This document shows, piece by piece, positions 1 to 64,000 of a stretch of 64,000 nt of DNA. A model generated the notes under the pieces. The model was not told the DNA's origin and ran no database searches. It saw only the letters and a program-made list of their open reading frames with translations. The stretch is from NCBI RefSeq assembly GCF_947495255.1, contig NZ_CANLYI010000005.1:124001-188000 (forward strand), given 5' to 3'. How positions within the stretch are numbered: the stretch's first letter is position 1; every line of letters starts with the position of its first letter. The stretch is from an uncultured Winogradskyella sp. GTDB lineage: Bacteria > Bacteroidota > Bacteroidia > Flavobacteriales > Flavobacteriaceae. Made by a program: the position numbers and the translations under genes.

Positions 1-464
1 GTTAAATAAGATAAACGCTCTAAAGCCACTTCTTCTGCGTGGCAAGGACCAGCAATAACGGCAATGTTTTCAAACGGAATATTATATTCATCATGAAATT
101 GCTCACCAACTAATTTTCCTGTTTCTGGCATTATACCTTTTACGGCAGACACAATAATTTTATTGCTAATATCTGTGGTTAGCTTTTGTAATTCTGCATG
201 TATAAAAGCAGACGGAATAACAAAAATCAGTACATCTGCCCAATCTGCAATTTCATTTATATCATTACTTAGTTTTAATTGTTCTGTATGAAATTCTACA
301 GAGCTCAAATAACTTGGGTTATGTTTTTCTTTTAAGATGTGCTCTTTTGCATAAACGCTTCGCATGTACCAACCAATTTCATCTTGGTTTTCGCAAAGCA
401 TTTTTACAATGGCAGTTGCCCAACTTCCTGCACCAAAAACGGCATATTTTGTGGTATTACCCAT
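1..464 (-). CDS. gpsA: NAD(P)H-dependent glycerol-3-phosphate dehydrogenase, partial (N-terminal 154 residues)
   Basis: The minus strand is open from an ATG at 464 to the window edge, so the C-terminal half lies outside. The start reads MGNTTKYAVFGAGSWATAI, a Rossmann GxGxxxA dinucleotide-binding motif close to the N-terminus as in GpsA. Further in are VLIFVIPSAF and KIIVSAVKGIMPETG, matching the GpsA strands around the conserved VSAxKG motif, and VIAGPCHAEEVA, matching the GPSHAEEV block. GpsA reduces dihydroxyacetone phosphate to sn-glycerol-3-phosphate in the cytoplasm for phospholipid synthesis. The next gene on this side is divergent. Confidence 0.93.
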   Translation of the reverse strand, partial: MGNTTKYAVFGAGSWATAIVKMLCENQDEIGWYMRSVYAKEHILKEKHNPSYLSSVEFHTEQLKLSNDINEIADWADVLIFVIPSAFIHAELQKLTTDISNKIIVSAVKGIMPETGKLVGEQFHDEYNIPFENIAVIAGPCHAEEVALERLSYL

Positions 465-676
465 AGCGATAAAATCAAATTTGTATATCAAATGTAAGGA
501 AAATTTAGAGAATTATTAGCCATAATTCAGAGTCTTATTATATGTTGTCTAAGTCTATGTTTACTTGGCTTTATATGATTTTTATTGCGCTTAATGATAC
601 ATTTTTTTAATCTTCTAAAGATTTTTTGGCACACGTTTTGAAACTAAACATTGTATAACCTTAAAACCATAAGATT

Positions 677-1627
677 ATGAAAACTTTAAAACTACTATTA
701 GGATTTGCATTTGTTGCAACATTATTTACATCATGTTATGTAGAAGAAACACATTATATAGATGAGCCTTCAATATCGTTAAATCAGTTATTAAATTCTT
801 ACGATTTGTGGTACGTTAATATTAATGAAACTCAAGGTTATGGTGAAACACCATTTTTACAGGTAGCATTTACGGTTTCTTTTAGAAATGGTCTTATGTA
901 TGCGAATAATAATTTAGTTGGTTTAGGAAGCCAAGGAAATGGTTATGGTGTAGAAATAGGAACTTATGACGCTTATGATATGGTTTTAGATATTAATCAC
1001 ATTATAGATGGTTACGATAGTTTTGATGTTTACCAAATTGATAATAATACCATTGAATTATATAATCCTTTTAACGATACGTCTTATTTTTTAGAGGGTT
1101 ACCAACGTTCTAATTTTGATTACGACTATGTGTTTTATGATAATATTCATTATTTCTTACAAGAATACGAAGCTTGGGAAAAAACATACACAAGTAATTT
1201 TGGAGCCTTAAATGACTTTGATAATGAGAATTATCTTCAGTTTTTATCTGGAGGAAATGATGATACTTTTAGAAGCTCTCAAGATGGCAACATATACAAT
1301 CCAGATAACATCTATTGGGATTTTACGGGAAGCTATGACGTTGGAAATGTATCAGGAAATATGTACGTAAAAACATTAACATTAGATTATGATTTCTTTG
1401 ACAATGAATTCTTTGAACTCAGCGTTATTGATGATAATACGGTAGAGTTGTTCCACTCAAATTCTGGTACAGTTTATGAATTTAAAGGAAAAGGATACAT
1501 ACAGTATTATAGAGATGCGCCTACGCAAGGTAAATCAGAGATACAATCTGACGAACTTAAAAAGCGTAAGCAAAAAACAAAGAAAGTAGAGAATACTAGA
1601 GAAAATACAAGAAACACTCAAAAATGA
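677..1627 (+). CDS. Predicted lipoprotein of unknown function
   Basis: This 316-residue protein is not recognised. The first 20 residues are a lipoprotein signal (MKTLKLLLGFAFVATLFTSC), with Cys20 as the predicted lipidated residue followed by acidic residues, so it probably sits in the outer membrane or periplasm. The body is rich in Asp, Asn, Tyr and Phe and appears to hold two related halves (around residues 40-140 and 165-275), each with an NVN/NMYV strand and an I-D-N-T-(I/V)-E-L motif, suggesting a duplicated beta-sandwich or lipocalin-like domain. The last 25 residues are very basic (KKRKQKTKK) and probably disordered. It is a single gene followed by a terminator at 1732. Confidence 0.7.
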   Translation: MKTLKLLLGFAFVATLFTSCYVEETHYIDEPSISLNQLLNSYDLWYVNINETQGYGETPFLQVAFTVSFRNGLMYANNNLVGLGSQGNGYGVEIGTYDAYDMVLDINHIIDGYDSFDVYQIDNNTIELYNPFNDTSYFLEGYQRSNFDYDYVFYDNIHYFLQEYEAWEKTYTSNFGALNDFDNENYLQFLSGGNDDTFRSSQDGNIYNPDNIYWDFTGSYDVGNVSGNMYVKTLTLDYDFFDNEFFELSVIDDNTVELFHSNSGTVYEFKGKGYIQYYRDAPTQGKSEIQSDELKKRKQKTKKVENTRENTRNTQK

Positions 1628-1700
1628 TTTTGAATCATAAAATATAATATTAATTTGAGTGTTCCGTGTGACATTTAAAAAATAATAAAGGAGAACACAC

Positions 1701-1731
1701 GAAACTAAATTTTGGTTGGTTATTTAGTTTC
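1701..1731 (+). other. Perfect 10-bp hairpin between lipoprotein gene and terminator
   Basis: GAAACTAAAT (1701-1710) pairs exactly with ATTTAGTTTC (1722-1731) across an 11-base loop. It directly abuts the terminator hairpin at 1732. A further possible pairing, GTGTTC near 1661 with GAACAC at 1693, lies just upstream. The stacked hairpins could be an extended 3' end of the mRNA or a small RNA; no function is assigned. Confidence 0.45.
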
Positions 1732-1779
1732 AAAACGCTCAGATAAAACACTTGTTTTACTGAGCGTTTTCTTTTTGTT
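1732..1779 (+). terminator. Rho-independent terminator after the lipoprotein gene
   Basis: An 11-bp stem AAAACGCTCAG (1732-1742) pairs with CTGAGCGTTTT (1760-1770), and the loop can pair further (AAAAC/GTTTT). A T-rich tract CTTTTTGTTTT follows. The A-rich 5' side means it may also work for the minus-strand HAD gene that ends at 1845. Confidence 0.8.
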
Positions 1780-1844
1780 TTGTAATATCGATACGTTCTT
1801 TTTGACTGTTTAGAATTGTTTTAGTCCATTGTTTATCATTAGGA

Positions 1845-2213
1845 TTAACAGATAATAGTTTTAAAGTTAAGTTTGTCTCCTTCGATACCAATACCTTTTA
1901 AATCATCATTATGAATATCAAAATTAAATACAGGAGGATATTTTGAAGCATGAATGGTTTCGGTTTGATTAATGATACGGTTAACTTTTATGCCATAGTA
2001 TTTTAGAGTAGTTCTTATTCTAAATTTTGAACGAAATGAGGTTGTATAAATATGAATAGTATGACCTTGGTTTTGTAAATCTTTAATTAGCTCTTTAGTA
2101 CCTTTTCTGAGTTCTTCAAGACCAAAGAGACTTGCGATTATACTATTTTGATAAGTATTAAACTCTTTTCCATTTGGAATTAAAGTACGGTCTAAATCAG
2201 AGCTAATATTCAT
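1845..2213 (-). CDS. HAD-superfamily hydrolase-like protein
   Basis: The 122-residue protein starts MNISSDLDRTL. D6-L-D8-R-T10 fits HAD motif I (DxDxT), where the first Asp is the nucleophile. IYTTS near residues 55-59 fits motif II (hydrophobic strand ending in Thr/Ser). FDIHNDD near residues 97-104 could be motif IV. It is short, with no obvious cap domain, so substrate cannot be predicted. The N-terminus begins directly at motif I, as in minimal HAD phosphatases. It lies 9 bases downstream of the thioredoxin-like gene on the same strand and may be co-transcribed with it. Confidence 0.65.
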   Translation of the reverse strand: MNISSDLDRTLIPNGKEFNTYQNSIIASLFGLEELRKGTKELIKDLQNQGHTIHIYTTSFRSKFRIRTTLKYYGIKVNRIINQTETIHASKYPPVFNFDIHNDDLKGIGIEGDKLNFKTIIC

Positions 2214-2222
2214 TAAATTATT

Positions 2223-3524
2223 CTACAAATCTTTCAATAAAACCTCTAAGTCTTTAAATTCATAAGGTTTAGCCATAATAATTTTATCAGCACTTAGAAG
2301 AAAATACATTGGTGTCGCAGAAACGCCATAGGTTATAACCGTTAGGTTTTCCCATTTGTTTAATCCGATTTGATGTATAAAGTCTGGATAGTTTTTAATT
2401 TCTTTATCCCAATTGTTATCTTCTTTTTCTAAACCAAAAGCAACCACTTTTAGGTTGGGTTTGTTAGCAACCATTTCTTTTACTTTTGGCAATTCGTCTA
2501 AACAGTGTCCGCATGCACTACTCCAAAAAACAAGTAAGTAATAATCTGCACCTTCTAATTGATGTAAACTTGTGTTTTGTCCGTTAGAAGTAATATCAAA
2601 ATTTGGAGCTACAGTTCCTATAGACGTATTTTTAAATGATGTCACCATCTCTTCTAATACTTTATTATTAGTTGCTTTAGCTAGTTCTAATAGATAATTA
2701 TCTGTAATATAATTGGCAATTTCATGATTCTCTGCAGTAACAAATTGATGCCATAGCATTTCTAATAAGCTAGTTTTAATAATTAAATAGTCATTAGAAA
2801 TAGCATTTGCGACATCATCGATGTGAGATTTATAAGTGTCTTGGCTTGGATTTTGTACCATGTTAAAGACATAAGAGGTTACGCGATCCGTTAAAAACGT
2901 AGAACTCTGTAGTAAGTAATTACTGAAATCAACCTGACTTAAATAATGTTGTTTTAAGTTTTTTGAGTAGGTCGAAATGTCTTCGTATTGCGTTGGTATA
3001 TATGGTCGGTTGGCTGAAATGAAATTAATAGCCAATCTGTCTTTTGCTAAATCTTCATAAGCTAATTGAGTATCTTTTAAAGTTTTAAAAATGGCATCAA
3101 ACCCTTCTTTATCTGCATTGTTTTTACTGTAGTAGTTAGTTATGGTATGGTTAACCATTTCAATACTTTTAAGATAAGACATCCACAGTTTATTTTCTTC
3201 AGATTCTGTGAATTCTACACCTTCTTCTTGACTAAAATTAAAGTCAACCGATTCTTTACCATCGAAGATAAAATCGAAATTATTTTCTTCTGGTGGAATA
3301 GCATAAACAATCTTATAGATACCTGCTTCTAAAGAATCCTTTAGCTTTATTTCAAACTGTCCATTACTATCTAATTGTCCTCTGTCAATATAATTAGCAC
3401 CTTCTGGCGATGCTTTATATAAAAAAGCATAAGAATAATCCTCGGCTGGTGAAAATGTTCCTTTGATGGTTTGAGCAAAAGAAATAAATGGTAATACTAG
3501 TAAGATGATTAAGATTTTCTTCAT
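2223..3524 (-). CDS. Exported TlpA/AhpC-TSA-type thioredoxin-fold protein
   Basis: This 433-residue protein has a Sec signal peptide (MKKILIILLVLPFISFAQ). Residues about 20-110 resemble the DUF4369-type N-terminal beta domain found in Bacteroidota thiol-disulfide proteins. The middle is helical, and residues about 300-433 form a thioredoxin fold with the active site SACGHC in the context VFWSSACGHCLDELP, followed by a cis-Pro region (SATPMYFL). The CxxC pair predicts periplasmic thiol-disulfide exchange. The substrate is unknown. The long helical insertion before the thioredoxin domain is common in Bacteroidota relatives. Confidence 0.82.
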   Translation of the reverse strand: MKKILIILLVLPFISFAQTIKGTFSPAEDYSYAFLYKASPEGANYIDRGQLDSNGQFEIKLKDSLEAGIYKIVYAIPPEENNFDFIFDGKESVDFNFSQEEGVEFTESEENKLWMSYLKSIEMVNHTITNYYSKNNADKEGFDAIFKTLKDTQLAYEDLAKDRLAINFISANRPYIPTQYEDISTYSKNLKQHYLSQVDFSNYLLQSSTFLTDRVTSYVFNMVQNPSQDTYKSHIDDVANAISNDYLIIKTSLLEMLWHQFVTAENHEIANYITDNYLLELAKATNNKVLEEMVTSFKNTSIGTVAPNFDITSNGQNTSLHQLEGADYYLLVFWSSACGHCLDELPKVKEMVANKPNLKVVAFGLEKEDNNWDKEIKNYPDFIHQIGLNKWENLTVITYGVSATPMYFLLSADKIIMAKPYEFKDLEVLLKDL

Positions 3525-3581
3525 TTTTATATACTGTTTTGTCTACAATTTAGCTTCAAAAATTGAGCCACTTTAGGGTAA

Positions 3582-4445
3582 TTACTGTTTTTTAGACCTT
3601 ACACTTTCTATGATAACGGTTGCTAATATTAAAGAGCCACCAACAAATGTATGTATAGTTGGTATTTCATTCAAGAAAAAGAATGCAATTATGATTCCGA
3701 ATACAGGTTGTGTGCTCCCAATAATACTAGCTGTACTTGCTTTAAAGTATTTTAAACTGTTTACAAATAAAGTGTGTCCAATAGATGTGGTTACTAATGC
3801 TAATAGTAAAACGTAAGGATATTGTGTTTTAATATTTGAACTGTCCATAAAAAATAAAACAGGAGCTAATAACACAGTTACTATGGCAACTTGATAGAAC
3901 ATTAACATAGTGCTATTGTAGTTAGCGACTTGCCCTTTTAATATTAATATTCTTAATGCATAGCAAACGGCAGATAGAATACCACAAAGAATTCCTTGTA
4001 AATAATTGTTTTTTATATCAAATTCTGGAGTCAAGAAATAAATTCCGACCATTACAATAATACCTAAAACAATATGAATTGGGTCTAATTTTGTTTTTGA
4101 AAAAAAAGGCTCTAACAATGCTATAATAACAGGAAATGTAAATAACGAAATCATACCTATAGCAACATTAGATAACTTTAAAGCATAGAAATAAGTAATC
4201 CAATGTGCTCCCATTAATAGTGCAGCAATAAAAAAAGTAAAGCGGTCTCTTTTATTACCAATTTTTAAACTAATGCCTTTAAAGGTGCAAAATGTAAATA
4301 GAAAAACCATAGCTAAAATGGATCTCCACCAAATGATTACAACCGTTGGCATATCAATAAATTTGCCTAATGGACCAGAAGTACTTAAGCAAACGGTTGC
4401 AAAAATTAATAATAAGAGATTGTTTACATGGCTTTTTTCACTCAT
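3582..4445 (-). CDS. EamA/DMT-superfamily permease
   Basis: This 287-residue, very hydrophobic protein has about ten predicted membrane segments arranged as two EamA repeats (residues about 10-140 and 150-283). The repeat hallmarks are visible: TSGPLGKFIDMPTVVIIWWRS in the first half, and GSTQPVFGIIIAFFFLNEIPT with GGSLILATVIIE at the C-terminus. The family exports metabolites such as amino acids or nucleobase compounds across the inner membrane; the substrate is not predictable here. Its ATG overlaps the mfd stop as ATGA (4442-4445), so the two are translationally coupled on the minus strand. Confidence 0.88.
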   Translation of the reverse strand: MSEKSHVNNLLLLIFATVCLSTSGPLGKFIDMPTVVIIWWRSILAMVFLFTFCTFKGISLKIGNKRDRFTFFIAALLMGAHWITYFYALKLSNVAIGMISLFTFPVIIALLEPFFSKTKLDPIHIVLGIIVMVGIYFLTPEFDIKNNYLQGILCGILSAVCYALRILILKGQVANYNSTMLMFYQVAIVTVLLAPVLFFMDSSNIKTQYPYVLLLALVTTSIGHTLFVNSLKYFKASTASIIGSTQPVFGIIIAFFFLNEIPTIHTFVGGSLILATVIIESVRSKKQ

Positions 4446-7400
4446 TGCATATCAGATAGAGCGGCTAATGCCTGCTTGGTAGATTTTATTTTCTCGAATG
4501 TAAGTAATAATCGCAAACCTTTTCTGGTTTGTTTTTCTTTCATTTTACATTTACCTACATTCTTCTGCACAAATTGTAAAACCTTAGTAAATGACTCACT
4601 TTGATAAAAACCACTTTGTTGGTCTTGTACAAAATAGCCAATCATTTTACCTTGCTTCATGATCAGTTTTTCAATTCCCATTTTAGTAGCAATCCATTTC
4701 AATCTTACACTATCTAATAAATCTGAAACTTGAGTTGGTAATTCACCAAAACGGTCAATAATTTCAGTTTCAAATTTAGCGAGTTCTTCTTCGGTTTTTA
4801 TGCCGTTTAGTTTGGTATATAGGTTTAAACGTTCTGTAATATTATTAATGTAATCATCTGGGAATAATAATTCGAAATCTGTATCAATAGTAATCTCCTT
4901 AACGTATTTTTTCGGTTTCCCATCATCTTTATATAAATCTGAAAACTCCGTTTCTTTTAATTCTTCTATCGCCTCGTTTAATATTTTCTGATAGGTGTCA
5001 AAACCAATATCACTAATAAATCCACTTTGTTCTCCTCCTAATAAATCACCTGCGCCACGAATCTCTAAATCCTTCATGGCAATATTAAATCCGCTACCTA
5101 ACTCTGTAAATTGCTCTAAAGCAGTAATTCGTTTTCTAGCATCTGCAGTCATTGCAGAATACTCTGGTGTAATGAAATAACAAAAAGCTTTTTTGTTGCT
5201 ACGACCAACACGTCCTCGCATTTGGTGTAAGTCACTTAGGCCAAAATTATTAGCATTATTAATGAAAATAGTATTTGCGTTTGGTACATCTAGACCGCTT
5301 TCTATAATAGTTGTACTGACTAAAACATCAAACTCACCATTCATAAAAGCAAGCATTAAATGTTCTAGTTTTTTGCCATCCATTTGTCCATGACCAATAC
5401 CAATTTTAGCATCTGGTACTAAACGTTGAAGCATACCAGCAACTTCTTTAATATTTTCAATTCTATTATGGATGAAAAATACTTGTCCTCCACGTTGTAT
5501 TTCATAACTCACAGCATCTCTAATGGTTTCTTCTCCAAACCGAATGACATTACTCTCAATAGGATATCTGTTTGGAGGTGCCGTATTAATCACGGATAAA
5601 TCTCGTGCAGCCATTAAACTAAACTGAAGCGTTCTAGGGATTGGAGTCGCTGTAAGCGTTAATACATCGACGTTTTCCTTTATAGTTTTTAATTTCTCCT
5701 TTACAGCAACACCAAATTTCTGTTCTTCATCAACAATAAGTAAACCTAAATCTTTAAACTTTACGTTTTTATTAGCGAGTTGATGTGTGCCAATAATAAT
5801 ATCTACACTTCCTTTTTCTAAACCCTCTAAAGTCTCACGTTTTTCTTTGGCCGTTCTAAATCGGTTAACATAATCTACAGTAACCGGAAAATCCTTTAAA
5901 CGTTCTTTGAATGTTCGAGAATGTTGATAAGCTAAAATTGTTGTCGGTACTAAAACGGCAACTTGTTTTCCATTATCTACCGCTTTAAAAGCAGCTCTAA
6001 TGGCAACTTCCGTTTTACCGAAACCAACATCACCACAAATAAGACGATCCATTGGTCGCTCACTTTCCATATCTGCTTTGATATCTTCAGTAGACGTGAT
6101 TTGATCGGGTGTATCTTCATAAATAAAGGATGCTTCAAGCTCTAGTTGCATGTGGCTATCTGGAGCATACTGGAACCCTTTTTTCAGCTTTCGTTTTGCA
6201 TAGAGTTTTATAAGGTTGAAGGCAATTTCCTTAACACGAGACTTGGTTTTTTGTTTTAAAACTTTCCAAGCTTTACTTCCTAATTTATAAACTGTTGGTG
6301 GTTTACCATCTTTACCGTTAAACTTGGTTATTTTATGTAAGGAGTGAATGCTGAGGTATAAAATATCGCGCTCTCCGTAAACCAATTTTATGGCTTCTTG
6401 TTTTTTTCCTTCGACATCAATTTTTTGTAGTCCTCCAAATTTTCCAATACCATGATCAATGTGTGTAACGTAATCACCAATTTCAAGATTTGTTAATTCT
6501 TTTAAAGTAATTGCTTGCTTTTTGGCGTAACCATTTTTAAGATGGAATTTATGATAACGATCAAAAATTTGATGATCCGTATAAATTGCAATATTATGTT
6601 CAGTATCTATAAAACCTTGATATAATGAAAGTACAATGGTTTTATAATGTACTTTTTGCTCAGCATCATCAAAAATATCATGAAAACGTTTAGCTTGTTG
6701 CTCGCTAACACAAGCAATGTAATTGGTTATTCCGTTGGCATGGTTTTTATTTAAATTTTCAATTAATAAATTAAATTGTTTATTAAATGCTGGTTGCGGT
6801 TGTGTATAGAATGCAATAAGTTGTTTGGCAAACATAGCTTCAGAACCAAACTCAATTAAATGATATTCTAAAAATTGACGTTTTAATAATTCTGAATTAC
6901 AGAATAATTCTTCAGGCAAAGCATGTTTTATTTCGCTATTTAAATTATTGAAAGCTTCCTCAGCTTTTCCATAAAAATCATCGATTCTAGAAAATATTAA
7001 TGAGGCATTTTTAGTAAAAACTACTGTTTTATTAGAAATATATTTTAAGAAACTTTCGCGTGCTTCTGCAATAAGTTTGTTAGCTACATTTGGTATAATG
7101 TTTACCTTTTTAATACGCTCTGTAGATAGTTGGGTTTCGACATCAAATGTTCTAATACTATCTACTTCATCACCAAAAAACTCAATTCTATAAGGTTCGT
7201 CATGCGAAAATGAAAACACATCTACAATACCACCTCGTACAGAGAAATCACCAGGTTCTGTAACAAAATCTACACGTTTAAACTTGTATTCAAATAAAAC
7301 TTCGTTAACAAAATCGATACTTAATTCGTTGCCAACAGAAATTTTTAAGGTGTTCTTTTCAAGTTCTTTTTTTGTGACTACTTTTTCAAAAAGCGCATCA

Positions 7401-7774
7401 GGATAGGTGACAATGATACATGGTTTTTTAGGCGAATTAATTCGGTTTAAAACTTCAGCACGTAAAAGCACGTTGGCATTGTTAGTTCCTTCAATTTGGT
7501 ATGGTCTGCGATAACTGCCAGGATAAAACAAAACATCCTTATCATTGATGAGTTGTTCTAAATCGTTAAGGTAAAAAGCAGCTTCTTCTTTGTCATCAAA
7601 AACCAGTAAAAAGGGTTTGTCTGCTTTTTTAAAAGTTTCTGCAACTGTAATAGAAAATGAAGAGCCAACAAGGCCTTTTAAATGTGTTTTTATTTCAGTT
7701 TGGGCAATAGCAGTTTGCAGATTTTGCAGTTGCAAAGTCTGTACGAATGTTTGGGCAATAGATACTTTACTCAA
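4442..7774 (-). CDS. mfd: Transcription-repair coupling factor
   Basis: At 1110 residues this has full Mfd length. The N-terminal UvrB-like region (to about residue 380) carries FSVRGGIVDVF. An RNA polymerase-interacting CarD-like module starts near residue 430 (GDYVTHIDHGIGKF). The superfamily-2 translocase has Walker A GDVGFGKTEVA near residue 583, DEEQ near 680, TATPIPRTL, and QMRGRVGRS. The C-terminal TRCF domain is at about residues 960-1060. Mfd displaces RNA polymerase stalled at DNA lesions and recruits UvrA. It ends by ATGA overlap with the downstream permease gene. Start chosen at the first ATG, giving the expected N-terminus. Confidence 0.97.
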   Translation of the reverse strand: MSKVSIAQTFVQTLQLQNLQTAIAQTEIKTHLKGLVGSSFSITVAETFKKADKPFLLVFDDKEEAAFYLNDLEQLINDKDVLFYPGSYRRPYQIEGTNNANVLLRAEVLNRINSPKKPCIIVTYPDALFEKVVTKKELEKNTLKISVGNELSIDFVNEVLFEYKFKRVDFVTEPGDFSVRGGIVDVFSFSHDEPYRIEFFGDEVDSIRTFDVETQLSTERIKKVNIIPNVANKLIAEARESFLKYISNKTVVFTKNASLIFSRIDDFYGKAEEAFNNLNSEIKHALPEELFCNSELLKRQFLEYHLIEFGSEAMFAKQLIAFYTQPQPAFNKQFNLLIENLNKNHANGITNYIACVSEQQAKRFHDIFDDAEQKVHYKTIVLSLYQGFIDTEHNIAIYTDHQIFDRYHKFHLKNGYAKKQAITLKELTNLEIGDYVTHIDHGIGKFGGLQKIDVEGKKQEAIKLVYGERDILYLSIHSLHKITKFNGKDGKPPTVYKLGSKAWKVLKQKTKSRVKEIAFNLIKLYAKRKLKKGFQYAPDSHMQLELEASFIYEDTPDQITSTEDIKADMESERPMDRLICGDVGFGKTEVAIRAAFKAVDNGKQVAVLVPTTILAYQHSRTFKERLKDFPVTVDYVNRFRTAKEKRETLEGLEKGSVDIIIGTHQLANKNVKFKDLGLLIVDEEQKFGVAVKEKLKTIKENVDVLTLTATPIPRTLQFSLMAARDLSVINTAPPNRYPIESNVIRFGEETIRDAVSYEIQRGGQVFFIHNRIENIKEVAGMLQRLVPDAKIGIGHGQMDGKKLEHLMLAFMNGEFDVLVSTTIIESGLDVPNANTIFINNANNFGLSDLHQMRGRVGRSNKKAFCYFITPEYSAMTADARKRITALEQFTELGSGFNIAMKDLEIRGAGDLLGGEQSGFISDIGFDTYQKILNEAIEELKETEFSDLYKDDGKPKKYVKEITIDTDFELLFPDDYINNITERLNLYTKLNGIKTEEELAKFETEIIDRFGELPTQVSDLLDSVRLKWIATKMGIEKLIMKQGKMIGYFVQDQQSGFYQSESFTKVLQFVQKNVGKCKMKEKQTRKGLRLLLTFEKIKSTKQALAALSDMQ

Positions 7775-7946
7775 GTTTCTTATTTTGGAGTTACAAATAT
7801 AAAATTTTTGATGCGTTCATTTATGTACTATTTCAAACTTTTTCAATTTGTTATAATTCAAAAAGTTTAAATGAGTTAATGATAATTCTTTGAATAGAAT
7901 TATATTTGTTCAGAATTAATAATTAGATTTTTAAATAAATAGATAT

Positions 7947-8378
7947 ATGTCATTTTCAGATTTATTCGATAGCGGATTTAAAAAACGTAATGAAGACCAT
8001 TTTGCAGCCATTGTTAGAGTTGCGATGAGTGATGGTGTAATTACAGATAAAGAGAGAGCTTTTTTAGACCGTTTAGCAACACGATTAGATATTTCGGAGC
8101 ACGATTACAAAGATATTTTAGAGAACTATAGCTCGCATCCTATTAACGCACCACATTCTTACGATGATCGTTTAGAGCGTTTATATGATTTGTCTCGTAT
8201 GGTTTGGGCAGATGATATTGAAGGTCCTAATCAGCATTGGTTATTAGAAAAGCTTTGTGTTGGTTTAGGTTTTCATGCTCAAAACGTAAAGTACATTGCT
8301 GATAAGGCTTTAGCATTGGCATATGATAAAGTTGATTCTGATACTTTTATTGAAGAGATGAAAGGTATGAATAAGTAG
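7947..8378 (+). CDS. TerB-like domain protein
   Basis: This 143-residue protein is soluble with no signal peptide. Residues about 18-110 fit the TerB/tellurite-resistance-like helical fold: the AAIVRVAMSDGVITDKERAFLDRLATRLDI segment has the acidic, metal-binding-like DGxIxxxE pattern typical of TerB, and a second helix pair follows with MVWADD. Stand-alone TerB-like proteins are widespread in Bacteroidota, with no established role; linkage to tellurite resistance should not be assumed. A TATATTTG -7 box lies at 7901-7908. The gene is monocistronic and ends at a bidirectional terminator shared with fbp. Confidence 0.78.
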   Translation: MSFSDLFDSGFKKRNEDHFAAIVRVAMSDGVITDKERAFLDRLATRLDISEHDYKDILENYSSHPINAPHSYDDRLERLYDLSRMVWADDIEGPNQHWLLEKLCVGLGFHAQNVKYIADKALALAYDKVDSDTFIEEMKGMNK

Positions 8379-8400
8379 TTTTTTAAACCTACATAAATAA

Positions 8401-8433
8401 AAAAAGCAACCTAAATTTTAGGTTGCTTTTTTT
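8401..8433. terminator. Bidirectional terminator between the TerB-like gene and fbp
   Basis: AAAAAGCAACCTAA (8401-8414) pairs with TTAGGTTGCTTTTT (8418-8431), with A-run and T-run flanks on both sides. The two genes converge here (ends at 8378 and 8451), so it can serve both. Confidence 0.88.
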
Positions 8434-8450
8434 ATATAATAGTATTTTTT

Positions 8451-9461
8451 TTATTCAACATTGTCGCGCATAAATTCCTCTGCTTTTTCAACCATATTCT
8501 TACTACCACAAATAAATGGTACTCGCTCGTGTAATTCTGTAGGTTTAATATCCATTATTCTCGTATAGCCATCACTTGCTTTACCATTAGCTTGTTCTGC
8601 TAAAAATGCCATAGGGTTACATTCATATAACAAACGTAATTTTCCGTTAGTTGCTTTAGAACTTTTAGGATACATGTAAATACCACCTTTTATCATGTTT
8701 CTATGAAAATCAGAAACTAAAGAACCAATGTAACGAGACGTGTATGGTCTGTCTCCTTCTTCCTCTTGGCAGTATTTAATATATTTTTTAATGCCCAAAG
8801 GAAAGTGTGTATAGTTTCCTTCGTTAACAGAATAAATGTTACCATTTTCCGGGAATTCCATATCTGGGTGCGATAAATAAAATGACCCAATTGCAGGATT
8901 TAAAGTAAATCCATTAACACCATGTCCTGTAGTATATACAAGCATAGTAGATGTACCATAAACAACATAACCAGCAGCTACTTGTTGACTTCCTTTTTGT
9001 AGGAAATCGTCAATAGTTACGGGTGTTCCAACAGGAGTTACACGCCTGTAGATAGAAAAAATAGTACCTACTGATACATTAACATCAATGTTAGATGATC
9101 CATCTAAAGGATCAATTAAAACCACATATTTGTTTTGGTGATTCTCATCTTGGCTATTAATAGCAATAAAATCGTCTTCCTCTTCACTAGCAATACCACA
9201 AACAATATTTCGTTTTGTCATGGTTTGTATAAACTTATCATTAGCATATACATCCAGCTTTTGCTGATCTTCACCTTGAATATTAGTATCACCAGCAGCA
9301 CCAATGATATCTACGAGGCCAGCTTTATTAACTTCGTGATTTACCACTTTAGCAGCTAAACGAATAGAGTTAATTAACCTGGAAAGTTCTCCTGAGGTAT
9401 ATTTAAAGGATGATTGGTTTTCAATTATAAATTCACCTAAGGTTTGATTTCTTTTAGACAT
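8451..9461 (-). CDS. fbp: Class I fructose-1,6-bisphosphatase
   Basis: This 336-residue cytoplasmic enzyme hydrolyses fructose-1,6-bisphosphate to fructose-6-phosphate in gluconeogenesis. The metal-binding signature [23 protein letters not shown] is intact, preceded by ASEEEDD. The sugar-phosphate region [24 protein letters not shown] and the C-terminal [25 protein letters not shown] are typical of class I enzymes. Length matches the family. It is monocistronic and divergent from the GNAT gene. It complements the possible pyrophosphate-dependent phosphofructokinase in the alginate locus, giving a second route from triose to hexose phosphate. Confidence 0.97.
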
Positions 9462-9561
9462 GAAGTAATTTATTGATTAGTAGCGTACAAATATCGCATT
9501 TTTTAACAAACTATAACGTTTTCGTAGATGAAATTAGTTGTTTTGTAAAGTGAGTTTAGAT

Positions 9562-9569
9562 TATATTTG
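9562..9569 (+). promoter_or_regulatory. Predicted -7 promoter box of the GNAT-lysC-acyltransferase operon
   Basis: TATATTTG matches the Bacteroidota TAnnTTTG box exactly. A weaker GTTG at 9537-9540 is 21 bases upstream. Transcription would begin near 9576, which rules out the in-frame TTG at 9567 as translation start and points to ATG 9582 or 9591. Confidence 0.5.
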
Positions 9570-9581
9570 AGATTTCCTTTT

Positions 9582-10067
9582 ATGTCACCTATGAACCAAC
9601 CAAGATTAGCCAATATACAAGACATGCCAAGAGTGCTAGAACTCATTAAAGAATTGGCGATTTTTGAAAAAGAAGCAGATGCAGTAGAAATAAGTATTTC
9701 TGATTTAGAAAATGATGGTTTTGGAGTCTATCCAAAATTCACTTGTTTTGTATTAGAAATAGATGCTATAATACAAGGAATTGCTTTAGTCTATCCTAGA
9801 TATTCTACATGGAAAGGAGAAGTTTTACATTTAGAAGATCTCATTGTAAGCGAAACATGTAGAGGTAAGGGTTTAGGTACGTTACTTTTAGATGCTGTTG
9901 TAAAGCATGCAAAACAATTAGGTGTTAAACGTGTTTGTTGGGAAGTTTTAGATTGGAACGAGCCAGCCATAAAATTTTATGAAAGCAAAGGCGCAAATGT
10001 TATGCGAGATTGGAATGTTGTGCAATTAGATGAAAACGGAATCACTAATTATTTAAACCAAATATAA
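9582..10067 (+). CDS. GNAT-family N-acetyltransferase
   Basis: This protein of about 161 residues has the GNAT core: HLEDLIVSETCRGKGLGTLLLDAVVKHAKQLGVKRVCWEVLDWNEPAIKFYESKGA, in which RGKGLG is the acetyl-CoA pyrophosphate-binding motif A and the NEPAIKFYES segment is motif B. It resembles the spermidine/diamine acetyltransferase-like branch, but the acceptor is unknown. ATG 9582 (MSPMNQP) or 9591 (MNQP) is preferred over the upstream TTG at 9567 because the TTG lies within a -7 box. Its stop overlaps the next start as TAATG (10065-10069), so it is coupled to the aspartate kinase. Confidence 0.85.
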   Translation: MSPMNQPRLANIQDMPRVLELIKELAIFEKEADAVEISISDLENDGFGVYPKFTCFVLEIDAIIQGIALVYPRYSTWKGEVLHLEDLIVSETCRGKGLGTLLLDAVVKHAKQLGVKRVCWEVLDWNEPAIKFYESKGANVMRDWNVVQLDENGITNYLNQI

Positions 10068-11317
10068 TGCGAGTTTATAAATTTGGAGGCGCATCAGTTA
10101 AAGATGCAGATGGCGTAAAAAACTTGGCAAAAGTATTACAAACTACAGGTTATGATAATACATTGGTTGTTGTCTCAGCAATGGGAAAAACAACCAATAA
10201 AATGGAATTGGTCATTAAAAATTATTTTGAAAATAAAGACGAATTACAAAGCGCAATTCACGAAGTAATTAAATGCCATAATGATATTTTAGTAGATTTG
10301 TTTGATAATAATCGTCACCAAGTATTTACAGTTGTAAAAGCGCTTTTTGATGAATTAAACACTTTTTTTAAAAGCAATAAATCACCAGATTACAATTATG
10401 TTTATGATCAAGTTATTGGTTACGGTGAATTAATTTCAACTACTATTATTAGTCATTACCTTAACGAAATTGGCTTAAAAAACAATTGGGTTGATGTTAG
10501 AGAATTTATAAAAACAGATAATTATTACAGACGCTCTAATGTAAATTGGGAAGCAACGCAAGCTAATATTTCATCTAACTTAAATTCAAGTATTTTAAAT
10601 ATTACTCAAGGTTTTTTGGGAAGCGATGCTAATAATTTTACCACTACTTTAGGCAGAGAAGGGAGTGATTACACAGCTGCAATTTTTGCATATTGCCTAA
10701 ATGCTAACAGTGTAACGATTTGGAAAGATGTTCCTGGTGTTTTAAATGCCGATCCGCGTTATTTTGAAAATACACAATTATTACATCAAATTTCATACAG
10801 AGAGGCTATTGAGTTGGCATTTTACGGAGCATCGGTAATTCATCCAAAAACATTACAACCGTTGCAACAAAAAGAAATTCCGTTGTATGTAAAATCGTTT
10901 TTAAATCCAGAGGCAGAAGGTACGCGTGTAAGTAAAGGAGAAGCACTAGTGCCAGAAGTGCCTTGTTTTATTGTAAAGAAAAATCAAACCCTAATATCAT
11001 TGTCATCTTTAGATTTTTCATACATTATGGAAGAAAATATTAGTGATATATTTAGTTTGTTACACTTATATAAAATGAAGGTTGATGTGATTCAGAATTC
11101 AGCAATAAGTTTTTCTGTTTGTATTGATAATTTATTTGATAATTTAGAAAAACTGTTACAGCATTTAAAGGCTAAATTTAATGTAACATGCAACGAAAAT
11201 GTCAGTCTATATACTATTAGACATTATAATGACGCTGCCATACAGGATCTAGAAAAAGATAAAACGTTATTATTGAAGCAATTAACACAAGGTACAGTAC
11301 AAATAGTAACTAAATAA
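10067..11317 (+). CDS. Aspartate kinase
   Basis: This 416-residue enzyme phosphorylates aspartate, the first step toward lysine, threonine and methionine. The start MRVYKFGGASVKDADGVKNL has the KFGG(T/A)SV kinase motif. TTLGREGSDYTAAIFA is the GRGGSD-type nucleotide loop, here with Glu in place of the middle Gly. VPGVLNADPR and YREAIELAFYGASVIHP are hallmarks of the family. The C-terminal third (about residues 300-416) is a degenerate ACT-like region, so allosteric control may differ from textbook LysC. It is shorter than many LysC enzymes and monofunctional. Confidence 0.9.
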   Translation: MRVYKFGGASVKDADGVKNLAKVLQTTGYDNTLVVVSAMGKTTNKMELVIKNYFENKDELQSAIHEVIKCHNDILVDLFDNNRHQVFTVVKALFDELNTFFKSNKSPDYNYVYDQVIGYGELISTTIISHYLNEIGLKNNWVDVREFIKTDNYYRRSNVNWEATQANISSNLNSSILNITQGFLGSDANNFTTTLGREGSDYTAAIFAYCLNANSVTIWKDVPGVLNADPRYFENTQLLHQISYREAIELAFYGASVIHPKTLQPLQQKEIPLYVKSFLNPEAEGTRVSKGEALVPEVPCFIVKKNQTLISLSSLDFSYIMEENISDIFSLLHLYKMKVDVIQNSAISFSVCIDNLFDNLEKLLQHLKAKFNVTCNENVSLYTIRHYNDAAIQDLEKDKTLLLKQLTQGTVQIVTK

Positions 11318-11336
11318 ACTTTACTACATTTGTTTT

Positions 11337-13175
11337 ATGGGTAAATCGTCCGATACAGGTTTAGTAACCGCAAAAGAAGTCGCTAAAGCAATACATGCTG
11401 ATAAGTATGGTTTCTTGGGTACTTTTTTTGGTTGGGTATTAATGAAAGTACTTAAGATATCTACTATAAATAAATTCTATAAGCGCAATAAACATCTAAG
11501 TGATGTTGATTTTCTTGATGCTATTTTAGAAGAATTTCAGATTAAATTTGAAATTCCTGAAGAAGACATGAAACGTCTACCAAAGGAAGGGCCTTACATT
11601 ACGGTATCTAACCATCCACTTGGTGGTATTGATGGTATTTTGCTTTTAAAATTAATGATAGAACAACGTAGTGATTTTAAAATCATTGCGAACTTTTTAT
11701 TGCATCGTATTGAGCCATTGAAGCCTTACATTATGCCTGTTAATCCTTTTGAAGGGAGAAAAGATGCTGCCAGTAGTATTGCAGGTTTTAAAAATGCCAT
11801 TTTACATTTACGAGAAGGTCATCCGTTAGGTGTTTTTCCTGCAGGAGAAGTGTCAACATATCGCGATGGTAAATTAGTAGTAGATAAAGAGTGGGAAGTT
11901 GCTGCCATGAAATTAATACAGAAAGCAGAAGTACCAGTTGTACCTATATATTTTCATGCTAAAAATAGCCGTTTATTTTACAGACTTTCAAAGATTAGTG
12001 ACACTTTAAGAACGGCAAAATTGCCATCTGAAGTCTTAACACAGAAACGTCGTGTTATAAAAGTAAGAGTTGGTAAACCTATTTCTGTAAAAGACCAAAA
12101 GGCACATCCAGGCCTTTCAGAGTTTACAGATTTTATTAGACGAAAAACATATATGTTATCTAAAACCTTTGAGGATAAACCAAAGATTTTAGACAATATT
12201 CAATCACAGCTAAAAGTACCAAAACCACCTAAGCGTATTGTAACACCAATTGCGCCAGAAGTGATGATTGCTGAGGTCGATAAATTGAGAGAAGCAGACT
12301 GTAGACTTTTAGAGAGTAAAAATTACGAGGTGTTTTTAGCATCTGCAAAAGAGATTCCTAATATATTAAGAGAAATAGGAAGGCTTAGAGAAATTACGTT
12401 TAGAGAAGTTGGTGAGGGTACAAATGAAGCGATTGATTTAGACTCTTTTGACACTTATTATCATCATATGTTTTTATGGGATAATGATAAAAATGTAATG
12501 GCAGGCGCTTATAGAATGGGTTTAGGTTCGCAAATTTTTGAACGTTATGGTATAGACGGATTTTATTTGCAAGATTTGTTTCGTTTTGAACCAGAATTGT
12601 ATAAAATGATGAGCCAATCTATAGAAATGGGTCGTGCGTTTATCATAAAAGAATATCAGCAAAAACCAATGCCATTATTTTTACTTTGGAAAGGAATTGT
12701 ACATACAACATTGCGTTTTCCGGAGCATAAATATTTAATTGGTGGTGTAAGTATTAGTAATCAGTTTTCTAACTTTTCTAAGAGTTTGATGATTGAGTTT
12801 ATGAAATCTCATTATTATGATCCATACGTTGCTCAATACGTTCATCCTAAAAAAGAATTTAAAGTAAAATTACAAGATGCGGATAAGGATTTTGTTTTTG
12901 ATGCAACTGAAGCCGATTTAAATAAATTCGATAAAATTATTGATGAAGTAGAACCAGGAGCATTGCGACTTCCTGTTTTGCTAAAAAAATACATTAAGCA
13001 AAACGCTAGACTTGTAGCTTTTAATGTAGATCCTTTATTTAATAATGCTGTGGATGGTTTAATGTATATTAAAATAGCTGACTTACCAGAAAGTACAGTA
13101 AGACCTGTTATGGAAGAATTTCAGGCAGAGTTAGAGCGTAAGTTTGTGGATAACCATGAGCAACATGATAAATAA
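11337..13175 (+). CDS. Bifunctional acyltransferase: PlsC-like domain fused to OlsB/hemolysin-type N-acyltransferase (OlsF-like)
   Basis: The N-terminal half (about residues 70-270) is a lysophospholipid acyltransferase with SNHPLGGIDGI (the H..D motif, with five rather than four residues between) and FPAGEVS (the FPEGTRS-like motif). The C-terminal half (about residues 325-600) is GNAT-like as in OlsB: REITFREVGEG, DLDSFDTYYHHMFLWD and AGAYRMGLG. This order matches OlsF, the two-domain ornithine-lipid synthase described from Serratia and Flavobacterium, in which the C-terminal part N-acylates ornithine and the N-terminal part O-acylates the product. Assignment to ornithine (or another amino acid) lipids is inference. 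It overlaps the next gene. Confidence 0.82.
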   Translation: MGKSSDTGLVTAKEVAKAIHADKYGFLGTFFGWVLMKVLKISTINKFYKRNKHLSDVDFLDAILEEFQIKFEIPEEDMKRLPKEGPYITVSNHPLGGIDGILLLKLMIEQRSDFKIIANFLLHRIEPLKPYIMPVNPFEGRKDAASSIAGFKNAILHLREGHPLGVFPAGEVSTYRDGKLVVDKEWEVAAMKLIQKAEVPVVPIYFHAKNSRLFYRLSKISDTLRTAKLPSEVLTQKRRVIKVRVGKPISVKDQKAHPGLSEFTDFIRRKTYMLSKTFEDKPKILDNIQSQLKVPKPPKRIVTPIAPEVMIAEVDKLREADCRLLESKNYEVFLASAKEIPNILREIGRLREITFREVGEGTNEAIDLDSFDTYYHHMFLWDNDKNVMAGAYRMGLGSQIFERYGIDGFYLQDLFRFEPELYKMMSQSIEMGRAFIIKEYQQKPMPLFLLWKGIVHTTLRFPEHKYLIGGVSISNQFSNFSKSLMIEFMKSHYYDPYVAQYVHPKKEFKVKLQDADKDFVFDATEADLNKFDKIIDEVEPGALRLPVLLKKYIKQNARLVAFNVDPLFNNAVDGLMYIKIADLPESTVRPVMEEFQAELERKFVDNHEQHDK

Positions 13176-14178
13176 GCTTAGTCTATTATTCTCTATTTTA
13201 CCCTTGTTTTGTTTTTCTCAAACGCTTACTGGAATTGTTGTAGATAAAGCCACACAACAACCTATAGAAACCGTTGCCGTTTACTTTGATAATACCACAA
13301 TAGGAACGACGACAGATAGTCAAGGCGAGTTTTCTATTGATTATACTGATGCTGTTCAATCTACTTTAGTTATTTCTTATTTAGGTTTTGAAAAAATATT
13401 TGTATCTGATTTTAGAACTAAAAACAATATAAAAGTAGAACTGGTTGAAGCAGATAATGCTTTAGATGAGGTGCACATAGAATATGATGATGGTTTAACA
13501 CGAAGACAAAAATTAAGACTATTTAGAAAAGAGTTTTTAGGAAATTCTAAGTTTGGTAAATCTTGTAAAATATTAAATGAAGACGATTTAGTATTAAAGT
13601 ATGACAAGCAAAATAAAGCGCTATATGCGAGTTCTAACGTTGCTCTAAAAATTGAAAATAAAGCTTTGCAATATGAAATTGCTTATGATTTAATAGATTT
13701 TGAAATTAACTTTCGCTACGCAAATTTAAACACCTTAAAATTTACTGTAAAGTCTGTGACCTATTTTGGAACGTCTTTTTATAAAGATTTAAATGACTCT
13801 AGTAAACCTAAAACCCTAAAGAATAGAGATCAAGTATATAACGGTTCCGTTCAACATTTTATGCGATCATTATATAATGAAAACTTAAGAAATGAAGGTT
13901 ATTTGATTTTTTATGACGGTTTTGGAGTTGATGAATGGTCTCATTTTAGTGTTGAGTCATTAGTTGATTCAGATTTTAAAAAAGTAACGTTAAAAGAGAA
14001 GATTTCTATTTTGTACAACAAAGATTTTCAGTCGGAATTGCAACTAGAAATAGACGAATTTTATATTGATAGTTATGGTAATTATACGCCAATTATTGGA
14101 TTGTATTTTGGAGGTGCCATGGGAAGTCAGCGCGTTGGAGATACGTTGCCATTAGATTATGGTATTAGCAAAATATAG
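13156..14178 (+). CDS. Exported CarboxypepD_reg-like domain protein
   Basis: This protein of about 340 residues has a signal peptide (MINKLSLLFSILPLFCFSQ), then a carboxypeptidase regulatory-like beta-sandwich (LTGIVVDKATQQPIETVAVYFDNTTIGTTTDSQGEFSI, about residues 24-100). The remainder has no recognised domain. Similar proteins in Bacteroidota are periplasmic or cell-surface, often related to the N-terminal part of TonB-dependent receptors, but this one lacks plug and barrel. I prefer ATG 13156 or 13165 over the upstream TTG at 13144. Either way it overlaps the end of the acyltransferase gene by about 10-20 bases. It ends at a terminator at 14187. Confidence 0.75.
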   Translation: MSNMINKLSLLFSILPLFCFSQTLTGIVVDKATQQPIETVAVYFDNTTIGTTTDSQGEFSIDYTDAVQSTLVISYLGFEKIFVSDFRTKNNIKVELVEADNALDEVHIEYDDGLTRRQKLRLFRKEFLGNSKFGKSCKILNEDDLVLKYDKQNKALYASSNVALKIENKALQYEIAYDLIDFEINFRYANLNTLKFTVKSVTYFGTSFYKDLNDSSKPKTLKNRDQVYNGSVQHFMRSLYNENLRNEGYLIFYDGFGVDEWSHFSVESLVDSDFKKVTLKEKISILYNKDFQSELQLEIDEFYIDSYGNYTPIIGLYFGGAMGSQRVGDTLPLDYGISKI

Positions 14179-14186
14179 AAAACAAA

Positions 14187-14212
14187 AAACCCAGAAAGTT
14201 AATTCTGGGTTT
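14187..14212. terminator. Bidirectional terminator between convergent genes
   Basis: AAACCCAGAA (14187-14196) pairs with TTCTGGGTTT (14203-14212) around a 6-base loop. The left flank is A-rich (ends the minus-strand transcript) and the right is T-rich. Confidence 0.8.
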
Positions 14213-14230
14213 ATGAAAATTTTATAATTA

Positions 14231-14710
14231 TTAAAGGCTTTTAAACCATTCTTGAAATTGATTCCCTAGTAACCAACTTGGCTTCATTTCACCACTTAGT
14301 GAACTTATTAGACTCATTATCCAAGCTATTAAAACAGGTATCCAAGCCACAAAATTCACTATAGGAATAAAAGAACATACTATACCTATAAGACTTATAC
14401 CTAGCATCTGTCTTATATAAAAAGAGCCTAATTCAGTTTTATTACTACTATTCATTACTAATGCTATTACCCACCCAATTAATGTAATGTGAGCTATAAT
14501 ACCAACATTCTTACCATCACTTAAAACTTCCTTAGCATCATCTGCAAAGTCGCTTGCTGCTTGTTTAGCGTCATCTGCAAATTCTTTTGCATCTTCCGAT
14601 AGTTCACTGGCCTTTTGGCTAATTTTATCTCCTGCTTTTTTTGCACCTTCTTTAGCGTCACCTATCATATCATCTAGGTCGTCGCTTAAATTTTTGTTAT
14701 CGTCTGACAT
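14231..14710 (-). CDS. Tic20/DUF4870-like small membrane protein with charged helical N-terminus
   Basis: This 159-residue protein has two parts. Residues about 1-67 are highly charged, with repeating AKE/AxDA heptads (DAKEGAKKAGDKISQKASEL) like YtxH or LEA-type helices. Residues about 70-150 carry three or four membrane segments with the pattern NVGIIAHITLIGWVIALVMN, SFYIRQMLGISLIGI and NFVAWIPVLIAWIMSLISS, matching the DUF4870/Tic20-like fold. Function is unknown. It lies 53 bases downstream of the LEA-like gene, and the N-termini of the two proteins are related in composition and repeat, suggesting a duplicated helical module, one soluble and one membrane-anchored. Confidence 0.7.
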   Translation of the reverse strand: MSDDNKNLSDDLDDMIGDAKEGAKKAGDKISQKASELSEDAKEFADDAKQAASDFADDAKEVLSDGKNVGIIAHITLIGWVIALVMNSSNKTELGSFYIRQMLGISLIGIVCSFIPIVNFVAWIPVLIAWIMSLISSLSGEMKPSWLLGNQFQEWFKSL

Positions 14711-14763
14711 TCTTATTTTGGTTTAATAGTTAGATTATAAAGTTAACAATTTTTTATTCGTCA

Positions 14764-15273
14764 TTAATTTTTTCCAAATAACTTTTGAAAGAAGCCTTTT
14801 GTCTTTTTCTTTGCTTCCGTGTAAGTTTCTTTAGCATCTTCTGCTAAATCTTCAAGTTTATCCTCAGCAGCATCAGCAAATTCAGACGCTTTTTCCTTAG
14901 CTTCTGTATAAGTTTCTTTAGCATCATCCGCAAATTCAGATGCCTTTGCTTTAGCAGTGTCTGTGAGCTCACTTATCTTTTCACTAGCGTCATCAGCGAA
15001 TTCTTTAGCTTTATCTTTTGCTTCGTTATAGGTTTCTTTTGCGTCTTCTGCTAGATGCGTTGCTTTATCTTTAGCTGCATCAGAGAATTCACTAATTTTT
15101 TCACCTGCTTCTTCAGCAAGTTCAGAAGCTTTTTCTTTTGCACTACCTAATGCTTCTTTAGCGTCATTGGCTAATTCACCAGCTTTAGCACTCATGCTAT
15201 CCGTTACGTTTTCCGTACCTTCTTTAGCATTATCTAATGCTTCTTTACTGAAATCTTTATTTTCTGCTGACAT
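14764..15273 (-). CDS. LEA-like/apolipoprotein-like repeat protein
   Basis: The 169 residues are almost wholly made of amphipathic helical repeats of the type (A/S)KEKASEFADDAKETYTEA, with at least six copies of an 18- to 22-residue unit built from 11-mers and only one weakly hydrophobic end (FFQKLFGKN). Composition is Ala, Lys, Glu and Asp, with no Cys, no signal peptide and no membrane segment. This is the pattern of group-3 late embryogenesis abundant proteins, which are linked with desiccation, freezing and salt tolerance in other organisms. A stress role here is inferred. Codon drift between repeat units suggests old internal duplication. Confidence 0.72.
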   Translation of the reverse strand: MSAENKDFSKEALDNAKEGTENVTDSMSAKAGELANDAKEALGSAKEKASELAEEAGEKISEFSDAAKDKATHLAEDAKETYNEAKDKAKEFADDASEKISELTDTAKAKASEFADDAKETYTEAKEKASEFADAAEDKLEDLAEDAKETYTEAKKKTKGFFQKLFGKN

Positions 15274-15389
15274 TTTATTAAAATTTAGTTTAGGCGGTAA
15301 AGTTAATAAAATTAAGATTGCAAAATATGTTGGATTATGGTTTGATAATTAGGTGTTTAAAAAGCAAAAAAATGATGAGGAAAATTGTG

Positions 15390-16154
15390 TTAGCTAAACA
15401 GCATAATAATGCCACCAATAGCAGTCACAATTAAAATAAAGCGTCTGTAGTTGACATTAGAAATTAGTTTAACAATTTTTACACCTAAAAAGAATCCAAT
15501 ACATACAGCAGGAATTAAGATAGAATTTAGAACTAGAGATTCTACAGAAACGGTGTTCCAAACGAAAATATGAAATGGTAATTTAAAAACATTTATAATA
15601 AAAAATAACCAAGCTGCTGTTCCTATAAATTCGTTTTTCGGAAAACGCATGGTTAAAAAGTAAATGTTTGAAACAGGACCAGCTAAATTTCCTATCATAG
15701 TAGTAAAACCAGCTAAAAATCCCATACTAGAAGAGAAGAGTCTATTACTTCGTGGTTTGTTAGATTTTATTCTTTCTAGAAAAAACATGATAATTACTGA
15801 TGCTAAAATTATTACAGCCATCAGCTTTTTAAATACGTATTCTGAAATATCATTGCCAATCCAAACTCCAACTAAAACACCTACAATCATCCAAGGAATT
15901 AGTTTCTTTATAATTCCCCAATCAGCATGTCTATTGTAGTAAATAACGGCCAAAATATCTGCAAAAATCAACATAGGAAGTAGAATACCGGTAGATGCTT
16001 TTTCACCGAATACAAAAGCAAGGATAACAACGAGAATGATACCTATTCCTTTAATACCAGATTTAGATAAACCTAATAAAAAAACTGCAAAACTAATGGC
16101 AATCCATTGTAATGCAGTTAAATTGTATGATTGAAGAATCTCTATATAATTCAA
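15390..16154 (-). CDS. TSUP-family (TauE/SafE) membrane transporter
   Basis: This 254-residue protein has about eight membrane segments. The two family repeats are visible: GLSKSGIKGIGIILVVILAFVFGEKASTGILLPMLIFADILAVIYY (first half) and GFLAGFTTMIGNLAGPVSNIYFL (second half, with the GxxxGxxGxxGG-like turn). TSUP members move sulfite, sulfoacetate or other organosulfur anions out of or into the cytoplasm; the substrate here is open. It is a single gene between the LEA-like gene and the VOC gene on the minus strand, 19 bases from the latter. Confidence 0.85.
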   Translation of the reverse strand: MNYIEILQSYNLTALQWIAISFAVFLLGLSKSGIKGIGIILVVILAFVFGEKASTGILLPMLIFADILAVIYYNRHADWGIIKKLIPWMIVGVLVGVWIGNDISEYVFKKLMAVIILASVIIMFFLERIKSNKPRSNRLFSSSMGFLAGFTTMIGNLAGPVSNIYFLTMRFPKNEFIGTAAWLFFIINVFKLPFHIFVWNTVSVESLVLNSILIPAVCIGFFLGVKIVKLISNVNYRRFILIVTAIGGIIMLFS

Positions 16155-16173
16155 TTATTAATATTTAATAAAT

Positions 16174-16560
16174 TTATAAAAAGGCTTTGTCAATAGGTTC
16201 CCAGAGCTCAATTTTGTTACCGTCGTTATCTAAAATCCAACCGAATTTACCGTAATCGTACTCTTCCATTTTACCAACAACAGTAACACCTTCTTCTTTT
16301 AAAGTTTCTAAAAGTTCTTTTAAGTTTTCAACCCTATAGTTAAACATAAAGTCTTTTTTAGACGGTTCAATGTATTTTGTGTCTTCCGCAAACGGACTCC
16401 ATTGTGTAGAGCAATCTTTACCTTCTTTATCTTTCCACCAAAAGGTACACCCATAGTCGTCTGTATTAAAACCTAAATGTTTGTTGTACCAATCTTTTGC
16501 TGCTTTTGGATCTTTAGATTTAAAGAATAATCCACCAATTCCTGTAACTCTTTTTTTCAT
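16174..16560 (-). CDS. VOC-superfamily (glyoxalase/bleomycin-resistance-like) protein
   Basis: This 128-residue protein has the VOC fold of paired beta-alpha-beta3 units: VTGIGGLFFKSKDPKAAKDWYNKHLGF at the N-terminus, and GWILDNDGNKIELWEP at the C-terminus, where the Glu of IELWEP is the usual metal-ligand position. Members include glyoxalases, dioxygenases and antibiotic-binding proteins; no specific substrate can be named. It is 7 bases downstream of the DUF1801 gene, a frequent pairing in Flavobacteriaceae and probably one transcript. Confidence 0.85.
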   Translation of the reverse strand: MKKRVTGIGGLFFKSKDPKAAKDWYNKHLGFNTDDYGCTFWWKDKEGKDCSTQWSPFAEDTKYIEPSKKDFMFNYRVENLKELLETLKEEGVTVVGKMEEYDYGKFGWILDNDGNKIELWEPIDKAFL

Positions 16561-16567
16561 AATAAAA

Positions 16568-17023
16568 TTATTTTTTAATTGCCTTTTCGTAAATCGTAAT
16601 CCATTCCTCTACAGACATTTTACCTAAGAGTTGTTCAATTAAACCGTAAGGAATATCATCTACTTTTTTAAATCGAATACAGCTTTTTCCCATATCTAAT
16701 TTATATTTAGAATGCTTTGGGTATTCTGCTACAAACCAATCGTACAATTCTTTTTTTGCATACATACCAGAATGATAAAGTGCAATAAAGTTTTTTTGTG
16801 AAGCTAGATTTATAAATGGTAATGGTGGAAATGGTTTACAGTGATAACCATCTGGATAAATAGATTTTGGAACATAATAGGCTAACATTCCGTAGGCCAT
16901 TCCTGCTTCTAAGCCTTTTGGCATATGTTTTTTAATAAGATCGTTTAGTTTAGTAATTGGTGCTATACGATCTTCTGGAAGTTGAGCGATGTATTCTTCT
17001 GGATTAGTAGCTGCTGATGTCAT
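16568..17023 (-). CDS. DUF1801 (YdhG/YjbR-type) domain protein
   Basis: This 151-residue cytoplasmic protein matches DUF1801: TNPEEYIAQLPEDRIAPITKLNDLIKKHMPKGLEAGMAYGMLAYYVP at the N-terminus and FINLASQKNFIALYHSGMYAK, then KLDMGKSCIRFKKVDDIPYGLI, which is the GKSCIRFK signature. The family has a known small alpha/beta fold but no agreed function. It precedes the VOC gene in the same direction. Confidence 0.82.
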   Translation of the reverse strand: MTSAATNPEEYIAQLPEDRIAPITKLNDLIKKHMPKGLEAGMAYGMLAYYVPKSIYPDGYHCKPFPPLPFINLASQKNFIALYHSGMYAKKELYDWFVAEYPKHSKYKLDMGKSCIRFKKVDDIPYGLIEQLLGKMSVEEWITIYEKAIKK

Positions 17024-17049
17024 TTAAATATGTTTTGTAGAGTTACAAG

Positions 17050-17988
17050 TTAACAAAATTTAGCTTGAATCTTATCTACAATGGTTTGTGCTAGTTTAAT
17101 ATTGCTTTCAACTGTCCAACCTGCAACATGTGGTGTAAGTAATACATTTTCTGATGCGATTAAATATTGAAACGCATCAGGCATATTATCGTCTGAAAAT
17201 AAGTTTTCAAAAGAAGATTTTTCATATTCTAATACATCCAATCCTGCACCTAAAATTTTACCAGATTTTAAGGCTGAAACTAAATCTTCAGTAACCACGC
17301 TTTTTCCTCGAGCTGTATTAATCAACCAAAAAGGTTTTTTAAATCCGTTTATAAATTTTGAATCAACCATGTTTAAGGTTAAATCCGTTTGTGGAATATG
17401 AAGACTTAAGACATCTGATTTTTCTTGTAACTCAGTCAAAGAAACTTGCTTTGCATTAGCGTCTCCAACATTTGTTTTTAAATCATGACACAGTACTTCT
17501 ACATCAAAACCTCTAAGTTTTTTAGCAAATGCTTTTCCCATATTGCCATAACCAATGAGTCCAATCGTTTTTCCATCTAACTCTAACCCTCTATTTTCTT
17601 CGCGCAACCACTTGCCGTTTCTTACTTCTTTATCTGCTTTGTTAAGTTTATTAAAAAGTGAAAGTAACATTCCTAAGGTATGCTCGCCAACCGCATTTCG
17701 GTTCCCTTCTGGTGCAGATATGAGGTAAATACCTTTTTTTATTGCATAATCGCAATCAATATTTTCTAATCCTGCGCCAACTCTACCAATAAATTTTAGG
17801 TTCTTGGCAGCATCTAAAAAGGGTTTATCAATTGAGAAACGACTACGAATAATAAAGCCGTCGTAATCTGCAATTTTGGATTCAATTTCGGCTTTAGAAG
17901 ATGTGTAATCTATATGATTTGTGAATCCTAAATCGTTAAGCTGATTTAAGAGTAATGGGTGATTAGCATCTAGGTGTAGTATTTTCAT
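17050..17988 (-). CDS. D-2-hydroxyacid dehydrogenase, SerA-like without ACT domain
   Basis: This 312-residue protein has the D-isomer-specific hydroxyacid dehydrogenase layout. A substrate-binding lobe with SRFSIDKPFLDAAKNLKFIGRVGAGLENID is followed by the nucleotide lobe with GKTIGLIGYGNMGKAFAKKL (GxGxxG). Catalytic positions are the Arg of INTARGKSV, the Glu of GAGLDVLEYEK and the His of TPHVAGW. It is most like 3-phosphoglycerate dehydrogenases, which begin serine synthesis, but lacks the C-terminal regulatory domain, so another 2-hydroxyacid is possible. It is preceded by mgtE on the same strand with a 70-base gap. Confidence 0.85.
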   Translation of the reverse strand: MKILHLDANHPLLLNQLNDLGFTNHIDYTSSKAEIESKIADYDGFIIRSRFSIDKPFLDAAKNLKFIGRVGAGLENIDCDYAIKKGIYLISAPEGNRNAVGEHTLGMLLSLFNKLNKADKEVRNGKWLREENRGLELDGKTIGLIGYGNMGKAFAKKLRGFDVEVLCHDLKTNVGDANAKQVSLTELQEKSDVLSLHIPQTDLTLNMVDSKFINGFKKPFWLINTARGKSVVTEDLVSALKSGKILGAGLDVLEYEKSSFENLFSDDNMPDAFQYLIASENVLLTPHVAGWTVESNIKLAQTIVDKIQAKFC

Positions 17989-18058
17989 AAATCAATTTAC
18001 CTTAAATTAAATCCTTAAAATTAAGGAAGACTTCTCAATTGATGTACTCTTTTTGATT

Positions 18059-19429
18059 TTAAAAACCAATTATTAATCCGGATAAGACAAAGAACAAATA
18101 AATGCCCAAAATGTCATTACTTGTTGTAATAAAAGGACCTGTAGCAATAGCTGGATCTATACCTCTTTTGTCTAAGATTATTGGTACAAATGTACCAACT
18201 AATGCTGCAACAACAATTACAGACATCATTGATACGGCAATAGCCAAACTTTCTGTTGGATTTTGATTAATTAAAAAACCAAATAGAATTACTAATAATG
18301 CCAAAGCAAAACCATTAATAAGGCTTAAACCAATTTCTTTTAAAAGTCTACTCCCTATGCTTCCTTTTACATTGTCGTTGGCAATACCTTGTACAATAAT
18401 TGCACTAGATTGTACACCAACGTTACCAGCCATTGCTGCTATTAATGGCGTGTAAAAAAATAGAGAAGGTACGGTCTCCATAACCTCCTCAAAGCCTTTC
18501 ATTATAAATACACTTCCTAGTCCACCAAAAAGTCCTAAAACTAACCAGGGCAGACGTGCTTTTGTTAGTTCCCATACGCTATCATCCGCCTCAACATCTT
18601 GTGTAATACCTGCTGCTAATTGATAATCTTTATCAGCTTCTTCTTTTAAGACATCTACAATATCATCGATAGTAATTCTACCCAATAAAATTTGATTATC
18701 ATCTACCACAGGAATGGCTTCTAAATCATATTTTGCCATCACTTTTGCTACGGCTTCTACATCATCATGGACATTAACCCAATCTACATTATCTTTAGCA
18801 ATGTCTGCAATTTTTATATCACTTTTAGATATGATTAAATCCTTTAAAGATAATCTACCAATGAGTTTATCTTGTTTATCTACAACATACACAGAATGTA
18901 CTCTTGTAACATCTTTAGCTTGTCCTCTAATTCTACGAAGACAACCAGCAACAGTCCAAGTTTCATAAACTTTCACTAACTCTTTTGCCATGAGTCCACC
19001 TGCTGTATCCTCATCATAGGCTAAAAGTTCTTGAATTTCATCTCTGTGTTCATGATCTTCTATATACGATATAACTTCAGCTTGCCTTTCTTCCGGAAGC
19101 TCAGCAATCATATCTGTAGCATCATCCGTATCTAGTTCTTCAACTTCTTCGGCAATTTCTTTAGTAGAAAGATTTTTAAGAATTTTTTCTCTAAAGTCCT
19201 CATCGAGTTCCATAAGGATAACTGAGGTCGTTTCAGAATCAAGAAGTTTAATAATATAAACGGCATCTTCTAAATCTAATTCATCAAGGATTTCAGCAAT
19301 ATCTGCATGGTGATACTCATTTAATAGGGCTTTTAAATTATTATCGTTTTCGTCTTCAATAATAATTTCTACCTTTTCAATAAGCTCATCGGTGAGCTGA
19401 AATTGTATATTTTCTTGGGTCTCTTCCAC
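18059..19429 (-). CDS. mgtE: Magnesium transporter MgtE
   Basis: This 456-residue protein has the full MgtE layout. The acidic N-domain (about residues 25-135, with repeated AEILDELDLEDA and LPEERQAEVISYI) is followed by two CBS domains (about 135-260, with VYVVDKQDKLIGRLSLKDL and IPVVDDNQILLGRITIDDIVDV), then five membrane segments with RLPWLVLGLFGGL, AAMAGNVGVQSSAIIVQG and a C-terminal SNDILGIYLFF. The N and CBS domains sense cytoplasmic magnesium and close the pore when it is high. It lies 15 bases downstream of rsmA, a common flavobacterial pairing, probably in one operon. Confidence 0.95.
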   Translation of the reverse strand: MEETQENIQFQLTDELIEKVEIIIEDENDNNLKALLNEYHHADIAEILDELDLEDAVYIIKLLDSETTSVILMELDEDFREKILKNLSTKEIAEEVEELDTDDATDMIAELPEERQAEVISYIEDHEHRDEIQELLAYDEDTAGGLMAKELVKVYETWTVAGCLRRIRGQAKDVTRVHSVYVVDKQDKLIGRLSLKDLIISKSDIKIADIAKDNVDWVNVHDDVEAVAKVMAKYDLEAIPVVDDNQILLGRITIDDIVDVLKEEADKDYQLAAGITQDVEADDSVWELTKARLPWLVLGLFGGLGSVFIMKGFEEVMETVPSLFFYTPLIAAMAGNVGVQSSAIIVQGIANDNVKGSIGSRLLKEIGLSLINGFALALLVILFGFLINQNPTESLAIAVSMMSVIVVAALVGTFVPIILDKRGIDPAIATGPFITTSNDILGIYLFFVLSGLIIGF

Positions 19430-19444
19430 TCTTAAGTTTAGAGT

Positions 19445-20233
19445 TTAATTTATATCGTTTTCTATTAGCGAAGTCAGTTCAATAAATTGTGAAACGCTTA
19501 ATTGTTCTGGTCGCTGCCCAAATATAGTATTTGCTTTTAAATTATCAGACAGATTAAATGTTTTTAAACTGTTACGTAATGTTTTTCTTCGCTGTTGAAA
19601 GCCTGTTTTTACGACTCTAAAGAATAATTTTTCATCACACGGTAAAGTGAAATTCGCTTTTCTTTTTAGTAATAATACACCAGAGTCTACTTTTGGAGGT
19701 GGATTAAAAACAGTTGGAGGAACAGTAAATAAATATTCAGCATCATAAAAAGCTTGAGTTAAAACCGATAATATGCCGTAAACTTTTGAACCTTCTTTAG
19801 AGCAGATGCGCATCGCAACTTCTTTTTGAAACATCCCAGAAAATTCTGGAATTTGATGTCTCAATTCTAAAGTTTTAAATAGAATTTGTGATGATATGTT
19901 ATACGGAAAATTACCTATTATCGCATACGGCTTGTCTTTAAAAACGAGATTTAAATCGTATTTTAAAAAATCTTTTTCTATAATTCTATCTGCAAGATTT
20001 AAGTAATTATTCTTTAAGTACTCTACAGATTCTGTATCTATTTCTATAACGTGTGTTGTAATGTCTTTTTTTAGAAGGTATTTGGTTAACACGCCCATTC
20101 CTGGCCCAATTTCTAAAACATCATTATAACCTTTTAGAGATAAGCTGTCTGCAATATCTTGAGCTATAGATTCGTCTTCTAAGAAATGTTGTCCTAGGTG
20201 TTTTTTTGCTTTTACTTGGTGTTGATTTGCCAC
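19445..20233 (-). CDS. rsmA: 16S rRNA (adenine-1518/1519-N6,N6) dimethyltransferase
   Basis: This 262-residue protein (KsgA/RsmA) has the start [25 protein letters not shown], typical of the family. The S-adenosylmethionine site is [16 protein letters not shown], and the catalytic motif IV is [30 protein letters not shown] and [12 protein letters not shown] mark the C-terminal RNA-binding part. It dimethylates two adjacent adenines in the 3' hairpin of 16S rRNA during 30S maturation. Gene order rsmA-mgtE is on the minus strand. Confidence 0.97.
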
Positions 20234-20318
20234 GAATACACAGATGTTTTAAATTATTAGGTACACAAAGATACACAGAGCTGCATAGAGATTAGCAGAG
20301 TTGTTTGCTTTATTAAAT

Positions 20319-20639
20319 CTATTTGTAGTTTACTACATACTCATCTACAACTTCTAATTCTGTTCTAAATGATAATACTTTCTCTCCAAAGCGTTTTAAG
20401 CCATCTTGTTTTAAGCCTTCTGCATGTTCTGCATAATAAGATTCTAATGCTTCTCTAGAGTGCGCTCTGTACTGCACGGAATAGGTTTCGGTTTCGGTAT
20501 CTTCTACTAGTACTTTTGTAAGCTTAGCTTCTTTAAATTTACCTGTTGCTAACACTTGAGGAATATGTTCTTTTATCCACTCTAACCATTCGTTGCGTAT
20601 GCTCTTATCTATATTTAGGGTAACGTTGTATATAATCAT
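20319..20639 (-). CDS. DUF4286 family protein
   Basis: This 106-residue protein starts MIIYNVTLNIDKSIRNEWLEWIKEHIPQVLATGKF, typical of DUF4286, and continues with a beta-strand pattern (TYSVQYRAHSREALESYYAEHAEGLKQDGLKRFGEKVLSFRTELEVV) that resembles a dimeric ferredoxin-like alpha-beta barrel. Function is unknown. In many Flavobacteriaceae it is close to rsmA and a TPR protein, as here. Confidence 0.85.
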   Translation of the reverse strand: MIIYNVTLNIDKSIRNEWLEWIKEHIPQVLATGKFKEAKLTKVLVEDTETETYSVQYRAHSREALESYYAEHAEGLKQDGLKRFGEKVLSFRTELEVVDEYVVNYK

Positions 20640-20780
20640 TTTTGGGTAATATAAATTTGATGCAAAAATATGGATTTAGAAGTTAACGGATAATAAGTTT
20701 TGGCTAAGTCGCAAAATAAATAAATTAGAAACTAAACGATTTTACTGCTAACAGAGTATTGTCTATCGAAGATTTAAATA

Positions 20781-22565
20781 TTAATTTATACTATCGCCTC
20801 GCAACATCCTAAATTTGCGCCTTGCTTCAATGAAGTAAATACTGTCTTGATGTTCAAAGATTATTTTTTCGTAAAGTTTTTTAGCCTCTTCTGGTTTTTC
20901 TAAATATGAATTGTAAAGTTCGGCTAAATAGTAATAAGCGTCGTCTGTTAAAATACCATCGCGATAATTTTTTATTATCTCTTGGTAATTGGTTTCAGCT
21001 TTAATGTAATCTTTCTTTTTTTCGTAGAGTTTTGCTTGTTTGTATAGCGTTTGGCCAATGATGTTTTCGCCTTGGTGTTCTTCTAATATTTTATCTAAAA
21101 GAGAAATAGCATCATTTGTTTTATTCTGAAAAGCATACAAATCTGCTTTAGCATATAATTTTAATGATGTTTGTAAGCTATCTTCAAATTTGTTGTCGGT
21201 AATTAATAGTTTTAAGTCTAACGCATCATTAGCAATTAATTGCGATGTTGATGATTTTAAGATTTTTAATTGCGATTCTGCCCAATCAAAATCACCTTTG
21301 TAATAACTCGTTTTTGCGACTTTGAATCTTGCTTCTTGCGCAATCGTACTATTCTTCATTTCAGCTTGAATTTGAGAATAAAAAATCAAAGCTTCATTAA
21401 ATTTTTCTTGAAGCACTAAAATATCAGCCAATAGTAGTTTTATCTTGGCTTTTCTGTAGTAACGAATGTTAAGTTTTAAACTTTCTTTTAAAAATTCAGT
21501 AGCTGTTTCTGTATCTTTTTTGTCAAAGGCTAAGAATTTTCCGTAAGCAAGTTGTAACGGAATAGTTAGTTGTGATTTTCCGAATTCAGTAAATAGATTT
21601 TGGTACGTTTCATCTATTTGTTCTAATGTTTTTTTATCTGCGTTTTTAGAATCAATTTCTAAAATATATTGATGAGCAGTTAATGCTATTGTTTGATCTT
21701 GTGTTGATTCTAAAACATAGTTTAAAATAGATTTTGCTGTGTCGTCATCATTGTCTTTACGTGCCATATTAGCAAGGTCAATAATGCGTTCTAAACTTTC
21801 TGGGTTACGTTTGTAAAGTGCCTTTTCTTGTATAAAGGATTTGTTATAGGCTTTTTCTTGTACGTACAACCAGCTCAACATTTCGTACCAATAAGGTTGT
21901 GGTTCTTGTTGTATTTTTTTTAGTAATAATCGTCTGAGGTAAATATTATTTTCATTGTCCTTATTCTCAGATATGAAATCAGCGATAGCACGTTTAATAT
22001 TACTAAGGTAATTGGGTTTATAGTTGATGAATTCTATATAATTCTCGAACATTTTCTCAATATCTCCTAAATCGCCATAAATACGCGCTAATTGCGTGTT
22101 GTAGTTTCTTTCTGGTGTTAGAATTTTACCTTTTTCGTATAAACGAATGGCTTGGTCTAACAGTGAATAATCTTCAAACCGTTTAGCAATTGTGTATATG
22201 TAATATGGCTTTTCGTCTGCAAAATTTATGGCTTCTTCATAGAGTTTATTTGCTGTTTCTAAACTGTCAATTAATTGATAGTTATAACCTAAAGTAACCA
22301 CCATGTCTGGCTCTCTTCTTTTTGCTAATTGGTCAAGAATTACTTTTTCGGCCTCTTTATATTGTTCTAATTGTTGATGAATATCAACTAATTTAGTACT
22401 GTATTTATAGCTAGTTGGCTTTTCTTTTAAAAGGTTCTCATAAATAATGAGTGCTTTTTTAAACTCCCCTTTTTTGTAATAACTTTCTGCCTGGGCTTCG
22501 CTATTCTGTGCAAAACCAGAATACCAGCCTAATATAAAAAGTAAAACTAAAATTTGTTTTTGCAT
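20781..22565 (-). CDS. Exported tetratricopeptide-repeat protein
   Basis: I start at ATG 22565 (MQKQILVLLFILGWYSGFAQ), which gives a clean signal peptide and 594 residues; the open frame extends 14 codons upstream without one. Mature protein is made of TPR-like helix pairs: AESYYKKGEFKKALIIYENLLKEKP at the N-terminus, and near the C-terminus LYKQAKLYEKKKDYIKAETNYQEIIKNY and AYYYLAELYNSYLEKPEEAKKLYEKIIFEHQDS. TPRs mediate protein-protein contact; this protein is likely periplasmic. Its partner is unknown. It lies between serS and DUF4286 on the minus strand. Confidence 0.85.
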   Translation of the reverse strand: MQKQILVLLFILGWYSGFAQNSEAQAESYYKKGEFKKALIIYENLLKEKPTSYKYSTKLVDIHQQLEQYKEAEKVILDQLAKRREPDMVVTLGYNYQLIDSLETANKLYEEAINFADEKPYYIYTIAKRFEDYSLLDQAIRLYEKGKILTPERNYNTQLARIYGDLGDIEKMFENYIEFINYKPNYLSNIKRAIADFISENKDNENNIYLRRLLLKKIQQEPQPYWYEMLSWLYVQEKAYNKSFIQEKALYKRNPESLERIIDLANMARKDNDDDTAKSILNYVLESTQDQTIALTAHQYILEIDSKNADKKTLEQIDETYQNLFTEFGKSQLTIPLQLAYGKFLAFDKKDTETATEFLKESLKLNIRYYRKAKIKLLLADILVLQEKFNEALIFYSQIQAEMKNSTIAQEARFKVAKTSYYKGDFDWAESQLKILKSSTSQLIANDALDLKLLITDNKFEDSLQTSLKLYAKADLYAFQNKTNDAISLLDKILEEHQGENIIGQTLYKQAKLYEKKKDYIKAETNYQEIIKNYRDGILTDDAYYYLAELYNSYLEKPEEAKKLYEKIIFEHQDSIYFIEARRKFRMLRGDSIN

Positions 22566-22639
22566 GTATGTTATGTGTAAAGAAGTTTTCAAATATAACA
22601 AATGCACAACCTAGTTATTGTAAAAGTTTTTATAAAAAA

Positions 22640-22668
22640 AAATGCCTAAACTTTACGTTTAGGCATTT
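22640..22668 (-). terminator. Terminator between serS/small ORF and the TPR gene
   Basis: AAATGCCTAAAC (22640-22651) pairs with GTTTAGGCATTT (22657-22668) around TTTAC. The A-run at 22633-22642 is a T-run on the minus strand, the direction of serS and of the small ORF at 22762. Confidence 0.85.
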
Positions 22669-22761
22669 TACCAGCAAAATAAATGTGCTATTAACCATTA
22701 TTTTTGTAAATATGATTCAATTATTCTGTCTAGGTTCTGTTTTATATTTTTAAATGAACAG

Positions 22762-22830
22762 TTAAAACAGAACTTTGCATGCCATCGCAATCAATGACAC
22801 GAGTAATACAATTCGTTTTAAATTTTTCAT
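22762..22830 (-). CDS. Possible 22-residue lipopeptide
   Basis: Between serS (ends 22958) and the terminator at 22640 there is a short minus-strand frame reading MKNLKRIVLLVSLIAMACKV(LF), a charged start, a hydrophobic core and a lipobox-like AMAC, then a stop. That is a signal sequence with almost no mature part. It could be a real small membrane peptide, a leftover of a lost lipoprotein, or chance. The rest of this 392-base gap shows no other gene. Confidence 0.3.
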   Translation of the reverse strand: MKNLKRIVLLVSLIAMACKVLF

Positions 22831-22957
22831 AAATAGGTTTTTCTGATTTGGAGTAACTAATTTCTAAAAAAAAATCATTTTAAACGAAGAAATACATAAT
22901 AAATCGTTGAATTGCATTAAATTTTAACAATTGAGTACTTTTCTGAAATAGTTAATT

Positions 22958-24229
22958 TTAAGGAATCATATCAAAACCGGTATATGGAATTAGAGCTTCA
23001 GGTATTTTTATACCGTCTTCTGTTTGGTAGTTTTCTAAAATACCAGCTAAAATTCTTGGCAATGCTAATGAGCTTCCATTTAGGGTGTGGCACAATTCAT
23101 TTTTACCATCGCCATTTTTAAAACGTAATTTTAAACGATTGGCCTGAAAAGTTTCAAAATTAGATACTGAAGATACTTCTAGCCAACGGTCTTGAGCTGT
23201 AGAGAATACTTCAAAATCATAAGTTAATGCAGACGTGAAGCCTAAATCTCCACCGCATAACCTTAAGATTCTGTAAGGTAATTTTAAGTCTTGTAAAATA
23301 CCTTTTACATGATTTACCATGCTGTCTAATGCTTTATAAGAATTATCAGGATGTTCTACTCTAAGTATTTCAACTTTATCAAATTGATGTAAACGGTTAA
23401 GTCCTCTAACGTGTGCACCATAACTTCCAGCTTCTCGTCTAAAACAAGGCGTGTAACCAGTAATGCTTATAGGTAAGTCACTTTCATTTAAAAGTGTATC
23501 TCTAAAGATATTGGTAGCAGGTACTTCTGCTGTTGGTATTAAATATAAATTATCTAAAGTAACATGGTACATTTGACCTTCTTTGTCTGGTAATTGACCA
23601 GTTCCAAAACCTGAAGCTTCATTTACTAAATGTGGTACTTGGTATTCAGTATAACCAGCCTCTGTGTTTTTATCTAAGAAATAGGCGATAAGTGCACGTT
23701 GTAATCTTGCACCTTTACCTATGTAAACAGGGAAACCAGCACCTGTGATTTTATTTCCTAATTCAAAATCAATGATGTTGTACTTTTTTGCTAATTCCCA
23801 ATGTGGTAATGCAGTATCGTGTAGTTTTGGGATGTCACCTTCTCTAAAAGTTTCTTCGTTATCTTCATCTGTATTGCCTGCTGGTACAATAGGATTAGGT
23901 ACATTAGGAATTTTATATAATAACTCAGCAAGCGCTTCTACTTTGTTATTGAGCTCTTGCTCAAAGTTTTTAGTAACTTCCTTTAATTGTGTGGTTTTTT
24001 CTTTTAAAAGATTTGCTTTTTGTACTTCACCAGATTTAAAAAGATTACCAATTTCTTTGGATAAAGCGTTAGATTCTGCTTTAGTATTGTCTAATGAAGT
24101 TTGTAAAGCTTTACGCTCTTCATCAAAAGCAATGGCATTGTTAATCATTTCTGTAGCATCGATATTACGTTTTGCTAAACGTGCAATGATGTCTTCCTTA
24201 TTCTCTCTAATAAAAGCAACTTGTAACAT
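22958..24229 (-). CDS. serS: Seryl-tRNA synthetase
   Basis: At 423 residues it has full SerRS length. The first ~110 residues form the antiparallel coiled-coil arm that binds the tRNA-Ser variable arm (ERKALQTSLDNTKAESNALSKEIG...). The catalytic core has class II motif 2 (FRREAGSYGAHVRGLNRLHQFDKVE) and motif 3 (NGSSLALPRILAGILENYQ). The conserved GGDLGFTSALTYDFEVFS is present. It charges tRNA-Ser with serine. It stands alone on the minus strand, with a 159-base gap upstream. Confidence 0.98.
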   Translation of the reverse strand: MLQVAFIRENKEDIIARLAKRNIDATEMINNAIAFDEERKALQTSLDNTKAESNALSKEIGNLFKSGEVQKANLLKEKTTQLKEVTKNFEQELNNKVEALAELLYKIPNVPNPIVPAGNTDEDNEETFREGDIPKLHDTALPHWELAKKYNIIDFELGNKITGAGFPVYIGKGARLQRALIAYFLDKNTEAGYTEYQVPHLVNEASGFGTGQLPDKEGQMYHVTLDNLYLIPTAEVPATNIFRDTLLNESDLPISITGYTPCFRREAGSYGAHVRGLNRLHQFDKVEILRVEHPDNSYKALDSMVNHVKGILQDLKLPYRILRLCGGDLGFTSALTYDFEVFSTAQDRWLEVSSVSNFETFQANRLKLRFKNGDGKNELCHTLNGSSLALPRILAGILENYQTEDGIKIPEALIPYTGFDMIP

Positions 24230-24388
24230 ATCTTTTAATTTAGTTTTACCAATTTAGCTCAGTAAAAGCAAGACACAAAAGTAAAAATAAAATAAGCAGA
24301 TAAAAATTAAATTATGGCTATTTTGATAAGCGAATTATAACGAATTATTGAATGTGTTTTTTTTGAGAGAATCTAAACAAAAACAGAC

Positions 24389-25702
24389 TTAGTCTTTCTT
24401 TGAAGGTAATAGCCAATTATGATGTTTAAAATGATACCATTCTTCATTAGCAATATCAACTTTAGGGTCTATAAGTTGTTTTACAGGCTTACCGTTGATA
24501 CTTACAAAAGTTCTAACAAAGACTTTTATAGGTATTCCTTTATTTGCGAAATCTTCTTTAAGGTATTGCGCAAACTGCCAAATAATATCTGGTTTTGTTT
24601 TAGCACCACGTTGTTGCTTTTTTGTTAAATAGTCGTCTAATTTAATAGGAATAGCAACATTTGTGTCTGCATTGATAACAGAGTAGGTAGTTCTGCCGCT
24701 TTTTGCTCTTAACATCATTCGCCAAGATAGACGATGACCTTCTTCTGTCCATAACACATCATCTTTAAACAAGTTATGTCTTATGGGTAATGCAATCTGA
24801 ATTAAAAAATAAACGGAAAATAATGAAAGTAATAAGTTTTTATGTTTTGGAATGCTGATATCGTCCGCTTCATATAAAGGCTTGTTTTTTAAGAATAAAT
24901 TCCGAATTGTTTTAGGCTCAAAAAAGAATAAACTAAATGCTAAAGACATGTATGGGAAGATGCCTATTTGAAACACAAATGAATTAAACAAATGAAAGAA
25001 AATAGAAGAGAAGAAGGCATATTTACGAGTTGGTTTAAAAAGTAATAATGGAATAATTAAACCATCGAACAAAATACCACCATAAGCTAAGATATAATGA
25101 ACCGGTTTTTGCTGTAGAAGTTCGCCGACGATAGGGTAGCTGATTTTACTTTTCATGAGTATTTCAATTACTGAAGTGTCTAACCAATCTGGATATAATT
25201 TAGCAATTGAAGCGTAAGTATAGAGTATAAATAATTGAAGAACAAAAAACCATTTACACCAACTAGGCATAGAAATACTTTTGAGTGAAGGGTTTTGTTT
25301 TACATCTACTGATGCATAACGATTTGCAGGCATTATTACCATTATAAAACTCAATAAAACAAGAAGGTAATAGTGATTGTTGTAAGATGATTTTTGCATG
25401 AGGTAAGTAGCTGTCCACATTAATGCAAACATCAACATACTAAATCGGTATTTGTACCCTAACATAATAAAGAGCCCAAATATGCCCATAACGATGTAAT
25501 AAACGTACATCCAACTGCCTGGTAATGGTTGCAACCATTCAAATCCAATAAAAGAAAATGTAAATTCTGGGTCTATTAAAGTGCGTTTTACCCAACCGGT
25601 AAAAATGGCACCAACGGATTCTAAAAAACACAATAAACCAAAGATAATTCTAAAGACTATGAGTCCGGAATTGTCAATATGTTTAAATAGTAATTTATTC
25701 AT
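24389..25702 (-). CDS. HTTM (vitamin K-dependent gamma-carboxylase-like) membrane protein
   Basis: This 437-residue protein has horizontally placed membrane segments of the HTTM family in residues about 1-290 (LLCFLESVGAIFTGWVKRTLIDPEF, WMYVYYIVMGIFGLFIMLGYKYR, NNHYYLLVLLSFIMVIMPANRYASVD). The C-terminal ~130 residues form a soluble domain (WTEEGHRLSWRMMLRAKSG) seen in marine Bacteroidota homologues. The family includes vertebrate gamma-glutamyl carboxylase; the reaction in bacteria is not established. Its start overlaps the end of ribF by 8 bases, so it is probably translationally coupled to it. Confidence 0.83.
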   Translation of the reverse strand: MNKLLFKHIDNSGLIVFRIIFGLLCFLESVGAIFTGWVKRTLIDPEFTFSFIGFEWLQPLPGSWMYVYYIVMGIFGLFIMLGYKYRFSMLMFALMWTATYLMQKSSYNNHYYLLVLLSFIMVIMPANRYASVDVKQNPSLKSISMPSWCKWFFVLQLFILYTYASIAKLYPDWLDTSVIEILMKSKISYPIVGELLQQKPVHYILAYGGILFDGLIIPLLLFKPTRKYAFFSSIFFHLFNSFVFQIGIFPYMSLAFSLFFFEPKTIRNLFLKNKPLYEADDISIPKHKNLLLSLFSVYFLIQIALPIRHNLFKDDVLWTEEGHRLSWRMMLRAKSGRTTYSVINADTNVAIPIKLDDYLTKKQQRGAKTKPDIIWQFAQYLKEDFANKGIPIKVFVRTFVSINGKPVKQLIDPKVDIANEEWYHFKHHNWLLPSKKD

Positions 25703-26603
25703 TTATGGTTTTAATATAATCTAAAGCATTATTCATATCCTTTTTAAGTTGAATTTTTAAGGCTTCAAGATTTTGAAATTTTTCTTCGCTTCTTAGGCGT
25801 TTCAAAAATTCAATTTTCAATTCAGAATTATAGATGTCTTTATTAAAGTTTAAAAAATGAACTTCAATAGAACGTGTTTTGCCATCAACAGTAGGATTGG
25901 AGCCAATATTCATCATTCCGAAAACAGTTTTACCTTCAAAATTAGATTTTACAACATATACACCATCACTAGGAATGAGTTTATATGTTGCTGTAATATT
26001 TATATTTGCTGTTGGGAAATCAATGGTTCTACCCAAGCCTTTTCCTTTAACAACTGTTCCGGTTATAAAGAAATTATAGCCTAAATAAGAATTTGCTAAT
26101 GCAACTTGCCCTTCGTTTAATGCCGTTCTGATTTTTGTAGAACTTACAGTCACATGTGCTATATCTTGTGCTGAAATTTCTTCGACATTAAAATCATACA
26201 GTTTAGCAAATGCTTTTAAATCTGTAATATTTGCGCTTCGGTTTTTGCCAAAATGATGATCGTATCCTATGACTATTTCTTTGGTGTTTAATTCGTCTAC
26301 CAAAATTTGTTTTACATAATCTTTAGCAGAAAGGTTAGCGAAATCTTTAGTGAACTTTTTAACGATGACTTCTTTGATGCCAAAAGTTTTTAATAACTCT
26401 ATACGCTCTTCAATGGTGTTTAGCAACTTGATAGAATCGTCTTTTTGAAGTACCATCCTTGGATGAGGAAACAAAGTTAGTACCACAGGAATATAGCCTT
26501 TGGCTTCTGCAAGTTGCACCACTTGTTTTAATATTTTTTGATGTCCGATATGGATACCATCAAAGGTGCCTATGGTTGTTACTTTTGCTGATTTTGAATT
26601 CAA
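25695..26603 (-). CDS. ribF: Bifunctional riboflavin kinase/FAD synthetase
   Basis: At 302 residues this fits RibF. The N-terminal FAD synthetase half has TIGTFDGIHIGHQKIL (GxFDGxHxGH nucleotidyl-transferase motif) and a TKIR signature at VSSTKIRTAL. The C-terminal flavokinase half has GRTIDFPTANI (the PTAN motif) and GMMNIGSNPTVDG. The enzyme phosphorylates riboflavin to FMN, then adenylylates it to FAD. It is 58 bases downstream of pth and overlaps the HTTM gene. Confidence 0.97.
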   Translation of the reverse strand: MNSKSAKVTTIGTFDGIHIGHQKILKQVVQLAEAKGYIPVVLTLFPHPRMVLQKDDSIKLLNTIEERIELLKTFGIKEVIVKKFTKDFANLSAKDYVKQILVDELNTKEIVIGYDHHFGKNRSANITDLKAFAKLYDFNVEEISAQDIAHVTVSSTKIRTALNEGQVALANSYLGYNFFITGTVVKGKGLGRTIDFPTANINITATYKLIPSDGVYVVKSNFEGKTVFGMMNIGSNPTVDGKTRSIEVHFLNFNKDIYNSELKIEFLKRLRSEEKFQNLEALKIQLKKDMNNALDYIKTINE

Positions 26604-26661
26604 ATTGGTATAGTATTACTGTATTTTAAATGTAAAAACGCTTTAAAAACGAAGCTACCTT

Positions 26662-27294
26662 TTATTTTCCATTAAACTGATTCATTGTATTGTTAACACC
26701 TGCTAGTGCAAAAGATTTAACAAGTTCTGCCGAAATTTTTAAACGTTCTTTGAGTTTAGAATTTTCATCGTCATCCCACTCTCCTAAAACATAGTCTACT
26801 TGTCTGCCTTTGCTGAATTCATCACTTATGCCAAATCTAAATCGGTTGTATTTAACGGTTTGTAATTTATCTTGTGTGTCTTTTAAACCATTATGTCCTC
26901 CATCACTTCCTTTAGTTTTTAGACGTAGCGACCCAAAAGGAAGGTTTAAATCATCAGTTACAACAAGTAAATTTTCTAATGGAATTTTTTCTTTTTCTAA
27001 CCAGTATTTAATTGCCTTTCCGCTAAGGTTCATAAATGTACTTGGCTTTAAGAGAATAAGTGTACGTCCTTTTATTCTCAATGTAGCAACGTCACCTAGT
27101 TTTACTGTTTCGAAAATAACATCATTAGATTCTGCTAAATAATCGAGAATTTTAAAACCAATGTTATGTCTGGTGTTTTCATATTTATCACCTATATTTC
27201 CTAAGCCAACAATTAAGAATTTTTTCATTTTGTCTTCTTCTGTTAGTTTCGTTTTATTACTAAAGCCTAACCACTTTTTTAAAAACTTACACAT
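26662..27294 (-). CDS. pth: Peptidyl-tRNA hydrolase with N-terminal extension
   Basis: The core begins at Met23 (ATG 27228), reading MKKFLIVGLGNIGDKYENTRHNIGF, with the catalytic His in RHNIGF; KPSTFMNLSG (catalytic Asn), DDLNLPFG and KGSDGGHNGLKD complete the active site. It releases tRNA from stalled peptidyl-tRNA. The in-frame ATG at 27294 adds 22 residues (MCKFLKKWLGFSNKTK), an amphipathic stretch I believe some flavobacterial homologues share; which start is used is not settled by the sequence. A terminator hairpin sits 29 bases upstream, favouring a separate promoter. Confidence 0.95.
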   Translation of the reverse strand: MCKFLKKWLGFSNKTKLTEEDKMKKFLIVGLGNIGDKYENTRHNIGFKILDYLAESNDVIFETVKLGDVATLRIKGRTLILLKPSTFMNLSGKAIKYWLEKEKIPLENLLVVTDDLNLPFGSLRLKTKGSDGGHNGLKDTQDKLQTVKYNRFRFGISDEFSKGRQVDYVLGEWDDDENSKLKERLKISAELVKSFALAGVNNTMNQFNGK

Positions 27295-27322
27295 TGTGTA
27301 TTTAAGATTTGTGTAAAAATAA

Positions 27323-27352
27323 AAAAAGCATCCTATAAATAGGATGCTTTTT
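27323..27352 (-). terminator. Terminator after rplY
   Basis: AAAAAGCATCCTAT (27323-27336) pairs with ATAGGATGCTTTTT (27339-27352). The A-run at 27321-27327 is the T-run of the minus-strand rplY transcript. Confidence 0.85.
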
Positions 27353-27374
27353 AAATATTTGAAATAGGATATAT

Positions 27375-28010
27375 CTATTCTGCTGCATCTGCTGCTGGTG
27401 CTTCTGCACCTTCAGCTGCTCCTTCTTCTCCTTCTTCTTCGTCGTCATCAGCATCTACAACTGCTAATCTACTACGTCTTACTTGACAAACTACAGTGTT
27501 GTCTGGGTGTAAAAATGAATAATCTTCATTCTTTAATTCAGTAATATAAAGTTTACTACCAATTTTTAAAGGAGTAATATCTACCTCTATAAAATCTGGT
27601 AATTTAGAAGGGATTGCTTTCACTTTAAGTTTACGGTAAGGCATTCTTAAGTTACCACCATTCATAACACCTTTAGAAGATCCTACAGTGTGTACTGGGA
27701 TTTCCATAGAAATCGCTTTATTATCAAAAATCTGATAGAAATCGATATGTGTGATTTTATCTGTAACAGGATGAAATTGAATATCTTGCATAATTGCATT
27801 ATATTTTTCTCCGTTATCTAAAGTAATTACAACTGTATGTGCGTCAGGTGTATATACAAGTTTTGAGAATGCCAGTTCTGGTGCTGAGAAATGTAATGGC
27901 TTGTCTCCTCCGTATATAACGCAAGGAACCTGACCAGCATTACGTAAGGCCTTAGTTGCCTTTTTGCCTACGCTTTCTCTTTGAGATCCGTTGATTGTAA
28001 TTGATTTCAT
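27375..28010 (-). CDS. rplY: 50S ribosomal protein L25 (Ctc/TL5 type)
   Basis: This 211-residue long form has the L25 domain at residues about 1-95 ([35 protein letters not shown]) and the TL5/Ctc beta C-domain ([52 protein letters not shown]). The tail is very acidic and Ala-rich ([21 protein letters not shown]), as usual in Bacteroidota. L25 binds loop E of 5S rRNA. It lies downstream of prs with its own -7 box (28094-28101) and a structured leader. Confidence 0.96.
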
Positions 28011-28018
28011 TTTTTTAA

Positions 28019-28101
28019 ATGTTTATTATTAAATATATAATTCCCTCATTTTGAGGGCTTGTCCTCTTTAGCAGATTTTGCTTTAGAGGGCTGCAAATTT
28101 A
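28019..28101 (-). promoter_or_regulatory. rplY promoter and structured leader
   Basis: On the minus strand TAAATTTG (28094-28101) is an exact TAnnTTTG -7 box, so transcription should begin near 28087. The leader then opens with a hairpin: CCUCU-AA-AGCA pairs with UGCU-AA-AGAGG around AAAUC, leaving a symmetrical AA/AA internal loop. A second hairpin, CCCUC/GAGGG, follows at about 28042-28056. Such stacked structure ahead of a 5S-binding protein gene could be an autoregulatory site; this is inference. Confidence 0.45.
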
Positions 28102-28200
28102 GACATATTATATGAAAATACTAGTGTTATAGGACTATTTTTTAGTAGGCCCTGTTTTCTTGGAGAGTTCTGACGCTTTTTTAGATTTTAAATTACTTAA

Positions 28201-28241
28201 AAATGCACAACAAAATTCTATAAGAATTTTGTTGTGCATTT
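28201..28241 (-). terminator. Strong terminator after prs
   Basis: A 19-bp perfect stem (28201-28219 with 28223-28241) has a 3-base ATA loop. The A-rich run at 28191-28203 is T-rich on the minus strand, the direction of prs. Confidence 0.88.
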
Positions 28242-28273
28242 GATTATTAGTTTGTTAACGGTAATTTTGTAGC

Positions 28274-29215
28274 TTACATTATAAATTTATTACTAATAGA
28301 TTCATTATGGTGAACATGATGCATTACTTCTGCAAATAAATTAGCACAACTTAAAACTCTTAGTTTTTTACTTTCACCTTTTAAAGGTATAGAGTCTGTT
28401 ACAATTAATTCTTCTAGTTTAGAGTTCTCTAATTTTTCGTAAGCACTACCAGATAAAATAGGATGTGTACAAATGGCTCTGACACTTAATGCGCCACGCT
28501 CCATCATTAAATCTGCCGCCTTAGTAAGTGTGCCAGCAGTATCTACCATGTCATCTACTAATACGACATTCTTACCGGTAACATCACCAATTAATTCCAT
28601 ATGAGAAATAACATTGGCTTTAGCACGTTGTTTGTAACAAATTACAACATCACTTTTTAATGCTTTAGAATATGCATAGGCGCGTTTAGATCCTCCCATA
28701 TCTGGGGAAGCTATAGTTAAGTTGTCTAAATTTAGACTTTTTAAATATGGTAAAAATATTGTTGAAGCGAATAAGTGATCAACTGGTTTTTCGAAAAATC
28801 CTTGAATTTGATCAGCGTGTAAATCCATTGTAATAATTCGAGTTGCTCCTGCTGCTTCTAACATTTTGGCAACTAATTTTGCCGCAATAGGCACTCTAGG
28901 TTTATCTTTTCTATCTTGTCTTGCCCAACCAAAATAAGGCATAACAGCAGTGATATGTCTTGCAGATGCACGCTTAGCAGCATCAATCATTAACAGCATT
29001 TCCATTAAGTTTTCTGGACCAGGATTTGTAGATCCAATAATAAAAATACGGGTACCTCTAATAGATTCCTCATAAGAAGGTTGAAATTCACCATCACTAT
29101 AAGTAGATGTAATTACGTTACCTAATTTTACTCCATATGCTGCAGCTATTTGTTCTGCGAGGTATCTACTTTGTGTACAAGTAAATATTTTGGCTTCTTT
29201 AGTTTCGTACATCAT
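28274..29215 (-). CDS. prs: Ribose-phosphate pyrophosphokinase
   Basis: This 313-residue enzyme makes PRPP from ribose-5-phosphate and ATP for nucleotide, His, Trp and NAD synthesis. Signatures seen: FSDGE-like YSDGEFQPSYEESIRG (N-terminal), GSTNPGPENLMEMLLMIDAAKRASARHITAVMPYFGWARQDRKDKPR (catalytic flexible region), DLHADQIQGFF, and the PRPP-binding loop VVLVDDMVDTAGTLTKAADLMMERGA. MM at the start leaves two possible Met codons. A TAAATTTG -7 box is at 29264-29271 on the minus strand. Gene order prs-rplY-pth-ribF is typical of flavobacteria. Confidence 0.98.
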   Translation of the reverse strand: MMYETKEAKIFTCTQSRYLAEQIAAAYGVKLGNVITSTYSDGEFQPSYEESIRGTRIFIIGSTNPGPENLMEMLLMIDAAKRASARHITAVMPYFGWARQDRKDKPRVPIAAKLVAKMLEAAGATRIITMDLHADQIQGFFEKPVDHLFASTIFLPYLKSLNLDNLTIASPDMGGSKRAYAYSKALKSDVVICYKQRAKANVISHMELIGDVTGKNVVLVDDMVDTAGTLTKAADLMMERGALSVRAICTHPILSGSAYEKLENSKLEELIVTDSIPLKGESKKLRVLSCANLFAEVMHHVHHNESISNKFIM

Positions 29216-29263
29216 TTGTTATCAGTTGTTTAGTTGAGGGTTTTGTGTGTTGCTAATTTCGTT

Positions 29264-29271
29264 CAAATTTA
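29264..29271 (-). promoter_or_regulatory. Predicted -7 box of prs
   Basis: CAAATTTA on the plus strand is TAAATTTG on the minus strand, an exact TAnnTTTG match, 48 bases upstream of the prs start. A TTTG lies 16 bases further upstream (29288-29291), a little closer than usual. Confidence 0.5.
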
Positions 29272-29421
29272 GAAAATTATTTTACTACAAAAAGTATAAA
29301 TCATACTAATTTTAATTGCTGAGCAGAATTAATTTTCTATTTTTGCATTCCGAAAATGCATTAACATCTTTTAATTATCGTTCAAAGATAAGATTGGGAT
29401 TAATAATTACCAATTTTAATT

Positions 29422-29506
29422 GCTCAAGTGGCGGAATTGGTAGACGCGCTGGATTCAAAATCCAGTGACTTCGGTCGTGTGGGTTCGATTCCCACCTTGA
29501 GTACCA
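29422..29506 (+). tRNA. tRNA-Leu (anticodon CAA)
   Basis: An 85-base cloverleaf with encoded CCA. The acceptor GCTCAAG pairs with CTTGAGT (first pair G-T), the D arm contains GGAATTGGTAGAC, the anticodon stem is CTGGA/TCCAG with loop TTCAAAA, giving anticodon CAA (Leu, UUG). The variable arm TGACTTCGGTCGT fits a class II tRNA, and the T arm is GTGGGTTCGATTCCCAC. It marks the border between housekeeping genes and the alginate locus. Confidence 0.96.
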
Positions 29507-29507
29507 G

Positions 29508-29540
29508 AGGCTTTAACAGAAATGTTAGAGCCTTTTTTTT
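29508..29540 (+). terminator. Terminator directly after tRNA-Leu
   Basis: AGGCTTTAACA (29508-29518), GAAA tetraloop, TGTTAGAGCCT (29523-29533, one G-T pair), then eight T. It starts two bases after the CCA end. Confidence 0.92.
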
Positions 29541-29675
29541 ATTGATTACTCAACAATTCTGTTGTCCCAATAATTCTAAAATATTTATTTAACAATTTGC
29601 AGCGCTCGCAAGGCGTATTTATTGGTTAATTTGTTTTATTTTTAAGCCTCTTAAATAAACTAAACAACATTTAAA

Positions 29676-31055
29676 ATGACTAAAAAAACATACTTAATCC
29701 TTATTGCGGCTGTGTCTGCATTAGGAGGATTGCTTTTTGGATATGACACCGGAGTAATTAATGGTGCACAATTCTTTTTAAGTAAATATTTTGAACTCGA
29801 TGCAGCTACTAAAGGTTGGGTTGTTGGTAGTGCACTTTTAGGTTGTTTTGTTGGTGCTATTGTTGCGGGACCACTTAGTATCAAAATTGGACGTAAATGG
29901 TCTCTCATTATATCAGCAATATTATTTTCGTTATCTGCTTGGGGATCTGGCTTGCCATCAATTTTTCCAGAAACAGTTAGTGTTCTTGTTATATTCAGGA
30001 TTATTGGAGGTTTAGGTATTGGTATTGCTTCTATGAATGCACCAATGTACATTGCTGAAATTGCACCTAGTAATATTAGAGGACGTATGGTAACCTATTA
30101 TCAGTTAGCTATCGTTGTAGGTTTCTTTGTGGTTTTCTTAGCAACTTATTTTATAGGTAACGGTTTAACTGAAGCCGAAAATATTGCTTTTGGTTGGAAA
30201 CGTATGTTTTGGTCAGAGTTAATTCCTAGTGGTTTATTCTTATTTCTAATGTTTTTTATTCCTAAAAGTCCGAGATGGCTTGCTCTAAAAGGTGAGGAAG
30301 GGAAAGCTTTAGAGATTTTAAACAAAATTCATAGCAAAGAGAATGCACTAATAGAAATTGAGGAAATTAAAAGCTCTTTAGATGCGGAAGGTAGTAGTAA
30401 AGTAAAAGTTAATTATTTTTCTAAAGCAATATTAGCAATTATTGTAATCGGTACAGGGCTTTCTGTATTGCAACAATTTACAGGTATTAATGCTGTACTT
30501 TATTATGGTGCAGATATTTTTGAAAAAGCTTTAGGTTTTGGTAAAGATGACGTTTTAAAGCAGCAGATTTTATTAGCCTTTGTGAACCTTGTATTTACGT
30601 TTATAGCAATGTATACAGTTGATAAATTTGGAAGAAAACCATTGTTATATATTGGGTCTATTGGTATGATTGTTGGCTTTTTATTATTAGCACTTTCATT
30701 ACAATTAGATGCTGTAGGTGTAATTTCATTAATAGGTGTTTTGGTATTTATTGCATCTTTTGCACTTTCAATGGGACCAGTGGTTTGGGTCTTATTATCA
30801 GAAATGTTTCCAAATAAAATAAGAAGTGTTGCTATGTCAGTAGCTGTTGCCGCACAATGGGCAGCAAACTATGTGGTGTCTCAATCGTTTCCTGTGGTTA
30901 TGGAAAGTGAAATGAACAACAACGCAACATGGAGTGGGTCTCTTCCTTATTATATTTTTATTGCCTTTATTTTACTAATCGTTGTCATTACTTATAAATT
31001 TATTCCTGAGACTAAAGGGAAATCATTAGAGGAAATTGAGTCTTTTTGGAAATAA
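29676..31055 (+). CDS. Sugar-porter MFS transporter (XylE/GalP type)
   Basis: This 459-residue protein has twelve membrane segments and sugar-porter signatures: GGLLFGYDTGVINGAQFF (TM1), GRKWSLI after TM2, the PxYIAEIAPSNIRGRM motif after TM4, PKSPRWLALKGEE after TM6, GLSVLQQFTGINAVLYYGADIF (TM7), DKFGRKPLL, and the C-terminal PETKGKSLEEIE. Family members are proton-sugar symporters for pentoses or hexoses in the inner membrane. It stands just ahead of the alginate lyase operon but has no tandem TTGGTNNACCAA operator upstream (only a half-like TTGGTTAATTTG near 29622), so whether it belongs to the same regulon is open. Confidence 0.9.
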   Translation: MTKKTYLILIAAVSALGGLLFGYDTGVINGAQFFLSKYFELDAATKGWVVGSALLGCFVGAIVAGPLSIKIGRKWSLIISAILFSLSAWGSGLPSIFPETVSVLVIFRIIGGLGIGIASMNAPMYIAEIAPSNIRGRMVTYYQLAIVVGFFVVFLATYFIGNGLTEAENIAFGWKRMFWSELIPSGLFLFLMFFIPKSPRWLALKGEEGKALEILNKIHSKENALIEIEEIKSSLDAEGSSKVKVNYFSKAILAIIVIGTGLSVLQQFTGINAVLYYGADIFEKALGFGKDDVLKQQILLAFVNLVFTFIAMYTVDKFGRKPLLYIGSIGMIVGFLLLALSLQLDAVGVISLIGVLVFIASFALSMGPVVWVLLSEMFPNKIRSVAMSVAVAAQWAANYVVSQSFPVVMESEMNNNATWSGSLPYYIFIAFILLIVVITYKFIPETKGKSLEEIESFWK

Positions 31056-31200
31056 AATAAATGCATATTAAGTTTTTGTTATTGGTTTTTGAATAGACAT
31101 AGACGTGAAGTTTTTGCTGTCAGTTTATTTTTGTTTGTACTATTAACTGTATTGTATACAGAATTAACTTAAATATTGCGTTAAGATTCAAAAATTATTA

Positions 31201-31230
31201 TATTTTTGGTTGACCAAACTGGTTAACCAA
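31201..31230 (+). promoter_or_regulatory. Operon A promoter with tandem TTGGTNNACCAA operators
   Basis: The -7 box TATTTTTG (31201-31208) runs into TTGGTTGACCAA (31206-31217) and CTGGTTAACCAA (31219-31230). The GGT of the two sites are 13 bases apart. A TTG at 31176-31178 is a possible -33. Repressor on the first site would cover the -7 box. The PL7 start codon is 18 bases downstream. Confidence 0.85.
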
Positions 31231-31247
31231 TTATAAATTTCCGTTTC

Positions 31248-32150
31248 ATGAAACGAATTTTAATATCACTTATTTGTGTAGGGATTTCTTTAGGATGCTC
31301 TAATCGCGATAATGAAGATGATATTGTTTTTGAAAACATAGAAAACCCTAATGACGATAATTTAGAAGTTTATGCTAATATAGATTTCTCTAATTGGAAA
31401 GTGACCTTGCCAGTTGATGAAAATAATAATGGTAGTCCTGATGAGTATCAACCATCAGAATTGATAAATGGTGCTTATAGAGCAAATACTTCTATTCAGC
31501 CTTATATGTATGATGATGTTGCAGATTCGTCAATAGAATTTTATACATTTCCAGATGTTTCAACTACAAATAGTTCTTATTCTAGAACAGAATTAAGAGA
31601 GTTAATAAATCCTGCTATTGCTAGAGAAAATTGGTCACTGGAAGAAGGAGGAACAATGACAGGACGATTAAAAATTGTCGATATCTCGGAAGATAATGTA
31701 AGTAGCAACAGACAATATCACAATACCATTGTGATGCAAATTCATGGTATTATTTCTTTAGAAGATATGGCAACTCACGGGTTTTCATCCAATAATGGAC
31801 CACCTCTAATAAAAATACGTTGGATTGATGGTTACATTTATTCTTACAAAAAATCACTTGTAGATGAAACTACAATTGGAGACGATTTATTAGAAACCTC
31901 AAGTGCCACTTGGGTTGATGCCTCAACAAATATGGGTTATGTTGGTTTTGATGAATTTGAATTTAGAATTACAGCATCAACCGGAAGATTAGAATTACAA
32001 TTAAACAGCGAAACACCTTTAGTTTACGAAGATGTAAGTATGAATAAATGGCCATTTGAAAATTATTTTAAAGCCGGAAATTATTTAGGCTCAACAGCAG
32101 AAGGCGCTTATTCTAAAGTAAAATATTATGAGCTTGAGGTCGTTCATTAA
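31248..32150 (+). CDS. PL7-family alginate lyase, surface lipoprotein
   Basis: This 300-residue protein has a lipoprotein signal (lipobox SLGC, Cys17) followed by the acidic SNRDNEDD, fitting a Bacteroidota surface-export signal. The PL7 jelly-roll (alginate lyase 2) spans about residues 44-300 with the three family motifs: SRTELRE at 112-118, QIH at 164-166 and YFKAGNY at 273-279. Those residues line the active cleft; QIH usually goes with guluronate-containing substrate preference. It would cut alginate at the cell surface by beta-elimination. It is first in operon A, 20 bases before the PL6 gene. Confidence 0.93.
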   Translation: MKRILISLICVGISLGCSNRDNEDDIVFENIENPNDDNLEVYANIDFSNWKVTLPVDENNNGSPDEYQPSELINGAYRANTSIQPYMYDDVADSSIEFYTFPDVSTTNSSYSRTELRELINPAIARENWSLEEGGTMTGRLKIVDISEDNVSSNRQYHNTIVMQIHGIISLEDMATHGFSSNNGPPLIKIRWIDGYIYSYKKSLVDETTIGDDLLETSSATWVDASTNMGYVGFDEFEFRITASTGRLELQLNSETPLVYEDVSMNKWPFENYFKAGNYLGSTAEGAYSKVKYYELEVVH

Positions 32151-32170
32151 ATAATTAAAAGAATAAATAA

Positions 32171-34510
32171 ATGAAGAAATATCTATTAGTTTTCGGTTTG
32201 TTATTATCGATTTTATCATGTGGAGAAAAAACTAATTCTAACACAAGTTCAAATCAATTAGTTTCTAACATCGACGAATTAGAAGAGGCAATTAAAAATG
32301 CTCAGCCTGGTGATGATATTGTATTAAAAAACGGTGTCTATAAAGACTTTGAAATTAAATTTAGAGGTAAAGGAACTGAAGATAAGCCTATAACTTTAAA
32401 GGCAGAAACGGCTGGTGAAGTTAGTATTGAAGGACAATCGTATTTAAAATTTGGAGGCGAATATCTCATTGCAGAAGGTTTGCATTTTAAAAATGGATAT
32501 TCACCATCTAGTGCAGTTGTAGATTTTAAAATAAGTCATAAAGATACCTTAGATGAGATAGCTAGTCATTGTAAATTAACCAATTCTGTTATCGAAGACT
32601 TTAACAAACCAAAACGTGATAAAAGCGATTTATGGGTTCAATTTTGGGGAAGACACAACGAGTTAAGTAACTGTTATATTGCAGGTAAAACAAATAGAGG
32701 TCCAACGGTAAGAGTAAGTATTGAAGGTGTTGAGAGTATTAATAATTACCACCAAATTGTAAATAACCATTTTGGTCCAAGACCTGTGAAAGGTGGCCCA
32801 AGTGGAGAAACCATTCAATTAGGAAATAGCTACACATCTATGTCTCCAAGTCATACAATGGTGGCAAACAATTTGTTTGAAGAATGTAATGGTGAAGTCG
32901 AAGTTATTTCAAGCAAAACAAATTTTAATGAGTTTAGAAACAATGTGTTTTATAAAAGTGAAGGTTCGCTTGTAACACGTCACGGAAATTATTCTATTAT
33001 AGATGGTAATTATTTTATTGGAGATGGCATTAACAAAAACGTTGGTGGAATCAGAATAATAAATACAGGACATTGGGTTACCAATAATTATTTCTATAAT
33101 CTAATAGGAACAAGTTTTAGAAGTCCTTTGGCTGTAATGAATGGAATTCCGAAATCACCATTAAACCGTTACAACCAAGTAACAGATGTTGTTGTTGCGT
33201 ACAATACTTATGTTAATTGTAGCTCACCTTGGCAATTTGGAGTAGGTACAAACATTACACAAGCAGATGTATTACCAAAATCTGAAATCCGTTCTGCAAG
33301 AGCAATAAGAACTACGGTAGCGAATAATGTTATTTACAATGAAAAAGGTTTAGAGCAAATTGTTGTAGAAAACGATAAAGCAGATGGTGTATTGTTTAAA
33401 AACAATGTTGTAGATAATAAAGGTTTAAAATTCCAGGATTTTGACGGCGGAATTATTTCGGCATCTTTAGAGTTGAAAAAGGTGTCTTATAATATATTTC
33501 TTCCAACAGGTATACCTAATGATGTGAAACCTTATTATGGGTTTGATTTTAATACTATTGAAAATGATTTATTTGGAAAAGCTAGAAAAGATAATAACAG
33601 TATTGGAGCGACTTTAGGTGTTGATGTTTCAAATCCAAATATCTTAGATAAATCTAAATATGGAACGTCTTGGTATTCTAACGTAGTTGCGTCGAAAGAA
33701 CCAACCATTCATGTTGTTAGTAAAACAGAAGAACTACAAACAAAAATAAACGAGGCCGTTAATGGAGATATTATAGCCATAGCAAAAGGCGCTTATAATA
33801 TAGGAAAACCTTTAGTGGTTAATAAAACTATTACAATTCAGTCACAAAGCGAAGAAAAAGCACACTTGGTTTATTCAGGCGCAGCAAATACACCACTATT
33901 TTCTTTAGAATCAAAAGGGAAGTTAACGATTAAAAATGTAGTTTTAAAAGGAAACAACAATACAAACTATGCTTTTGCTAGTTTAGATAAAAATATGTCT
34001 AACCATTTTGGGTTAATGGTTTCTAATGTTAAAATTAGTGATTTCAATTACGTGCTTAAAGTTTATAAAGAATCATTTTCAGAACGAATTACTTTTGAAA
34101 ATACGTCAATTTCAAACTGTGATAATGGTATAGAGTTATCGGAAGAAACTAATGATAAAGGCGATTACAATACTGAATATTTAACTATTAATAATTGTAA
34201 TTTTAATAATGTAAAAGCAAACGTGGTTGATTATTATAGAGGTGGTTATGATGAGTCTACAATTGGTGGAAACCTTTTAATTACAAATAGTGCGTTTACT
34301 AATTGTGGCGCAAATGAAAAAAATAGAAGGCTACTAAACCATAATGGAATTGTAAATGTGAATATTAATAACAATATATTTAAAGATAATAAGGTGCAAT
34401 TTGTTTCTATACTTTGGGGAGCAAAAAACAATGTAGAATCTGAAAACAACATAACAAATTCTGGCCAAATTAAAACAGAAGAAAACTTAGTGATGAAGTT
34501 GATGTATTAA
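32171..34510 (+). CDS. PL6-family alginate lyase, two-domain type
   Basis: This 779-residue lipoprotein (Cys17 after SILS) has two right-handed beta-helix domains. The N-terminal domain (about 30-440) is chondroitinase-B-like, with DELEEAIKNAQPGDDIVLKNGVY at its start and predicted catalytic Lys249 in VISSKT and Arg270 in LVTRHG. The second helix (about 510-779) begins with another EELQTKINEAVNGDIIAIAKGAY repeat. This layout and length match AlyGC-type PL6 exolytic or endolytic alginate lyases, many guluronate-preferring. It is the second gene of operon A and has a paralogue at 38911. Confidence 0.92.
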   Translation: MKKYLLVFGLLLSILSCGEKTNSNTSSNQLVSNIDELEEAIKNAQPGDDIVLKNGVYKDFEIKFRGKGTEDKPITLKAETAGEVSIEGQSYLKFGGEYLIAEGLHFKNGYSPSSAVVDFKISHKDTLDEIASHCKLTNSVIEDFNKPKRDKSDLWVQFWGRHNELSNCYIAGKTNRGPTVRVSIEGVESINNYHQIVNNHFGPRPVKGGPSGETIQLGNSYTSMSPSHTMVANNLFEECNGEVEVISSKTNFNEFRNNVFYKSEGSLVTRHGNYSIIDGNYFIGDGINKNVGGIRIINTGHWVTNNYFYNLIGTSFRSPLAVMNGIPKSPLNRYNQVTDVVVAYNTYVNCSSPWQFGVGTNITQADVLPKSEIRSARAIRTTVANNVIYNEKGLEQIVVENDKADGVLFKNNVVDNKGLKFQDFDGGIISASLELKKVSYNIFLPTGIPNDVKPYYGFDFNTIENDLFGKARKDNNSIGATLGVDVSNPNILDKSKYGTSWYSNVVASKEPTIHVVSKTEELQTKINEAVNGDIIAIAKGAYNIGKPLVVNKTITIQSQSEEKAHLVYSGAANTPLFSLESKGKLTIKNVVLKGNNNTNYAFASLDKNMSNHFGLMVSNVKISDFNYVLKVYKESFSERITFENTSISNCDNGIELSEETNDKGDYNTEYLTINNCNFNNVKANVVDYYRGGYDESTIGGNLLITNSAFTNCGANEKNRRLLNHNGIVNVNINNNIFKDNKVQFVSILWGAKNNVESENNITNSGQIKTEENLVMKLMY

Positions 34511-34540
34511 TTGCATTCTCATAAAAAAAATCAATTTAAC

Positions 34541-35584
34541 ATGAAAAAATCGATATTATCAATATTTACTCTTTTAGCAATTGTAGCCTGTAAAGACAAT
34601 ACAGAGACTACTTCTAAAGAAACTTCTGAAACAGAAAAGACTATTATTTATCCAAGTGATGTAATACCTTTTATGGACGAGTGGAAAATACTTTTGGGTG
34701 ATGGTACCTATAGTGATTCATTAGTAAATTACGCGAAAGATGATTTTTTCTATGTCGAAAATGATAATGATACCAATTGGGTCGTTTATAAAACACCAAA
34801 CTCAGGAGTCACTTCTCGTACATCAAGTAATACTAGAACCGAATTGGGTCAGAAAAATCATTGGATTCCTGAAGTGGGAGGAAAACTAACAGGTAGATTA
34901 AAGGTAAAACATGTATCTACGTCTGGTGATGCAAGAGTAGCGGCTTCGTATTCTGTTGTTGTTGGACAAATTCATAGTGATGAAGGTCATGAGAATGAAC
35001 CAATAAAGATATTTTACAAAAAATTTCCTGGCCATACTAAAGGTTCTGTGTTTTGGAACTATGAAATTAATACAGATGGCGACGATAACTCTAGCCGATG
35101 GGATTTTTCTACAGCGGTTTGGGGAAATGATATGTCAGTTGTAGGTGATAGTCCAAATACTTATCCAGAAGAACCAAAGGATGGTATTGCTTTAGGTGAA
35201 GAATTTAGTTACGAAATAAATGTATATAAAGGCATTATGTACCTTACTTTTAGAAGTGAAGGTCATGAAACTGTAAAATTCACAAAAAACTTATTGAAAT
35301 CAGACTTTGCAAGAAAAGAAGATATTCCTCAACAAATATGGTCATTATATGCTGCAATCGGACGCGATGGTGTTGAGCGCGATAGTGCTTATGCTGGCGA
35401 AATAAACTATTTTAAACAAGGTGCATATAACCAAACTAATGGTAAAAATCCAGAAGACAATATAGTGTGGTACACTGGTTCGGAAACATACAATGGAGAC
35501 ATTGCAAAACAATATGCAAACGGTTGTTATTCTGAGGTGTGGTTTAAAGAAGCTACTGTAGGAGAAGGAACAAATCCTAACTAA
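34541..35584 (+). CDS. PL7-family alginate lyase (divergent subfamily), lipoprotein
   Basis: I start at ATG 34541 (MKKSILSIFTLLAIVACKD, lipid Cys17), because the open frame upstream begins at a TTG directly after the PL6 stop and lacks a signal. The mature protein of about 330 residues carries PL7 motifs in a different context from the other two copies: NTRTEL at about 98-102, VVVGQIH at 139-145, and YFKQGAYNQ near the C-terminus. Insertions such as KIFYKKFPGHTKGSVFWNYE resemble the AlyA5-type branch of PL7, known for exolytic action; that assignment is inference. Third gene of operon A. Confidence 0.9.
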   Translation: MKKSILSIFTLLAIVACKDNTETTSKETSETEKTIIYPSDVIPFMDEWKILLGDGTYSDSLVNYAKDDFFYVENDNDTNWVVYKTPNSGVTSRTSSNTRTELGQKNHWIPEVGGKLTGRLKVKHVSTSGDARVAASYSVVVGQIHSDEGHENEPIKIFYKKFPGHTKGSVFWNYEINTDGDDNSSRWDFSTAVWGNDMSVVGDSPNTYPEEPKDGIALGEEFSYEINVYKGIMYLTFRSEGHETVKFTKNLLKSDFARKEDIPQQIWSLYAAIGRDGVERDSAYAGEINYFKQGAYNQTNGKNPEDNIVWYTGSETYNGDIAKQYANGCYSEVWFKEATVGEGTNPN

Positions 35585-35597
35585 AAACCTTAATACA

Positions 35598-37481
35598 TTG
35601 AAAAAAGTTATATATGTCATGGGAGTTTCAGGTTGCGGAAAAAGCACTATCGGAACTTTACTTGCTCAAGATTTAGGCATTCCTTTTTTTGATGGAGATG
35701 ATTTTCATCCTGAAAGTAACATCACAAAAATGTCTAGTGGTCAAGCCTTAAATGATGATGACAGACAAGGTTGGTTAGAGACTTTAAATGACTTGGCAAA
35801 GAAGCAGCTAGAAAATAATAGTTGTGTTATTGTATGTTCTGCTTTAAAGCAAAAATATCGAGATATATTAAGTGATACTATAGAAGACGATACAGAGTGG
35901 GTGCATTTAGTGGGTTCTTTCAATCAAATATTAGAAAGAGTAAATAGTAGAGCTGACCATTTTATGCCTTCAGAATTATTAAAGTCGCAATTTGATACTT
36001 TAGAAAATCCTGAGTGCGCTATTAAAATAGATATCAGTTTATCACCACAAGAGATTATTAAAAAGATAAAACAAGAACTAATGAATACCTCAGAATTTGG
36101 ATTATTTGGTTTAGGCGTAATGGGAAAAAGCCTATGTAGAAATTTGGCGAATAACGGTTTTAAAATTTCAATGTTTAATAGGCATGTGGATGGTGTAGAA
36201 GAAGATGTTGCTATAAATTTTAAAGCTCAATACCCTGAGTTATCTCGAGCGGAAGCGTTTGATGATATTTCGGCATTTGTAAATTCTTTGCAACAACCAA
36301 GACGCATTATGTTAATGGTGAATGCAGGTAAAACAATAGATTACGTTATTGAAGATTTGCTGCCTCATCTATCTGAAAATGATATCATAATAGACGGTGG
36401 AAATTCAAATTATAAGAAAACTAAAGAACGTTACGATTATTTAAAGACTAAAGGGATTCATTTTATTGGAACAGGAGTTTCTGGAGGAGAAGAAGGGGCT
36501 CTAAAAGGGCCATCTATTATGCCAAGCGGAGATATCGATGCTTATAATAAGGTAGCTCCTTTTTTAGAAACTATTTCTGCAAAAGACAAAAATGGTTTGC
36601 CTTGTTGTACATATGTTGGTCCAGAAGGAAGTGGGCAATTTATAAAAATGGTACATAATGGAGTAGAATATGTAGAAATGCAATTGTTAGCTGAGGTGTC
36701 TACTATTTTAGAAACTTTAGGTCAAAATCCTGATGAGGTATCTCAAACTTTACAATCTTGGAAGGACATAGCAGATAGTTATTTGTTAGAAATAACGACT
36801 GCTATTTTTAAGAAGAAAGAAGGAGACGATTGGTTAGTAAATAAAGTTTTAGATAAAGCGGGTAATAAGGGTACAGGAAACTGGACGGCCATTTCATCTG
36901 CAGAACTTGGAGTGCCTAGTACATTAATTGCTTCCGCTTTATTTTCAAGATATATTTCGTTTTATAAAGAAGAGCGAATCCAATTAAATGAAAAATTTCA
37001 AACTAAAACGACTTCAGAATTAAATATTACAACCAATGACGTTTTAGAAGCTTATCAATTTGCAAGAATTATCAATCATTATCAAGGCTTTAAATTAATT
37101 GCGGAAGCTTCAAATAAATTCGAATGGGATTTAAATCTTAGTGAAATTGCTCGAATTTGGACAAATGGTTGCATTATAAGATCAACCTTAATGGAAGAAT
37201 TGGTAGAAGTATTTAAACATACAACTAATATATTAACTAACCCTAAATTAATTGATTTAGTTAATACCTATAAACCAGCTGCAAAAAAGGTAGTTTCTCA
37301 AAGTATTCTTAATGATGTTGCAACACCAGCTTTGAGTGAAGCAATTCAATTTTTAAACGGAATAACAACGGCATATGCTTCGGCAAATGTAATCCAAGCA
37401 CAACGTGATTATTTTGGAGCACATACGTATCTCAGATTAGATGATGCTTCAGGAAAGAGTCATCACACTGACTGGAACTAA
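35598..37481 (+). CDS. Gluconokinase fused to NADP 6-phosphogluconate dehydrogenase
   Basis: A single 627-codon frame with no stop encodes two enzymes. Residues about 1-160 are GntK: P-loop GVSGCGKST (9-17), FFDGDDFHPESNITKMSSGQAL and the DxxxRQGWL segment. Residues about 165-627 are Gnd: FGLGVMGKSLCRNLA (167-184), IMLMVNAGKTID, GTGVSGGEEGALKGPSIMPSG, catalytic Lys350, Asn354 and Glu357 in FIKMVHNGVEY, and QAQRDYFGAHTY near the end. The junction has almost no linker and keeps Met162 where a stand-alone Gnd would start. The TTG start is required to keep the first beta strand. Expected reactions: gluconate to 6-phosphogluconate to ribulose-5-phosphate plus CO2 and NADPH. Confidence 0.92.
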   Translation: MKKVIYVMGVSGCGKSTIGTLLAQDLGIPFFDGDDFHPESNITKMSSGQALNDDDRQGWLETLNDLAKKQLENNSCVIVCSALKQKYRDILSDTIEDDTEWVHLVGSFNQILERVNSRADHFMPSELLKSQFDTLENPECAIKIDISLSPQEIIKKIKQELMNTSEFGLFGLGVMGKSLCRNLANNGFKISMFNRHVDGVEEDVAINFKAQYPELSRAEAFDDISAFVNSLQQPRRIMLMVNAGKTIDYVIEDLLPHLSENDIIIDGGNSNYKKTKERYDYLKTKGIHFIGTGVSGGEEGALKGPSIMPSGDIDAYNKVAPFLETISAKDKNGLPCCTYVGPEGSGQFIKMVHNGVEYVEMQLLAEVSTILETLGQNPDEVSQTLQSWKDIADSYLLEITTAIFKKKEGDDWLVNKVLDKAGNKGTGNWTAISSAELGVPSTLIASALFSRYISFYKEERIQLNEKFQTKTTSELNITTNDVLEAYQFARIINHYQGFKLIAEASNKFEWDLNLSEIARIWTNGCIIRSTLMEELVEVFKHTTNILTNPKLIDLVNTYKPAAKKVVSQSILNDVATPALSEAIQFLNGITTAYASANVIQAQRDYFGAHTYLRLDDASGKSHHTDWN

Positions 37482-37517
37482 TACCAAAAACTAACTAACC
37501 AAAAACGAACTCATATT

Positions 37518-38792
37518 ATGGATGCAACAACACCTAACAAATCATTTTTTAAAAAAATAATTGCCATAATATTAGGGTTTGGACCTGGTATTTTTGCGAT
37601 TGGTTACACCATAGGTACAGGTAGTGTTACTTCAATGATTGTCGCAGGAAGTAAGTTTAACATGCAATTATTATGGGTATTACTTTTAAGTTGTTTGTTT
37701 TCTGGAGTATTAATGTTTGCTTATGGTAATTATGGATTAATTACAGGTGAAACAGCGCTCTTTGGTTTTAAAAAACATTTAAAATTTGGTAAAGCTTTAG
37801 CTATATTAATTATCGTTGGTATTACTTTTGGACAGTGGAATTCTTTGATGGGAATTTTAGGTATTTCTTCTAATATTATTTATGAAATTTTGGCCATAAA
37901 CTTTGAAGGTCTAGCCAGTCATAAGTATGAGACTGTTTTAATTACAGCCATTATAATTATTGTTGTTTTTTACTTATTAATGCTAGTCGGTAAGTATACG
38001 TTTTTCGAAAAAATATTGGTCATTTTTGTAACATTAATGGGTTTGTCTTTTGTATTGTCATTATGTTTTGTGCAACCGCTGCCAATAGATGTTGTTAAAG
38101 GATTGATACCATCTATTCCGGATGTGCCAGGAGGAAAAATGTTGGTTGCTGCATTTGTTGGTACCACAATGGCTTCCGCTACTTTTTTGTCTAGACCATT
38201 GTTTGTAAAAGGAAAAGGGTGGACAATTAAAAACTTAGACCAACAGAAACGGGATTCTATAACAGCCGCAATTTTAATATTTATTATTAGTGCTGTGATT
38301 ATGGCAGTAGCTGCAGGTGCCTTGTATTATGAAGGTAAAGAAGTTACTCAGGTATTAGATATGGCAAATACATTAGAGCCAGTTGCTGGGAAATGGGCTG
38401 TAACGATATTCTTTTTTGGCGCTTTAAGCGCAGGTTTATCGTCTATTTTTCCTTGTTTATTAATTGCGCCATTATTGATTGCAGATTACCAATCTGGCGA
38501 ATTAGATACCAATTCTAAGCAATTTAGAATTATTACTGCAATTGCTTGTTTAGTGGCTTTAATTGGTCCTGCTTTTGGAGCCAACCCAATTGAGATTCAA
38601 ATTCTTTCTCAAGTCTTTAATGTTTTCGTTTTACCTATTGTAATTCTTGGTATTATATTAATGGTTAATAATAAGAAGATTATGAAAGGCTATAAAACAA
38701 GTCTTTTTGTGAATATTGGATTGTATGCATCGCTTCTTTTTGCATGTATTATTTCTTACAATGGAATTATTGCATTGACTGAATATTTCTAA
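37518..38792 (+). CDS. Nramp-related membrane transporter lacking the canonical metal site
   Basis: This 424-residue protein has about eleven membrane segments with the Nramp (LeuT-fold) pattern. Segment 1 reads FGPGIFAIGYTIGTGSVTSM: where metal transporters have DPGN, this has GPGI. In the segment-6 region, TTMASATFLSR stands where MPH is expected. The Asp and Asn that bind Mn/Fe are therefore absent, though the fold signatures (GxxxxxxIGTGSVT) remain. Family databases would call it a divalent metal transporter; I think another cargo is likely. It is the last gene of operon A, right after the gluconokinase/Gnd fusion, which hints at a sugar acid or related compound, but this is context only. 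Confidence 0.75.
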   Translation: MDATTPNKSFFKKIIAIILGFGPGIFAIGYTIGTGSVTSMIVAGSKFNMQLLWVLLLSCLFSGVLMFAYGNYGLITGETALFGFKKHLKFGKALAILIIVGITFGQWNSLMGILGISSNIIYEILAINFEGLASHKYETVLITAIIIIVVFYLLMLVGKYTFFEKILVIFVTLMGLSFVLSLCFVQPLPIDVVKGLIPSIPDVPGGKMLVAAFVGTTMASATFLSRPLFVKGKGWTIKNLDQQKRDSITAAILIFIISAVIMAVAAGALYYEGKEVTQVLDMANTLEPVAGKWAVTIFFFGALSAGLSSIFPCLLIAPLLIADYQSGELDTNSKQFRIITAIACLVALIGPAFGANPIEIQILSQVFNVFVLPIVILGIILMVNNKKIMKGYKTSLFVNIGLYASLLFACIISYNGIIALTEYF

Positions 38793-38851
38793 AGACATTT
38801 TGCTGTTTGTGGGTAAAATAATACAGTTTTGAGTTAAAAGTGCATATATCT

Positions 38852-38903
38852 TTTGGTTAAATTCAAAATTCACGTATATTGGTAAACCAATCTGGTAAAC
38901 CAG
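38852..38903 (+). promoter_or_regulatory. Operon B promoter with tandem TTGGTNNACCAA operators
   Basis: TTTG (38852-38855), 19 bases, then TATATTGG (38875-38882, one change from TAnnTTTG). TTGGTAAACCAA (38879-38890) and CTGGTAAACCAG (38892-38903) follow at the 13-base pitch. The second site ends only 7 bases before the ATG at 38911, so the leader is very short and bound repressor would also cover the start of the message. Confidence 0.87.
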
Positions 38904-38910
38904 TTTTTAT

Positions 38911-41256
38911 ATGAAAAACCAATCAAAATTTTTACTTGTTTCAATCTGCTTTTTACTAGTGGTTTTTTCATGTAAAAAAGAAAAAGACAATAGCGATTTA
39001 TTAGTAAAAGACGTTTCTGAATTTAACGACGCAGTGAAAAATGCTAATCCAGGTGATATCATCACTATGGCAAATGGTGTTTGGAATGATGCAGAATTAG
39101 TTTTTGAAGGAAAAGGAACCGAAGAAAACCCAATTACACTTACTGTTGAAGAGAAAGGAAAAGTAACTCTAGAAGGGAATTCTAACTTACAATTAGCAGG
39201 AGAACATTTAATAGTTAATGGTTTAGTTTTTAAAAATGGTTACACACCAACAAACGCTGTTATTTCTTTTAGAAAAAACAGAGAGGAAATGGCTAACTAT
39301 ACACGTTTAACTGAATGTGTAATTGATAATTATAACAACCCAGAACGTCAAGTACAAGATTATTGGGTAACTATCTACGGAAAAAATAATAGAATAGATC
39401 ATAATCATATTGCTGGTAAAAAGAACCTAGGCGTAACTATGATTGTTGGTTTAGATACTAAAGAAAGTAGAGAAAATAACCACCAAATCGATCACAACTA
39501 TTTTGGTCCTCGCCCGACCTATGGAAATAATGGAGGTGAAACCTTAAGAATTGGTACTAGTCATCATGCTCTAGAAAACTCGAAGACTTTTGTGGAATCT
39601 AATTATTTCGATAGAACAAATGGCGAACACGAAATTATTTCTAACAAAGCGTGTCAAAACACATTTAAATACAATACCTTTTTTGAGTGTACAGGAACAT
39701 TAACTATGCGTCATGGAAATGAAACGTTGGTAGATGGTAACGTATTTATAGGAAATAACAAACCAAGTACAGGTGGTGTCCGTGTAATTAACGAAACACA
39801 AACTGTTATTAATAATTATCATATTGGTTTAACAGGTTACCGTTTTAGAGGCGCTTTTGTAATGATGAATGGTGTGCCAAATTCACCACCAAATCGTTAT
39901 GTACCTGTAATTAATTCTAAAGTGAATAACAATACGTTTATTGATTGTGATCATATTCTTTTTGGAGCTGGGAATGATTCAGAAAGAAGTCAAGCACCTA
40001 GATCGTCAGAGTTTTCAAGTAACGTTATTTATAATGCCCAAAAGAAAGATATCTTCAGTATTGATGCTGATATAAGTGGTATTACATTTAAAGATAATAT
40101 TCTAGGTGAAAATGGAGAAACTACAATAAAAGAAGGTTTTGTAAAAACAGATATCACTTTAGTAAAAAATGAACAAGGCTTTTTAATTCCAACTTCAGAT
40201 AAAATTAAAAACAAGATTGTAATCAGCCCAAAAATTGCAACTAAAGAAAATACGGGTACTACTTGGTATTCTAAAGCAGATAAAACTGTAGCTCTTAATT
40301 CCGGTAAAACACTTAAAGTTACTCCTGGAATTAATACCTTATACGAAATTGTAAAAACTTCGGAAGCTGGAGATATTATTGAATTGGAAGAAGCTGGAAC
40401 GTATTTGATAACTAAAGCTGTTCAAGTTAATCATCCATTAACTTTTAAAACTTCAGGAGTAAAAAAAGCAACTATCTTCTTTGAGCGTATGATGGCTTTC
40501 GAAATACAAGATGGTGGAAGTTTATCTTTAGAGAATGTGGCTTTCGACGGAACAAAATCTCCAGATTACGCTGGTAACTCTGTCATCAGTACAAGTAAGA
40601 ATTCAATGTTAGATAACTATAAACTGTTTATAGATAATTGTGAGTTTAAAGATATGGTAGTTAATCATTCGTTTGATGTACTTAGAGTTTCAAAAGGAAC
40701 ATTTGCAGATACTATTAGTATTCAAAATTCAACATTTAAAAACATTTCAGGACATATTACTGCATTAGATAAAGAAACCGATGATATTGGAGCTTATAAT
40801 GTAGAATATATGATTATGAAAAATAATACGGTTACCGATATGCAAGGTGCTGCATTGAGGTTGTATAGAGGAGGAAAAGATGAAAGTACATTTGGGCCAT
40901 TTTTAGAGGTAGAGCATAATGTATTTAACAATGTTGGCTTTGGTAAAAAGAACAAGTATAAAGCTGCAATGTCTTTATATGGTGTTCAGGTAAATGATAT
41001 TGAAAATAACAACTTTTTTAATACAGCAGGATTGAATATGCATTTGGTAGTTGGTGAACCAATTGTAAATGTGTTAAATAACAACTATTACAAATCTGGT
41101 AAAATTGAAGTTACCGGAGATCAAAAATATAATATTGAAAACCTATATAATATAGAACCAACTTTTAAAGAAGGGACTTCTGAATTGTCTGATGCTTCTG
41201 AATTAAAAGGTAAAGGAACTGATAATAAAAATATAGGAATAATTTCTAAACACTAA
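38911..41256 (+). CDS. PL6-family alginate lyase, two-domain type (second copy)
   Basis: This 781-residue lipoprotein (Cys21 after VVFS) is a paralogue of the operon A PL6. The N-terminal beta-helix has EFNDAVKNANPGDIITMANGVW, Lys246 in IISNKA and Arg267 in LTMRHGN as predicted catalytic residues, and FGPRPTYGNNGGET. The second beta-helix begins near residue 460 and lacks an obvious second Lys/Arg pair. Divergence from the first copy is substantial along the chain, so the two probably differ in substrate block or mode. First gene of operon B; its stop is 2 bases before the PL17 start. Confidence 0.93.
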   Translation: MKNQSKFLLVSICFLLVVFSCKKEKDNSDLLVKDVSEFNDAVKNANPGDIITMANGVWNDAELVFEGKGTEENPITLTVEEKGKVTLEGNSNLQLAGEHLIVNGLVFKNGYTPTNAVISFRKNREEMANYTRLTECVIDNYNNPERQVQDYWVTIYGKNNRIDHNHIAGKKNLGVTMIVGLDTKESRENNHQIDHNYFGPRPTYGNNGGETLRIGTSHHALENSKTFVESNYFDRTNGEHEIISNKACQNTFKYNTFFECTGTLTMRHGNETLVDGNVFIGNNKPSTGGVRVINETQTVINNYHIGLTGYRFRGAFVMMNGVPNSPPNRYVPVINSKVNNNTFIDCDHILFGAGNDSERSQAPRSSEFSSNVIYNAQKKDIFSIDADISGITFKDNILGENGETTIKEGFVKTDITLVKNEQGFLIPTSDKIKNKIVISPKIATKENTGTTWYSKADKTVALNSGKTLKVTPGINTLYEIVKTSEAGDIIELEEAGTYLITKAVQVNHPLTFKTSGVKKATIFFERMMAFEIQDGGSLSLENVAFDGTKSPDYAGNSVISTSKNSMLDNYKLFIDNCEFKDMVVNHSFDVLRVSKGTFADTISIQNSTFKNISGHITALDKETDDIGAYNVEYMIMKNNTVTDMQGAALRLYRGGKDESTFGPFLEVEHNVFNNVGFGKKNKYKAAMSLYGVQVNDIENNNFFNTAGLNMHLVVGEPIVNVLNNNYYKSGKIEVTGDQKYNIENLYNIEPTFKEGTSELSDASELKGKGTDNKNIGIISKH

Positions 41257-41258
41257 AT

Positions 41259-43535
41259 ATGACAAATACTAAAAATTTCATATTAAAATTTGCTTTAGTC
41301 GCAATTGTATTCACTGTGTTTTCTTGTAAAAAAGAAGACACAGCTGTTGCAGATAATAGCGAATCTGCAATTACTCAAGAACACCCAAAACTGATATTAA
41401 CAGCTCAAGGTGTAAAAGATATTAGAGCGCAATTGGGTAATATTCCAATTTTTGATAAGTCTTTGCAAGCCGTAAAAGAAGAAATTGACGCTGAGATTGA
41501 ATTAGGAATAGAAGTGCCAATCCCAAAAGATTATTCTGGTGGATACACACACGTAAGACATAAACGTAATTGGTTTGTGTTGCAAAAAGCTGGTCTTTTA
41601 TATCAAATTTTAGATGACGAAAAATATGCGAAGTATGTAAAAGACATGTTGATGGAATATGAGGCACTGTATAAAACGTTGCCATTACACCCAAAAACGA
41701 GATCTTATGCTAGAGGGAAATTATTCTGGCAATGTTTAAACGATTCTAACTGGTTGGTTTATGTAAGTCAGGCTTACGATTGTATCTACGATTATTTAAC
41801 GGAAGAGGAACGCAACAAGCTAGAAACAAATTTATTTAAACCTTTTGCAAATCATATTTCAATAGACAGTCCTCAGTTTTACCAAAGAGTACACAACCAT
41901 AGTACTTGGGGAAATGCAGCTGTTGGGATGATTGGTTTAGTAATGAATGATGAAGAGTTAATTGATCGTGCATTATATGGAATTAAAGATTTAAAATTAG
42001 ATACAAATGAAAAAGATGATGATGGTGGTTATTTAAATAAAGACGGAAAAGCTGGTTTTTTAGCGAATATAGAAGAACCTTTTTCTCCGGATGGTTACTA
42101 TAATGAAGGACCATATTACCAACGTTATGCGATGTATCCTTTTCTAATTTTTGCAGAAGGCTTACAAAATGTAAAGCCAGAATTAAAAATATTTGAATAT
42201 AAAGAAGGTGTGCTTTTAAAATCTATAAATGCATTACTAAATTTATCTGATGCAGATGGTGATTTCTTCCCGCTAAACGATGGTCAAAAAGGAATGTCTT
42301 ACTACAATAGCGCCTTAGTAACTGCTGTAGATATTTCATACCACTATGGAGGTCAGGATGCTGGTTTATTAAGTATTGCAAAAGAACAAGATCAAGTTTT
42401 GTTAGATGATTCTGGTTTAGCTGTTGCACTTGGTATTAAAAATGGAAGTGAAGAGCCTTTCCGAAAAGAATCTATTAATTTATCTGACGGACCAGAAGGA
42501 AAACAAGGTGGTGTTGGTATTTTGCGAAATGAAGGTATGGAGCTTGTTTTTAAATATGCTTCACAAGGATCTAGCCATGGACATTACGATAAACTATCGT
42601 ATTCATTATATGAAAATGGCGAAGAGATTTTACAAGATTATGGTTTAGCACGTTTTGTAAATATTGAACAAAAAGGAGGTGGTAATTACCTAAAGGAAAA
42701 TAAAACTTGGGCAAAACAGACCATTGCACATAATACGGTAACACAAAATGAAACCTCTCATTATAATGGTAAATATGAAATAGGAAGTCAAAATCACCCA
42801 GACTTGCATTATTTCTCTACAGATAATGATAATGTTCAAGTGATTAGTGCAAAAGTTAATAACACATACATTGGTACAGATATGCTTCGTACTATGGCTG
42901 TAATAAAAGATGAAGATTTCGAAAAACCATATATACTAGATGTAATGAAGGTTAGTTCTATTTCTGCTAATCAGTATGATTTTCCATTTTACTATTTTGG
43001 ACAAGTATTAGAAACTAATTTCGACTATTCAACACCACAAACTTTAAAGCCATTAGGAACTAAAAATGGTTACCAACATTTGTTTGTTGAAGGTTCTGCA
43101 AAAGCTAATAATGATAACTCTAAATTCTCTTGGTTAAACAATAACAAGTTTTATACGTTGACAACCGTAACTAGTGATAAAGATGAATTGTTGTTTACCA
43201 GAATTGGCGCTAATGATCCTGATTTTAACTTAAGAAGAGATCCTTCTTTACTTTTAAGAAGAAAAGACTCAAAAAACACAACTTTTGTTTCTGTAATTGA
43301 AGCGCACGGTAGTTATAGTCCTGTTTCAGAATCTGCACTAAATTCTAATAGCAATATTAAGGAGTTAAAAGTTATTTTAGACACTAAAGATTATACGGCA
43401 ATTGTAATAACAACAATAAGCGGTAAGGAAAAATTATTCATAACTTCAAATGCAAATGCTTCTTTAGAAGCTACACATAACTTAAAAATTAACGATAAAG
43501 ACTACCAGTTTAAGGGTTCTTATTATTTTAAATAA
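41259..43535 (+). CDS. PL17-family oligoalginate lyase
   Basis: This 758-residue lipoprotein (Cys23 in FSCKKED) has an N-terminal (alpha/alpha) barrel and C-terminal heparinase II/III-like beta-sheet domain. VHNHSTWGNAAVG holds Asn213-His214, and FSPDGYYNEGPYYQRYA (about 276-291) holds the catalytic Tyr, as in Alg17c. The C-terminal domain has GSSHGHYDKLSYSLYENG and AHNTVTQNE with metal-site residues. The family is exolytic and releases unsaturated uronate monomers from oligomers, usually in the periplasm. It is tightly coupled to PL6 upstream and KdgF downstream. Confidence 0.95.
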   Translation: MTNTKNFILKFALVAIVFTVFSCKKEDTAVADNSESAITQEHPKLILTAQGVKDIRAQLGNIPIFDKSLQAVKEEIDAEIELGIEVPIPKDYSGGYTHVRHKRNWFVLQKAGLLYQILDDEKYAKYVKDMLMEYEALYKTLPLHPKTRSYARGKLFWQCLNDSNWLVYVSQAYDCIYDYLTEEERNKLETNLFKPFANHISIDSPQFYQRVHNHSTWGNAAVGMIGLVMNDEELIDRALYGIKDLKLDTNEKDDDGGYLNKDGKAGFLANIEEPFSPDGYYNEGPYYQRYAMYPFLIFAEGLQNVKPELKIFEYKEGVLLKSINALLNLSDADGDFFPLNDGQKGMSYYNSALVTAVDISYHYGGQDAGLLSIAKEQDQVLLDDSGLAVALGIKNGSEEPFRKESINLSDGPEGKQGGVGILRNEGMELVFKYASQGSSHGHYDKLSYSLYENGEEILQDYGLARFVNIEQKGGGNYLKENKTWAKQTIAHNTVTQNETSHYNGKYEIGSQNHPDLHYFSTDNDNVQVISAKVNNTYIGTDMLRTMAVIKDEDFEKPYILDVMKVSSISANQYDFPFYYFGQVLETNFDYSTPQTLKPLGTKNGYQHLFVEGSAKANNDNSKFSWLNNNKFYTLTTVTSDKDELLFTRIGANDPDFNLRRDPSLLLRRKDSKNTTFVSVIEAHGSYSPVSESALNSNSNIKELKVILDTKDYTAIVITTISGKEKLFITSNANASLEATHNLKINDKDYQFKGSYYFK

Positions 43536-43554
43536 AACAAATAAATTAAAAATT

Positions 43555-43932
43555 ATGAAAAGATTTAGCGAAAAGTACATTGTTACAAAAGATATGGAAT
43601 GGGAAGTTCTTGGAGGAGGAGTCTCAAGAAAATTCTTAGGTTACGATAACCAAATCATGATGGTAAGAGTAAAATTTGACGAAGGCGCATTAGGTGCACC
43701 ACATCAACATTTTCATACGCAAGCTACCTATTGTGTTTCAGGTAAATTTGAGTTCGAAATTGATGGAGTAAAACAAATAGTTGAAGCAGGAGATGGTGTG
43801 TATATTGAGCCTAACTTATTACATAGTGCAATTTGCTTAGAAGAAGGAGAGTTGATAGATACATTTAGTCCAGTACGAGAAGATTTCTTAACAGGAGAAG
43901 GACCATCTTATTTTGGAGATAAAGAATCTTAG
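43555..43932 (+). CDS. kdgF: KdgF-type cupin, unsaturated uronate ring-opening protein
   Basis: This 125-residue single cupin has His50, His52, His54 and Gln56 in PHQHFHTQATY, and His90 in PNLLHSA, matching the KdgF metal-binding set. KdgF speeds conversion of 4,5-unsaturated uronate to the linear keto form (4-deoxy-L-erythro-5-hexoseulose uronate, DEH). There is no signal peptide, so it acts in the cytoplasm, implying that unsaturated monomer is imported too. It is the last gene of operon B. A short GACAA/TTGTC hairpin with a T stretch at 43933-43955 could end the transcript, weakly supported. Confidence 0.93.
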   Translation: MKRFSEKYIVTKDMEWEVLGGGVSRKFLGYDNQIMMVRVKFDEGALGAPHQHFHTQATYCVSGKFEFEIDGVKQIVEAGDGVYIEPNLLHSAICLEEGELIDTFSPVREDFLTGEGPSYFGDKES

Positions 43933-44080
43933 GACAAATCTTCTTGTCTTGATTTTTAGAGCTTTATAAAATAGCGAGATATTTCTATACTACAATTCAT
44001 ATAGATGCTATTTTAACTTAAACATTCACTATTTTAACATAGATAATTTACGAAAACGATGTATTTAACAAAATTTTATA

Positions 44081-44123
44081 TATATTTGGTCAACCAAACT
44101 GGTTTACCAATTTGGTTGACCAG
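44081..44123 (+). promoter_or_regulatory. Operon C promoter with three TTGGTNNACCAA operators
   Basis: The -7 box TATATTTG (44081-44088) overlaps TTGGTCAACCAA (44086-44097), then CTGGTTTACCAA (44099-44110) and TTGGTTGACCAG (44112-44123). All GGT triplets are spaced 13 bases. No clear -33 TTTG was found. The leader from about 44095 to ATG 44225 is about 130 bases, AT-rich, with a weak TTAGG...TACTAAC pairing. The whole 292-base gap after kdgF holds no gene. Confidence 0.88.
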
Positions 44124-44224
44124 TAAATTATCTCGAAGCAATCTCCTGTTAGGTAGTGTTAAGCGACAATTTACTAACTAATAAATAAACTAATAATAAA
44201 ACAATCTAATCTAAACAATGAATT

Positions 44225-47200
44225 ATGAATTTAAAAATTAAACTCATTACAGTTGTTACACTACTCTTTAGTGTGATGATTTTTGCTCAAGAGGCTTATA
44301 CTATAAAAGGTACGGTCACTTCAGCAGTTGACAACATGCCCATTCCGGGTGCAAATATTATTGTTGTTACAACAACTAGAGGTACTTCTACGGATTTTGA
44401 TGGAAATTTCCAATTAGAGGTGGCTAAAGGAGAATCTGTTCAAATTTCTTATATTGGATATGTTTCTCAGACTATTGTAATTGATGGTCAGACAACCTTA
44501 AATATCTCACTAGCAGAAGATGATAATTCTTTAAGTGAAGTTGTTGTTGTAGGATATGGTACACGTAAAAAATCACATCTTACTGGAGCTATTTCTAAGG
44601 TAGGTGGGGATGATGTTGCAGCAGTGCAGGTAACACGTGTTGATGATGCATTAGCAGGTAAATTATCTGGTGTATTAATTCAGAACCAAAACGGTTCGCC
44701 AGGTGCAGCTCCAAAAATTCAAATTAGAGCAGCTTCATCAATTTCAAGTGCATCTAATCCTTTAATTGTTGTAGATGGTTATCCTATCTCTGGAGGTTTA
44801 GAAACAGTTAACCCAAATGATATTGAAAGTTTAGAAATTTTAAAGGATGCTGCTTCAGCTGCAATTTATGGCTCTAGAGGTGCGAACGGTGTTGTGTTAA
44901 TTACAACTAAGAAAGGAAAATCCGGTAAAGCAAGTTTTAGTTATAATGCTTATACAAGTTTTTCTAGTAAGTATCGTGATAATATATTAAAGTCAGGTCC
45001 AGAGTGGGCTGCGCATTCAAGAGAGCAAATTGCTGCGGGTAATTGGTCAGGAACAGTTGATAATGTTGATCCAGCTTTTCTTGAGTATAGATTAAGTGCT
45101 TATGAAAATTCACCAGGAGCAATTAGTCCTGAAGATTGGCTTTTTAGAAATGGTAGTACAACAAGTCATGATTTTAGTATGAGCGGAGGAACTGATGATG
45201 TTAATTATTTTGCATCAGTAGGTTACCAAAATACAGACGGTATAATCATAACTGAAGGTTTTGAAAGACTTAACGCACGTTTAAATGTAGATGCTAAATT
45301 GGGAGATAAATTTAAGACTGGTGTTAGTTTCAATGGCTTTACATCAGATAGAGATATTTTAGGTCACGATATGAGAGATTTACTAAGATCTTATGGTGTT
45401 CACCCTGTTTATCATACAGCAGAGTCTATTGCGTTTGTTCAGGGGTTAGACGCTCAGGCTCAAGCTTTAGGATTAGAGGCTTTTGACGATGGTTACAGAG
45501 GGTCTACTTATGAAGCCAATAGTATTTATGCATTAGAGCCTGGTATGGCTGCGCAAGACTGGCATTACGGAAGAAATAATAATGGTATTGGTGGGTCTGG
45601 AGATGCAGGTCCTGCTGCTAAGCTTGATAATACGGAACGTTGGGAAAAAACGTTTTTCGGAAATGTAAGTTCTTATTTGCAGTATAGCATTATTGACGGA
45701 TTAAATATTAAAACCGTACTAGGTGGTGATTTAAAAGATACGCAATATTATGAGCATAGATTACTTGGTTATGATTCTAGAGCGAGAACAAATCAAACTT
45801 ATATGGATCAAACGGACTTAAAGGTATGGTCTGTGTTAAGTGAAACGACATTAAGTTATGCAAAAGTAATTGGTAAGCATGATATCTCAGCAGTTGCTGG
45901 TATAGAATTTCAAACTACAAAATTTGTAGGAACTGGTTTAGATGGTGTTAATGTACCAGATGAAGATATTCTTAATTATAACTTATTTGATCCAGCGGAT
46001 ATTACAGTTACAGAGAGAAAAGAGACTAGAGCTAGAGAAAGTGTTTTTGGTAGAATAAACTACGCGTATGATGATAAATATTTAGCCTCAGTATCTATAA
46101 GGAGAGATGGTGATTCTCGCTTTGGTGCAAATAAGAAATATGCTACTTTCCCTGCGCTTTCATTAGGGTGGAATGTACATAATGAATCTTTCATGGAAGA
46201 TAATGACGTACTAAGTAAATTAAAATTAAGATTTAGTACAGGTTCTTTAGGAACGGCTTCTTTCTTAGGGTCATATGATGCTTTGAGTCTTTTGGATCCA
46301 TCAGCAACTTATTATGGAACAGGTTATTTAATTCCAGAAAATGTAGCTAATCCAGATTTAACATGGCAAACAAATACAGAGACAAACTATGGTGTTGATT
46401 TCGGATTTTTAAATAATAGATTTACCTTAGGTATAGATTATTATACATCTGATATTGAGGATATTTTAATTAATCAAAGTATTTCTGAAGTTTTCGGTAC
46501 GTCATCAATTGTGCTTAACTCTGGAGATGTTAGAAGTTCCGGATGGGAATTTGAGTTAAACGCTAGAGTAATTAGTAATGATGATTTTTCTTGGAGTTTT
46601 AATGCTAACTTATCTACAGTTGAAACTGAAATTACAGACTTAGGTGGTTTAGATGAATTACCTCAGGCTATTTATGGGCAAAGTGGTAGAGGTCCTGTTT
46701 TTAGAAACTATGTAGGTGGAGGTATTGGTGAAATGTGGGGTCTAGAAACTATCGGCGAAGTTGAAATGGAATATTTAGCTGATGGAACTAGGCATCCTAA
46801 TAATCAATCTGGAGAATCTTACGTTGTAGATCAAAATGGTGATGGTGTAATTGATAATACTAAATCTGTTGCTGATGGTGGTGATTTAGTTAAAATTGGA
46901 CAAAATACACCGGATTTTTACTGGGGAATGTCACATAATTTTAGTTATAAAGATTTTGATATGTCTTTACAATTTCAAGGGTCTCATGGAGCAGAGGTTT
47001 ATAATATAGATCCACTTTATTATGGTTCGCAATGGGGAGGACGTTTAGTGAGTAGTTTTGATGCTGATGACAATGGTATTGCTGATCATAATGGAGAGCA
47101 TTATACAGCGAGCAGAAATCAAACAGATGCTATGATTCAAGATGCTTCATTTATCGCTTTAAGAAATATAACACTAGGTTATACTTTAAAATCTGAATGG

Positions 47201-47407
47201 GTAGATAAGATTGGTTTAAGTTCTGTTAGAGCATATGTTGCTGCATCGAACTTATTATATATAATGGCAGATAATTATACATCATATAACCCAGAGGGTG
47301 TTGCAACGTCAGGTGGTGATTATTTAGGGCCAACTACATATGGAGCGCAAGTTGGTGCGAGTCCAGTTGTAAGAAGTTTTACACTAGGTTTAAATGTTAA
47401 TTTTTAA
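44225..47407 (+). CDS. SusC-type TonB-dependent oligosaccharide receptor (first copy)
   Basis: This 1060-residue outer-membrane protein has a signal peptide (ending FAQ), a CarboxypepD_reg domain (about 24-100: IKGTVTSAVDNMPIPGANI...DFDGNFQL), a TonB-box-like stretch (SEVVVVGYGTRKK), plug domain with IEILKDAASAAIYGSRGANGV, and a beta-barrel ending in FTLGLNVNF (terminal Phe). It would import alginate oligomers with the SusD lipoprotein at 47418. The first ~130 residues are very close to those of the second SusC at 49097, the rest less so. A 7-codon out-of-phase ATG at 44218 overlaps its start. Confidence 0.96.
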   Translation: MNLKIKLITVVTLLFSVMIFAQEAYTIKGTVTSAVDNMPIPGANIIVVTTTRGTSTDFDGNFQLEVAKGESVQISYIGYVSQTIVIDGQTTLNISLAEDDNSLSEVVVVGYGTRKKSHLTGAISKVGGDDVAAVQVTRVDDALAGKLSGVLIQNQNGSPGAAPKIQIRAASSISSASNPLIVVDGYPISGGLETVNPNDIESLEILKDAASAAIYGSRGANGVVLITTKKGKSGKASFSYNAYTSFSSKYRDNILKSGPEWAAHSREQIAAGNWSGTVDNVDPAFLEYRLSAYENSPGAISPEDWLFRNGSTTSHDFSMSGGTDDVNYFASVGYQNTDGIIITEGFERLNARLNVDAKLGDKFKTGVSFNGFTSDRDILGHDMRDLLRSYGVHPVYHTAESIAFVQGLDAQAQALGLEAFDDGYRGSTYEANSIYALEPGMAAQDWHYGRNNNGIGGSGDAGPAAKLDNTERWEKTFFGNVSSYLQYSIIDGLNIKTVLGGDLKDTQYYEHRLLGYDSRARTNQTYMDQTDLKVWSVLSETTLSYAKVIGKHDISAVAGIEFQTTKFVGTGLDGVNVPDEDILNYNLFDPADITVTERKETRARESVFGRINYAYDDKYLASVSIRRDGDSRFGANKKYATFPALSLGWNVHNESFMEDNDVLSKLKLRFSTGSLGTASFLGSYDALSLLDPSATYYGTGYLIPENVANPDLTWQTNTETNYGVDFGFLNNRFTLGIDYYTSDIEDILINQSISEVFGTSSIVLNSGDVRSSGWEFELNARVISNDDFSWSFNANLSTVETEITDLGGLDELPQAIYGQSGRGPVFRNYVGGGIGEMWGLETIGEVEMEYLADGTRHPNNQSGESYVVDQNGDGVIDNTKSVADGGDLVKIGQNTPDFYWGMSHNFSYKDFDMSLQFQGSHGAEVYNIDPLYYGSQWGGRLVSSFDADDNGIADHNGEHYTASRNQTDAMIQDASFIALRNITLGYTLKSEWVDKIGLSSVRAYVAASNLLYIMADNYTSYNPEGVATSGGDYLGPTTYGAQVGASPVVRSFTLGLNVNF

Positions 47408-47417
47408 ATAAAAAAAA

Positions 47418-48755
47418 ATGAAAAAAATATATATATTATTAGGATCGTTATTCTTAATAACTTCTTGTTCTACGGATTTGGATCAATCCCCAAGTAATAT
47501 TGCGAGTGCGGATTCTTTAACGGATTTTGAAGGTGTATTAAATGCTGCATATTATTATCAACTAGGTACTGTTACACCTTTGGCTGTAATGGGGGAATTT
47601 AGATCAGATAATGCTTTGATGGAAGAAGCACCATATACAGAGTTTGATGAATATGATAATGGCTTAACAGCAATGGAAGATCAGTTTTTTGGCCCTTTTT
47701 ATACGGCTGCTTATAAATCAATTTTAAGTGCTAACAATGTAATTGAAAATTCTTCAGACGATACTGAGATTGGCGAGGCTAAATTTTTAAGAGCTTTAAC
47801 TTATTTTAAATTGGTTAAAGTTTTTGGAGATGTTACTGTTAATCTATTGGCTTCACCTAGTTTAACTGATACGTCGGTTTTAGTTAGGCGTTCAGCTTCT
47901 GATGTTTACAATGATGTTATTATACCCGATTTAACTGATGCAATGGCAGTTTTAAGTACAACTATTAATGATGGTAGAGCATCTAAGTATGCTGCACAAG
48001 CTCTATTAGGTAAGGTTTATGTAACTATGGGTAATTTTGCCAGTGCAGAACCGCACTTAGCGGCTGTTGTAAATGGTGCTGCAGGAGCAGGGATCATGTT
48101 AAACGCAAATTATAATGAGATTTTTGGTGCTGCTAATGAGATAGAGAATTCTGAAATCATTTTTTCTACGCAAATTACGGGTTCTATAGTTGATGAATAT
48201 ACTTTTGGATCTGATTTTTGGAATTGGTTTGTTGGAGATGATCCAAAAGCAAATTACCCTGTTTCTACAAGTTTAGTAGCAGCATTTGATGCAAGTGATG
48301 CGTCTGGTGGTGGAACTGATTTAAGAAGAGCGGTAACCCTTGCTGATGATGGATTAACGGCTATAAAATTCCCAAAAGAAGGGGGGCAAGGAACAGAGCA
48401 TGATTGGATTGAAATTCGTTTAGCGGATGTTATTCTTTTATATGCAGAAACTTTAAATGAAAATGGTTCACCAGCATCAACGGTGTTGCCATTATTAGAT
48501 GACATTAGAACTAGAGCAGGATTGAATAGTTTAACGGGTACTGTGACTTCTCAAGCAGATGTAAGACAAGTAATTGCTGATGAAAGAAGACTTGAGTTAG
48601 CTTTTGAAGGGCATAGATGGTTCGATTTAGTGAGAACAGGAACTGCTAGTGCAGAAATGGGTGAAACGATTAATAGTAATTATTATGTATTCCCAGTTCC
48701 AATATCTGAAATTTTAGCTACTCGTGGAGTAATTACTCAAAATACAGGTTATTAA
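47418..48755 (+). CDS. SusD/RagB-family glycan-binding lipoprotein (first copy)
   Basis: This 445-residue lipoprotein (lipid Cys17 in LITSC, then STDLDQSP) has the SusD TPR-like helices: AKFLRALTYFKLVKVFGDV (about 122-140) and ADVILLYAETLNENGS, DERRLELAFEGHRWFDLVRTG near the C-terminus, then NYYVFPVPISEI, all family hallmarks. It caps the SusC at 44225 and presents alginate oligomers. Start is 10 bases after the SusC stop. A terminator follows at 48826, so the pair forms its own unit. Confidence 0.95.
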   Translation: MKKIYILLGSLFLITSCSTDLDQSPSNIASADSLTDFEGVLNAAYYYQLGTVTPLAVMGEFRSDNALMEEAPYTEFDEYDNGLTAMEDQFFGPFYTAAYKSILSANNVIENSSDDTEIGEAKFLRALTYFKLVKVFGDVTVNLLASPSLTDTSVLVRRSASDVYNDVIIPDLTDAMAVLSTTINDGRASKYAAQALLGKVYVTMGNFASAEPHLAAVVNGAAGAGIMLNANYNEIFGAANEIENSEIIFSTQITGSIVDEYTFGSDFWNWFVGDDPKANYPVSTSLVAAFDASDASGGGTDLRRAVTLADDGLTAIKFPKEGGQGTEHDWIEIRLADVILLYAETLNENGSPASTVLPLLDDIRTRAGLNSLTGTVTSQADVRQVIADERRLELAFEGHRWFDLVRTGTASAEMGETINSNYYVFPVPISEILATRGVITQNTGY

Positions 48756-48825
48756 TATAGATTTTTCTTTGATAACTTTTTTATGTAATATCCTTTTAAA
48801 AAGTTAATTCAATAGAATTAAAAAT

Positions 48826-48871
48826 AAAAATTACCTTATTATGGATTTATTCCTTTTAAGGTAATTTTTTT
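48826..48871 (+). terminator. Terminator after the first SusCD pair
   Basis: A 13-bp stem AAAAATTACCTTA (48826-48838) pairs with TAAGGTAATTTTT (48857-48869), followed by more T. The 18-base loop is AT-rich. Confidence 0.75.
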
Positions 48872-48986
48872 GTTGAAATTTATGTGATTGTAATATTATC
48901 AAGTATAATATTTTCTGTAATTATTATTGAATTTTGTAGTCAAGAATTATTGGTTTAGAGTTAGGTCTTCTTAAAGTCAAAATAAC

Positions 48987-49039
48987 TTTGAATTAACAAA
49001 AAAATAACATATATTTGGTAAACCAATCTGGTAAACCAA
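48987..49039 (+). promoter_or_regulatory. Operon D promoter with tandem TTGGTNNACCAA operators
   Basis: TTTG (48987-48990), exactly 19 bases, TATATTTG (49010-49017): a full Bacteroidota promoter. TTGGTAAACCAA (49015-49026) and CTGGTAAACCAA (49028-49039) overlap and follow the -7 box at the 13-base pitch. The rest of the 314-base gap after the first SusD has only the terminator at 48826. Confidence 0.9.
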
Positions 49040-49096
49040 TTATAATTTATTCATACAACAGTTGTATTCATGCAACCCACTAAATTAAATTTAATG

Positions 49097-52000
49097 ATGA
49101 ATTTAAAAATTAAACTAGCTACAATTTTCACATTATTTTGTGTTATTGTAATTTTTGCTCAAGAAAAATATGTCTTAAGTGGTACTGTAATGTCTGCAGT
49201 AGATAAAATGCCCATTCCTGGAGCGAACATTATTATTCTAAAAACAACAAGAGGTACTTCAACGGATTTTGATGGTAATTATCAACTAGATGTTGTAAAA
49301 GGTGATGTTCTTCAGTTTTCTTATATAGGTTATGTAACTCAGACTATTATTGTAGATAGTCAAAAGACCGTTAATATTTCATTAGTAGAATCAGATAACT
49401 CATTAAGCGAAGTCGTTGTTATTGGGTATGGTACACAAAAGAAAAGTCATACAACAGGTGCTATTTCAAAAGTTGTGAATGATGATTTAGGTCAGATTGC
49501 GGTATCTAGAGTAGATGATGCTTTGGTTGGACAAGTTTCTGGTGTAAATATACAAGCAACAGATGGTGAGGCAGGTGCTGCACCTACCATTACAATACGT
49601 GGTGTTGGTTCAATGGCTGGTGATTCTACACCTTTAATTGTTGTAGATGGTGTTATTGTAGATTCAGATTTTTTAGGGTCATTAAATATGAATGATGTAG
49701 AGTCTTTCGAAATTCTTAAAGATGCTGCTTCAGCTTCAATATACGGTTCAAAAGGGTCTAATGGTATTATAATGATTACCATGAAATCGGGTATTGAAGG
49801 TAAGACAAGAATTAGTTATAATACTTATACGGGATTTAAAGAAGCAAGAAAAAGTGATGCTTACGGTTATACCACAAAAGAGTGGGCAGAACAACAAATG
49901 GAAGAAAATGGAGAACTATCTATATATACGCAAGCACAGCTTCAAACAGGTACAGATCGTTCTTGGCAAGATGTGTTTTTTGATGGTGGCGCAATTACAA
50001 GTCATTCACTATCATTTAGAGGAGGTAATAAAAGCACAAAATATACAGCAAGTTTAAACTACTCCAATGATGAAGGGGTATTGTTAAATGATAACTACTC
50101 TAAGTATGGAGCTCGATTAAAAGTTGATAACAAAATAAACGATAAGTTTTCTATCGGAGTTAATTTTACACCTTCATATACAGTAAGAGATAGATTTGCA
50201 GAGTCAATTCATAATGTCGCAAGACACCAACCTTGGTTACCAATTTATCATGATGAGTATACATTACAGATGGTGGATCCTAGTTTTGGTCTTCAGGTAG
50301 GAGATTATGCTAGGCAAGATCATTTTACAATATTTGATTTTAATGGAGATGGTGTTTTTGATGAAGAACTTCAAAATCTTGGTAATAGTACTAATCAAAA
50401 CCCTTATGCAAGAGCTTCAGAAAGAAGTAGAATGGATAAAAAATTCAAATTATTTGGTAGTGTTAATGGAAAATACAAAATTACAGATGGTTTAAATTTT
50501 ACAACTACAATATCAGGATCTATTCAAGATACCAAGAGAACTGATTACTTAGGGACATTGGCTAGAAGAATTTCTACAGAAGCTTATATGGTTGAAACAA
50601 ATCAAAAAGAACAATATTATATTTTTGATAATTTTTTAAACTACAATAAAGTTTTTGGAAAGCATGAAATAGGTGTTACACTTGGTAACTCAATCGAAAC
50701 AAGAGATTATTTTTTCTCAACGATTAAGGGTATAGGTTTTGAAAATGATGTTGTTCAACAAATTTCTGGAGCAACTAGTATAATTTCAGATGAAACATTT
50801 GGGTTCGAATGGCAAAAAAGAGGGATTTCATACATTTCAAGATTGACTTATGCATACGATGACAAGTATTTAATGTCGCTTAGTTTACGGAGAGATGGAA
50901 GTTCTATTTTTGGGTCTGATTATAAGTATGGTAATTTCTCTGCAGCATCTCTAGGTTGGAATATACATAAAGAGAAGTTTTTAGAAGATAGTGATTTTGT
51001 TTCACTACTTAAATTAAGAGCTAGTTATGGTGTTACAGGTAATGACCGTTTAAATACAGGTAGTGTGAATCCAGATGCTCAGGGTAGTACATCTGTTTTA
51101 AGCTCAGATAACGTATTACAAGATTATTACCCTCATTTATCATTATTAGATTTAACAACTTATGTTGTTGATGGAACAATAACAACTGGATATTCTCCAT
51201 TAAACCTTGCAAATCCAGAATTAAAATGGGAACGACTAATTGAGATTAATCCAGGTATCGATTTTGGTTTTTTAAATAATAAAATTACAGGGTCTATTGA
51301 TTGGTATCAAAGAACTAGTGATCAATTATTATTAAACAACCCTGTGTCTGCAACAACTGGTTTTAACAGTGCTTTAGTTAATTTAGGAGAAGTGAAAAAT
51401 CAAGGTTTTGAATTTGAGATTCGAACTAGAAATATCAACAAAGAAAAATTCTCATGGCAATCTACTTTAATTGCAACAACAAACGAAAACACGTTAGTTA
51501 ATTTTGCAGATTCGAATGGGCAAATTACTAGTATCGACCCTTCAAGACCTGCTGAATGGATAAATCAAGAAGGGCAACCAATCTCGTCTTTTTATGGTTA
51601 TGTTGTTGAGTCAGAAGTGCCGGTTGAATATAGAGATAGACCTTATAGACATGTCGGTGCTGAATTTGGTTGGGTAAAAGTTAAGGATTTAAATGGTGAT
51701 GGTGTTTTAGATGCTGATGATAAAACCATTTTAGGGAATCCATATCCTGAATTAATTTGGAGTTTTAGTAATGATTTTAAAATTGGAAATTTAGATTTTT
51801 CAGTGATGTTTCAAGGTTCTCATGGTGCAGAAGTTAGGAACATAGGTGACCATTATTTGTTTAGTCATAACAATAACAGAACTTTAAATGATGCCGCTTC
51901 AGAAGCTGGTTATGGTAATGAGTTCTTAGTAGATAAGTATTTAACTAATAGTATTATTCAGGATGCGTCTTATATCGCTTTGAGAAATGTGAATATAGGT

Positions 52001-52213
52001 TATAGTTTCCCTGAAGATTTAACAAGTAAATTAAAGATTTCGAAATTACGTATTTATGCATCTGGTCAGAACCTAATGTATAAGACAGCAGATGGATACA
52101 CAGGTTGGAATCCAGAAGCCTTAGATAAAACGAGTCCTACTCAATATGGATACCAACGAGGTGGATCTCCAATTTATAGAACAATATCTTTAGGGTTAGA
52201 CCTAGATTTTTAA
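49097..52213 (+). CDS. SusC-type TonB-dependent receptor (second copy)
   Basis: I start at ATG 49097 (MNLKIKLATIFTLF), one codon after another ATG at 49094, because it aligns with the first SusC start; the frame is open from 49070. About 1038 residues: CarboxypepD_reg domain, SEVVVIGYGTQKK, plug with FEILKDAASASIYGSKGSNGI, and beta-barrel ending ISLGLDLDF. The N-terminal 130 residues are nearly a repeat of the first SusC, while the barrel loops differ, suggesting duplication followed by change in oligomer preference. Operator-controlled at 48987-49039. Confidence 0.95.
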   Translation: MNLKIKLATIFTLFCVIVIFAQEKYVLSGTVMSAVDKMPIPGANIIILKTTRGTSTDFDGNYQLDVVKGDVLQFSYIGYVTQTIIVDSQKTVNISLVESDNSLSEVVVIGYGTQKKSHTTGAISKVVNDDLGQIAVSRVDDALVGQVSGVNIQATDGEAGAAPTITIRGVGSMAGDSTPLIVVDGVIVDSDFLGSLNMNDVESFEILKDAASASIYGSKGSNGIIMITMKSGIEGKTRISYNTYTGFKEARKSDAYGYTTKEWAEQQMEENGELSIYTQAQLQTGTDRSWQDVFFDGGAITSHSLSFRGGNKSTKYTASLNYSNDEGVLLNDNYSKYGARLKVDNKINDKFSIGVNFTPSYTVRDRFAESIHNVARHQPWLPIYHDEYTLQMVDPSFGLQVGDYARQDHFTIFDFNGDGVFDEELQNLGNSTNQNPYARASERSRMDKKFKLFGSVNGKYKITDGLNFTTTISGSIQDTKRTDYLGTLARRISTEAYMVETNQKEQYYIFDNFLNYNKVFGKHEIGVTLGNSIETRDYFFSTIKGIGFENDVVQQISGATSIISDETFGFEWQKRGISYISRLTYAYDDKYLMSLSLRRDGSSIFGSDYKYGNFSAASLGWNIHKEKFLEDSDFVSLLKLRASYGVTGNDRLNTGSVNPDAQGSTSVLSSDNVLQDYYPHLSLLDLTTYVVDGTITTGYSPLNLANPELKWERLIEINPGIDFGFLNNKITGSIDWYQRTSDQLLLNNPVSATTGFNSALVNLGEVKNQGFEFEIRTRNINKEKFSWQSTLIATTNENTLVNFADSNGQITSIDPSRPAEWINQEGQPISSFYGYVVESEVPVEYRDRPYRHVGAEFGWVKVKDLNGDGVLDADDKTILGNPYPELIWSFSNDFKIGNLDFSVMFQGSHGAEVRNIGDHYLFSHNNNRTLNDAASEAGYGNEFLVDKYLTNSIIQDASYIALRNVNIGYSFPEDLTSKLKISKLRIYASGQNLMYKTADGYTGWNPEALDKTSPTQYGYQRGGSPIYRTISLGLDLDF

Positions 52214-52244
52214 AAATAAAATATAATACTTAATACAATATATC

Positions 52245-53687
52245 ATGAAATATAGAACATATATAGCTATCTTACTAATAGGGGTTTTGGTGACATCTTG
52301 TAGTGATTTTTTAGAGCCAGAACCAAGCTCGGCGCTTACATCAAACAATTATTATACTACTTCAGCAGAATTAGAGTCAGCACTAATTGGTGCTTATGAC
52401 GCTATTCAAGGAGTAGGTGACTTCGATAAGGATGAGAATCACGGTGTTCAATATGAGTTTTACATCACAGAGATGAGAAGTGGTAACACGGCAACAAAAA
52501 TTGCTGATCCAGATGATTTTTCTGACGCTGGTCAATTTGAGTCATTCAATGTACTTCCAATAAATGGATTAGTCGGTAATTATTATGATAGTTATTATGA
52601 AGTTATATATAGAGCAAATGTTGTTTTAGATAATTTAGGGAATGTAAGTGATGACACTTCATCAATAGAAGCTGAAGCTAAATTTATTAGAGCCTATGCC
52701 TATTTTAACTTAGTAAGATTATTTGGAGATTTACCTTATGTTGACCATGTTTTAAGTCCATTAGAAAAAGAAGCTCAGTTTACAAGAGTTGATACGAGTA
52801 TAATATATGATTTAATTGTTAGTGATTTAATAACGGCAGAAGCTGGTTTAGATAATACTTATAAAACAAGGGCTTCAAAAGCTGCAGCACAAGGACTATT
52901 AGCAAAAGTATATCTTACTTTAGAGAACCCTGAATATGCTAAGGCACAAATAATGTGTGAAAAAATTATTAACGACGGATCATTTGGTTTGGTAGACTTT
53001 AATGATGTGTTTTACCAAGAGTTAAATCAAGAAATAATTTTTGCAGTAGGTTTTAATAGCTTAAATGATAGTCAAACCTTTTCTTCACAATTTATGAATT
53101 CTGTAGGGCCATCAAGTGGTGTAAATTATGCAACTTATGACCTTGTAGATGATTTAAATGAGTTTGGAGGTATTAGAGCACAATATTCATTTAGACAAGA
53201 CCCTAATCATTTAACTTCAGTGAGATATCAATGTGCTAAGTATTTCCCTGATGGTGATGATGGAGGTACAACAAATCCTCATACTTTTGATATTAGCCCT
53301 AATCCAAGATTGGCGGGAAATGATTGGATTGTATTGCGTTATGCAGATGTATTATTGATGCATGTAGAAGCTATAATGGCAGGTGCTAATGAAACCAATG
53401 TAGGTGCCGCTTTAACTTCTTTTCAACAGGTAAGAGATAGAGCAGGATTAACTGATGCTGTTACGGAAATATCACTTGATGATTTATTATTAGAAAGACG
53501 AGTAGAATTAGCTTTTGAAAACCATAGACTATTTGATTTAATTAGATTGGGTAGAGCAGAATCTACGTTATCAGCGTATTCAGTAGCTAACGGGTTTGGA
53601 TTTACAGCATCAGACTTGTTATTACCTATTCCACAAAATGAAGTTAATTTAAGTGATGGACTAATGACCCAAAACCCAGGTTATTAG
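52245..53687 (+). CDS. SusD/RagB-family glycan-binding lipoprotein (second copy)
   Basis: This 480-residue lipoprotein (lipid Cys19 in LVTSC, then SDFLEPEPSS, with the acidic residues of a surface-export signal) has SusD hallmarks: AKFIRAYAYFNLVRLFGDLPYVD, RASKAAAQGLLAKVYLTL, WIVLRYADVLLMHVEA, LLLERRVELAFENHRLFDLIRLG and LLPIPQNEV. It pairs with the SusC at 49097. It is longer than the first SusD and differs throughout, unlike the closely similar SusC N-termini. Confidence 0.95.
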   Translation: MKYRTYIAILLIGVLVTSCSDFLEPEPSSALTSNNYYTTSAELESALIGAYDAIQGVGDFDKDENHGVQYEFYITEMRSGNTATKIADPDDFSDAGQFESFNVLPINGLVGNYYDSYYEVIYRANVVLDNLGNVSDDTSSIEAEAKFIRAYAYFNLVRLFGDLPYVDHVLSPLEKEAQFTRVDTSIIYDLIVSDLITAEAGLDNTYKTRASKAAAQGLLAKVYLTLENPEYAKAQIMCEKIINDGSFGLVDFNDVFYQELNQEIIFAVGFNSLNDSQTFSSQFMNSVGPSSGVNYATYDLVDDLNEFGGIRAQYSFRQDPNHLTSVRYQCAKYFPDGDDGGTTNPHTFDISPNPRLAGNDWIVLRYADVLLMHVEAIMAGANETNVGAALTSFQQVRDRAGLTDAVTEISLDDLLLERRVELAFENHRLFDLIRLGRAESTLSAYSVANGFGFTASDLLLPIPQNEVNLSDGLMTQNPGY

Positions 53688-53711
53688 AATATAATTTTAA
53701 AACATAAAAAA

Positions 53712-54590
53712 ATGAAAAATATTAATAGATTAGAGAAATTTGTATCGCAAAAGTTAATGATTATTGTACTACTTATTACTTGTAGTGTAACTGTGGCTTG
53801 TGATCCTTCAATAGATTCATTAGCTTTTGATTTACCAGATGCTAATTCTCAAGAAGACTTAACACCTCCTTCAGCCTTATTTTCCATTATTGAAGGTAAT
53901 GATTATTTAACCTATTCATTTTCAAACCAATCTGTAAGTGCAACAATGTACTTATGGGAATATGGTGATGGTAATAGCTCAACTGGTGTGGATGGTGCTA
54001 ATATATATTCAGAAGAAGGTACATATACTATAACGTTGACAGCAACTGATAACTTAGGTGTTTCTAGTACATATACGGCTGAATTAGTTGTAGTAGAGCC
54101 AGAAATACCACCAACATTAATTCCAGTAATTCTTGAGCCAGGTTTTGACAATGGAAATGATAGTAGGGACGTTTGGAGAAACTCTAGTTTAGGAGGAGTA
54201 ATCCAAATAACAGGATCAAGCGGTTATCATGAAGGTAATAATGGAGCTAAATTACCGGATCCAGGGAGTGACAGGATAGGTTATCAATTAATCTCGGAGT
54301 TTACTCCTAATAAAACTTACTCTTTAACCTTTAAGTATAGGTTTAAAAATGATACGGATGATAATGGACTTCTTCATGTTTCAATGTTAACAGAAACTAA
54401 TGATCCAGCTGATATTGCAGCTAATACTGTTGGGGCAATTACGTTTTCAGAAGATGTTGCTGGTGTAGATGATCTAATTTCTGGGACTTTAGTATTTAAT
54501 TCAGGTGCTAATTCATCGTTAGCAATATTCTTTTATAATGAATTTGATGAGTCTTATATAGATTCTTTTGAAATTGAAGCACTTGATTAA
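53712..54590 (+). CDS. PKD-domain lipoprotein, likely surface glycan-binding protein
   Basis: This 292-residue protein has a long lipoprotein signal (Cys30 in VTVACD). A PKD domain occupies about residues 50-130, with YSFSNQSVSATMYLWEYGDGNSS (the WxxGDG motif) and YTITLTATDNLG. Residues about 140-292 look like a beta-jelly-roll carbohydrate-binding module (FDNGNDSRDVWRNSSLGG, TYSLTFKYRF, IDSFEIEALD), resembling CBM families that bind alginate or related uronans, but I cannot assign one. It occupies the SusE/F position after SusCD, between SusD and a PL7 enzyme. Confidence 0.8.
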   Translation: MKNINRLEKFVSQKLMIIVLLITCSVTVACDPSIDSLAFDLPDANSQEDLTPPSALFSIIEGNDYLTYSFSNQSVSATMYLWEYGDGNSSTGVDGANIYSEEGTYTITLTATDNLGVSSTYTAELVVVEPEIPPTLIPVILEPGFDNGNDSRDVWRNSSLGGVIQITGSSGYHEGNNGAKLPDPGSDRIGYQLISEFTPNKTYSLTFKYRFKNDTDDNGLLHVSMLTETNDPADIAANTVGAITFSEDVAGVDDLISGTLVFNSGANSSLAIFFYNEFDESYIDSFEIEALD

Positions 54591-54607
54591 TTAGTAAAAC
54601 TAATAAT

Positions 54608-55516
54608 ATGTTAAGATACCTTAAAATATGTTTGTTTGTTTTTCTTACCGTTTCAATTAGTACTAATTGCCAAGCGCAAGATGTTAAAACTTCAAAAGAA
54701 GTAAAAAAAACTAAGAAGAAAAAGAAGAAGAAAAAGAAGAAAGTAAAACTGCCTGATATTGATTTAAGTCATTGGAAAGTTACATTACCAGTAACAAACG
54801 ATAAAGGAAAGCCATATGAAATAGATCCACCTGAAATTTTAGATTTTGCAAATAATGAAGTGGCAAAACCCTATATGTACATAGATTCTACAAAAGGTGC
54901 TATTGTTTTTCATGCCATGCCAACAGAGTCAAAAACTAAAAACACCAAGTACACGCGTTCTGAATTAAGAGAACAGATGGTGCCAGGTGAAAATAATGTA
55001 AACTGGACATTCAAGGATGGTGGAAATATGAAGGCAAAAATTGCGATGGATGAAGTATCTAAAGATTCAGAAGGTAAATACCATCGCGTTATTATAATGC
55101 AAATTCATGGCAGATTAACTAATGAGCAAAGAGATTTAATTGGAGAAGACGATAATAACGCACCACCAATTTTAAAAATCTATTGGGATAAAGGTAAAAT
55201 AAGAATAAAATCGAAGGTTTTAAAAAACTTAAATGCGTCAGATACCGAAATTTTACATGAAGATGCTTGGGATAATGATGAAGGATTTAATTTTGAACAA
55301 GAAGTGGGTTTTAGAAAATTTACATTAGAGGTACAGGTTTCTGATGGTAAAATGTTAATTATATTAAATGGTAATGAATATAAATCTTACGAAAGTATCC
55401 ATATAAAAAAATGGGGAATTTTTGAAAATTATTTTAAGGCAGGAAATTACTTTCAATCAAGAGATGAAGGAGCATTTGCTAAAGTAAGATTTTACGAATT
55501 AGAAGTAAGTCATTAA
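54608..55516 (+). CDS. PL7-family alginate lyase with poly-lysine linker
   Basis: This 302-residue protein has a signal peptide (to about residue 24) and then a striking basic stretch: residues 26-47 hold about 15 Lys, including ten in a row (36-45), before the PL7 domain starts at DIDLSHWKVTLP. PL7 motifs are TRSELRE (116-122), MQIHG (164-168) and YFKAGNYF near residue 278, very like the operon A PL7. Cys21 could be a lipid site but the lipobox is poor (STNC). A lysine-rich linker could bind the polyanionic alginate or the lipopolysaccharide surface; that is inference. Last gene of operon D. Confidence 0.92.
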   Translation: MLRYLKICLFVFLTVSISTNCQAQDVKTSKEVKKTKKKKKKKKKKVKLPDIDLSHWKVTLPVTNDKGKPYEIDPPEILDFANNEVAKPYMYIDSTKGAIVFHAMPTESKTKNTKYTRSELREQMVPGENNVNWTFKDGGNMKAKIAMDEVSKDSEGKYHRVIIMQIHGRLTNEQRDLIGEDDNNAPPILKIYWDKGKIRIKSKVLKNLNASDTEILHEDAWDNDEGFNFEQEVGFRKFTLEVQVSDGKMLIILNGNEYKSYESIHIKKWGIFENYFKAGNYFQSRDEGAFAKVRFYELEVSH

Positions 55517-55543
55517 AAAGTTTATTTGAGTTAGTCGCTTATT

Positions 55544-55579
55544 GAATTCTACGGTTGATTAGTTGTGCAAGTAGAATTC
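55544..55579 (+). other. 9-bp inverted repeat upstream of the GntR gene
   Basis: GAATTCTAC (55544-55552) pairs with GTAGAATTC (55571-55579) with an 18-base loop. It could be a weak terminator for operon D (followed by TTTAAG) or a regulator site. A second small repeat, GGTAT/ATACC, lies at about 55605-55618 over a TACCTTTA -7-like box. No TTGGTNNACCAA site was seen here. Confidence 0.4.
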
Positions 55580-55664
55580 TTTAAGCACTAATATTTAATT
55601 AATCGGTATTTATATACCTTTAGCAAATAAAAATTAGATTAAAGAATTTATAAATATTTAAGTT

Positions 55665-56366
55665 ATGAAATTAGAAATGTTAACAAATACTGAAGCACTC
55701 GATAATCAGAACACTATCATTTCTAAGATTAGAGATTTAATAAATTTAAAGAATCTTGAGCCAGGAGATAAGCTACCTTCGGAAAGAACACTATCTGAAA
55801 AATTTGGAGTATCTAGAAGTAATGTTAGAGATGCAATTCAGAAATTAGAATTTTATGGGTTATTAAAATCTATTCCTCAAAGTGGAACCTTTGTTGCTAA
55901 TATTGGTGTTATTGCTATGAATGGGATGATAGACGATATCCTAAGAATAGAAACTCCAGATTTTAAATCTTTAGTTGAAACAAGAATTTTACTAGAACTA
56001 AAAACAGTGCGTTTAGCAGCATTAAGAAGAACAGATCGAGATTTAGAAAAAATACATGATGCACTAATGGCATATGAAGCAAAAGTGTTGGAAGGAAAGG
56101 ACGCTGTACAGGAAGATTTGTTATTTCACTTAGCGATTGCAAAGGCTTGCGGTAATAGTTCAATGAATACATTTATGCTTACTATTACTCCAGAGATTAT
56201 TACAAATTTTGAAAAGTATCATGTATGTGATAAGAGTTTATCAAATAAGGGAATAGATGAGCATAGAGCTATTTACAATGCTATAGAGCAACAAGACCCA
56301 AAATTAGCAAAACAAAAAATGAAGGATCATTTTAGTGTATTATATCAATATTGTTACAATGTTTAA
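55665..56366 (+). CDS. GntR-family (FadR/FCD subfamily) regulator of alginate use
   Basis: This 233-residue protein has a winged helix-turn-helix at about residues 30-82 (GDKLPSERTLSEKFGVSRSNVRDAIQKLEFYGLLKSIPQSGTFVAN) and an FCD ligand domain (about 95-225) with the likely metal-site residues in LFHLAIAKACGN, DEHRAI and MKDHF. FCD-GntR proteins ExuR/UxuR sense hexuronates and bind TTGGTNNACCAA-type sites, the same palindrome found at operons A-D. It also corresponds in family and location to AusR, the GntR repressor of alginate genes in Zobellia. Predicted role: repressor released by a pathway intermediate. Confidence 0.9.
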   Translation: MKLEMLTNTEALDNQNTIISKIRDLINLKNLEPGDKLPSERTLSEKFGVSRSNVRDAIQKLEFYGLLKSIPQSGTFVANIGVIAMNGMIDDILRIETPDFKSLVETRILLELKTVRLAALRRTDRDLEKIHDALMAYEAKVLEGKDAVQEDLLFHLAIAKACGNSSMNTFMLTITPEIITNFEKYHVCDKSLSNKGIDEHRAIYNAIEQQDPKLAKQKMKDHFSVLYQYCYNV

Positions 56367-56390
56367 AAATCATTTAATTCAAATTAAATT

Positions 56391-57704
56391 ATGCAAATAG
56401 GTAAAAAATTAAAAGGTTTAAGATGGTGGGTTATTGGTTTAATCGCTTTAGCAACCGTAATAAACTATATTGACAGGCAAGCATTGCCTGTTCTTTGGCC
56501 AGACATTGCGAAGGATCTGTATCCAAACAAAACACCAGATGAGCGAAAGGAAATTTATGCAATTATTTCTACGTTGTTTATATTTTCTTATGCATTTGGC
56601 CAGGCTATTTTTGGTAAAATTTTCGACAAATTTGGGACACGCATAGGTTTTACGCTTTCAATTGGTTTTTGGTCGATAGCAACAGCTTTACATGCTTTTG
56701 CAAGAGGGATATTTACATTAAGTATTTTCCGTTCGCTATTAGGAATAGCTGAAGCAGGAAACTGGCCAGGTGCGGCAAAAGCAAATGCCGAATGGTTTCC
56801 TACAAAAGAGCGTGCTTTTGCACAAGGATTGTTTAATTCTGGTGCTGCTATTGGTGGAATTATTGCATTCCCAACTATTGGTCTATTATCGGTTTATTTT
56901 AGCTGGAATTGGATATTTATATTAGTAGGTATTACAGGTTTACTATGGCTTATTCCGTGGTGGATTTTAGTAAAGTCTCCACCTAAAAAACACCCTTGGA
57001 TAACAGATGAAGAGCGTGAATATATTTTAACAGGACAACAGAATCAGGATGAAGATGCTGACGGAGAATTTGATGAAGGGTATAATCCAGATACTGGTAA
57101 AATGTTAAGCCATAAAGAAAGTTGGGGAGTTATTATTGCTTCTGCAGCTCTCGATCCAATTTGGTGGTTATTTATTTTTTGGATTCCAATTTACCTACAT
57201 GAAGTTTATGGTATGGATGTAAAATCAATTGGATTTTATGCTTGGGTACCTTATGTTGGTGCTATGCTTGGTGCTTGGTTTGGAGGATTATTAGCTCAAA
57301 ACCGTATAAAAATTGGTTGGACAGTGAATAAAACACGAAAATTCGTAATAACGCTTGGATGTGTAATTATGCTTCCTGCTTTATTAGCAATGGCAAATCC
57401 AGGTGGACCAGAAACAGCTGTAATATTAATGGCAGTTATTTTATTTGGTTTTCAAACAGCTATTGGTAATGTACAGACTTTACCAAGTGATTTATTTGGT
57501 GGTAAGACAGTAGGAACGCTTTCGGGATTTGCGGGTATGGCTGCTAAATTAGGAGCATTTGGATTAACAGCTTTAGTACCTTGGTTAACATCAGGAGGAA
57601 ATTACACGCCAGCATTTATTATAGGTGCTGCGTTAGCAATCATTACGGTGGCAAGTGTTTGGATATTATGTCCTAAAATTGAGCCATTAAAAAGTAAAAA
57701 TTAA
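56391..57704 (+). CDS. Hexuronate-type MFS transporter (anion:cation symporter family)
   Basis: This 437-residue protein has twelve membrane segments. KGLRWWVIGLIALATVINYIDRQALPVLWPDIAKDL at the start and GIAEAGNWPGAAKANAEWFPTKERAFAQGLFNSGAAIGG (TM4-5) are typical of ExuT/DgoT-like transporters for hexuronates, KDG and DEH. Homologues in alginate loci import DEH or unsaturated uronate across the inner membrane. It lies 24 bases after the GntR gene and 31 bases before the reductase gene, so one transcript is likely. Confidence 0.92.
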   Translation: MQIGKKLKGLRWWVIGLIALATVINYIDRQALPVLWPDIAKDLYPNKTPDERKEIYAIISTLFIFSYAFGQAIFGKIFDKFGTRIGFTLSIGFWSIATALHAFARGIFTLSIFRSLLGIAEAGNWPGAAKANAEWFPTKERAFAQGLFNSGAAIGGIIAFPTIGLLSVYFSWNWIFILVGITGLLWLIPWWILVKSPPKKHPWITDEEREYILTGQQNQDEDADGEFDEGYNPDTGKMLSHKESWGVIIASAALDPIWWLFIFWIPIYLHEVYGMDVKSIGFYAWVPYVGAMLGAWFGGLLAQNRIKIGWTVNKTRKFVITLGCVIMLPALLAMANPGGPETAVILMAVILFGFQTAIGNVQTLPSDLFGGKTVGTLSGFAGMAAKLGAFGLTALVPWLTSGGNYTPAFIIGAALAIITVASVWILCPKIEPLKSKN

Positions 57705-57735
57705 AACACAAATACTAACATAAATATAGATTAAA

Positions 57736-58500
57736 ATGAGTGATAATAAAGGAAAAGTAGCTGTAGTAACTGGTGCTACTGGAGGTATAGGATTTGAAGT
57801 AGCTAAAAGATTAGGCCAAGATGGATACACTGTTGTATTAAACGGTATAGAGGATGAAGCAGGTGCTGAAAGAGTAAAGCAACTTACAGATGAAGGAATT
57901 ACTGCAGAATACGTTGGTTTTGATGTTACAAGTGACGAAGCTGTAACTTCAAATATCACAAAAATTGGTGAAAAATATGGTAGAATCGATGTACTTGTAA
58001 ATAATGCAGGTGGATTAGGTGGAAGATCTAGATTTGAAGAAATGACTACAGATTTTTACCGTTTTGTAATGGCACTTAACCTTGATTCGGTATTTTTTGC
58101 GTCAAGAGCAGCAATACCGTTTTTAAAGAAAGGTGAGAACCCTACAATAATTAACTATACATCTAATGCAGGTTGGACAGCTGGAGGACCAGGAGCTGGT
58201 ATCTATGGTACTTCTAAAGCCGGAGTTCATGCAATTACAAGAGCATTAGCAAAAGATTTGGCTGAATATGGAATTAGAGTAAACGCGGTATCACCTGGTA
58301 CGATTGATACTCCTTTCCACGCACAGATAAAAGCTACTAAACCAGAAGTTTTTGCTTCATGGGCAAACAACATTATGTTAGGAAGACTTGGTCAGCCTGA
58401 AGATGTTGCGGGTGTTATTTCTTTCTTAGCTAGTAAAGATGCAGCTTTTATAACTGCAGAAACTATTCAAATTGGAGGAGGACAAGCTTTAGGTATCTAA
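57736..58500 (+). CDS. SDR-family DEH reductase (forms KDG)
   Basis: This 254-residue protein is a classical short-chain dehydrogenase. It has the cofactor motif TGATGGIG (12-19), NNAG (89-92), catalytic Ser143, Tyr157 and Lys161 in SNAG..YGTSKAG, and a typical SPGTIDTPFHAQ loop. In alginate loci such enzymes reduce DEH to 2-keto-3-deoxy-D-gluconate. The residues after beta strand 2 (LNGIED) do not settle NADH versus NADPH. It is followed by a terminator shared with the convergent lacI. Confidence 0.88.
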   Translation: MSDNKGKVAVVTGATGGIGFEVAKRLGQDGYTVVLNGIEDEAGAERVKQLTDEGITAEYVGFDVTSDEAVTSNITKIGEKYGRIDVLVNNAGGLGGRSRFEEMTTDFYRFVMALNLDSVFFASRAAIPFLKKGENPTIINYTSNAGWTAGGPGAGIYGTSKAGVHAITRALAKDLAEYGIRVNAVSPGTIDTPFHAQIKATKPEVFASWANNIMLGRLGQPEDVAGVISFLASKDAAFITAETIQIGGGQALGI

Positions 58501-58522
58501 TACTTAAAAATTCATAGAATTT

Positions 58523-58559
58523 AAAAAGCGTTATTATAGGAATATAATAACGCTTTTTT
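58523..58559. terminator. Bidirectional terminator between SDR and lacI genes
   Basis: AAAAGCGTTATTATA (58524-58538), GGAA tetraloop, TATAATAACGCTTTT (58543-58557), with A-run and T-run flanks. It overlaps the lacI stop codon region. Confidence 0.9.
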
Positions 58560-59577
58560 ATTTTGAAGAATCCCTTATAATTAATTCTGCATCAAGGATT
58601 ATTTTGTTTAAGCTTTGTTTTAAATCGTCTTGAGAAACAAGGTTTAGGAATCTTTCTGCTGCAAGCCTTCCAATATCTTTACTGTGTTGGGCTACACTTG
58701 TAATAGAAGGATTTACTAACGATGTAAATGGCTCGTTACCAAAACCGACAAGCCTTATGTCATTCGGGACGTTAATGTTCTCTTCATTTAAGATTTGTAA
58801 AGCGCCAAGAGCAGCATAATCACTTGCGACATATACAGCATCTGGTCTATCTTTAAGTTTAAGGAGTTTTAGCATTTCGTTTCTACCATCTTCTAGAGTC
58901 AATGAACTTTCAATAATAAGACTATCATCAATGGGTAGGTTATGTTTTTCTAGAGCATCAACATAACCTTTAATTCTATTGTTAAAAATTCGGGTTCGTC
59001 TATAACCTCCAATATGTGCAATACGCTTACAACCTTTTTCAACTAAATGAGCAACTATTATTTGGCTACTATCGTAATCATTTATCCCTACATAATCTAC
59101 ATTAAGGTCATTCTCACCTCTATCAAAAAGTATTAACGGAATACCATTAGATTTAATTTTTTCATAATGTGATAAATCTACAGTTTCGTTTGCCATAGAA
59201 GCAATAATACCGTCAACTTGAGTATATAATAACGTGTCTATGTTTTTGCATTCCTTTTTAAAAGACTCGTTAGATTGTGTTATAATAATGTTATAACCAG
59301 CTTTATCTAATACAGCTTCCATTTGTTCAATTACCGAGGAGAAGAAGTTACTATTTGTTCTTGGTACAATAACACCAACTAAATGACTTTTACCTTTTCG
59401 TAATGCACTTGCCAAATGATTTGGTTGATAATTAAGTTCTTTTGCAACACGCTCGACCTCTTTTTTTGTTTTATCACTAATACGAGAATCATCATGCATA
59501 GCTTTAGAAACAGCTGCAGGTGATATATTTAGCTCATTAGCAATGTCTTTTAGTGTTGTTCTTTTTTTATTCGCCAA
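58558..59577 (-). CDS. LacI-family regulator, divergent from kdgK
   Basis: This 339-residue protein has the LacI HTH (TTLKDIANELNISPAAVSKAMHDDSRISDKTKKEVERVAKELNYQPNHLASALRKGKS, residues 7-64, including hinge) and the periplasmic-binding-like ligand domain (VGVIVPRTNSNFFSSVIEQMEAVLDKAGYNIII...PDAVYVASDYAALGALQILNE). Start is a TTG codon (59575-59577); no ATG occurs before the HTH. A 30-bp perfect palindrome covers its -7 box, indicating autoregulation. The ligand is probably an intermediate of the KDG/triose branch; this is inferred from its neighbours. Confidence 0.93.
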   Translation of the reverse strand: MANKKRTTLKDIANELNISPAAVSKAMHDDSRISDKTKKEVERVAKELNYQPNHLASALRKGKSHLVGVIVPRTNSNFFSSVIEQMEAVLDKAGYNIIITQSNESFKKECKNIDTLLYTQVDGIIASMANETVDLSHYEKIKSNGIPLILFDRGENDLNVDYVGINDYDSSQIIVAHLVEKGCKRIAHIGGYRRTRIFNNRIKGYVDALEKHNLPIDDSLIIESSLTLEDGRNEMLKLLKLKDRPDAVYVASDYAALGALQILNEENINVPNDIRLVGFGNEPFTSLVNPSITSVAQHSKDIGRLAAERFLNLVSQDDLKQSLNKIILDAELIIRDSSK

Positions 59578-59584
59578 GTTTTTA

Positions 59585-59614
59585 TATATTTGCTTAATCG
59601 ATTAAGCAAATATA
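59585..59614. promoter_or_regulatory. LacI operator 1 over lacI promoter
   Basis: A perfect 30-bp palindrome with core TTTGCTTAATCGATTAAGCA and arms extending to TATATTTG on each side. The minus-strand TATATTTG (59607-59614) has TTTG (59635-59638) 20 bases upstream, a full promoter for lacI. The plus-strand TATATTTG (59585-59592) lacks a clear -33. LacI bound here would block its own gene. Confidence 0.85.
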
Positions 59615-59669
59615 ATGCTTTAATCTAAAAGAATCAAAACAGAAGAGTTTTGATTTATTTTTAAATGAA

Positions 59670-59689
59670 TTGGTTAATCGATTAACCAA
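59670..59689. promoter_or_regulatory. LacI operator 2 upstream of kdgK
   Basis: TTGGTTAATCGATTAACCAA is a perfect 20-bp palindrome with the same TTAATCGATTAA core as operator 1 but GG/CC in place of GC/GC flanks. It ends 36 bases before the kdgK ATG. No exact -7 box was found between the two operators and kdgK; TTTG at 59649-59652 is a possible -33. Confidence 0.83.
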
Positions 59690-59725
59690 ACAACAATTTT
59701 ATAACTAATTAAACAAATATTTAGA

Positions 59726-60772
59726 ATGAAAAAAGTAGTCACTTTTGGAGAAATAATGCTAAGATTAGCACCACAAGGTTTTTTGAGATTTTCTCAAGCG
59801 AACAATTTTGATGCCATTTATGGTGGTGGAGAATCTAATGTAGCTGTATCATTAGCGAACTATGGTGTACCTGTAGATTTTGTAACACGTTTACCTAAGA
59901 ATGATATTGGTGAGTGTGCCATGATGGAAATGCGTAAAAGAGGTGTAGGAGTAGATAAAATTATCTATGGTGGAGACCGTTTAGGTATCTATTTTTTAGA
60001 AACAGGTGCTGTTAGTAGAGGATCTAAAGTAGTATATGATAGAGCACATTCTGCAATTTCAGAAATCGAACCAGGAATGGTAGATTGGAAAGCTGTATTT
60101 AAAGATGTAGCTTGGTTTCATTGGACAGGTATTACACCTGCAATTTCTCAAGGCGCAGCAGATGCTTGTTTAGAAGCTGTAAAAGTTGCTAGTGAAATGG
60201 GTGTTACTATTTCTACAGATTTAAATTATAGAGCTAAACTGTGGACATTCTGTGATGACGCACATAGAGAAAAAATAATGACTGAATTAACATCGTATTG
60301 TGATGTTGTATTAGGTAACGAAGAAGATGCTGAAAAACATTTTGGTATTCACCCAGAAGGTTTAGATGTGCATAAACATGGACACGATGTAAAAGCTGAA
60401 GCTTTCTTATCAGTTTGTAAACAAATGATGGCTAAATTCCCTAGAGCGAAAAAAGTAATTACTACTTTAAGAGGTTCTATTTCAGCTTCTCATAATACTT
60501 GGGCAGGTGTTTTATATGATGGTAAAAAAATGTACGAAACACGTCAATACCAAATAACTGATATTGTTGATAGAGTTGGTGGTGGAGATTCATTTATGGG
60601 TGGATTAATCTACGGATTATTAAAATATCCTGAAAATGACCAAAACGCATTAGACTTTGCTGTTGCAGCTTCATGTTTAAAACATACTATCAAAGGTGAT
60701 GCTAACTTAGTAACCGTTTCTGAAGTAGAAAAATTAATGGGTGGTGATGCATCTGGACGTGTTGCAAGATAA
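59726..60772 (+). CDS. kdgK: 2-keto-3-deoxygluconate kinase
   Basis: This 348-residue PfkB-family sugar kinase starts KKVVTFGEIMLRLAPQGFLRF, as KdgK enzymes do. YGGGESNVAVSLANYG, DLNYRAKLW and the C-terminal ATP/anion-hole motif DRVGGGDSFMGGLIYG (Asp as catalytic base, GGGD in place of GAGD) are present. It phosphorylates KDG to KDPG. It is the first gene of the kdgK-pfk-eda-lacI2 operon behind LacI operator 2. Confidence 0.95.
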   Translation: MKKVVTFGEIMLRLAPQGFLRFSQANNFDAIYGGGESNVAVSLANYGVPVDFVTRLPKNDIGECAMMEMRKRGVGVDKIIYGGDRLGIYFLETGAVSRGSKVVYDRAHSAISEIEPGMVDWKAVFKDVAWFHWTGITPAISQGAADACLEAVKVASEMGVTISTDLNYRAKLWTFCDDAHREKIMTELTSYCDVVLGNEEDAEKHFGIHPEGLDVHKHGHDVKAEAFLSVCKQMMAKFPRAKKVITTLRGSISASHNTWAGVLYDGKKMYETRQYQITDIVDRVGGGDSFMGGLIYGLLKYPENDQNALDFAVAASCLKHTIKGDANLVTVSEVEKLMGGDASGRVAR

Positions 60773-60792
60773 ATTTTATACGTTTTAGAATT

Positions 60793-62010
60793 TTGAAAAA
60801 ATCAATAGCAATCATTTGTGGAGGAGGTCCTGCACCAGGTATAAATACTGTAATAAGTACCGTAGCTAAAACTTTCATAAAAGATGGTTATGAGGTAATT
60901 GGTGTTCATCATGGATACGAAGGCTTATGTTCAGATAATCCTGACGTGAAGCTGTTCGATTTTCACCATGCAGACCGAATTTTTAGTCGTGGTGGTTCTA
61001 CTCTAATTATGAGTAGATTTAAGCCTAAAGACAGTGATTTTAGAACGAATTTTTTTAAAAATAATAATGTAAAATTATTGGTTACTATTGGTGGTGATGA
61101 TACAGCATCTACTGCCAATAGGCTAACCAAATATCTTCAAACTCAAGATTTGGAGGTAGCTCATATACATGTGCCTAAAACTATTGATAATGATTTGCCT
61201 TTGCCAGATAGAAATCCAACGTTTGGTTTTCACACTGCAAAAGACGAAGGTGTTAGAATAGGTAATACGGTTTATGAAGATGCTCGTACTAGTGAAAACT
61301 GGTTTGTTGTATCAGCAATGGGACGATCAGCAGGTCATTTAGCATTTGGTATTGCTTCGGCATGTCATTTTCAAATGATGATTATTCCTGAAATGTTTAA
61401 CAAAACAAAGATCACATTTGATAAGTTAATCAATATGATTATCTCATCTATTGTAAAATGTAAGATTGAAGGTGTTGAGTATGGTGTTGCATTAGTGAGT
61501 GAAGGTGTTTTTCATTTTATGGATGAAGATGAAATTATCAATTCAGGTATCAATTTTACCTACGATGATCATGGACATCCAGAATTAGGGAATGTGAGTA
61601 AATCGCACATCTTTAATTATTTACTTCAAGTTAAATTAAAAGAAATTGGTTTGGATATAAAATCAAGACCTGTAGAACTTGGTTATGAATTAAGATGTTG
61701 TAATCCAATAGCATTTGATTTAACACTATGTACATTGTTAGGTATAGGTGTTAAAAAATTATTTGATCAAGGCGTTACGGGTTGTATAGTTAGTGCAAAC
61801 TCAAGTGGAGATATAAAGCCTTTATTTTTGAAAGATTTTGAAGATGAAAATGGTAAAATCCCGCCAAGATTAGTAGATATCGATTCTGATATGGCACAAT
61901 TATTTATAGAGAATTTGTTCTTTTTAAAAGCGAAAGATTACGAAAAAGCGAAAGCATATTTACCGAATCCAGAGGCATATGATTTCAAGAAAATATTAAA
62001 CTGGAATTAA
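60793..62010 (+). CDS. 6-phosphofructokinase with pyrophosphate-type active-site residues
   Basis: This 405-residue PFKA-family protein has TTG as start and N-terminal SIAIICGGGPAPGIN. The phosphoryl-donor loop is TIGGDD: Asp103 stands where ATP enzymes have Gly104 (E. coli numbering). The active-site motif is PKTIDND: Lys129 stands where ATP enzymes have Gly124. These two residues mark PPi-dependent phosphofructokinases, which work reversibly. Prediction: fructose-6-phosphate + PPi to and from fructose-1,6-bisphosphate + Pi. It sits between kdgK and eda, tying KDPG-derived triose to hexose phosphate. Confidence 0.88.
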   Translation: MKKSIAIICGGGPAPGINTVISTVAKTFIKDGYEVIGVHHGYEGLCSDNPDVKLFDFHHADRIFSRGGSTLIMSRFKPKDSDFRTNFFKNNNVKLLVTIGGDDTASTANRLTKYLQTQDLEVAHIHVPKTIDNDLPLPDRNPTFGFHTAKDEGVRIGNTVYEDARTSENWFVVSAMGRSAGHLAFGIASACHFQMMIIPEMFNKTKITFDKLINMIISSIVKCKIEGVEYGVALVSEGVFHFMDEDEIINSGINFTYDDHGHPELGNVSKSHIFNYLLQVKLKEIGLDIKSRPVELGYELRCCNPIAFDLTLCTLLGIGVKKLFDQGVTGCIVSANSSGDIKPLFLKDFEDENGKIPPRLVDIDSDMAQLFIENLFFLKAKDYEKAKAYLPNPEAYDFKKILNWN

Positions 62011-62025
62011 ATAAAAGATAATATT

Positions 62026-62694
62026 ATGGCAAATTATACAAGAATAGAAGTTGCAAATGTTATGAAACAAACTGGTATGGTTCCATTGTTTTATAATGCA
62101 GATTTAGAAATAGGAAAAAAAGTAATAAAAGCGACATACGATGGTGGTGCACGTTTACTTGAATTTACAGCAAGAGGTGATTTTGCTCATGAAGTTTTTG
62201 GAGAGCTTAACAAATGGGTTCTTAAAGAATTACCTGGTATGATAATGGGTGTTGGTTCTGTAACTGATGCTGCATCTGCTTCTCGTTTTATGGCTTTAGG
62301 TGCTAACTTTATTGTAACACCCGTTTTAAGAGAAGATATTGCAATAGTTTGTAACAGACGTAAAGTAGCATGGTCTCCAGGATGTGGTTCTTTAACAGAA
62401 ATCTGTAGAGCCGAAGAGTTAGGTTGTGAAGTTGTAAAACTTTTTCCAGGTGGTATTTATGGTCCTGATTTTGTTAAGGCAATAAAAGGCCCTCAACCTT
62501 GGACAAGCGTTATGCCAACAGGTGGTGTTTCACCAACGAGAGAAAATCTAGAAGGTTGGTTTAAAGCAGGTGTAACTTGCGTAGGTATGGGGTCTAAACT
62601 GATAGCTAAAGGTGCTGATGGTACTTATGATTTAGCAAAAATTGAATCTGATACAAGAAATGCATTAAGTATAATAAGTGATTTAAAATCGTAA
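62026..62694 (+). CDS. eda: KDPG/KHG aldolase
   Basis: This 222-residue class I aldolase cleaves KDPG to pyruvate and glyceraldehyde-3-phosphate. Glu46 in LLEFTARG, the GVGSVTDAASA segment, and the Schiff-base Lys138 in VVKLFPGG are the family catalytic features; MPTGGVSPTRENLEGWFKAG forms the phosphate site. It is 16 bases after the phosphofructokinase gene and 4 bases before the short LacI-like gene. Confidence 0.95.
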   Translation: MANYTRIEVANVMKQTGMVPLFYNADLEIGKKVIKATYDGGARLLEFTARGDFAHEVFGELNKWVLKELPGMIMGVGSVTDAASASRFMALGANFIVTPVLREDIAIVCNRRKVAWSPGCGSLTEICRAEELGCEVVKLFPGGIYGPDFVKAIKGPQPWTSVMPTGGVSPTRENLEGWFKAGVTCVGMGSKLIAKGADGTYDLAKIESDTRNALSIISDLKS

Positions 62695-62697
62695 TAA

Positions 62698-63213
62698 TTG
62701 AAATCGACAGCTGTAACTATAAAAGAAATTTCATCTTTATCCGGATATTCAATATCTACGGTATCTAAGGCTTTAAATAATAAGCTTGAGATAAGTAAGG
62801 CTACGCGAGAAACAATTAAAACTATAGCAAAGCAGCATAATTATGTTCCTAATAATTATGCTGTTTCACTTAGAATGCAAAAAACGGGTTCTATTGCTGT
62901 TATTTTACCAGAAGTTACACAAGCTCGTTATGGGCACTCACTTTGCCATTTGCAAAAGTCTGCTGAAATCTTAGGTTATAGAATTCTATTTTATCAGTCA
63001 TTTAACTGTAATACAAAAGAGTTAAATTATATTAAGAGTCTCAGTGATGGCTCTATTGATGGGATTATTGTTATTTCATCTAATAACAAATCAAAATCAC
63101 AATTCGAGAATAATTCATTTCCTATAGAGTTTCTTTATTTAACGGCAGATTCCTCACTCGATGAAATAAAGCAACAATCCTATAAAAGTTTAACTAACGT
63201 TTTAAAAGGGTAA
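62698..63213 (+). CDS. Short LacI-like regulator lacking most of the ligand domain
   Basis: This 171-residue protein starts at TTG (no earlier ATG) with a good LacI HTH and hinge (TIKEISSLSGYSISTVSKALNNKLEISKATRETIKTIAKQHNYVPNNYAVSLR, 7-60), then about half of the ligand-binding fold (TGSIAVILPEVTQARYGHSL to DGSIDGIIVISS), ending in a charged helix. LacI proteins are normally about 340 residues. No continuation is visible in other frames downstream, so it is a natural short form or an old truncation, not a recent frameshift. It could act as a modulator of the full LacI. Confidence 0.72.
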   Translation: MKSTAVTIKEISSLSGYSISTVSKALNNKLEISKATRETIKTIAKQHNYVPNNYAVSLRMQKTGSIAVILPEVTQARYGHSLCHLQKSAEILGYRILFYQSFNCNTKELNYIKSLSDGSIDGIIVISSNNKSKSQFENNSFPIEFLYLTADSSLDEIKQQSYKSLTNVLKG

Positions 63214-63218
63214 AGTCT

Positions 63219-64000
63219 CTATTCTATTATAAATTTAAAAACCTTACTTTTTTGTTTCACATTTATTATGGAAATAAAATACAAGCTCGGTTCTAGATTA
63301 GAAACATCTATTTTATTCTAAGAAGGTTGATTTATTAATTTAATTATTATACCTGTACTATTATATATTTTAATACTTTCAAGATTGTTTAATTCTAAAT
63401 TTTTGAAGGAAATAATATCTTTTACAGGATTTTGAATTAAGCTAATTTCTTCCGTTTGTTCTTCAAAATCAAAATTAGATAACAAATCTATTTCTTCAAT
63501 ACTAAAATCGTTAAATAGAATATTTTCATCTCTTAGATTACTTACGTTATTTAGACTTCGGTATATTCCCTATTTTGGTCTAGCTATAGTTGCTCCATCT
63601 TGCCAAGTATCCATGTTTTCATTATTATAACTTAATATTGTTGTATTGTCAGATATGCTTTTTACCTCAATAGAATAACTGCCGTTATTACCAAAACTAA
63701 TTAACTCTGTTACTTGTAGCCATTGACCTTTAAAAAGAGATAAATCTGCTGTTTCAATAGTGCTTTGACTATCGGTTGGAGAATATCTTAACTCCATTCG
63801 GTCAGGAGTTGCTTTTCTGGCAGTAAGAGTTATTAGAGGTATTGATGCATAAGGACCACTGACTGATTTTATTTGGTACAGATGTGTGAAACTTGTTGAG
63901 GGCTGAAAATTAATGTCTAATTTAAATTTCCATTTGTACTCAACAGTTTCTCCTTCTATAGCCTTTAAATTATCTGGAGACGAATTATAAGTTTTAATTT
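63219..64000 (-). pseudogene. Heparin-lyase-I-like polysaccharide lyase with T9SS tail, broken by two TAG codons (partial)
   Basis: Reading the minus strand from the window edge, one frame gives a lyase jelly-roll (VEYKWKFKLDINFQ..FTHLYQIK..LFKGQWLQVTE) up to WQDGATIARPK, then TAG at 63570-63572. The same frame continues GIYRSLNNVSNLRDENILFNDF, so the stop replaces the Trp of the usual RPKWGIYR motif. It then enters a type IX sorting domain (NPVKDIISFKN..SIKIYNSTG), is cut again by TAG at 63318-63320, and finishes KIDVSNLEPSLYFISI..SKVFKFIIE before a final TAG at 63219. The N-terminus is outside the window. Convergent with the short LacI gene, 5 bases apart. Confidence 0.85.

Follow-up and report, generated by a model that had tools for sequence, protein, structure and literature searches.

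Alginate is a major polysaccharide of brown algae. In the 64,000-nucleotide stretch of DNA analysed here (the window), from an uncultured Winogradskyella sp., four inferred operons of an alginate locus are each preceded by tandem copies of one palindrome. This raises the question of which protein reads these palindromes and what their exact spacing does at the promoter. Operon 1 (31248..38792, + strand as for all operons here; gaps of no more than 36 bp) would comprise PL7, PL6 and PL7 genes, a gluconokinase-6PGD fusion and an Nramp gene. Operon 2 (38911..43932) would hold PL6, a PL17 enzyme with heparinase II/III-type and alginate lyase domains, and a cupin that may play the KdgF role. Operon 3 (44225..48755) carries the first SusC/SusD pair, and operon 4 (49070..55516) the second pair, a PKD protein and a PL7. 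A GntR/FCD gene (55665..56366, +) encodes an AusR-like proposed repressor, on whose 3' side lie an MFS transporter and an SDR dehydrogenase (56391..58500, +), the latter a candidate DEH reductase in view of the pathway. A LacI-family protein is encoded at 58558-59577. The four operons, delimited by ORF gaps, contain 14 genes (5 + 3 + 2 + 4), so the regulon of 11 genes proposed by the first-pass annotation was too small, and three arrays outside the window enlarge it further.

The operator core TGGTNNACCA occurs, exact in every copy, nine times in four arrays at a pitch of exactly 13 bp, so that an exact pattern scan bears out the tandem palindromes first noticed at these four places. Double operators on the + strand stand before operon 1 (31201..31230; sites 31206-31217 and 31219-31230), operon 2 (38875..38903; sites 38879-38890 and 38892-38903) and operon 4 (49010..49039; sites 49015 and 49028), and a triple operator before operon 3 (44081..44123; sites 44086, 44099 and 44112). 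The first copy of each array matches TTGGTNNACCAA exactly. The copies downstream, one at +13 in all four arrays and a third in the 44086 array only, depart from TTGGTNNACCAA at the outermost positions only (CTGGT.. / ..ACCAG). The first site had been said to overlap a TAnnTTTG -7 box or a one-off version of it. The overlap with TAnnTTTG holds in three arrays, with TATTTTTG at 31201-31208 and TATATTTG at 44081-44088 and 49010-49017, and the box of the 38879 array is a variant shorter by one base, TATATTGG (38875-38882). The tandem core pattern is absent from all 300 mononucleotide shuffles of the window, and TTGGTNNACCAA with up to two mismatches matches the window 65 times versus 40.3 ± 6.0 times in shuffles. 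The other TGGTNNACCA matches in the window, at 3148, 6299, 41052 and 48464, are single copies, each within an ORF.

These arrays are very probably operators of the AusR type, at which dimers of the 55665 protein would occlude the promoter, additional copies would add repression and an alginate product would release it. The AusR regulon of Zobellia was reportedly described by Dudek et al. 2020 in NAR. According to the available text of three papers, AusR of Zobellia galactanivorans DsijT is a GntR repressor of most alginate genes with single, double and triple operators, and alginate breakdown intermediates relieve its repression (PMC7874173, PMC8286568, PMC8073546). An AusR repressor with multiple operators is therefore already known, and what is possibly new is a family-wide rigid lattice, with its promoter register and its copy-number rule.

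The lattice was examined in 80 regulator loci, which amount to 1.58 Mb and bear 27 genus or lineage labels, Maribacter and Cellulophaga included and Zobellia not. These loci contain 277 exact sites, and any two of them no more than 80 bp from each other are 13 bp (94 pairs), 26 bp (14) or 39 bp (1) apart; the control ACCANNTGGT gives 33 sites and no pairs. Genome-wide, 36 of the 52 pairs at pitches of 14-40 bp lie at 26 bp, 16 of them with a middle copy degraded by one to three mismatches. Sites without an exact neighbour (n = 95) have degraded neighbours at -13 (20) and +13 (19), and no other listed offset up to 45 has more than five. All 110 multi-copy arrays lie outside ORFs, as judged with a filter that ignored unlabelled ORFs shorter than 150 aa, and the 29 intragenic matches are all single copies. 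An alternative dimer register, ACCANNNTGGT, was considered and set aside. It occurs 154 times in the 80 loci, and other spacings of the same order occur 25-63 times. Because 94 of these 154 occurrences fall inside exact 13-bp pairs, TGGTNNACCA is taken as the basic unit.

Such a lattice could also arise if the sites are AusR operators occupied by independent dimers, the extra copies merely raising local occupancy and the pitch being a legacy of inheritance or of a 13-bp duplication. Thirteen base pairs is the tightest pitch without overlap, one base being added to a 12-bp palindrome. Alginate loci are reported, in the available part of PMC12323373, to be largely vertically inherited, and the copies of many doubles share the same AA centre. 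However, spacings up to 80 bp are confined to multiples of 13 across all 80 loci and 27 labels, the pitch is common to arrays before SusC, PL17, PL7, PL6, MFS and CBM-like genes, and the 26-bp register has been kept after the middle copy decayed. In addition, the junction reads ATC in 42 of 72 doubles, whereas T precedes copy 1 in all 72, and such a difference between the junction and the outer flank is not expected from simple duplication. Independent dimers are therefore a rather unlikely explanation, although one with an appreciable chance of being correct.

AusR-type occlusion draws further support from the position of the arrays on the promoter. Of 104 intergenic arrays in relatives, 94 have the -7 box and the first site fused at a single register, and the remaining ten lack the canonical register. 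The register is fixed in 74 of 75 SusC arrays, the two of the window included, and the one-base-shorter -7 variant precedes eight of 11 PL17 arrays, as it does at 38879. This fixed register on the -7 box suggests promoter occlusion, the mode of control proposed by the first-pass annotation. Copy number varies with the gene that follows. In the 80 loci, one, two and three copies are found 0, 35 and 25 times before SusC2, 0, 3 and 10 times before SusC1, 0, 11 and 0 times before PL17, and 38, 4 and 0 times before the AusR gene; lyase operons mostly have two. Where the AusR gene has a site of its own, this site lies downstream of a -7-like element, not upon it. Activation from sites upstream is a property of some FCD regulators, and AusR might likewise combine repression with activation, some copies aiding RNA polymerase and the array serving as a switch. 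This is very improbable, since in those 94 arrays the first copy covers the -7 box and the others follow downstream, as expected of blocking positions, and the available text of PMC7874173 and PMC8286568 describes AusR as a repressor.

The identity of the binding protein points in the same direction. The 55665 protein scores over the cut-offs of both PF00392 (GntR HTH) and PF07729 (FCD), and it is the sole FCD protein detected in the home genome, in a count that took in FCD proteins and left out GntR-type proteins without this domain. Its gene lies inside an alginate PUL (PL7, PL6, PL17, SusC/D, cupin, MFS, SDR), and the site patterns include single, double and triple operator copies at alginate promoters. 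The AusR subfamily belongs to the FCD group. The gene content, the protein family and the operator architecture assign the arrays to a putative AusR alginate regulon. The palindrome had been attributed to ExuR/UxuR. UxuR-type sites have a 2-nt centre and ExuR sites a 3-nt centre in the available text of PMC4494728. TGGTN2ACCA accounts for the 277 sites of the 80 loci, versus 30-55 for eight other spacings counted, and TGGTN3ACCA for 35, which equals background. The attribution is thus right as to UxuR-type spacing but not as to the protein, which reaches 68 bits against a cut-off of 442 for the NCBIfam UxuR model and 60 bits against 396 for ExuR. A predicted model of moderate confidence (pLDDT 74.7), used for fold recognition only, has NanR as its top Foldseek match. 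The GntR domain begins at residue 15. The N-terminal arm of residues 1-14 has a mean conservation of 0.62 versus 0.91 for residues 15-78, with residues 1-4 well conserved and residues 5-14 mostly variable. No copy of TGGTNNACCA is present in the 148-bp gap 5' of the regulator gene, and the regulator's own single site is likewise missing in 39 of the 80 loci.

Consistently, the tandem and the regulator occur together. Among 397 genomes of the same family, the exact tandem is found in 98, the regulator in 103 and both in 97, and the reversed-pattern control has no exact match in any of them. The Fisher p value of this association is 4e-84, which overstates its significance because the counts come from related species and are not independent. 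The six genomes with the regulator only all have the tandem at one mismatch; the control allowing up to two mismatches gave 0-3 matches per genome versus 3-8. In the lone genome with the tandem only (G154), the tandem lies inside a SusC-like coding sequence. The tandem match of genome G099 is similar in sequence to this coding match. Among 295 genomes sampled across the class, one outside the family has a match, and a regulator 58% identical is encoded about 0.3 kb away. The candidacy of the 55665 protein, raised by the first-pass annotation, is thus supported by its being the sole FCD protein and by the regulator in 97 of 98 tandem genomes. A different regulator might instead be the main binder, for instance the LacI-family protein encoded at 58558-59577, whose gene is present in the locus and whose family makes up eight of 29 regulators reported in alginate clusters in the available text of PMC7874173. 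This is still less probable than a dual role, because the divergent promoter region of the LacI gene itself contains two different palindromes that have TTAATCGATTAA as their core, TGGTNNACCA fits the FadR-subfamily consensus given in the available text of PMC4494728, and the presence of the tandem tracks the GntR/FCD gene. A chance or non-regulatory repeat, for which the coding coincidence in G154 and the similar match in G099 might be cited, is scarcely credible given the empty reversed-pattern control, the filtered ORFs of the 80 loci free of multi-copy arrays, and the fixed promoter register.

Three further arrays, making seven in the genome, lie beyond the window: one at C5:188487, about 490 bp after the window ends, one at C3:109591 and one, with a single mismatch, at C6:304804. 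The genes next to them encode two PL6 lyases and a secreted protein that is CBM-like, and all seven arrays precede alginate-type genes or the CBM-like gene. The tandem lying widely 5' of unrelated genes, named by the first-pass annotation as evidence against its proposal, was looked for in the home genome and not seen. The canonical register is missing in three of the seven arrays (38879, C3 and C6). A tandem match with two mismatches at C2:249729 was discounted as lying within an 867-aa ORF. A wider regulon with the fused single-operator promoter TANNTTTGGTNNACCA was also rejected: the home genome has six exact matches, four of them known arrays, and at up to one mismatch the counts lie near those of the control (43 and 41 versus 33 and 51). 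Single TTGGTNNACCAA sites, 23 genome-wide versus 17 in the control, carry little information.

From the sites, pitch, register, copy-number pattern and regulator co-occurrence seen in the sequences, we infer binding, repression, an effector and cooperativity. GntR/FCD proteins bind as dimers, one per palindrome, and one dimer of the 55665 protein would occupy each TGGTNNACCA. Copy 1 has bases in common with the sigma -7 element (TATATTTGGT), and a dimer bound there would obstruct RNA polymerase. The second and third copies run downstream across the expected start site and would add repression strength, probably through cooperative dimer-dimer contact. With 12-bp palindromes and one spare base between them, each dimer would be rotated around the helix by about 86 degrees from the one before. 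The repressor would be released by a product of alginate breakdown, be it DEH, KDG or an oligosaccharide, and copy number may act as a dial, with two or three copies for SusC/SusD, mostly two for lyase operons and usually one for the regulator gene. More tentatively, AusR dimers might stack as a short right-angle spiral that nucleates on the -7 box, each dimer adding about 86 degrees and 13 bp. A direct dimer-dimer contact, other than the long N-terminal arm of NanR, would hold the spiral together, and the number of its steps would set repression strength gene by gene. The extra half-sites reported across the GntR family might find their full development in this lattice. If this is true, FadR-type regulators would in general share an overlooked tendency of their dimers to stack.

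The pitch is real and rigid, but the view that it is unusual has to be tempered by precedents, namely NanR, the extra GntR half-sites and the double and triple AusR operators. As in Zobellia, a GntR-family regulator of an alginate PUL is associated with operators in one, two or three copies; the species, the seven arrays of the home genome and the regulator gene without a site of its own differ. Escherichia coli NanR, a GntR/FCD repressor, binds (GGTATA)3 as three dimers side by side, and six added nucleotides weaken binding (available text of PMC8012715). As far as site geometry alone goes, the strict 13-bp lattice would fit a NanR-style assembly of several dimers on close tandem sites with constrained spacing. 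However, NanR sites are direct repeats whereas those of the window are palindromes, and the same text ascribes the cooperativity of NanR to an N-terminal extension of 32 residues (PMC8012715), the arm of the 55665 protein being shorter. With UxuR/ExuR of the FadR subfamily the palindrome type is shared, with the 2-nt centre of UxuR. In 23 GntR groups, according to the available text of PMC4494728, a weak additional half-site lies 7-12 nt away from the centre of the palindrome. The neighbour's near half-site is similarly centred 10 bp away here, but it belongs to a complete palindrome that recurs at one exact pitch. BusR, a GntR-family protein, is a preformed tetramer that recognises two sites by their fixed distance, 22 bp apart on the same helix face (available text of PMC8517857), but has an RCK_C effector domain in place of FCD. 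No 13-bp pitch was found described for GntR tandem or flavobacterial alginate operators in a literature search that did not include the original Zobellia AusR paper, so absence is not implied.

One repressor family thus appears to gate alginate digestion in 103 of the 397 Flavobacteriaceae genomes sampled, or about a quarter. The exact 13-bp tandem is a clean genome marker of this regulon and draws attention to members not yet annotated, the CBM-like secreted protein among them. The rigid pitch, the fusion to the -7 box and the grading by gene class offer a directly testable system for how tight packing of GntR/FCD dimers may set promoter strength.

The first-pass annotation had described tandem palindromes upstream of four alginate operons, and inspection of the window bears this out: exact TTGGTNNACCAA is found at 31206, 38879, 44086 and 49015, with a second copy 13 bp on in each array and a third at 44086 only. 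None of the nine copies departs from the core TGGTNNACCA; they vary only in their outermost bases. The overlap of the first palindrome with the -7 box is likewise as described. The last two bases of TAnnTTTG are the start of the first TGGT in three of the four arrays, and the array at 38879 carries the one-base-shorter TATATTGG. TAnnTTTG is the -7 consensus of Bacteroidetes, including Flavobacterium johnsoniae, in the available passages of PMC7366714.

The proposed repressor is the GntR/FCD protein encoded at 55665..56366 on the forward strand. It is the only protein retrieved by a Pfam FCD search of the home genome (GCF_947495255.1), a search that covers only GntR proteins with an FCD domain. 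It resembles AusR, as described in the accessible part of PMC8073546, in protein family, in where its gene lies, in the accompanying genes and in the multiplicity of its operators. The 2-nt centre of its palindrome is UxuR-like and not ExuR-like by the accessible part of PMC4494728. On the NCBIfam models of LldR, NanR, PdhR, UxuR and ExuR the protein stays far below cut-off in every case, and UxuR and ExuR are rejected as its identity on these scores. Foldseek places NanR and a DhdR-DNA complex among the top matches of the regulator model. A metal-binding FCD pocket that takes a small acid is expected to have conserved histidines; H155, H200 and H222 are invariant in an alignment of 36 regulator proteins, consistent with an effector similar to KDG or DEH.

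The 13-bp pitch is strictly kept among relatives. The comparison used 80 regulator loci, the best among 338 confirmed stretches, with 76-88% identity and 27 genus or lineage labels. Their 277 exact sites pair at 13 bp in 94 cases, at 26 in 14 and at 39 in 1, and no pair has another spacing within 80 bp; a control motif with 33 sites forms no pairs. When pairs of an exact and a one-mismatch site are counted, peaks appear at 13 (48) and 26 (8), with at most two at any other distance. Across 397 same-family genomes, pitches of 14-40 give 52 pairs, 36 of them at 26 and the other 16 over 12 pitches. The reversed control yields 38 matches by our count, distributed over those 27 pitches; the 16 scattered pairs therefore do not exceed chance, whereas 36 at one pitch are far above it. 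In 16 of these 36 pairs the copy between the two carries 1-3 mismatches. An array of at least two copies is present in 58 of the 80 loci with exact copies only, and in 76 when extension with up to two mismatches is allowed; three of the remaining four loci lie on contigs shorter than 10 kb, and L073 on a longer one. The 3-base junction between copies is asymmetric in the arrays of these loci and the home genome (ATC in 42 of 72 doubles), one of the two inner flanking bases differing from the outer-flank consensus.

The promoter register is also fixed. TAnnTTTG begins exactly 6 bases 5' of the first TGGT in 94 of the 104 intergenic arrays of two or more copies in the 80 loci, a count that omits six arrays with no ORF within 350 bp; with the window and two further home-genome loci added, it is 98 of 110. 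The one-base-shorter variant of 38879 recurs in 8 of 11 PL17 arrays. In the 80 loci, copy number differs between genes, as labelled by best BLASTP match to the window's proteins: one, two and three copies precede SusC2 in 0, 35 and 25 cases, SusC1 in 0, 3 and 10, PL17 in 0, 11 and 0, and the AusR gene in 38, 4 and 0. In 30 of the 38 single-site AusR genes a TAnnTTTR element starts 19-20 bases upstream of the site, which thus lies downstream of the element and not on it. The AusR-gene site is present in 41 of the 80 loci; it is absent from the window, and also from the eight loci closest to it (L044-L051). The genes of two distant regulators (53 and 54% identity; G094 C42:80498 and G297 C24:36185) are closely preceded by a triple array instead of the usual single site, at 65 and 29 bp ahead of the matched stretch. 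Among triples the middle copy is the best conserved, being exact in 34 of 37 arrays, as against 23 for copy 1 and 13 for copy 3.

In the proposed mechanism, a dimer bound at copy 1 would sit over the -7 box, and copies 2 and 3 would reach across the expected start. With a helical repeat of 10.4-10.6 bp, neighbours are calculated to be rotated by 82-90 degrees over 13 bp and by 163-180 over 26 bp. Dimers may pack tightly at 13 bp and still bind independently, but this is less favoured than cooperative stacking because of two precedents. In the available account of NanR, three of its dimers bind cooperatively to close repeats, with an effect of spacing; and many GntR palindromes are accompanied by a weaker half-site 7-12 nt from their centre (PMC4494728), where here the near half-site of the neighbouring palindrome is centred at 10.

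Arrays and regulator occur together. Counted without phylogenetic correction, as are the class-wide numbers below, the exact tandem is present in 98 of the 397 genomes (73 of 237 genera; reversed-pattern control 0 in every row), the regulator at E <= 1e-40 in 103, and both in 97. All six regulator-only genomes have a tandem with one mismatch, and five have TGGAAAACCA-like copies; with up to two mismatches there are 3-8 matches per genome, against 0-3 for the control. In the regulator-bearing G019, G132, G207, G213 and G225, arrays consist largely of TGGAAAACCA-like copies in place of exact TGGTNNACCA. The sole tandem-only genome, G154, has no regulator homologue at E <= 1e-5, and by our reading of the frame its tandem (L014:1500-1525) lies inside the coding sequence of a SusC-like N-terminus. 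Sequence encoding the SusC N-terminal motif V-V-D-Q-S-G-x-P can pass for the tandem operator and mislead genome-wide scans, and the tandem of G099, similar in sequence, may be another such artefact. Of 295 genomes sampled across the class (nine same-family, including the home genome), three have the tandem: the home genome, the regulator-bearing family member G320, and G480, where a 58%-identical regulator lies about 0.3 kb away.

Within the 4.21-Mb home genome, nine tandem matches with up to two mismatches are found, against one for the reversed control. Five are the pairs of the four window arrays, one a triple; the others are at C5:188487, shortly beyond the end of the window, C3:109591, C6:304804 (one mismatch) and C2:249729 (two mismatches, within an 867-aa ORF). 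The three arrays on C5, C3 and C6 stand before genes for a T9SS-secreted protein of CBM-like fold and for two more secreted proteins, both matching Chondroitinas_B, a Pfam model also matched by PL6 lyases. The C6 array is overlapped by the longest ORF there, and the likely start of the gene is placed just downstream of the array; by our reading, a TATATTTG box stands a few bases upstream without being fused to it. The T9SS-secreted protein (324 aa; C5:188597-189571, L010:2597-3571) follows an array in the home genome and in 6 of the 80 loci. CBM_4_9 is matched by 8 of 30 homologues (best E 4e-6), and modules of CBM4 and CBM16 are found, with other beta-sandwich proteins, among the matches of the protein's structure model. 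The protein is a candidate new alginate-binding protein.

Two perfect palindromes with core TTAATCGATTAA (59589-59610 and 59670-59689) lie between a divergent LacI gene (58558-59577) and the KDG kinase operon (59726 on), and the 12-bp core recurs in 13 of the 80 loci. This suggests that KDG/KDPG catabolism is controlled by a LacI-type regulator, apart from the GntR arrays. A further LacI-family HTH protein (62698-63213) has only 171 aa, spans a bit over 40% of full-length models and is shortened or broken. The first alginate operon includes a gluconokinase/6-phosphogluconate dehydrogenase fusion (35598-37481) and an Nramp-type metal transporter (37518-38792), neither with an obvious role in alginate use.

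The arrays are a real, strong and biologically clear observation, but of a published kind. No description of the regularities in pitch, register and copy number was found in the searchable literature listings and passages, and the added value lies in these comparative regularities.
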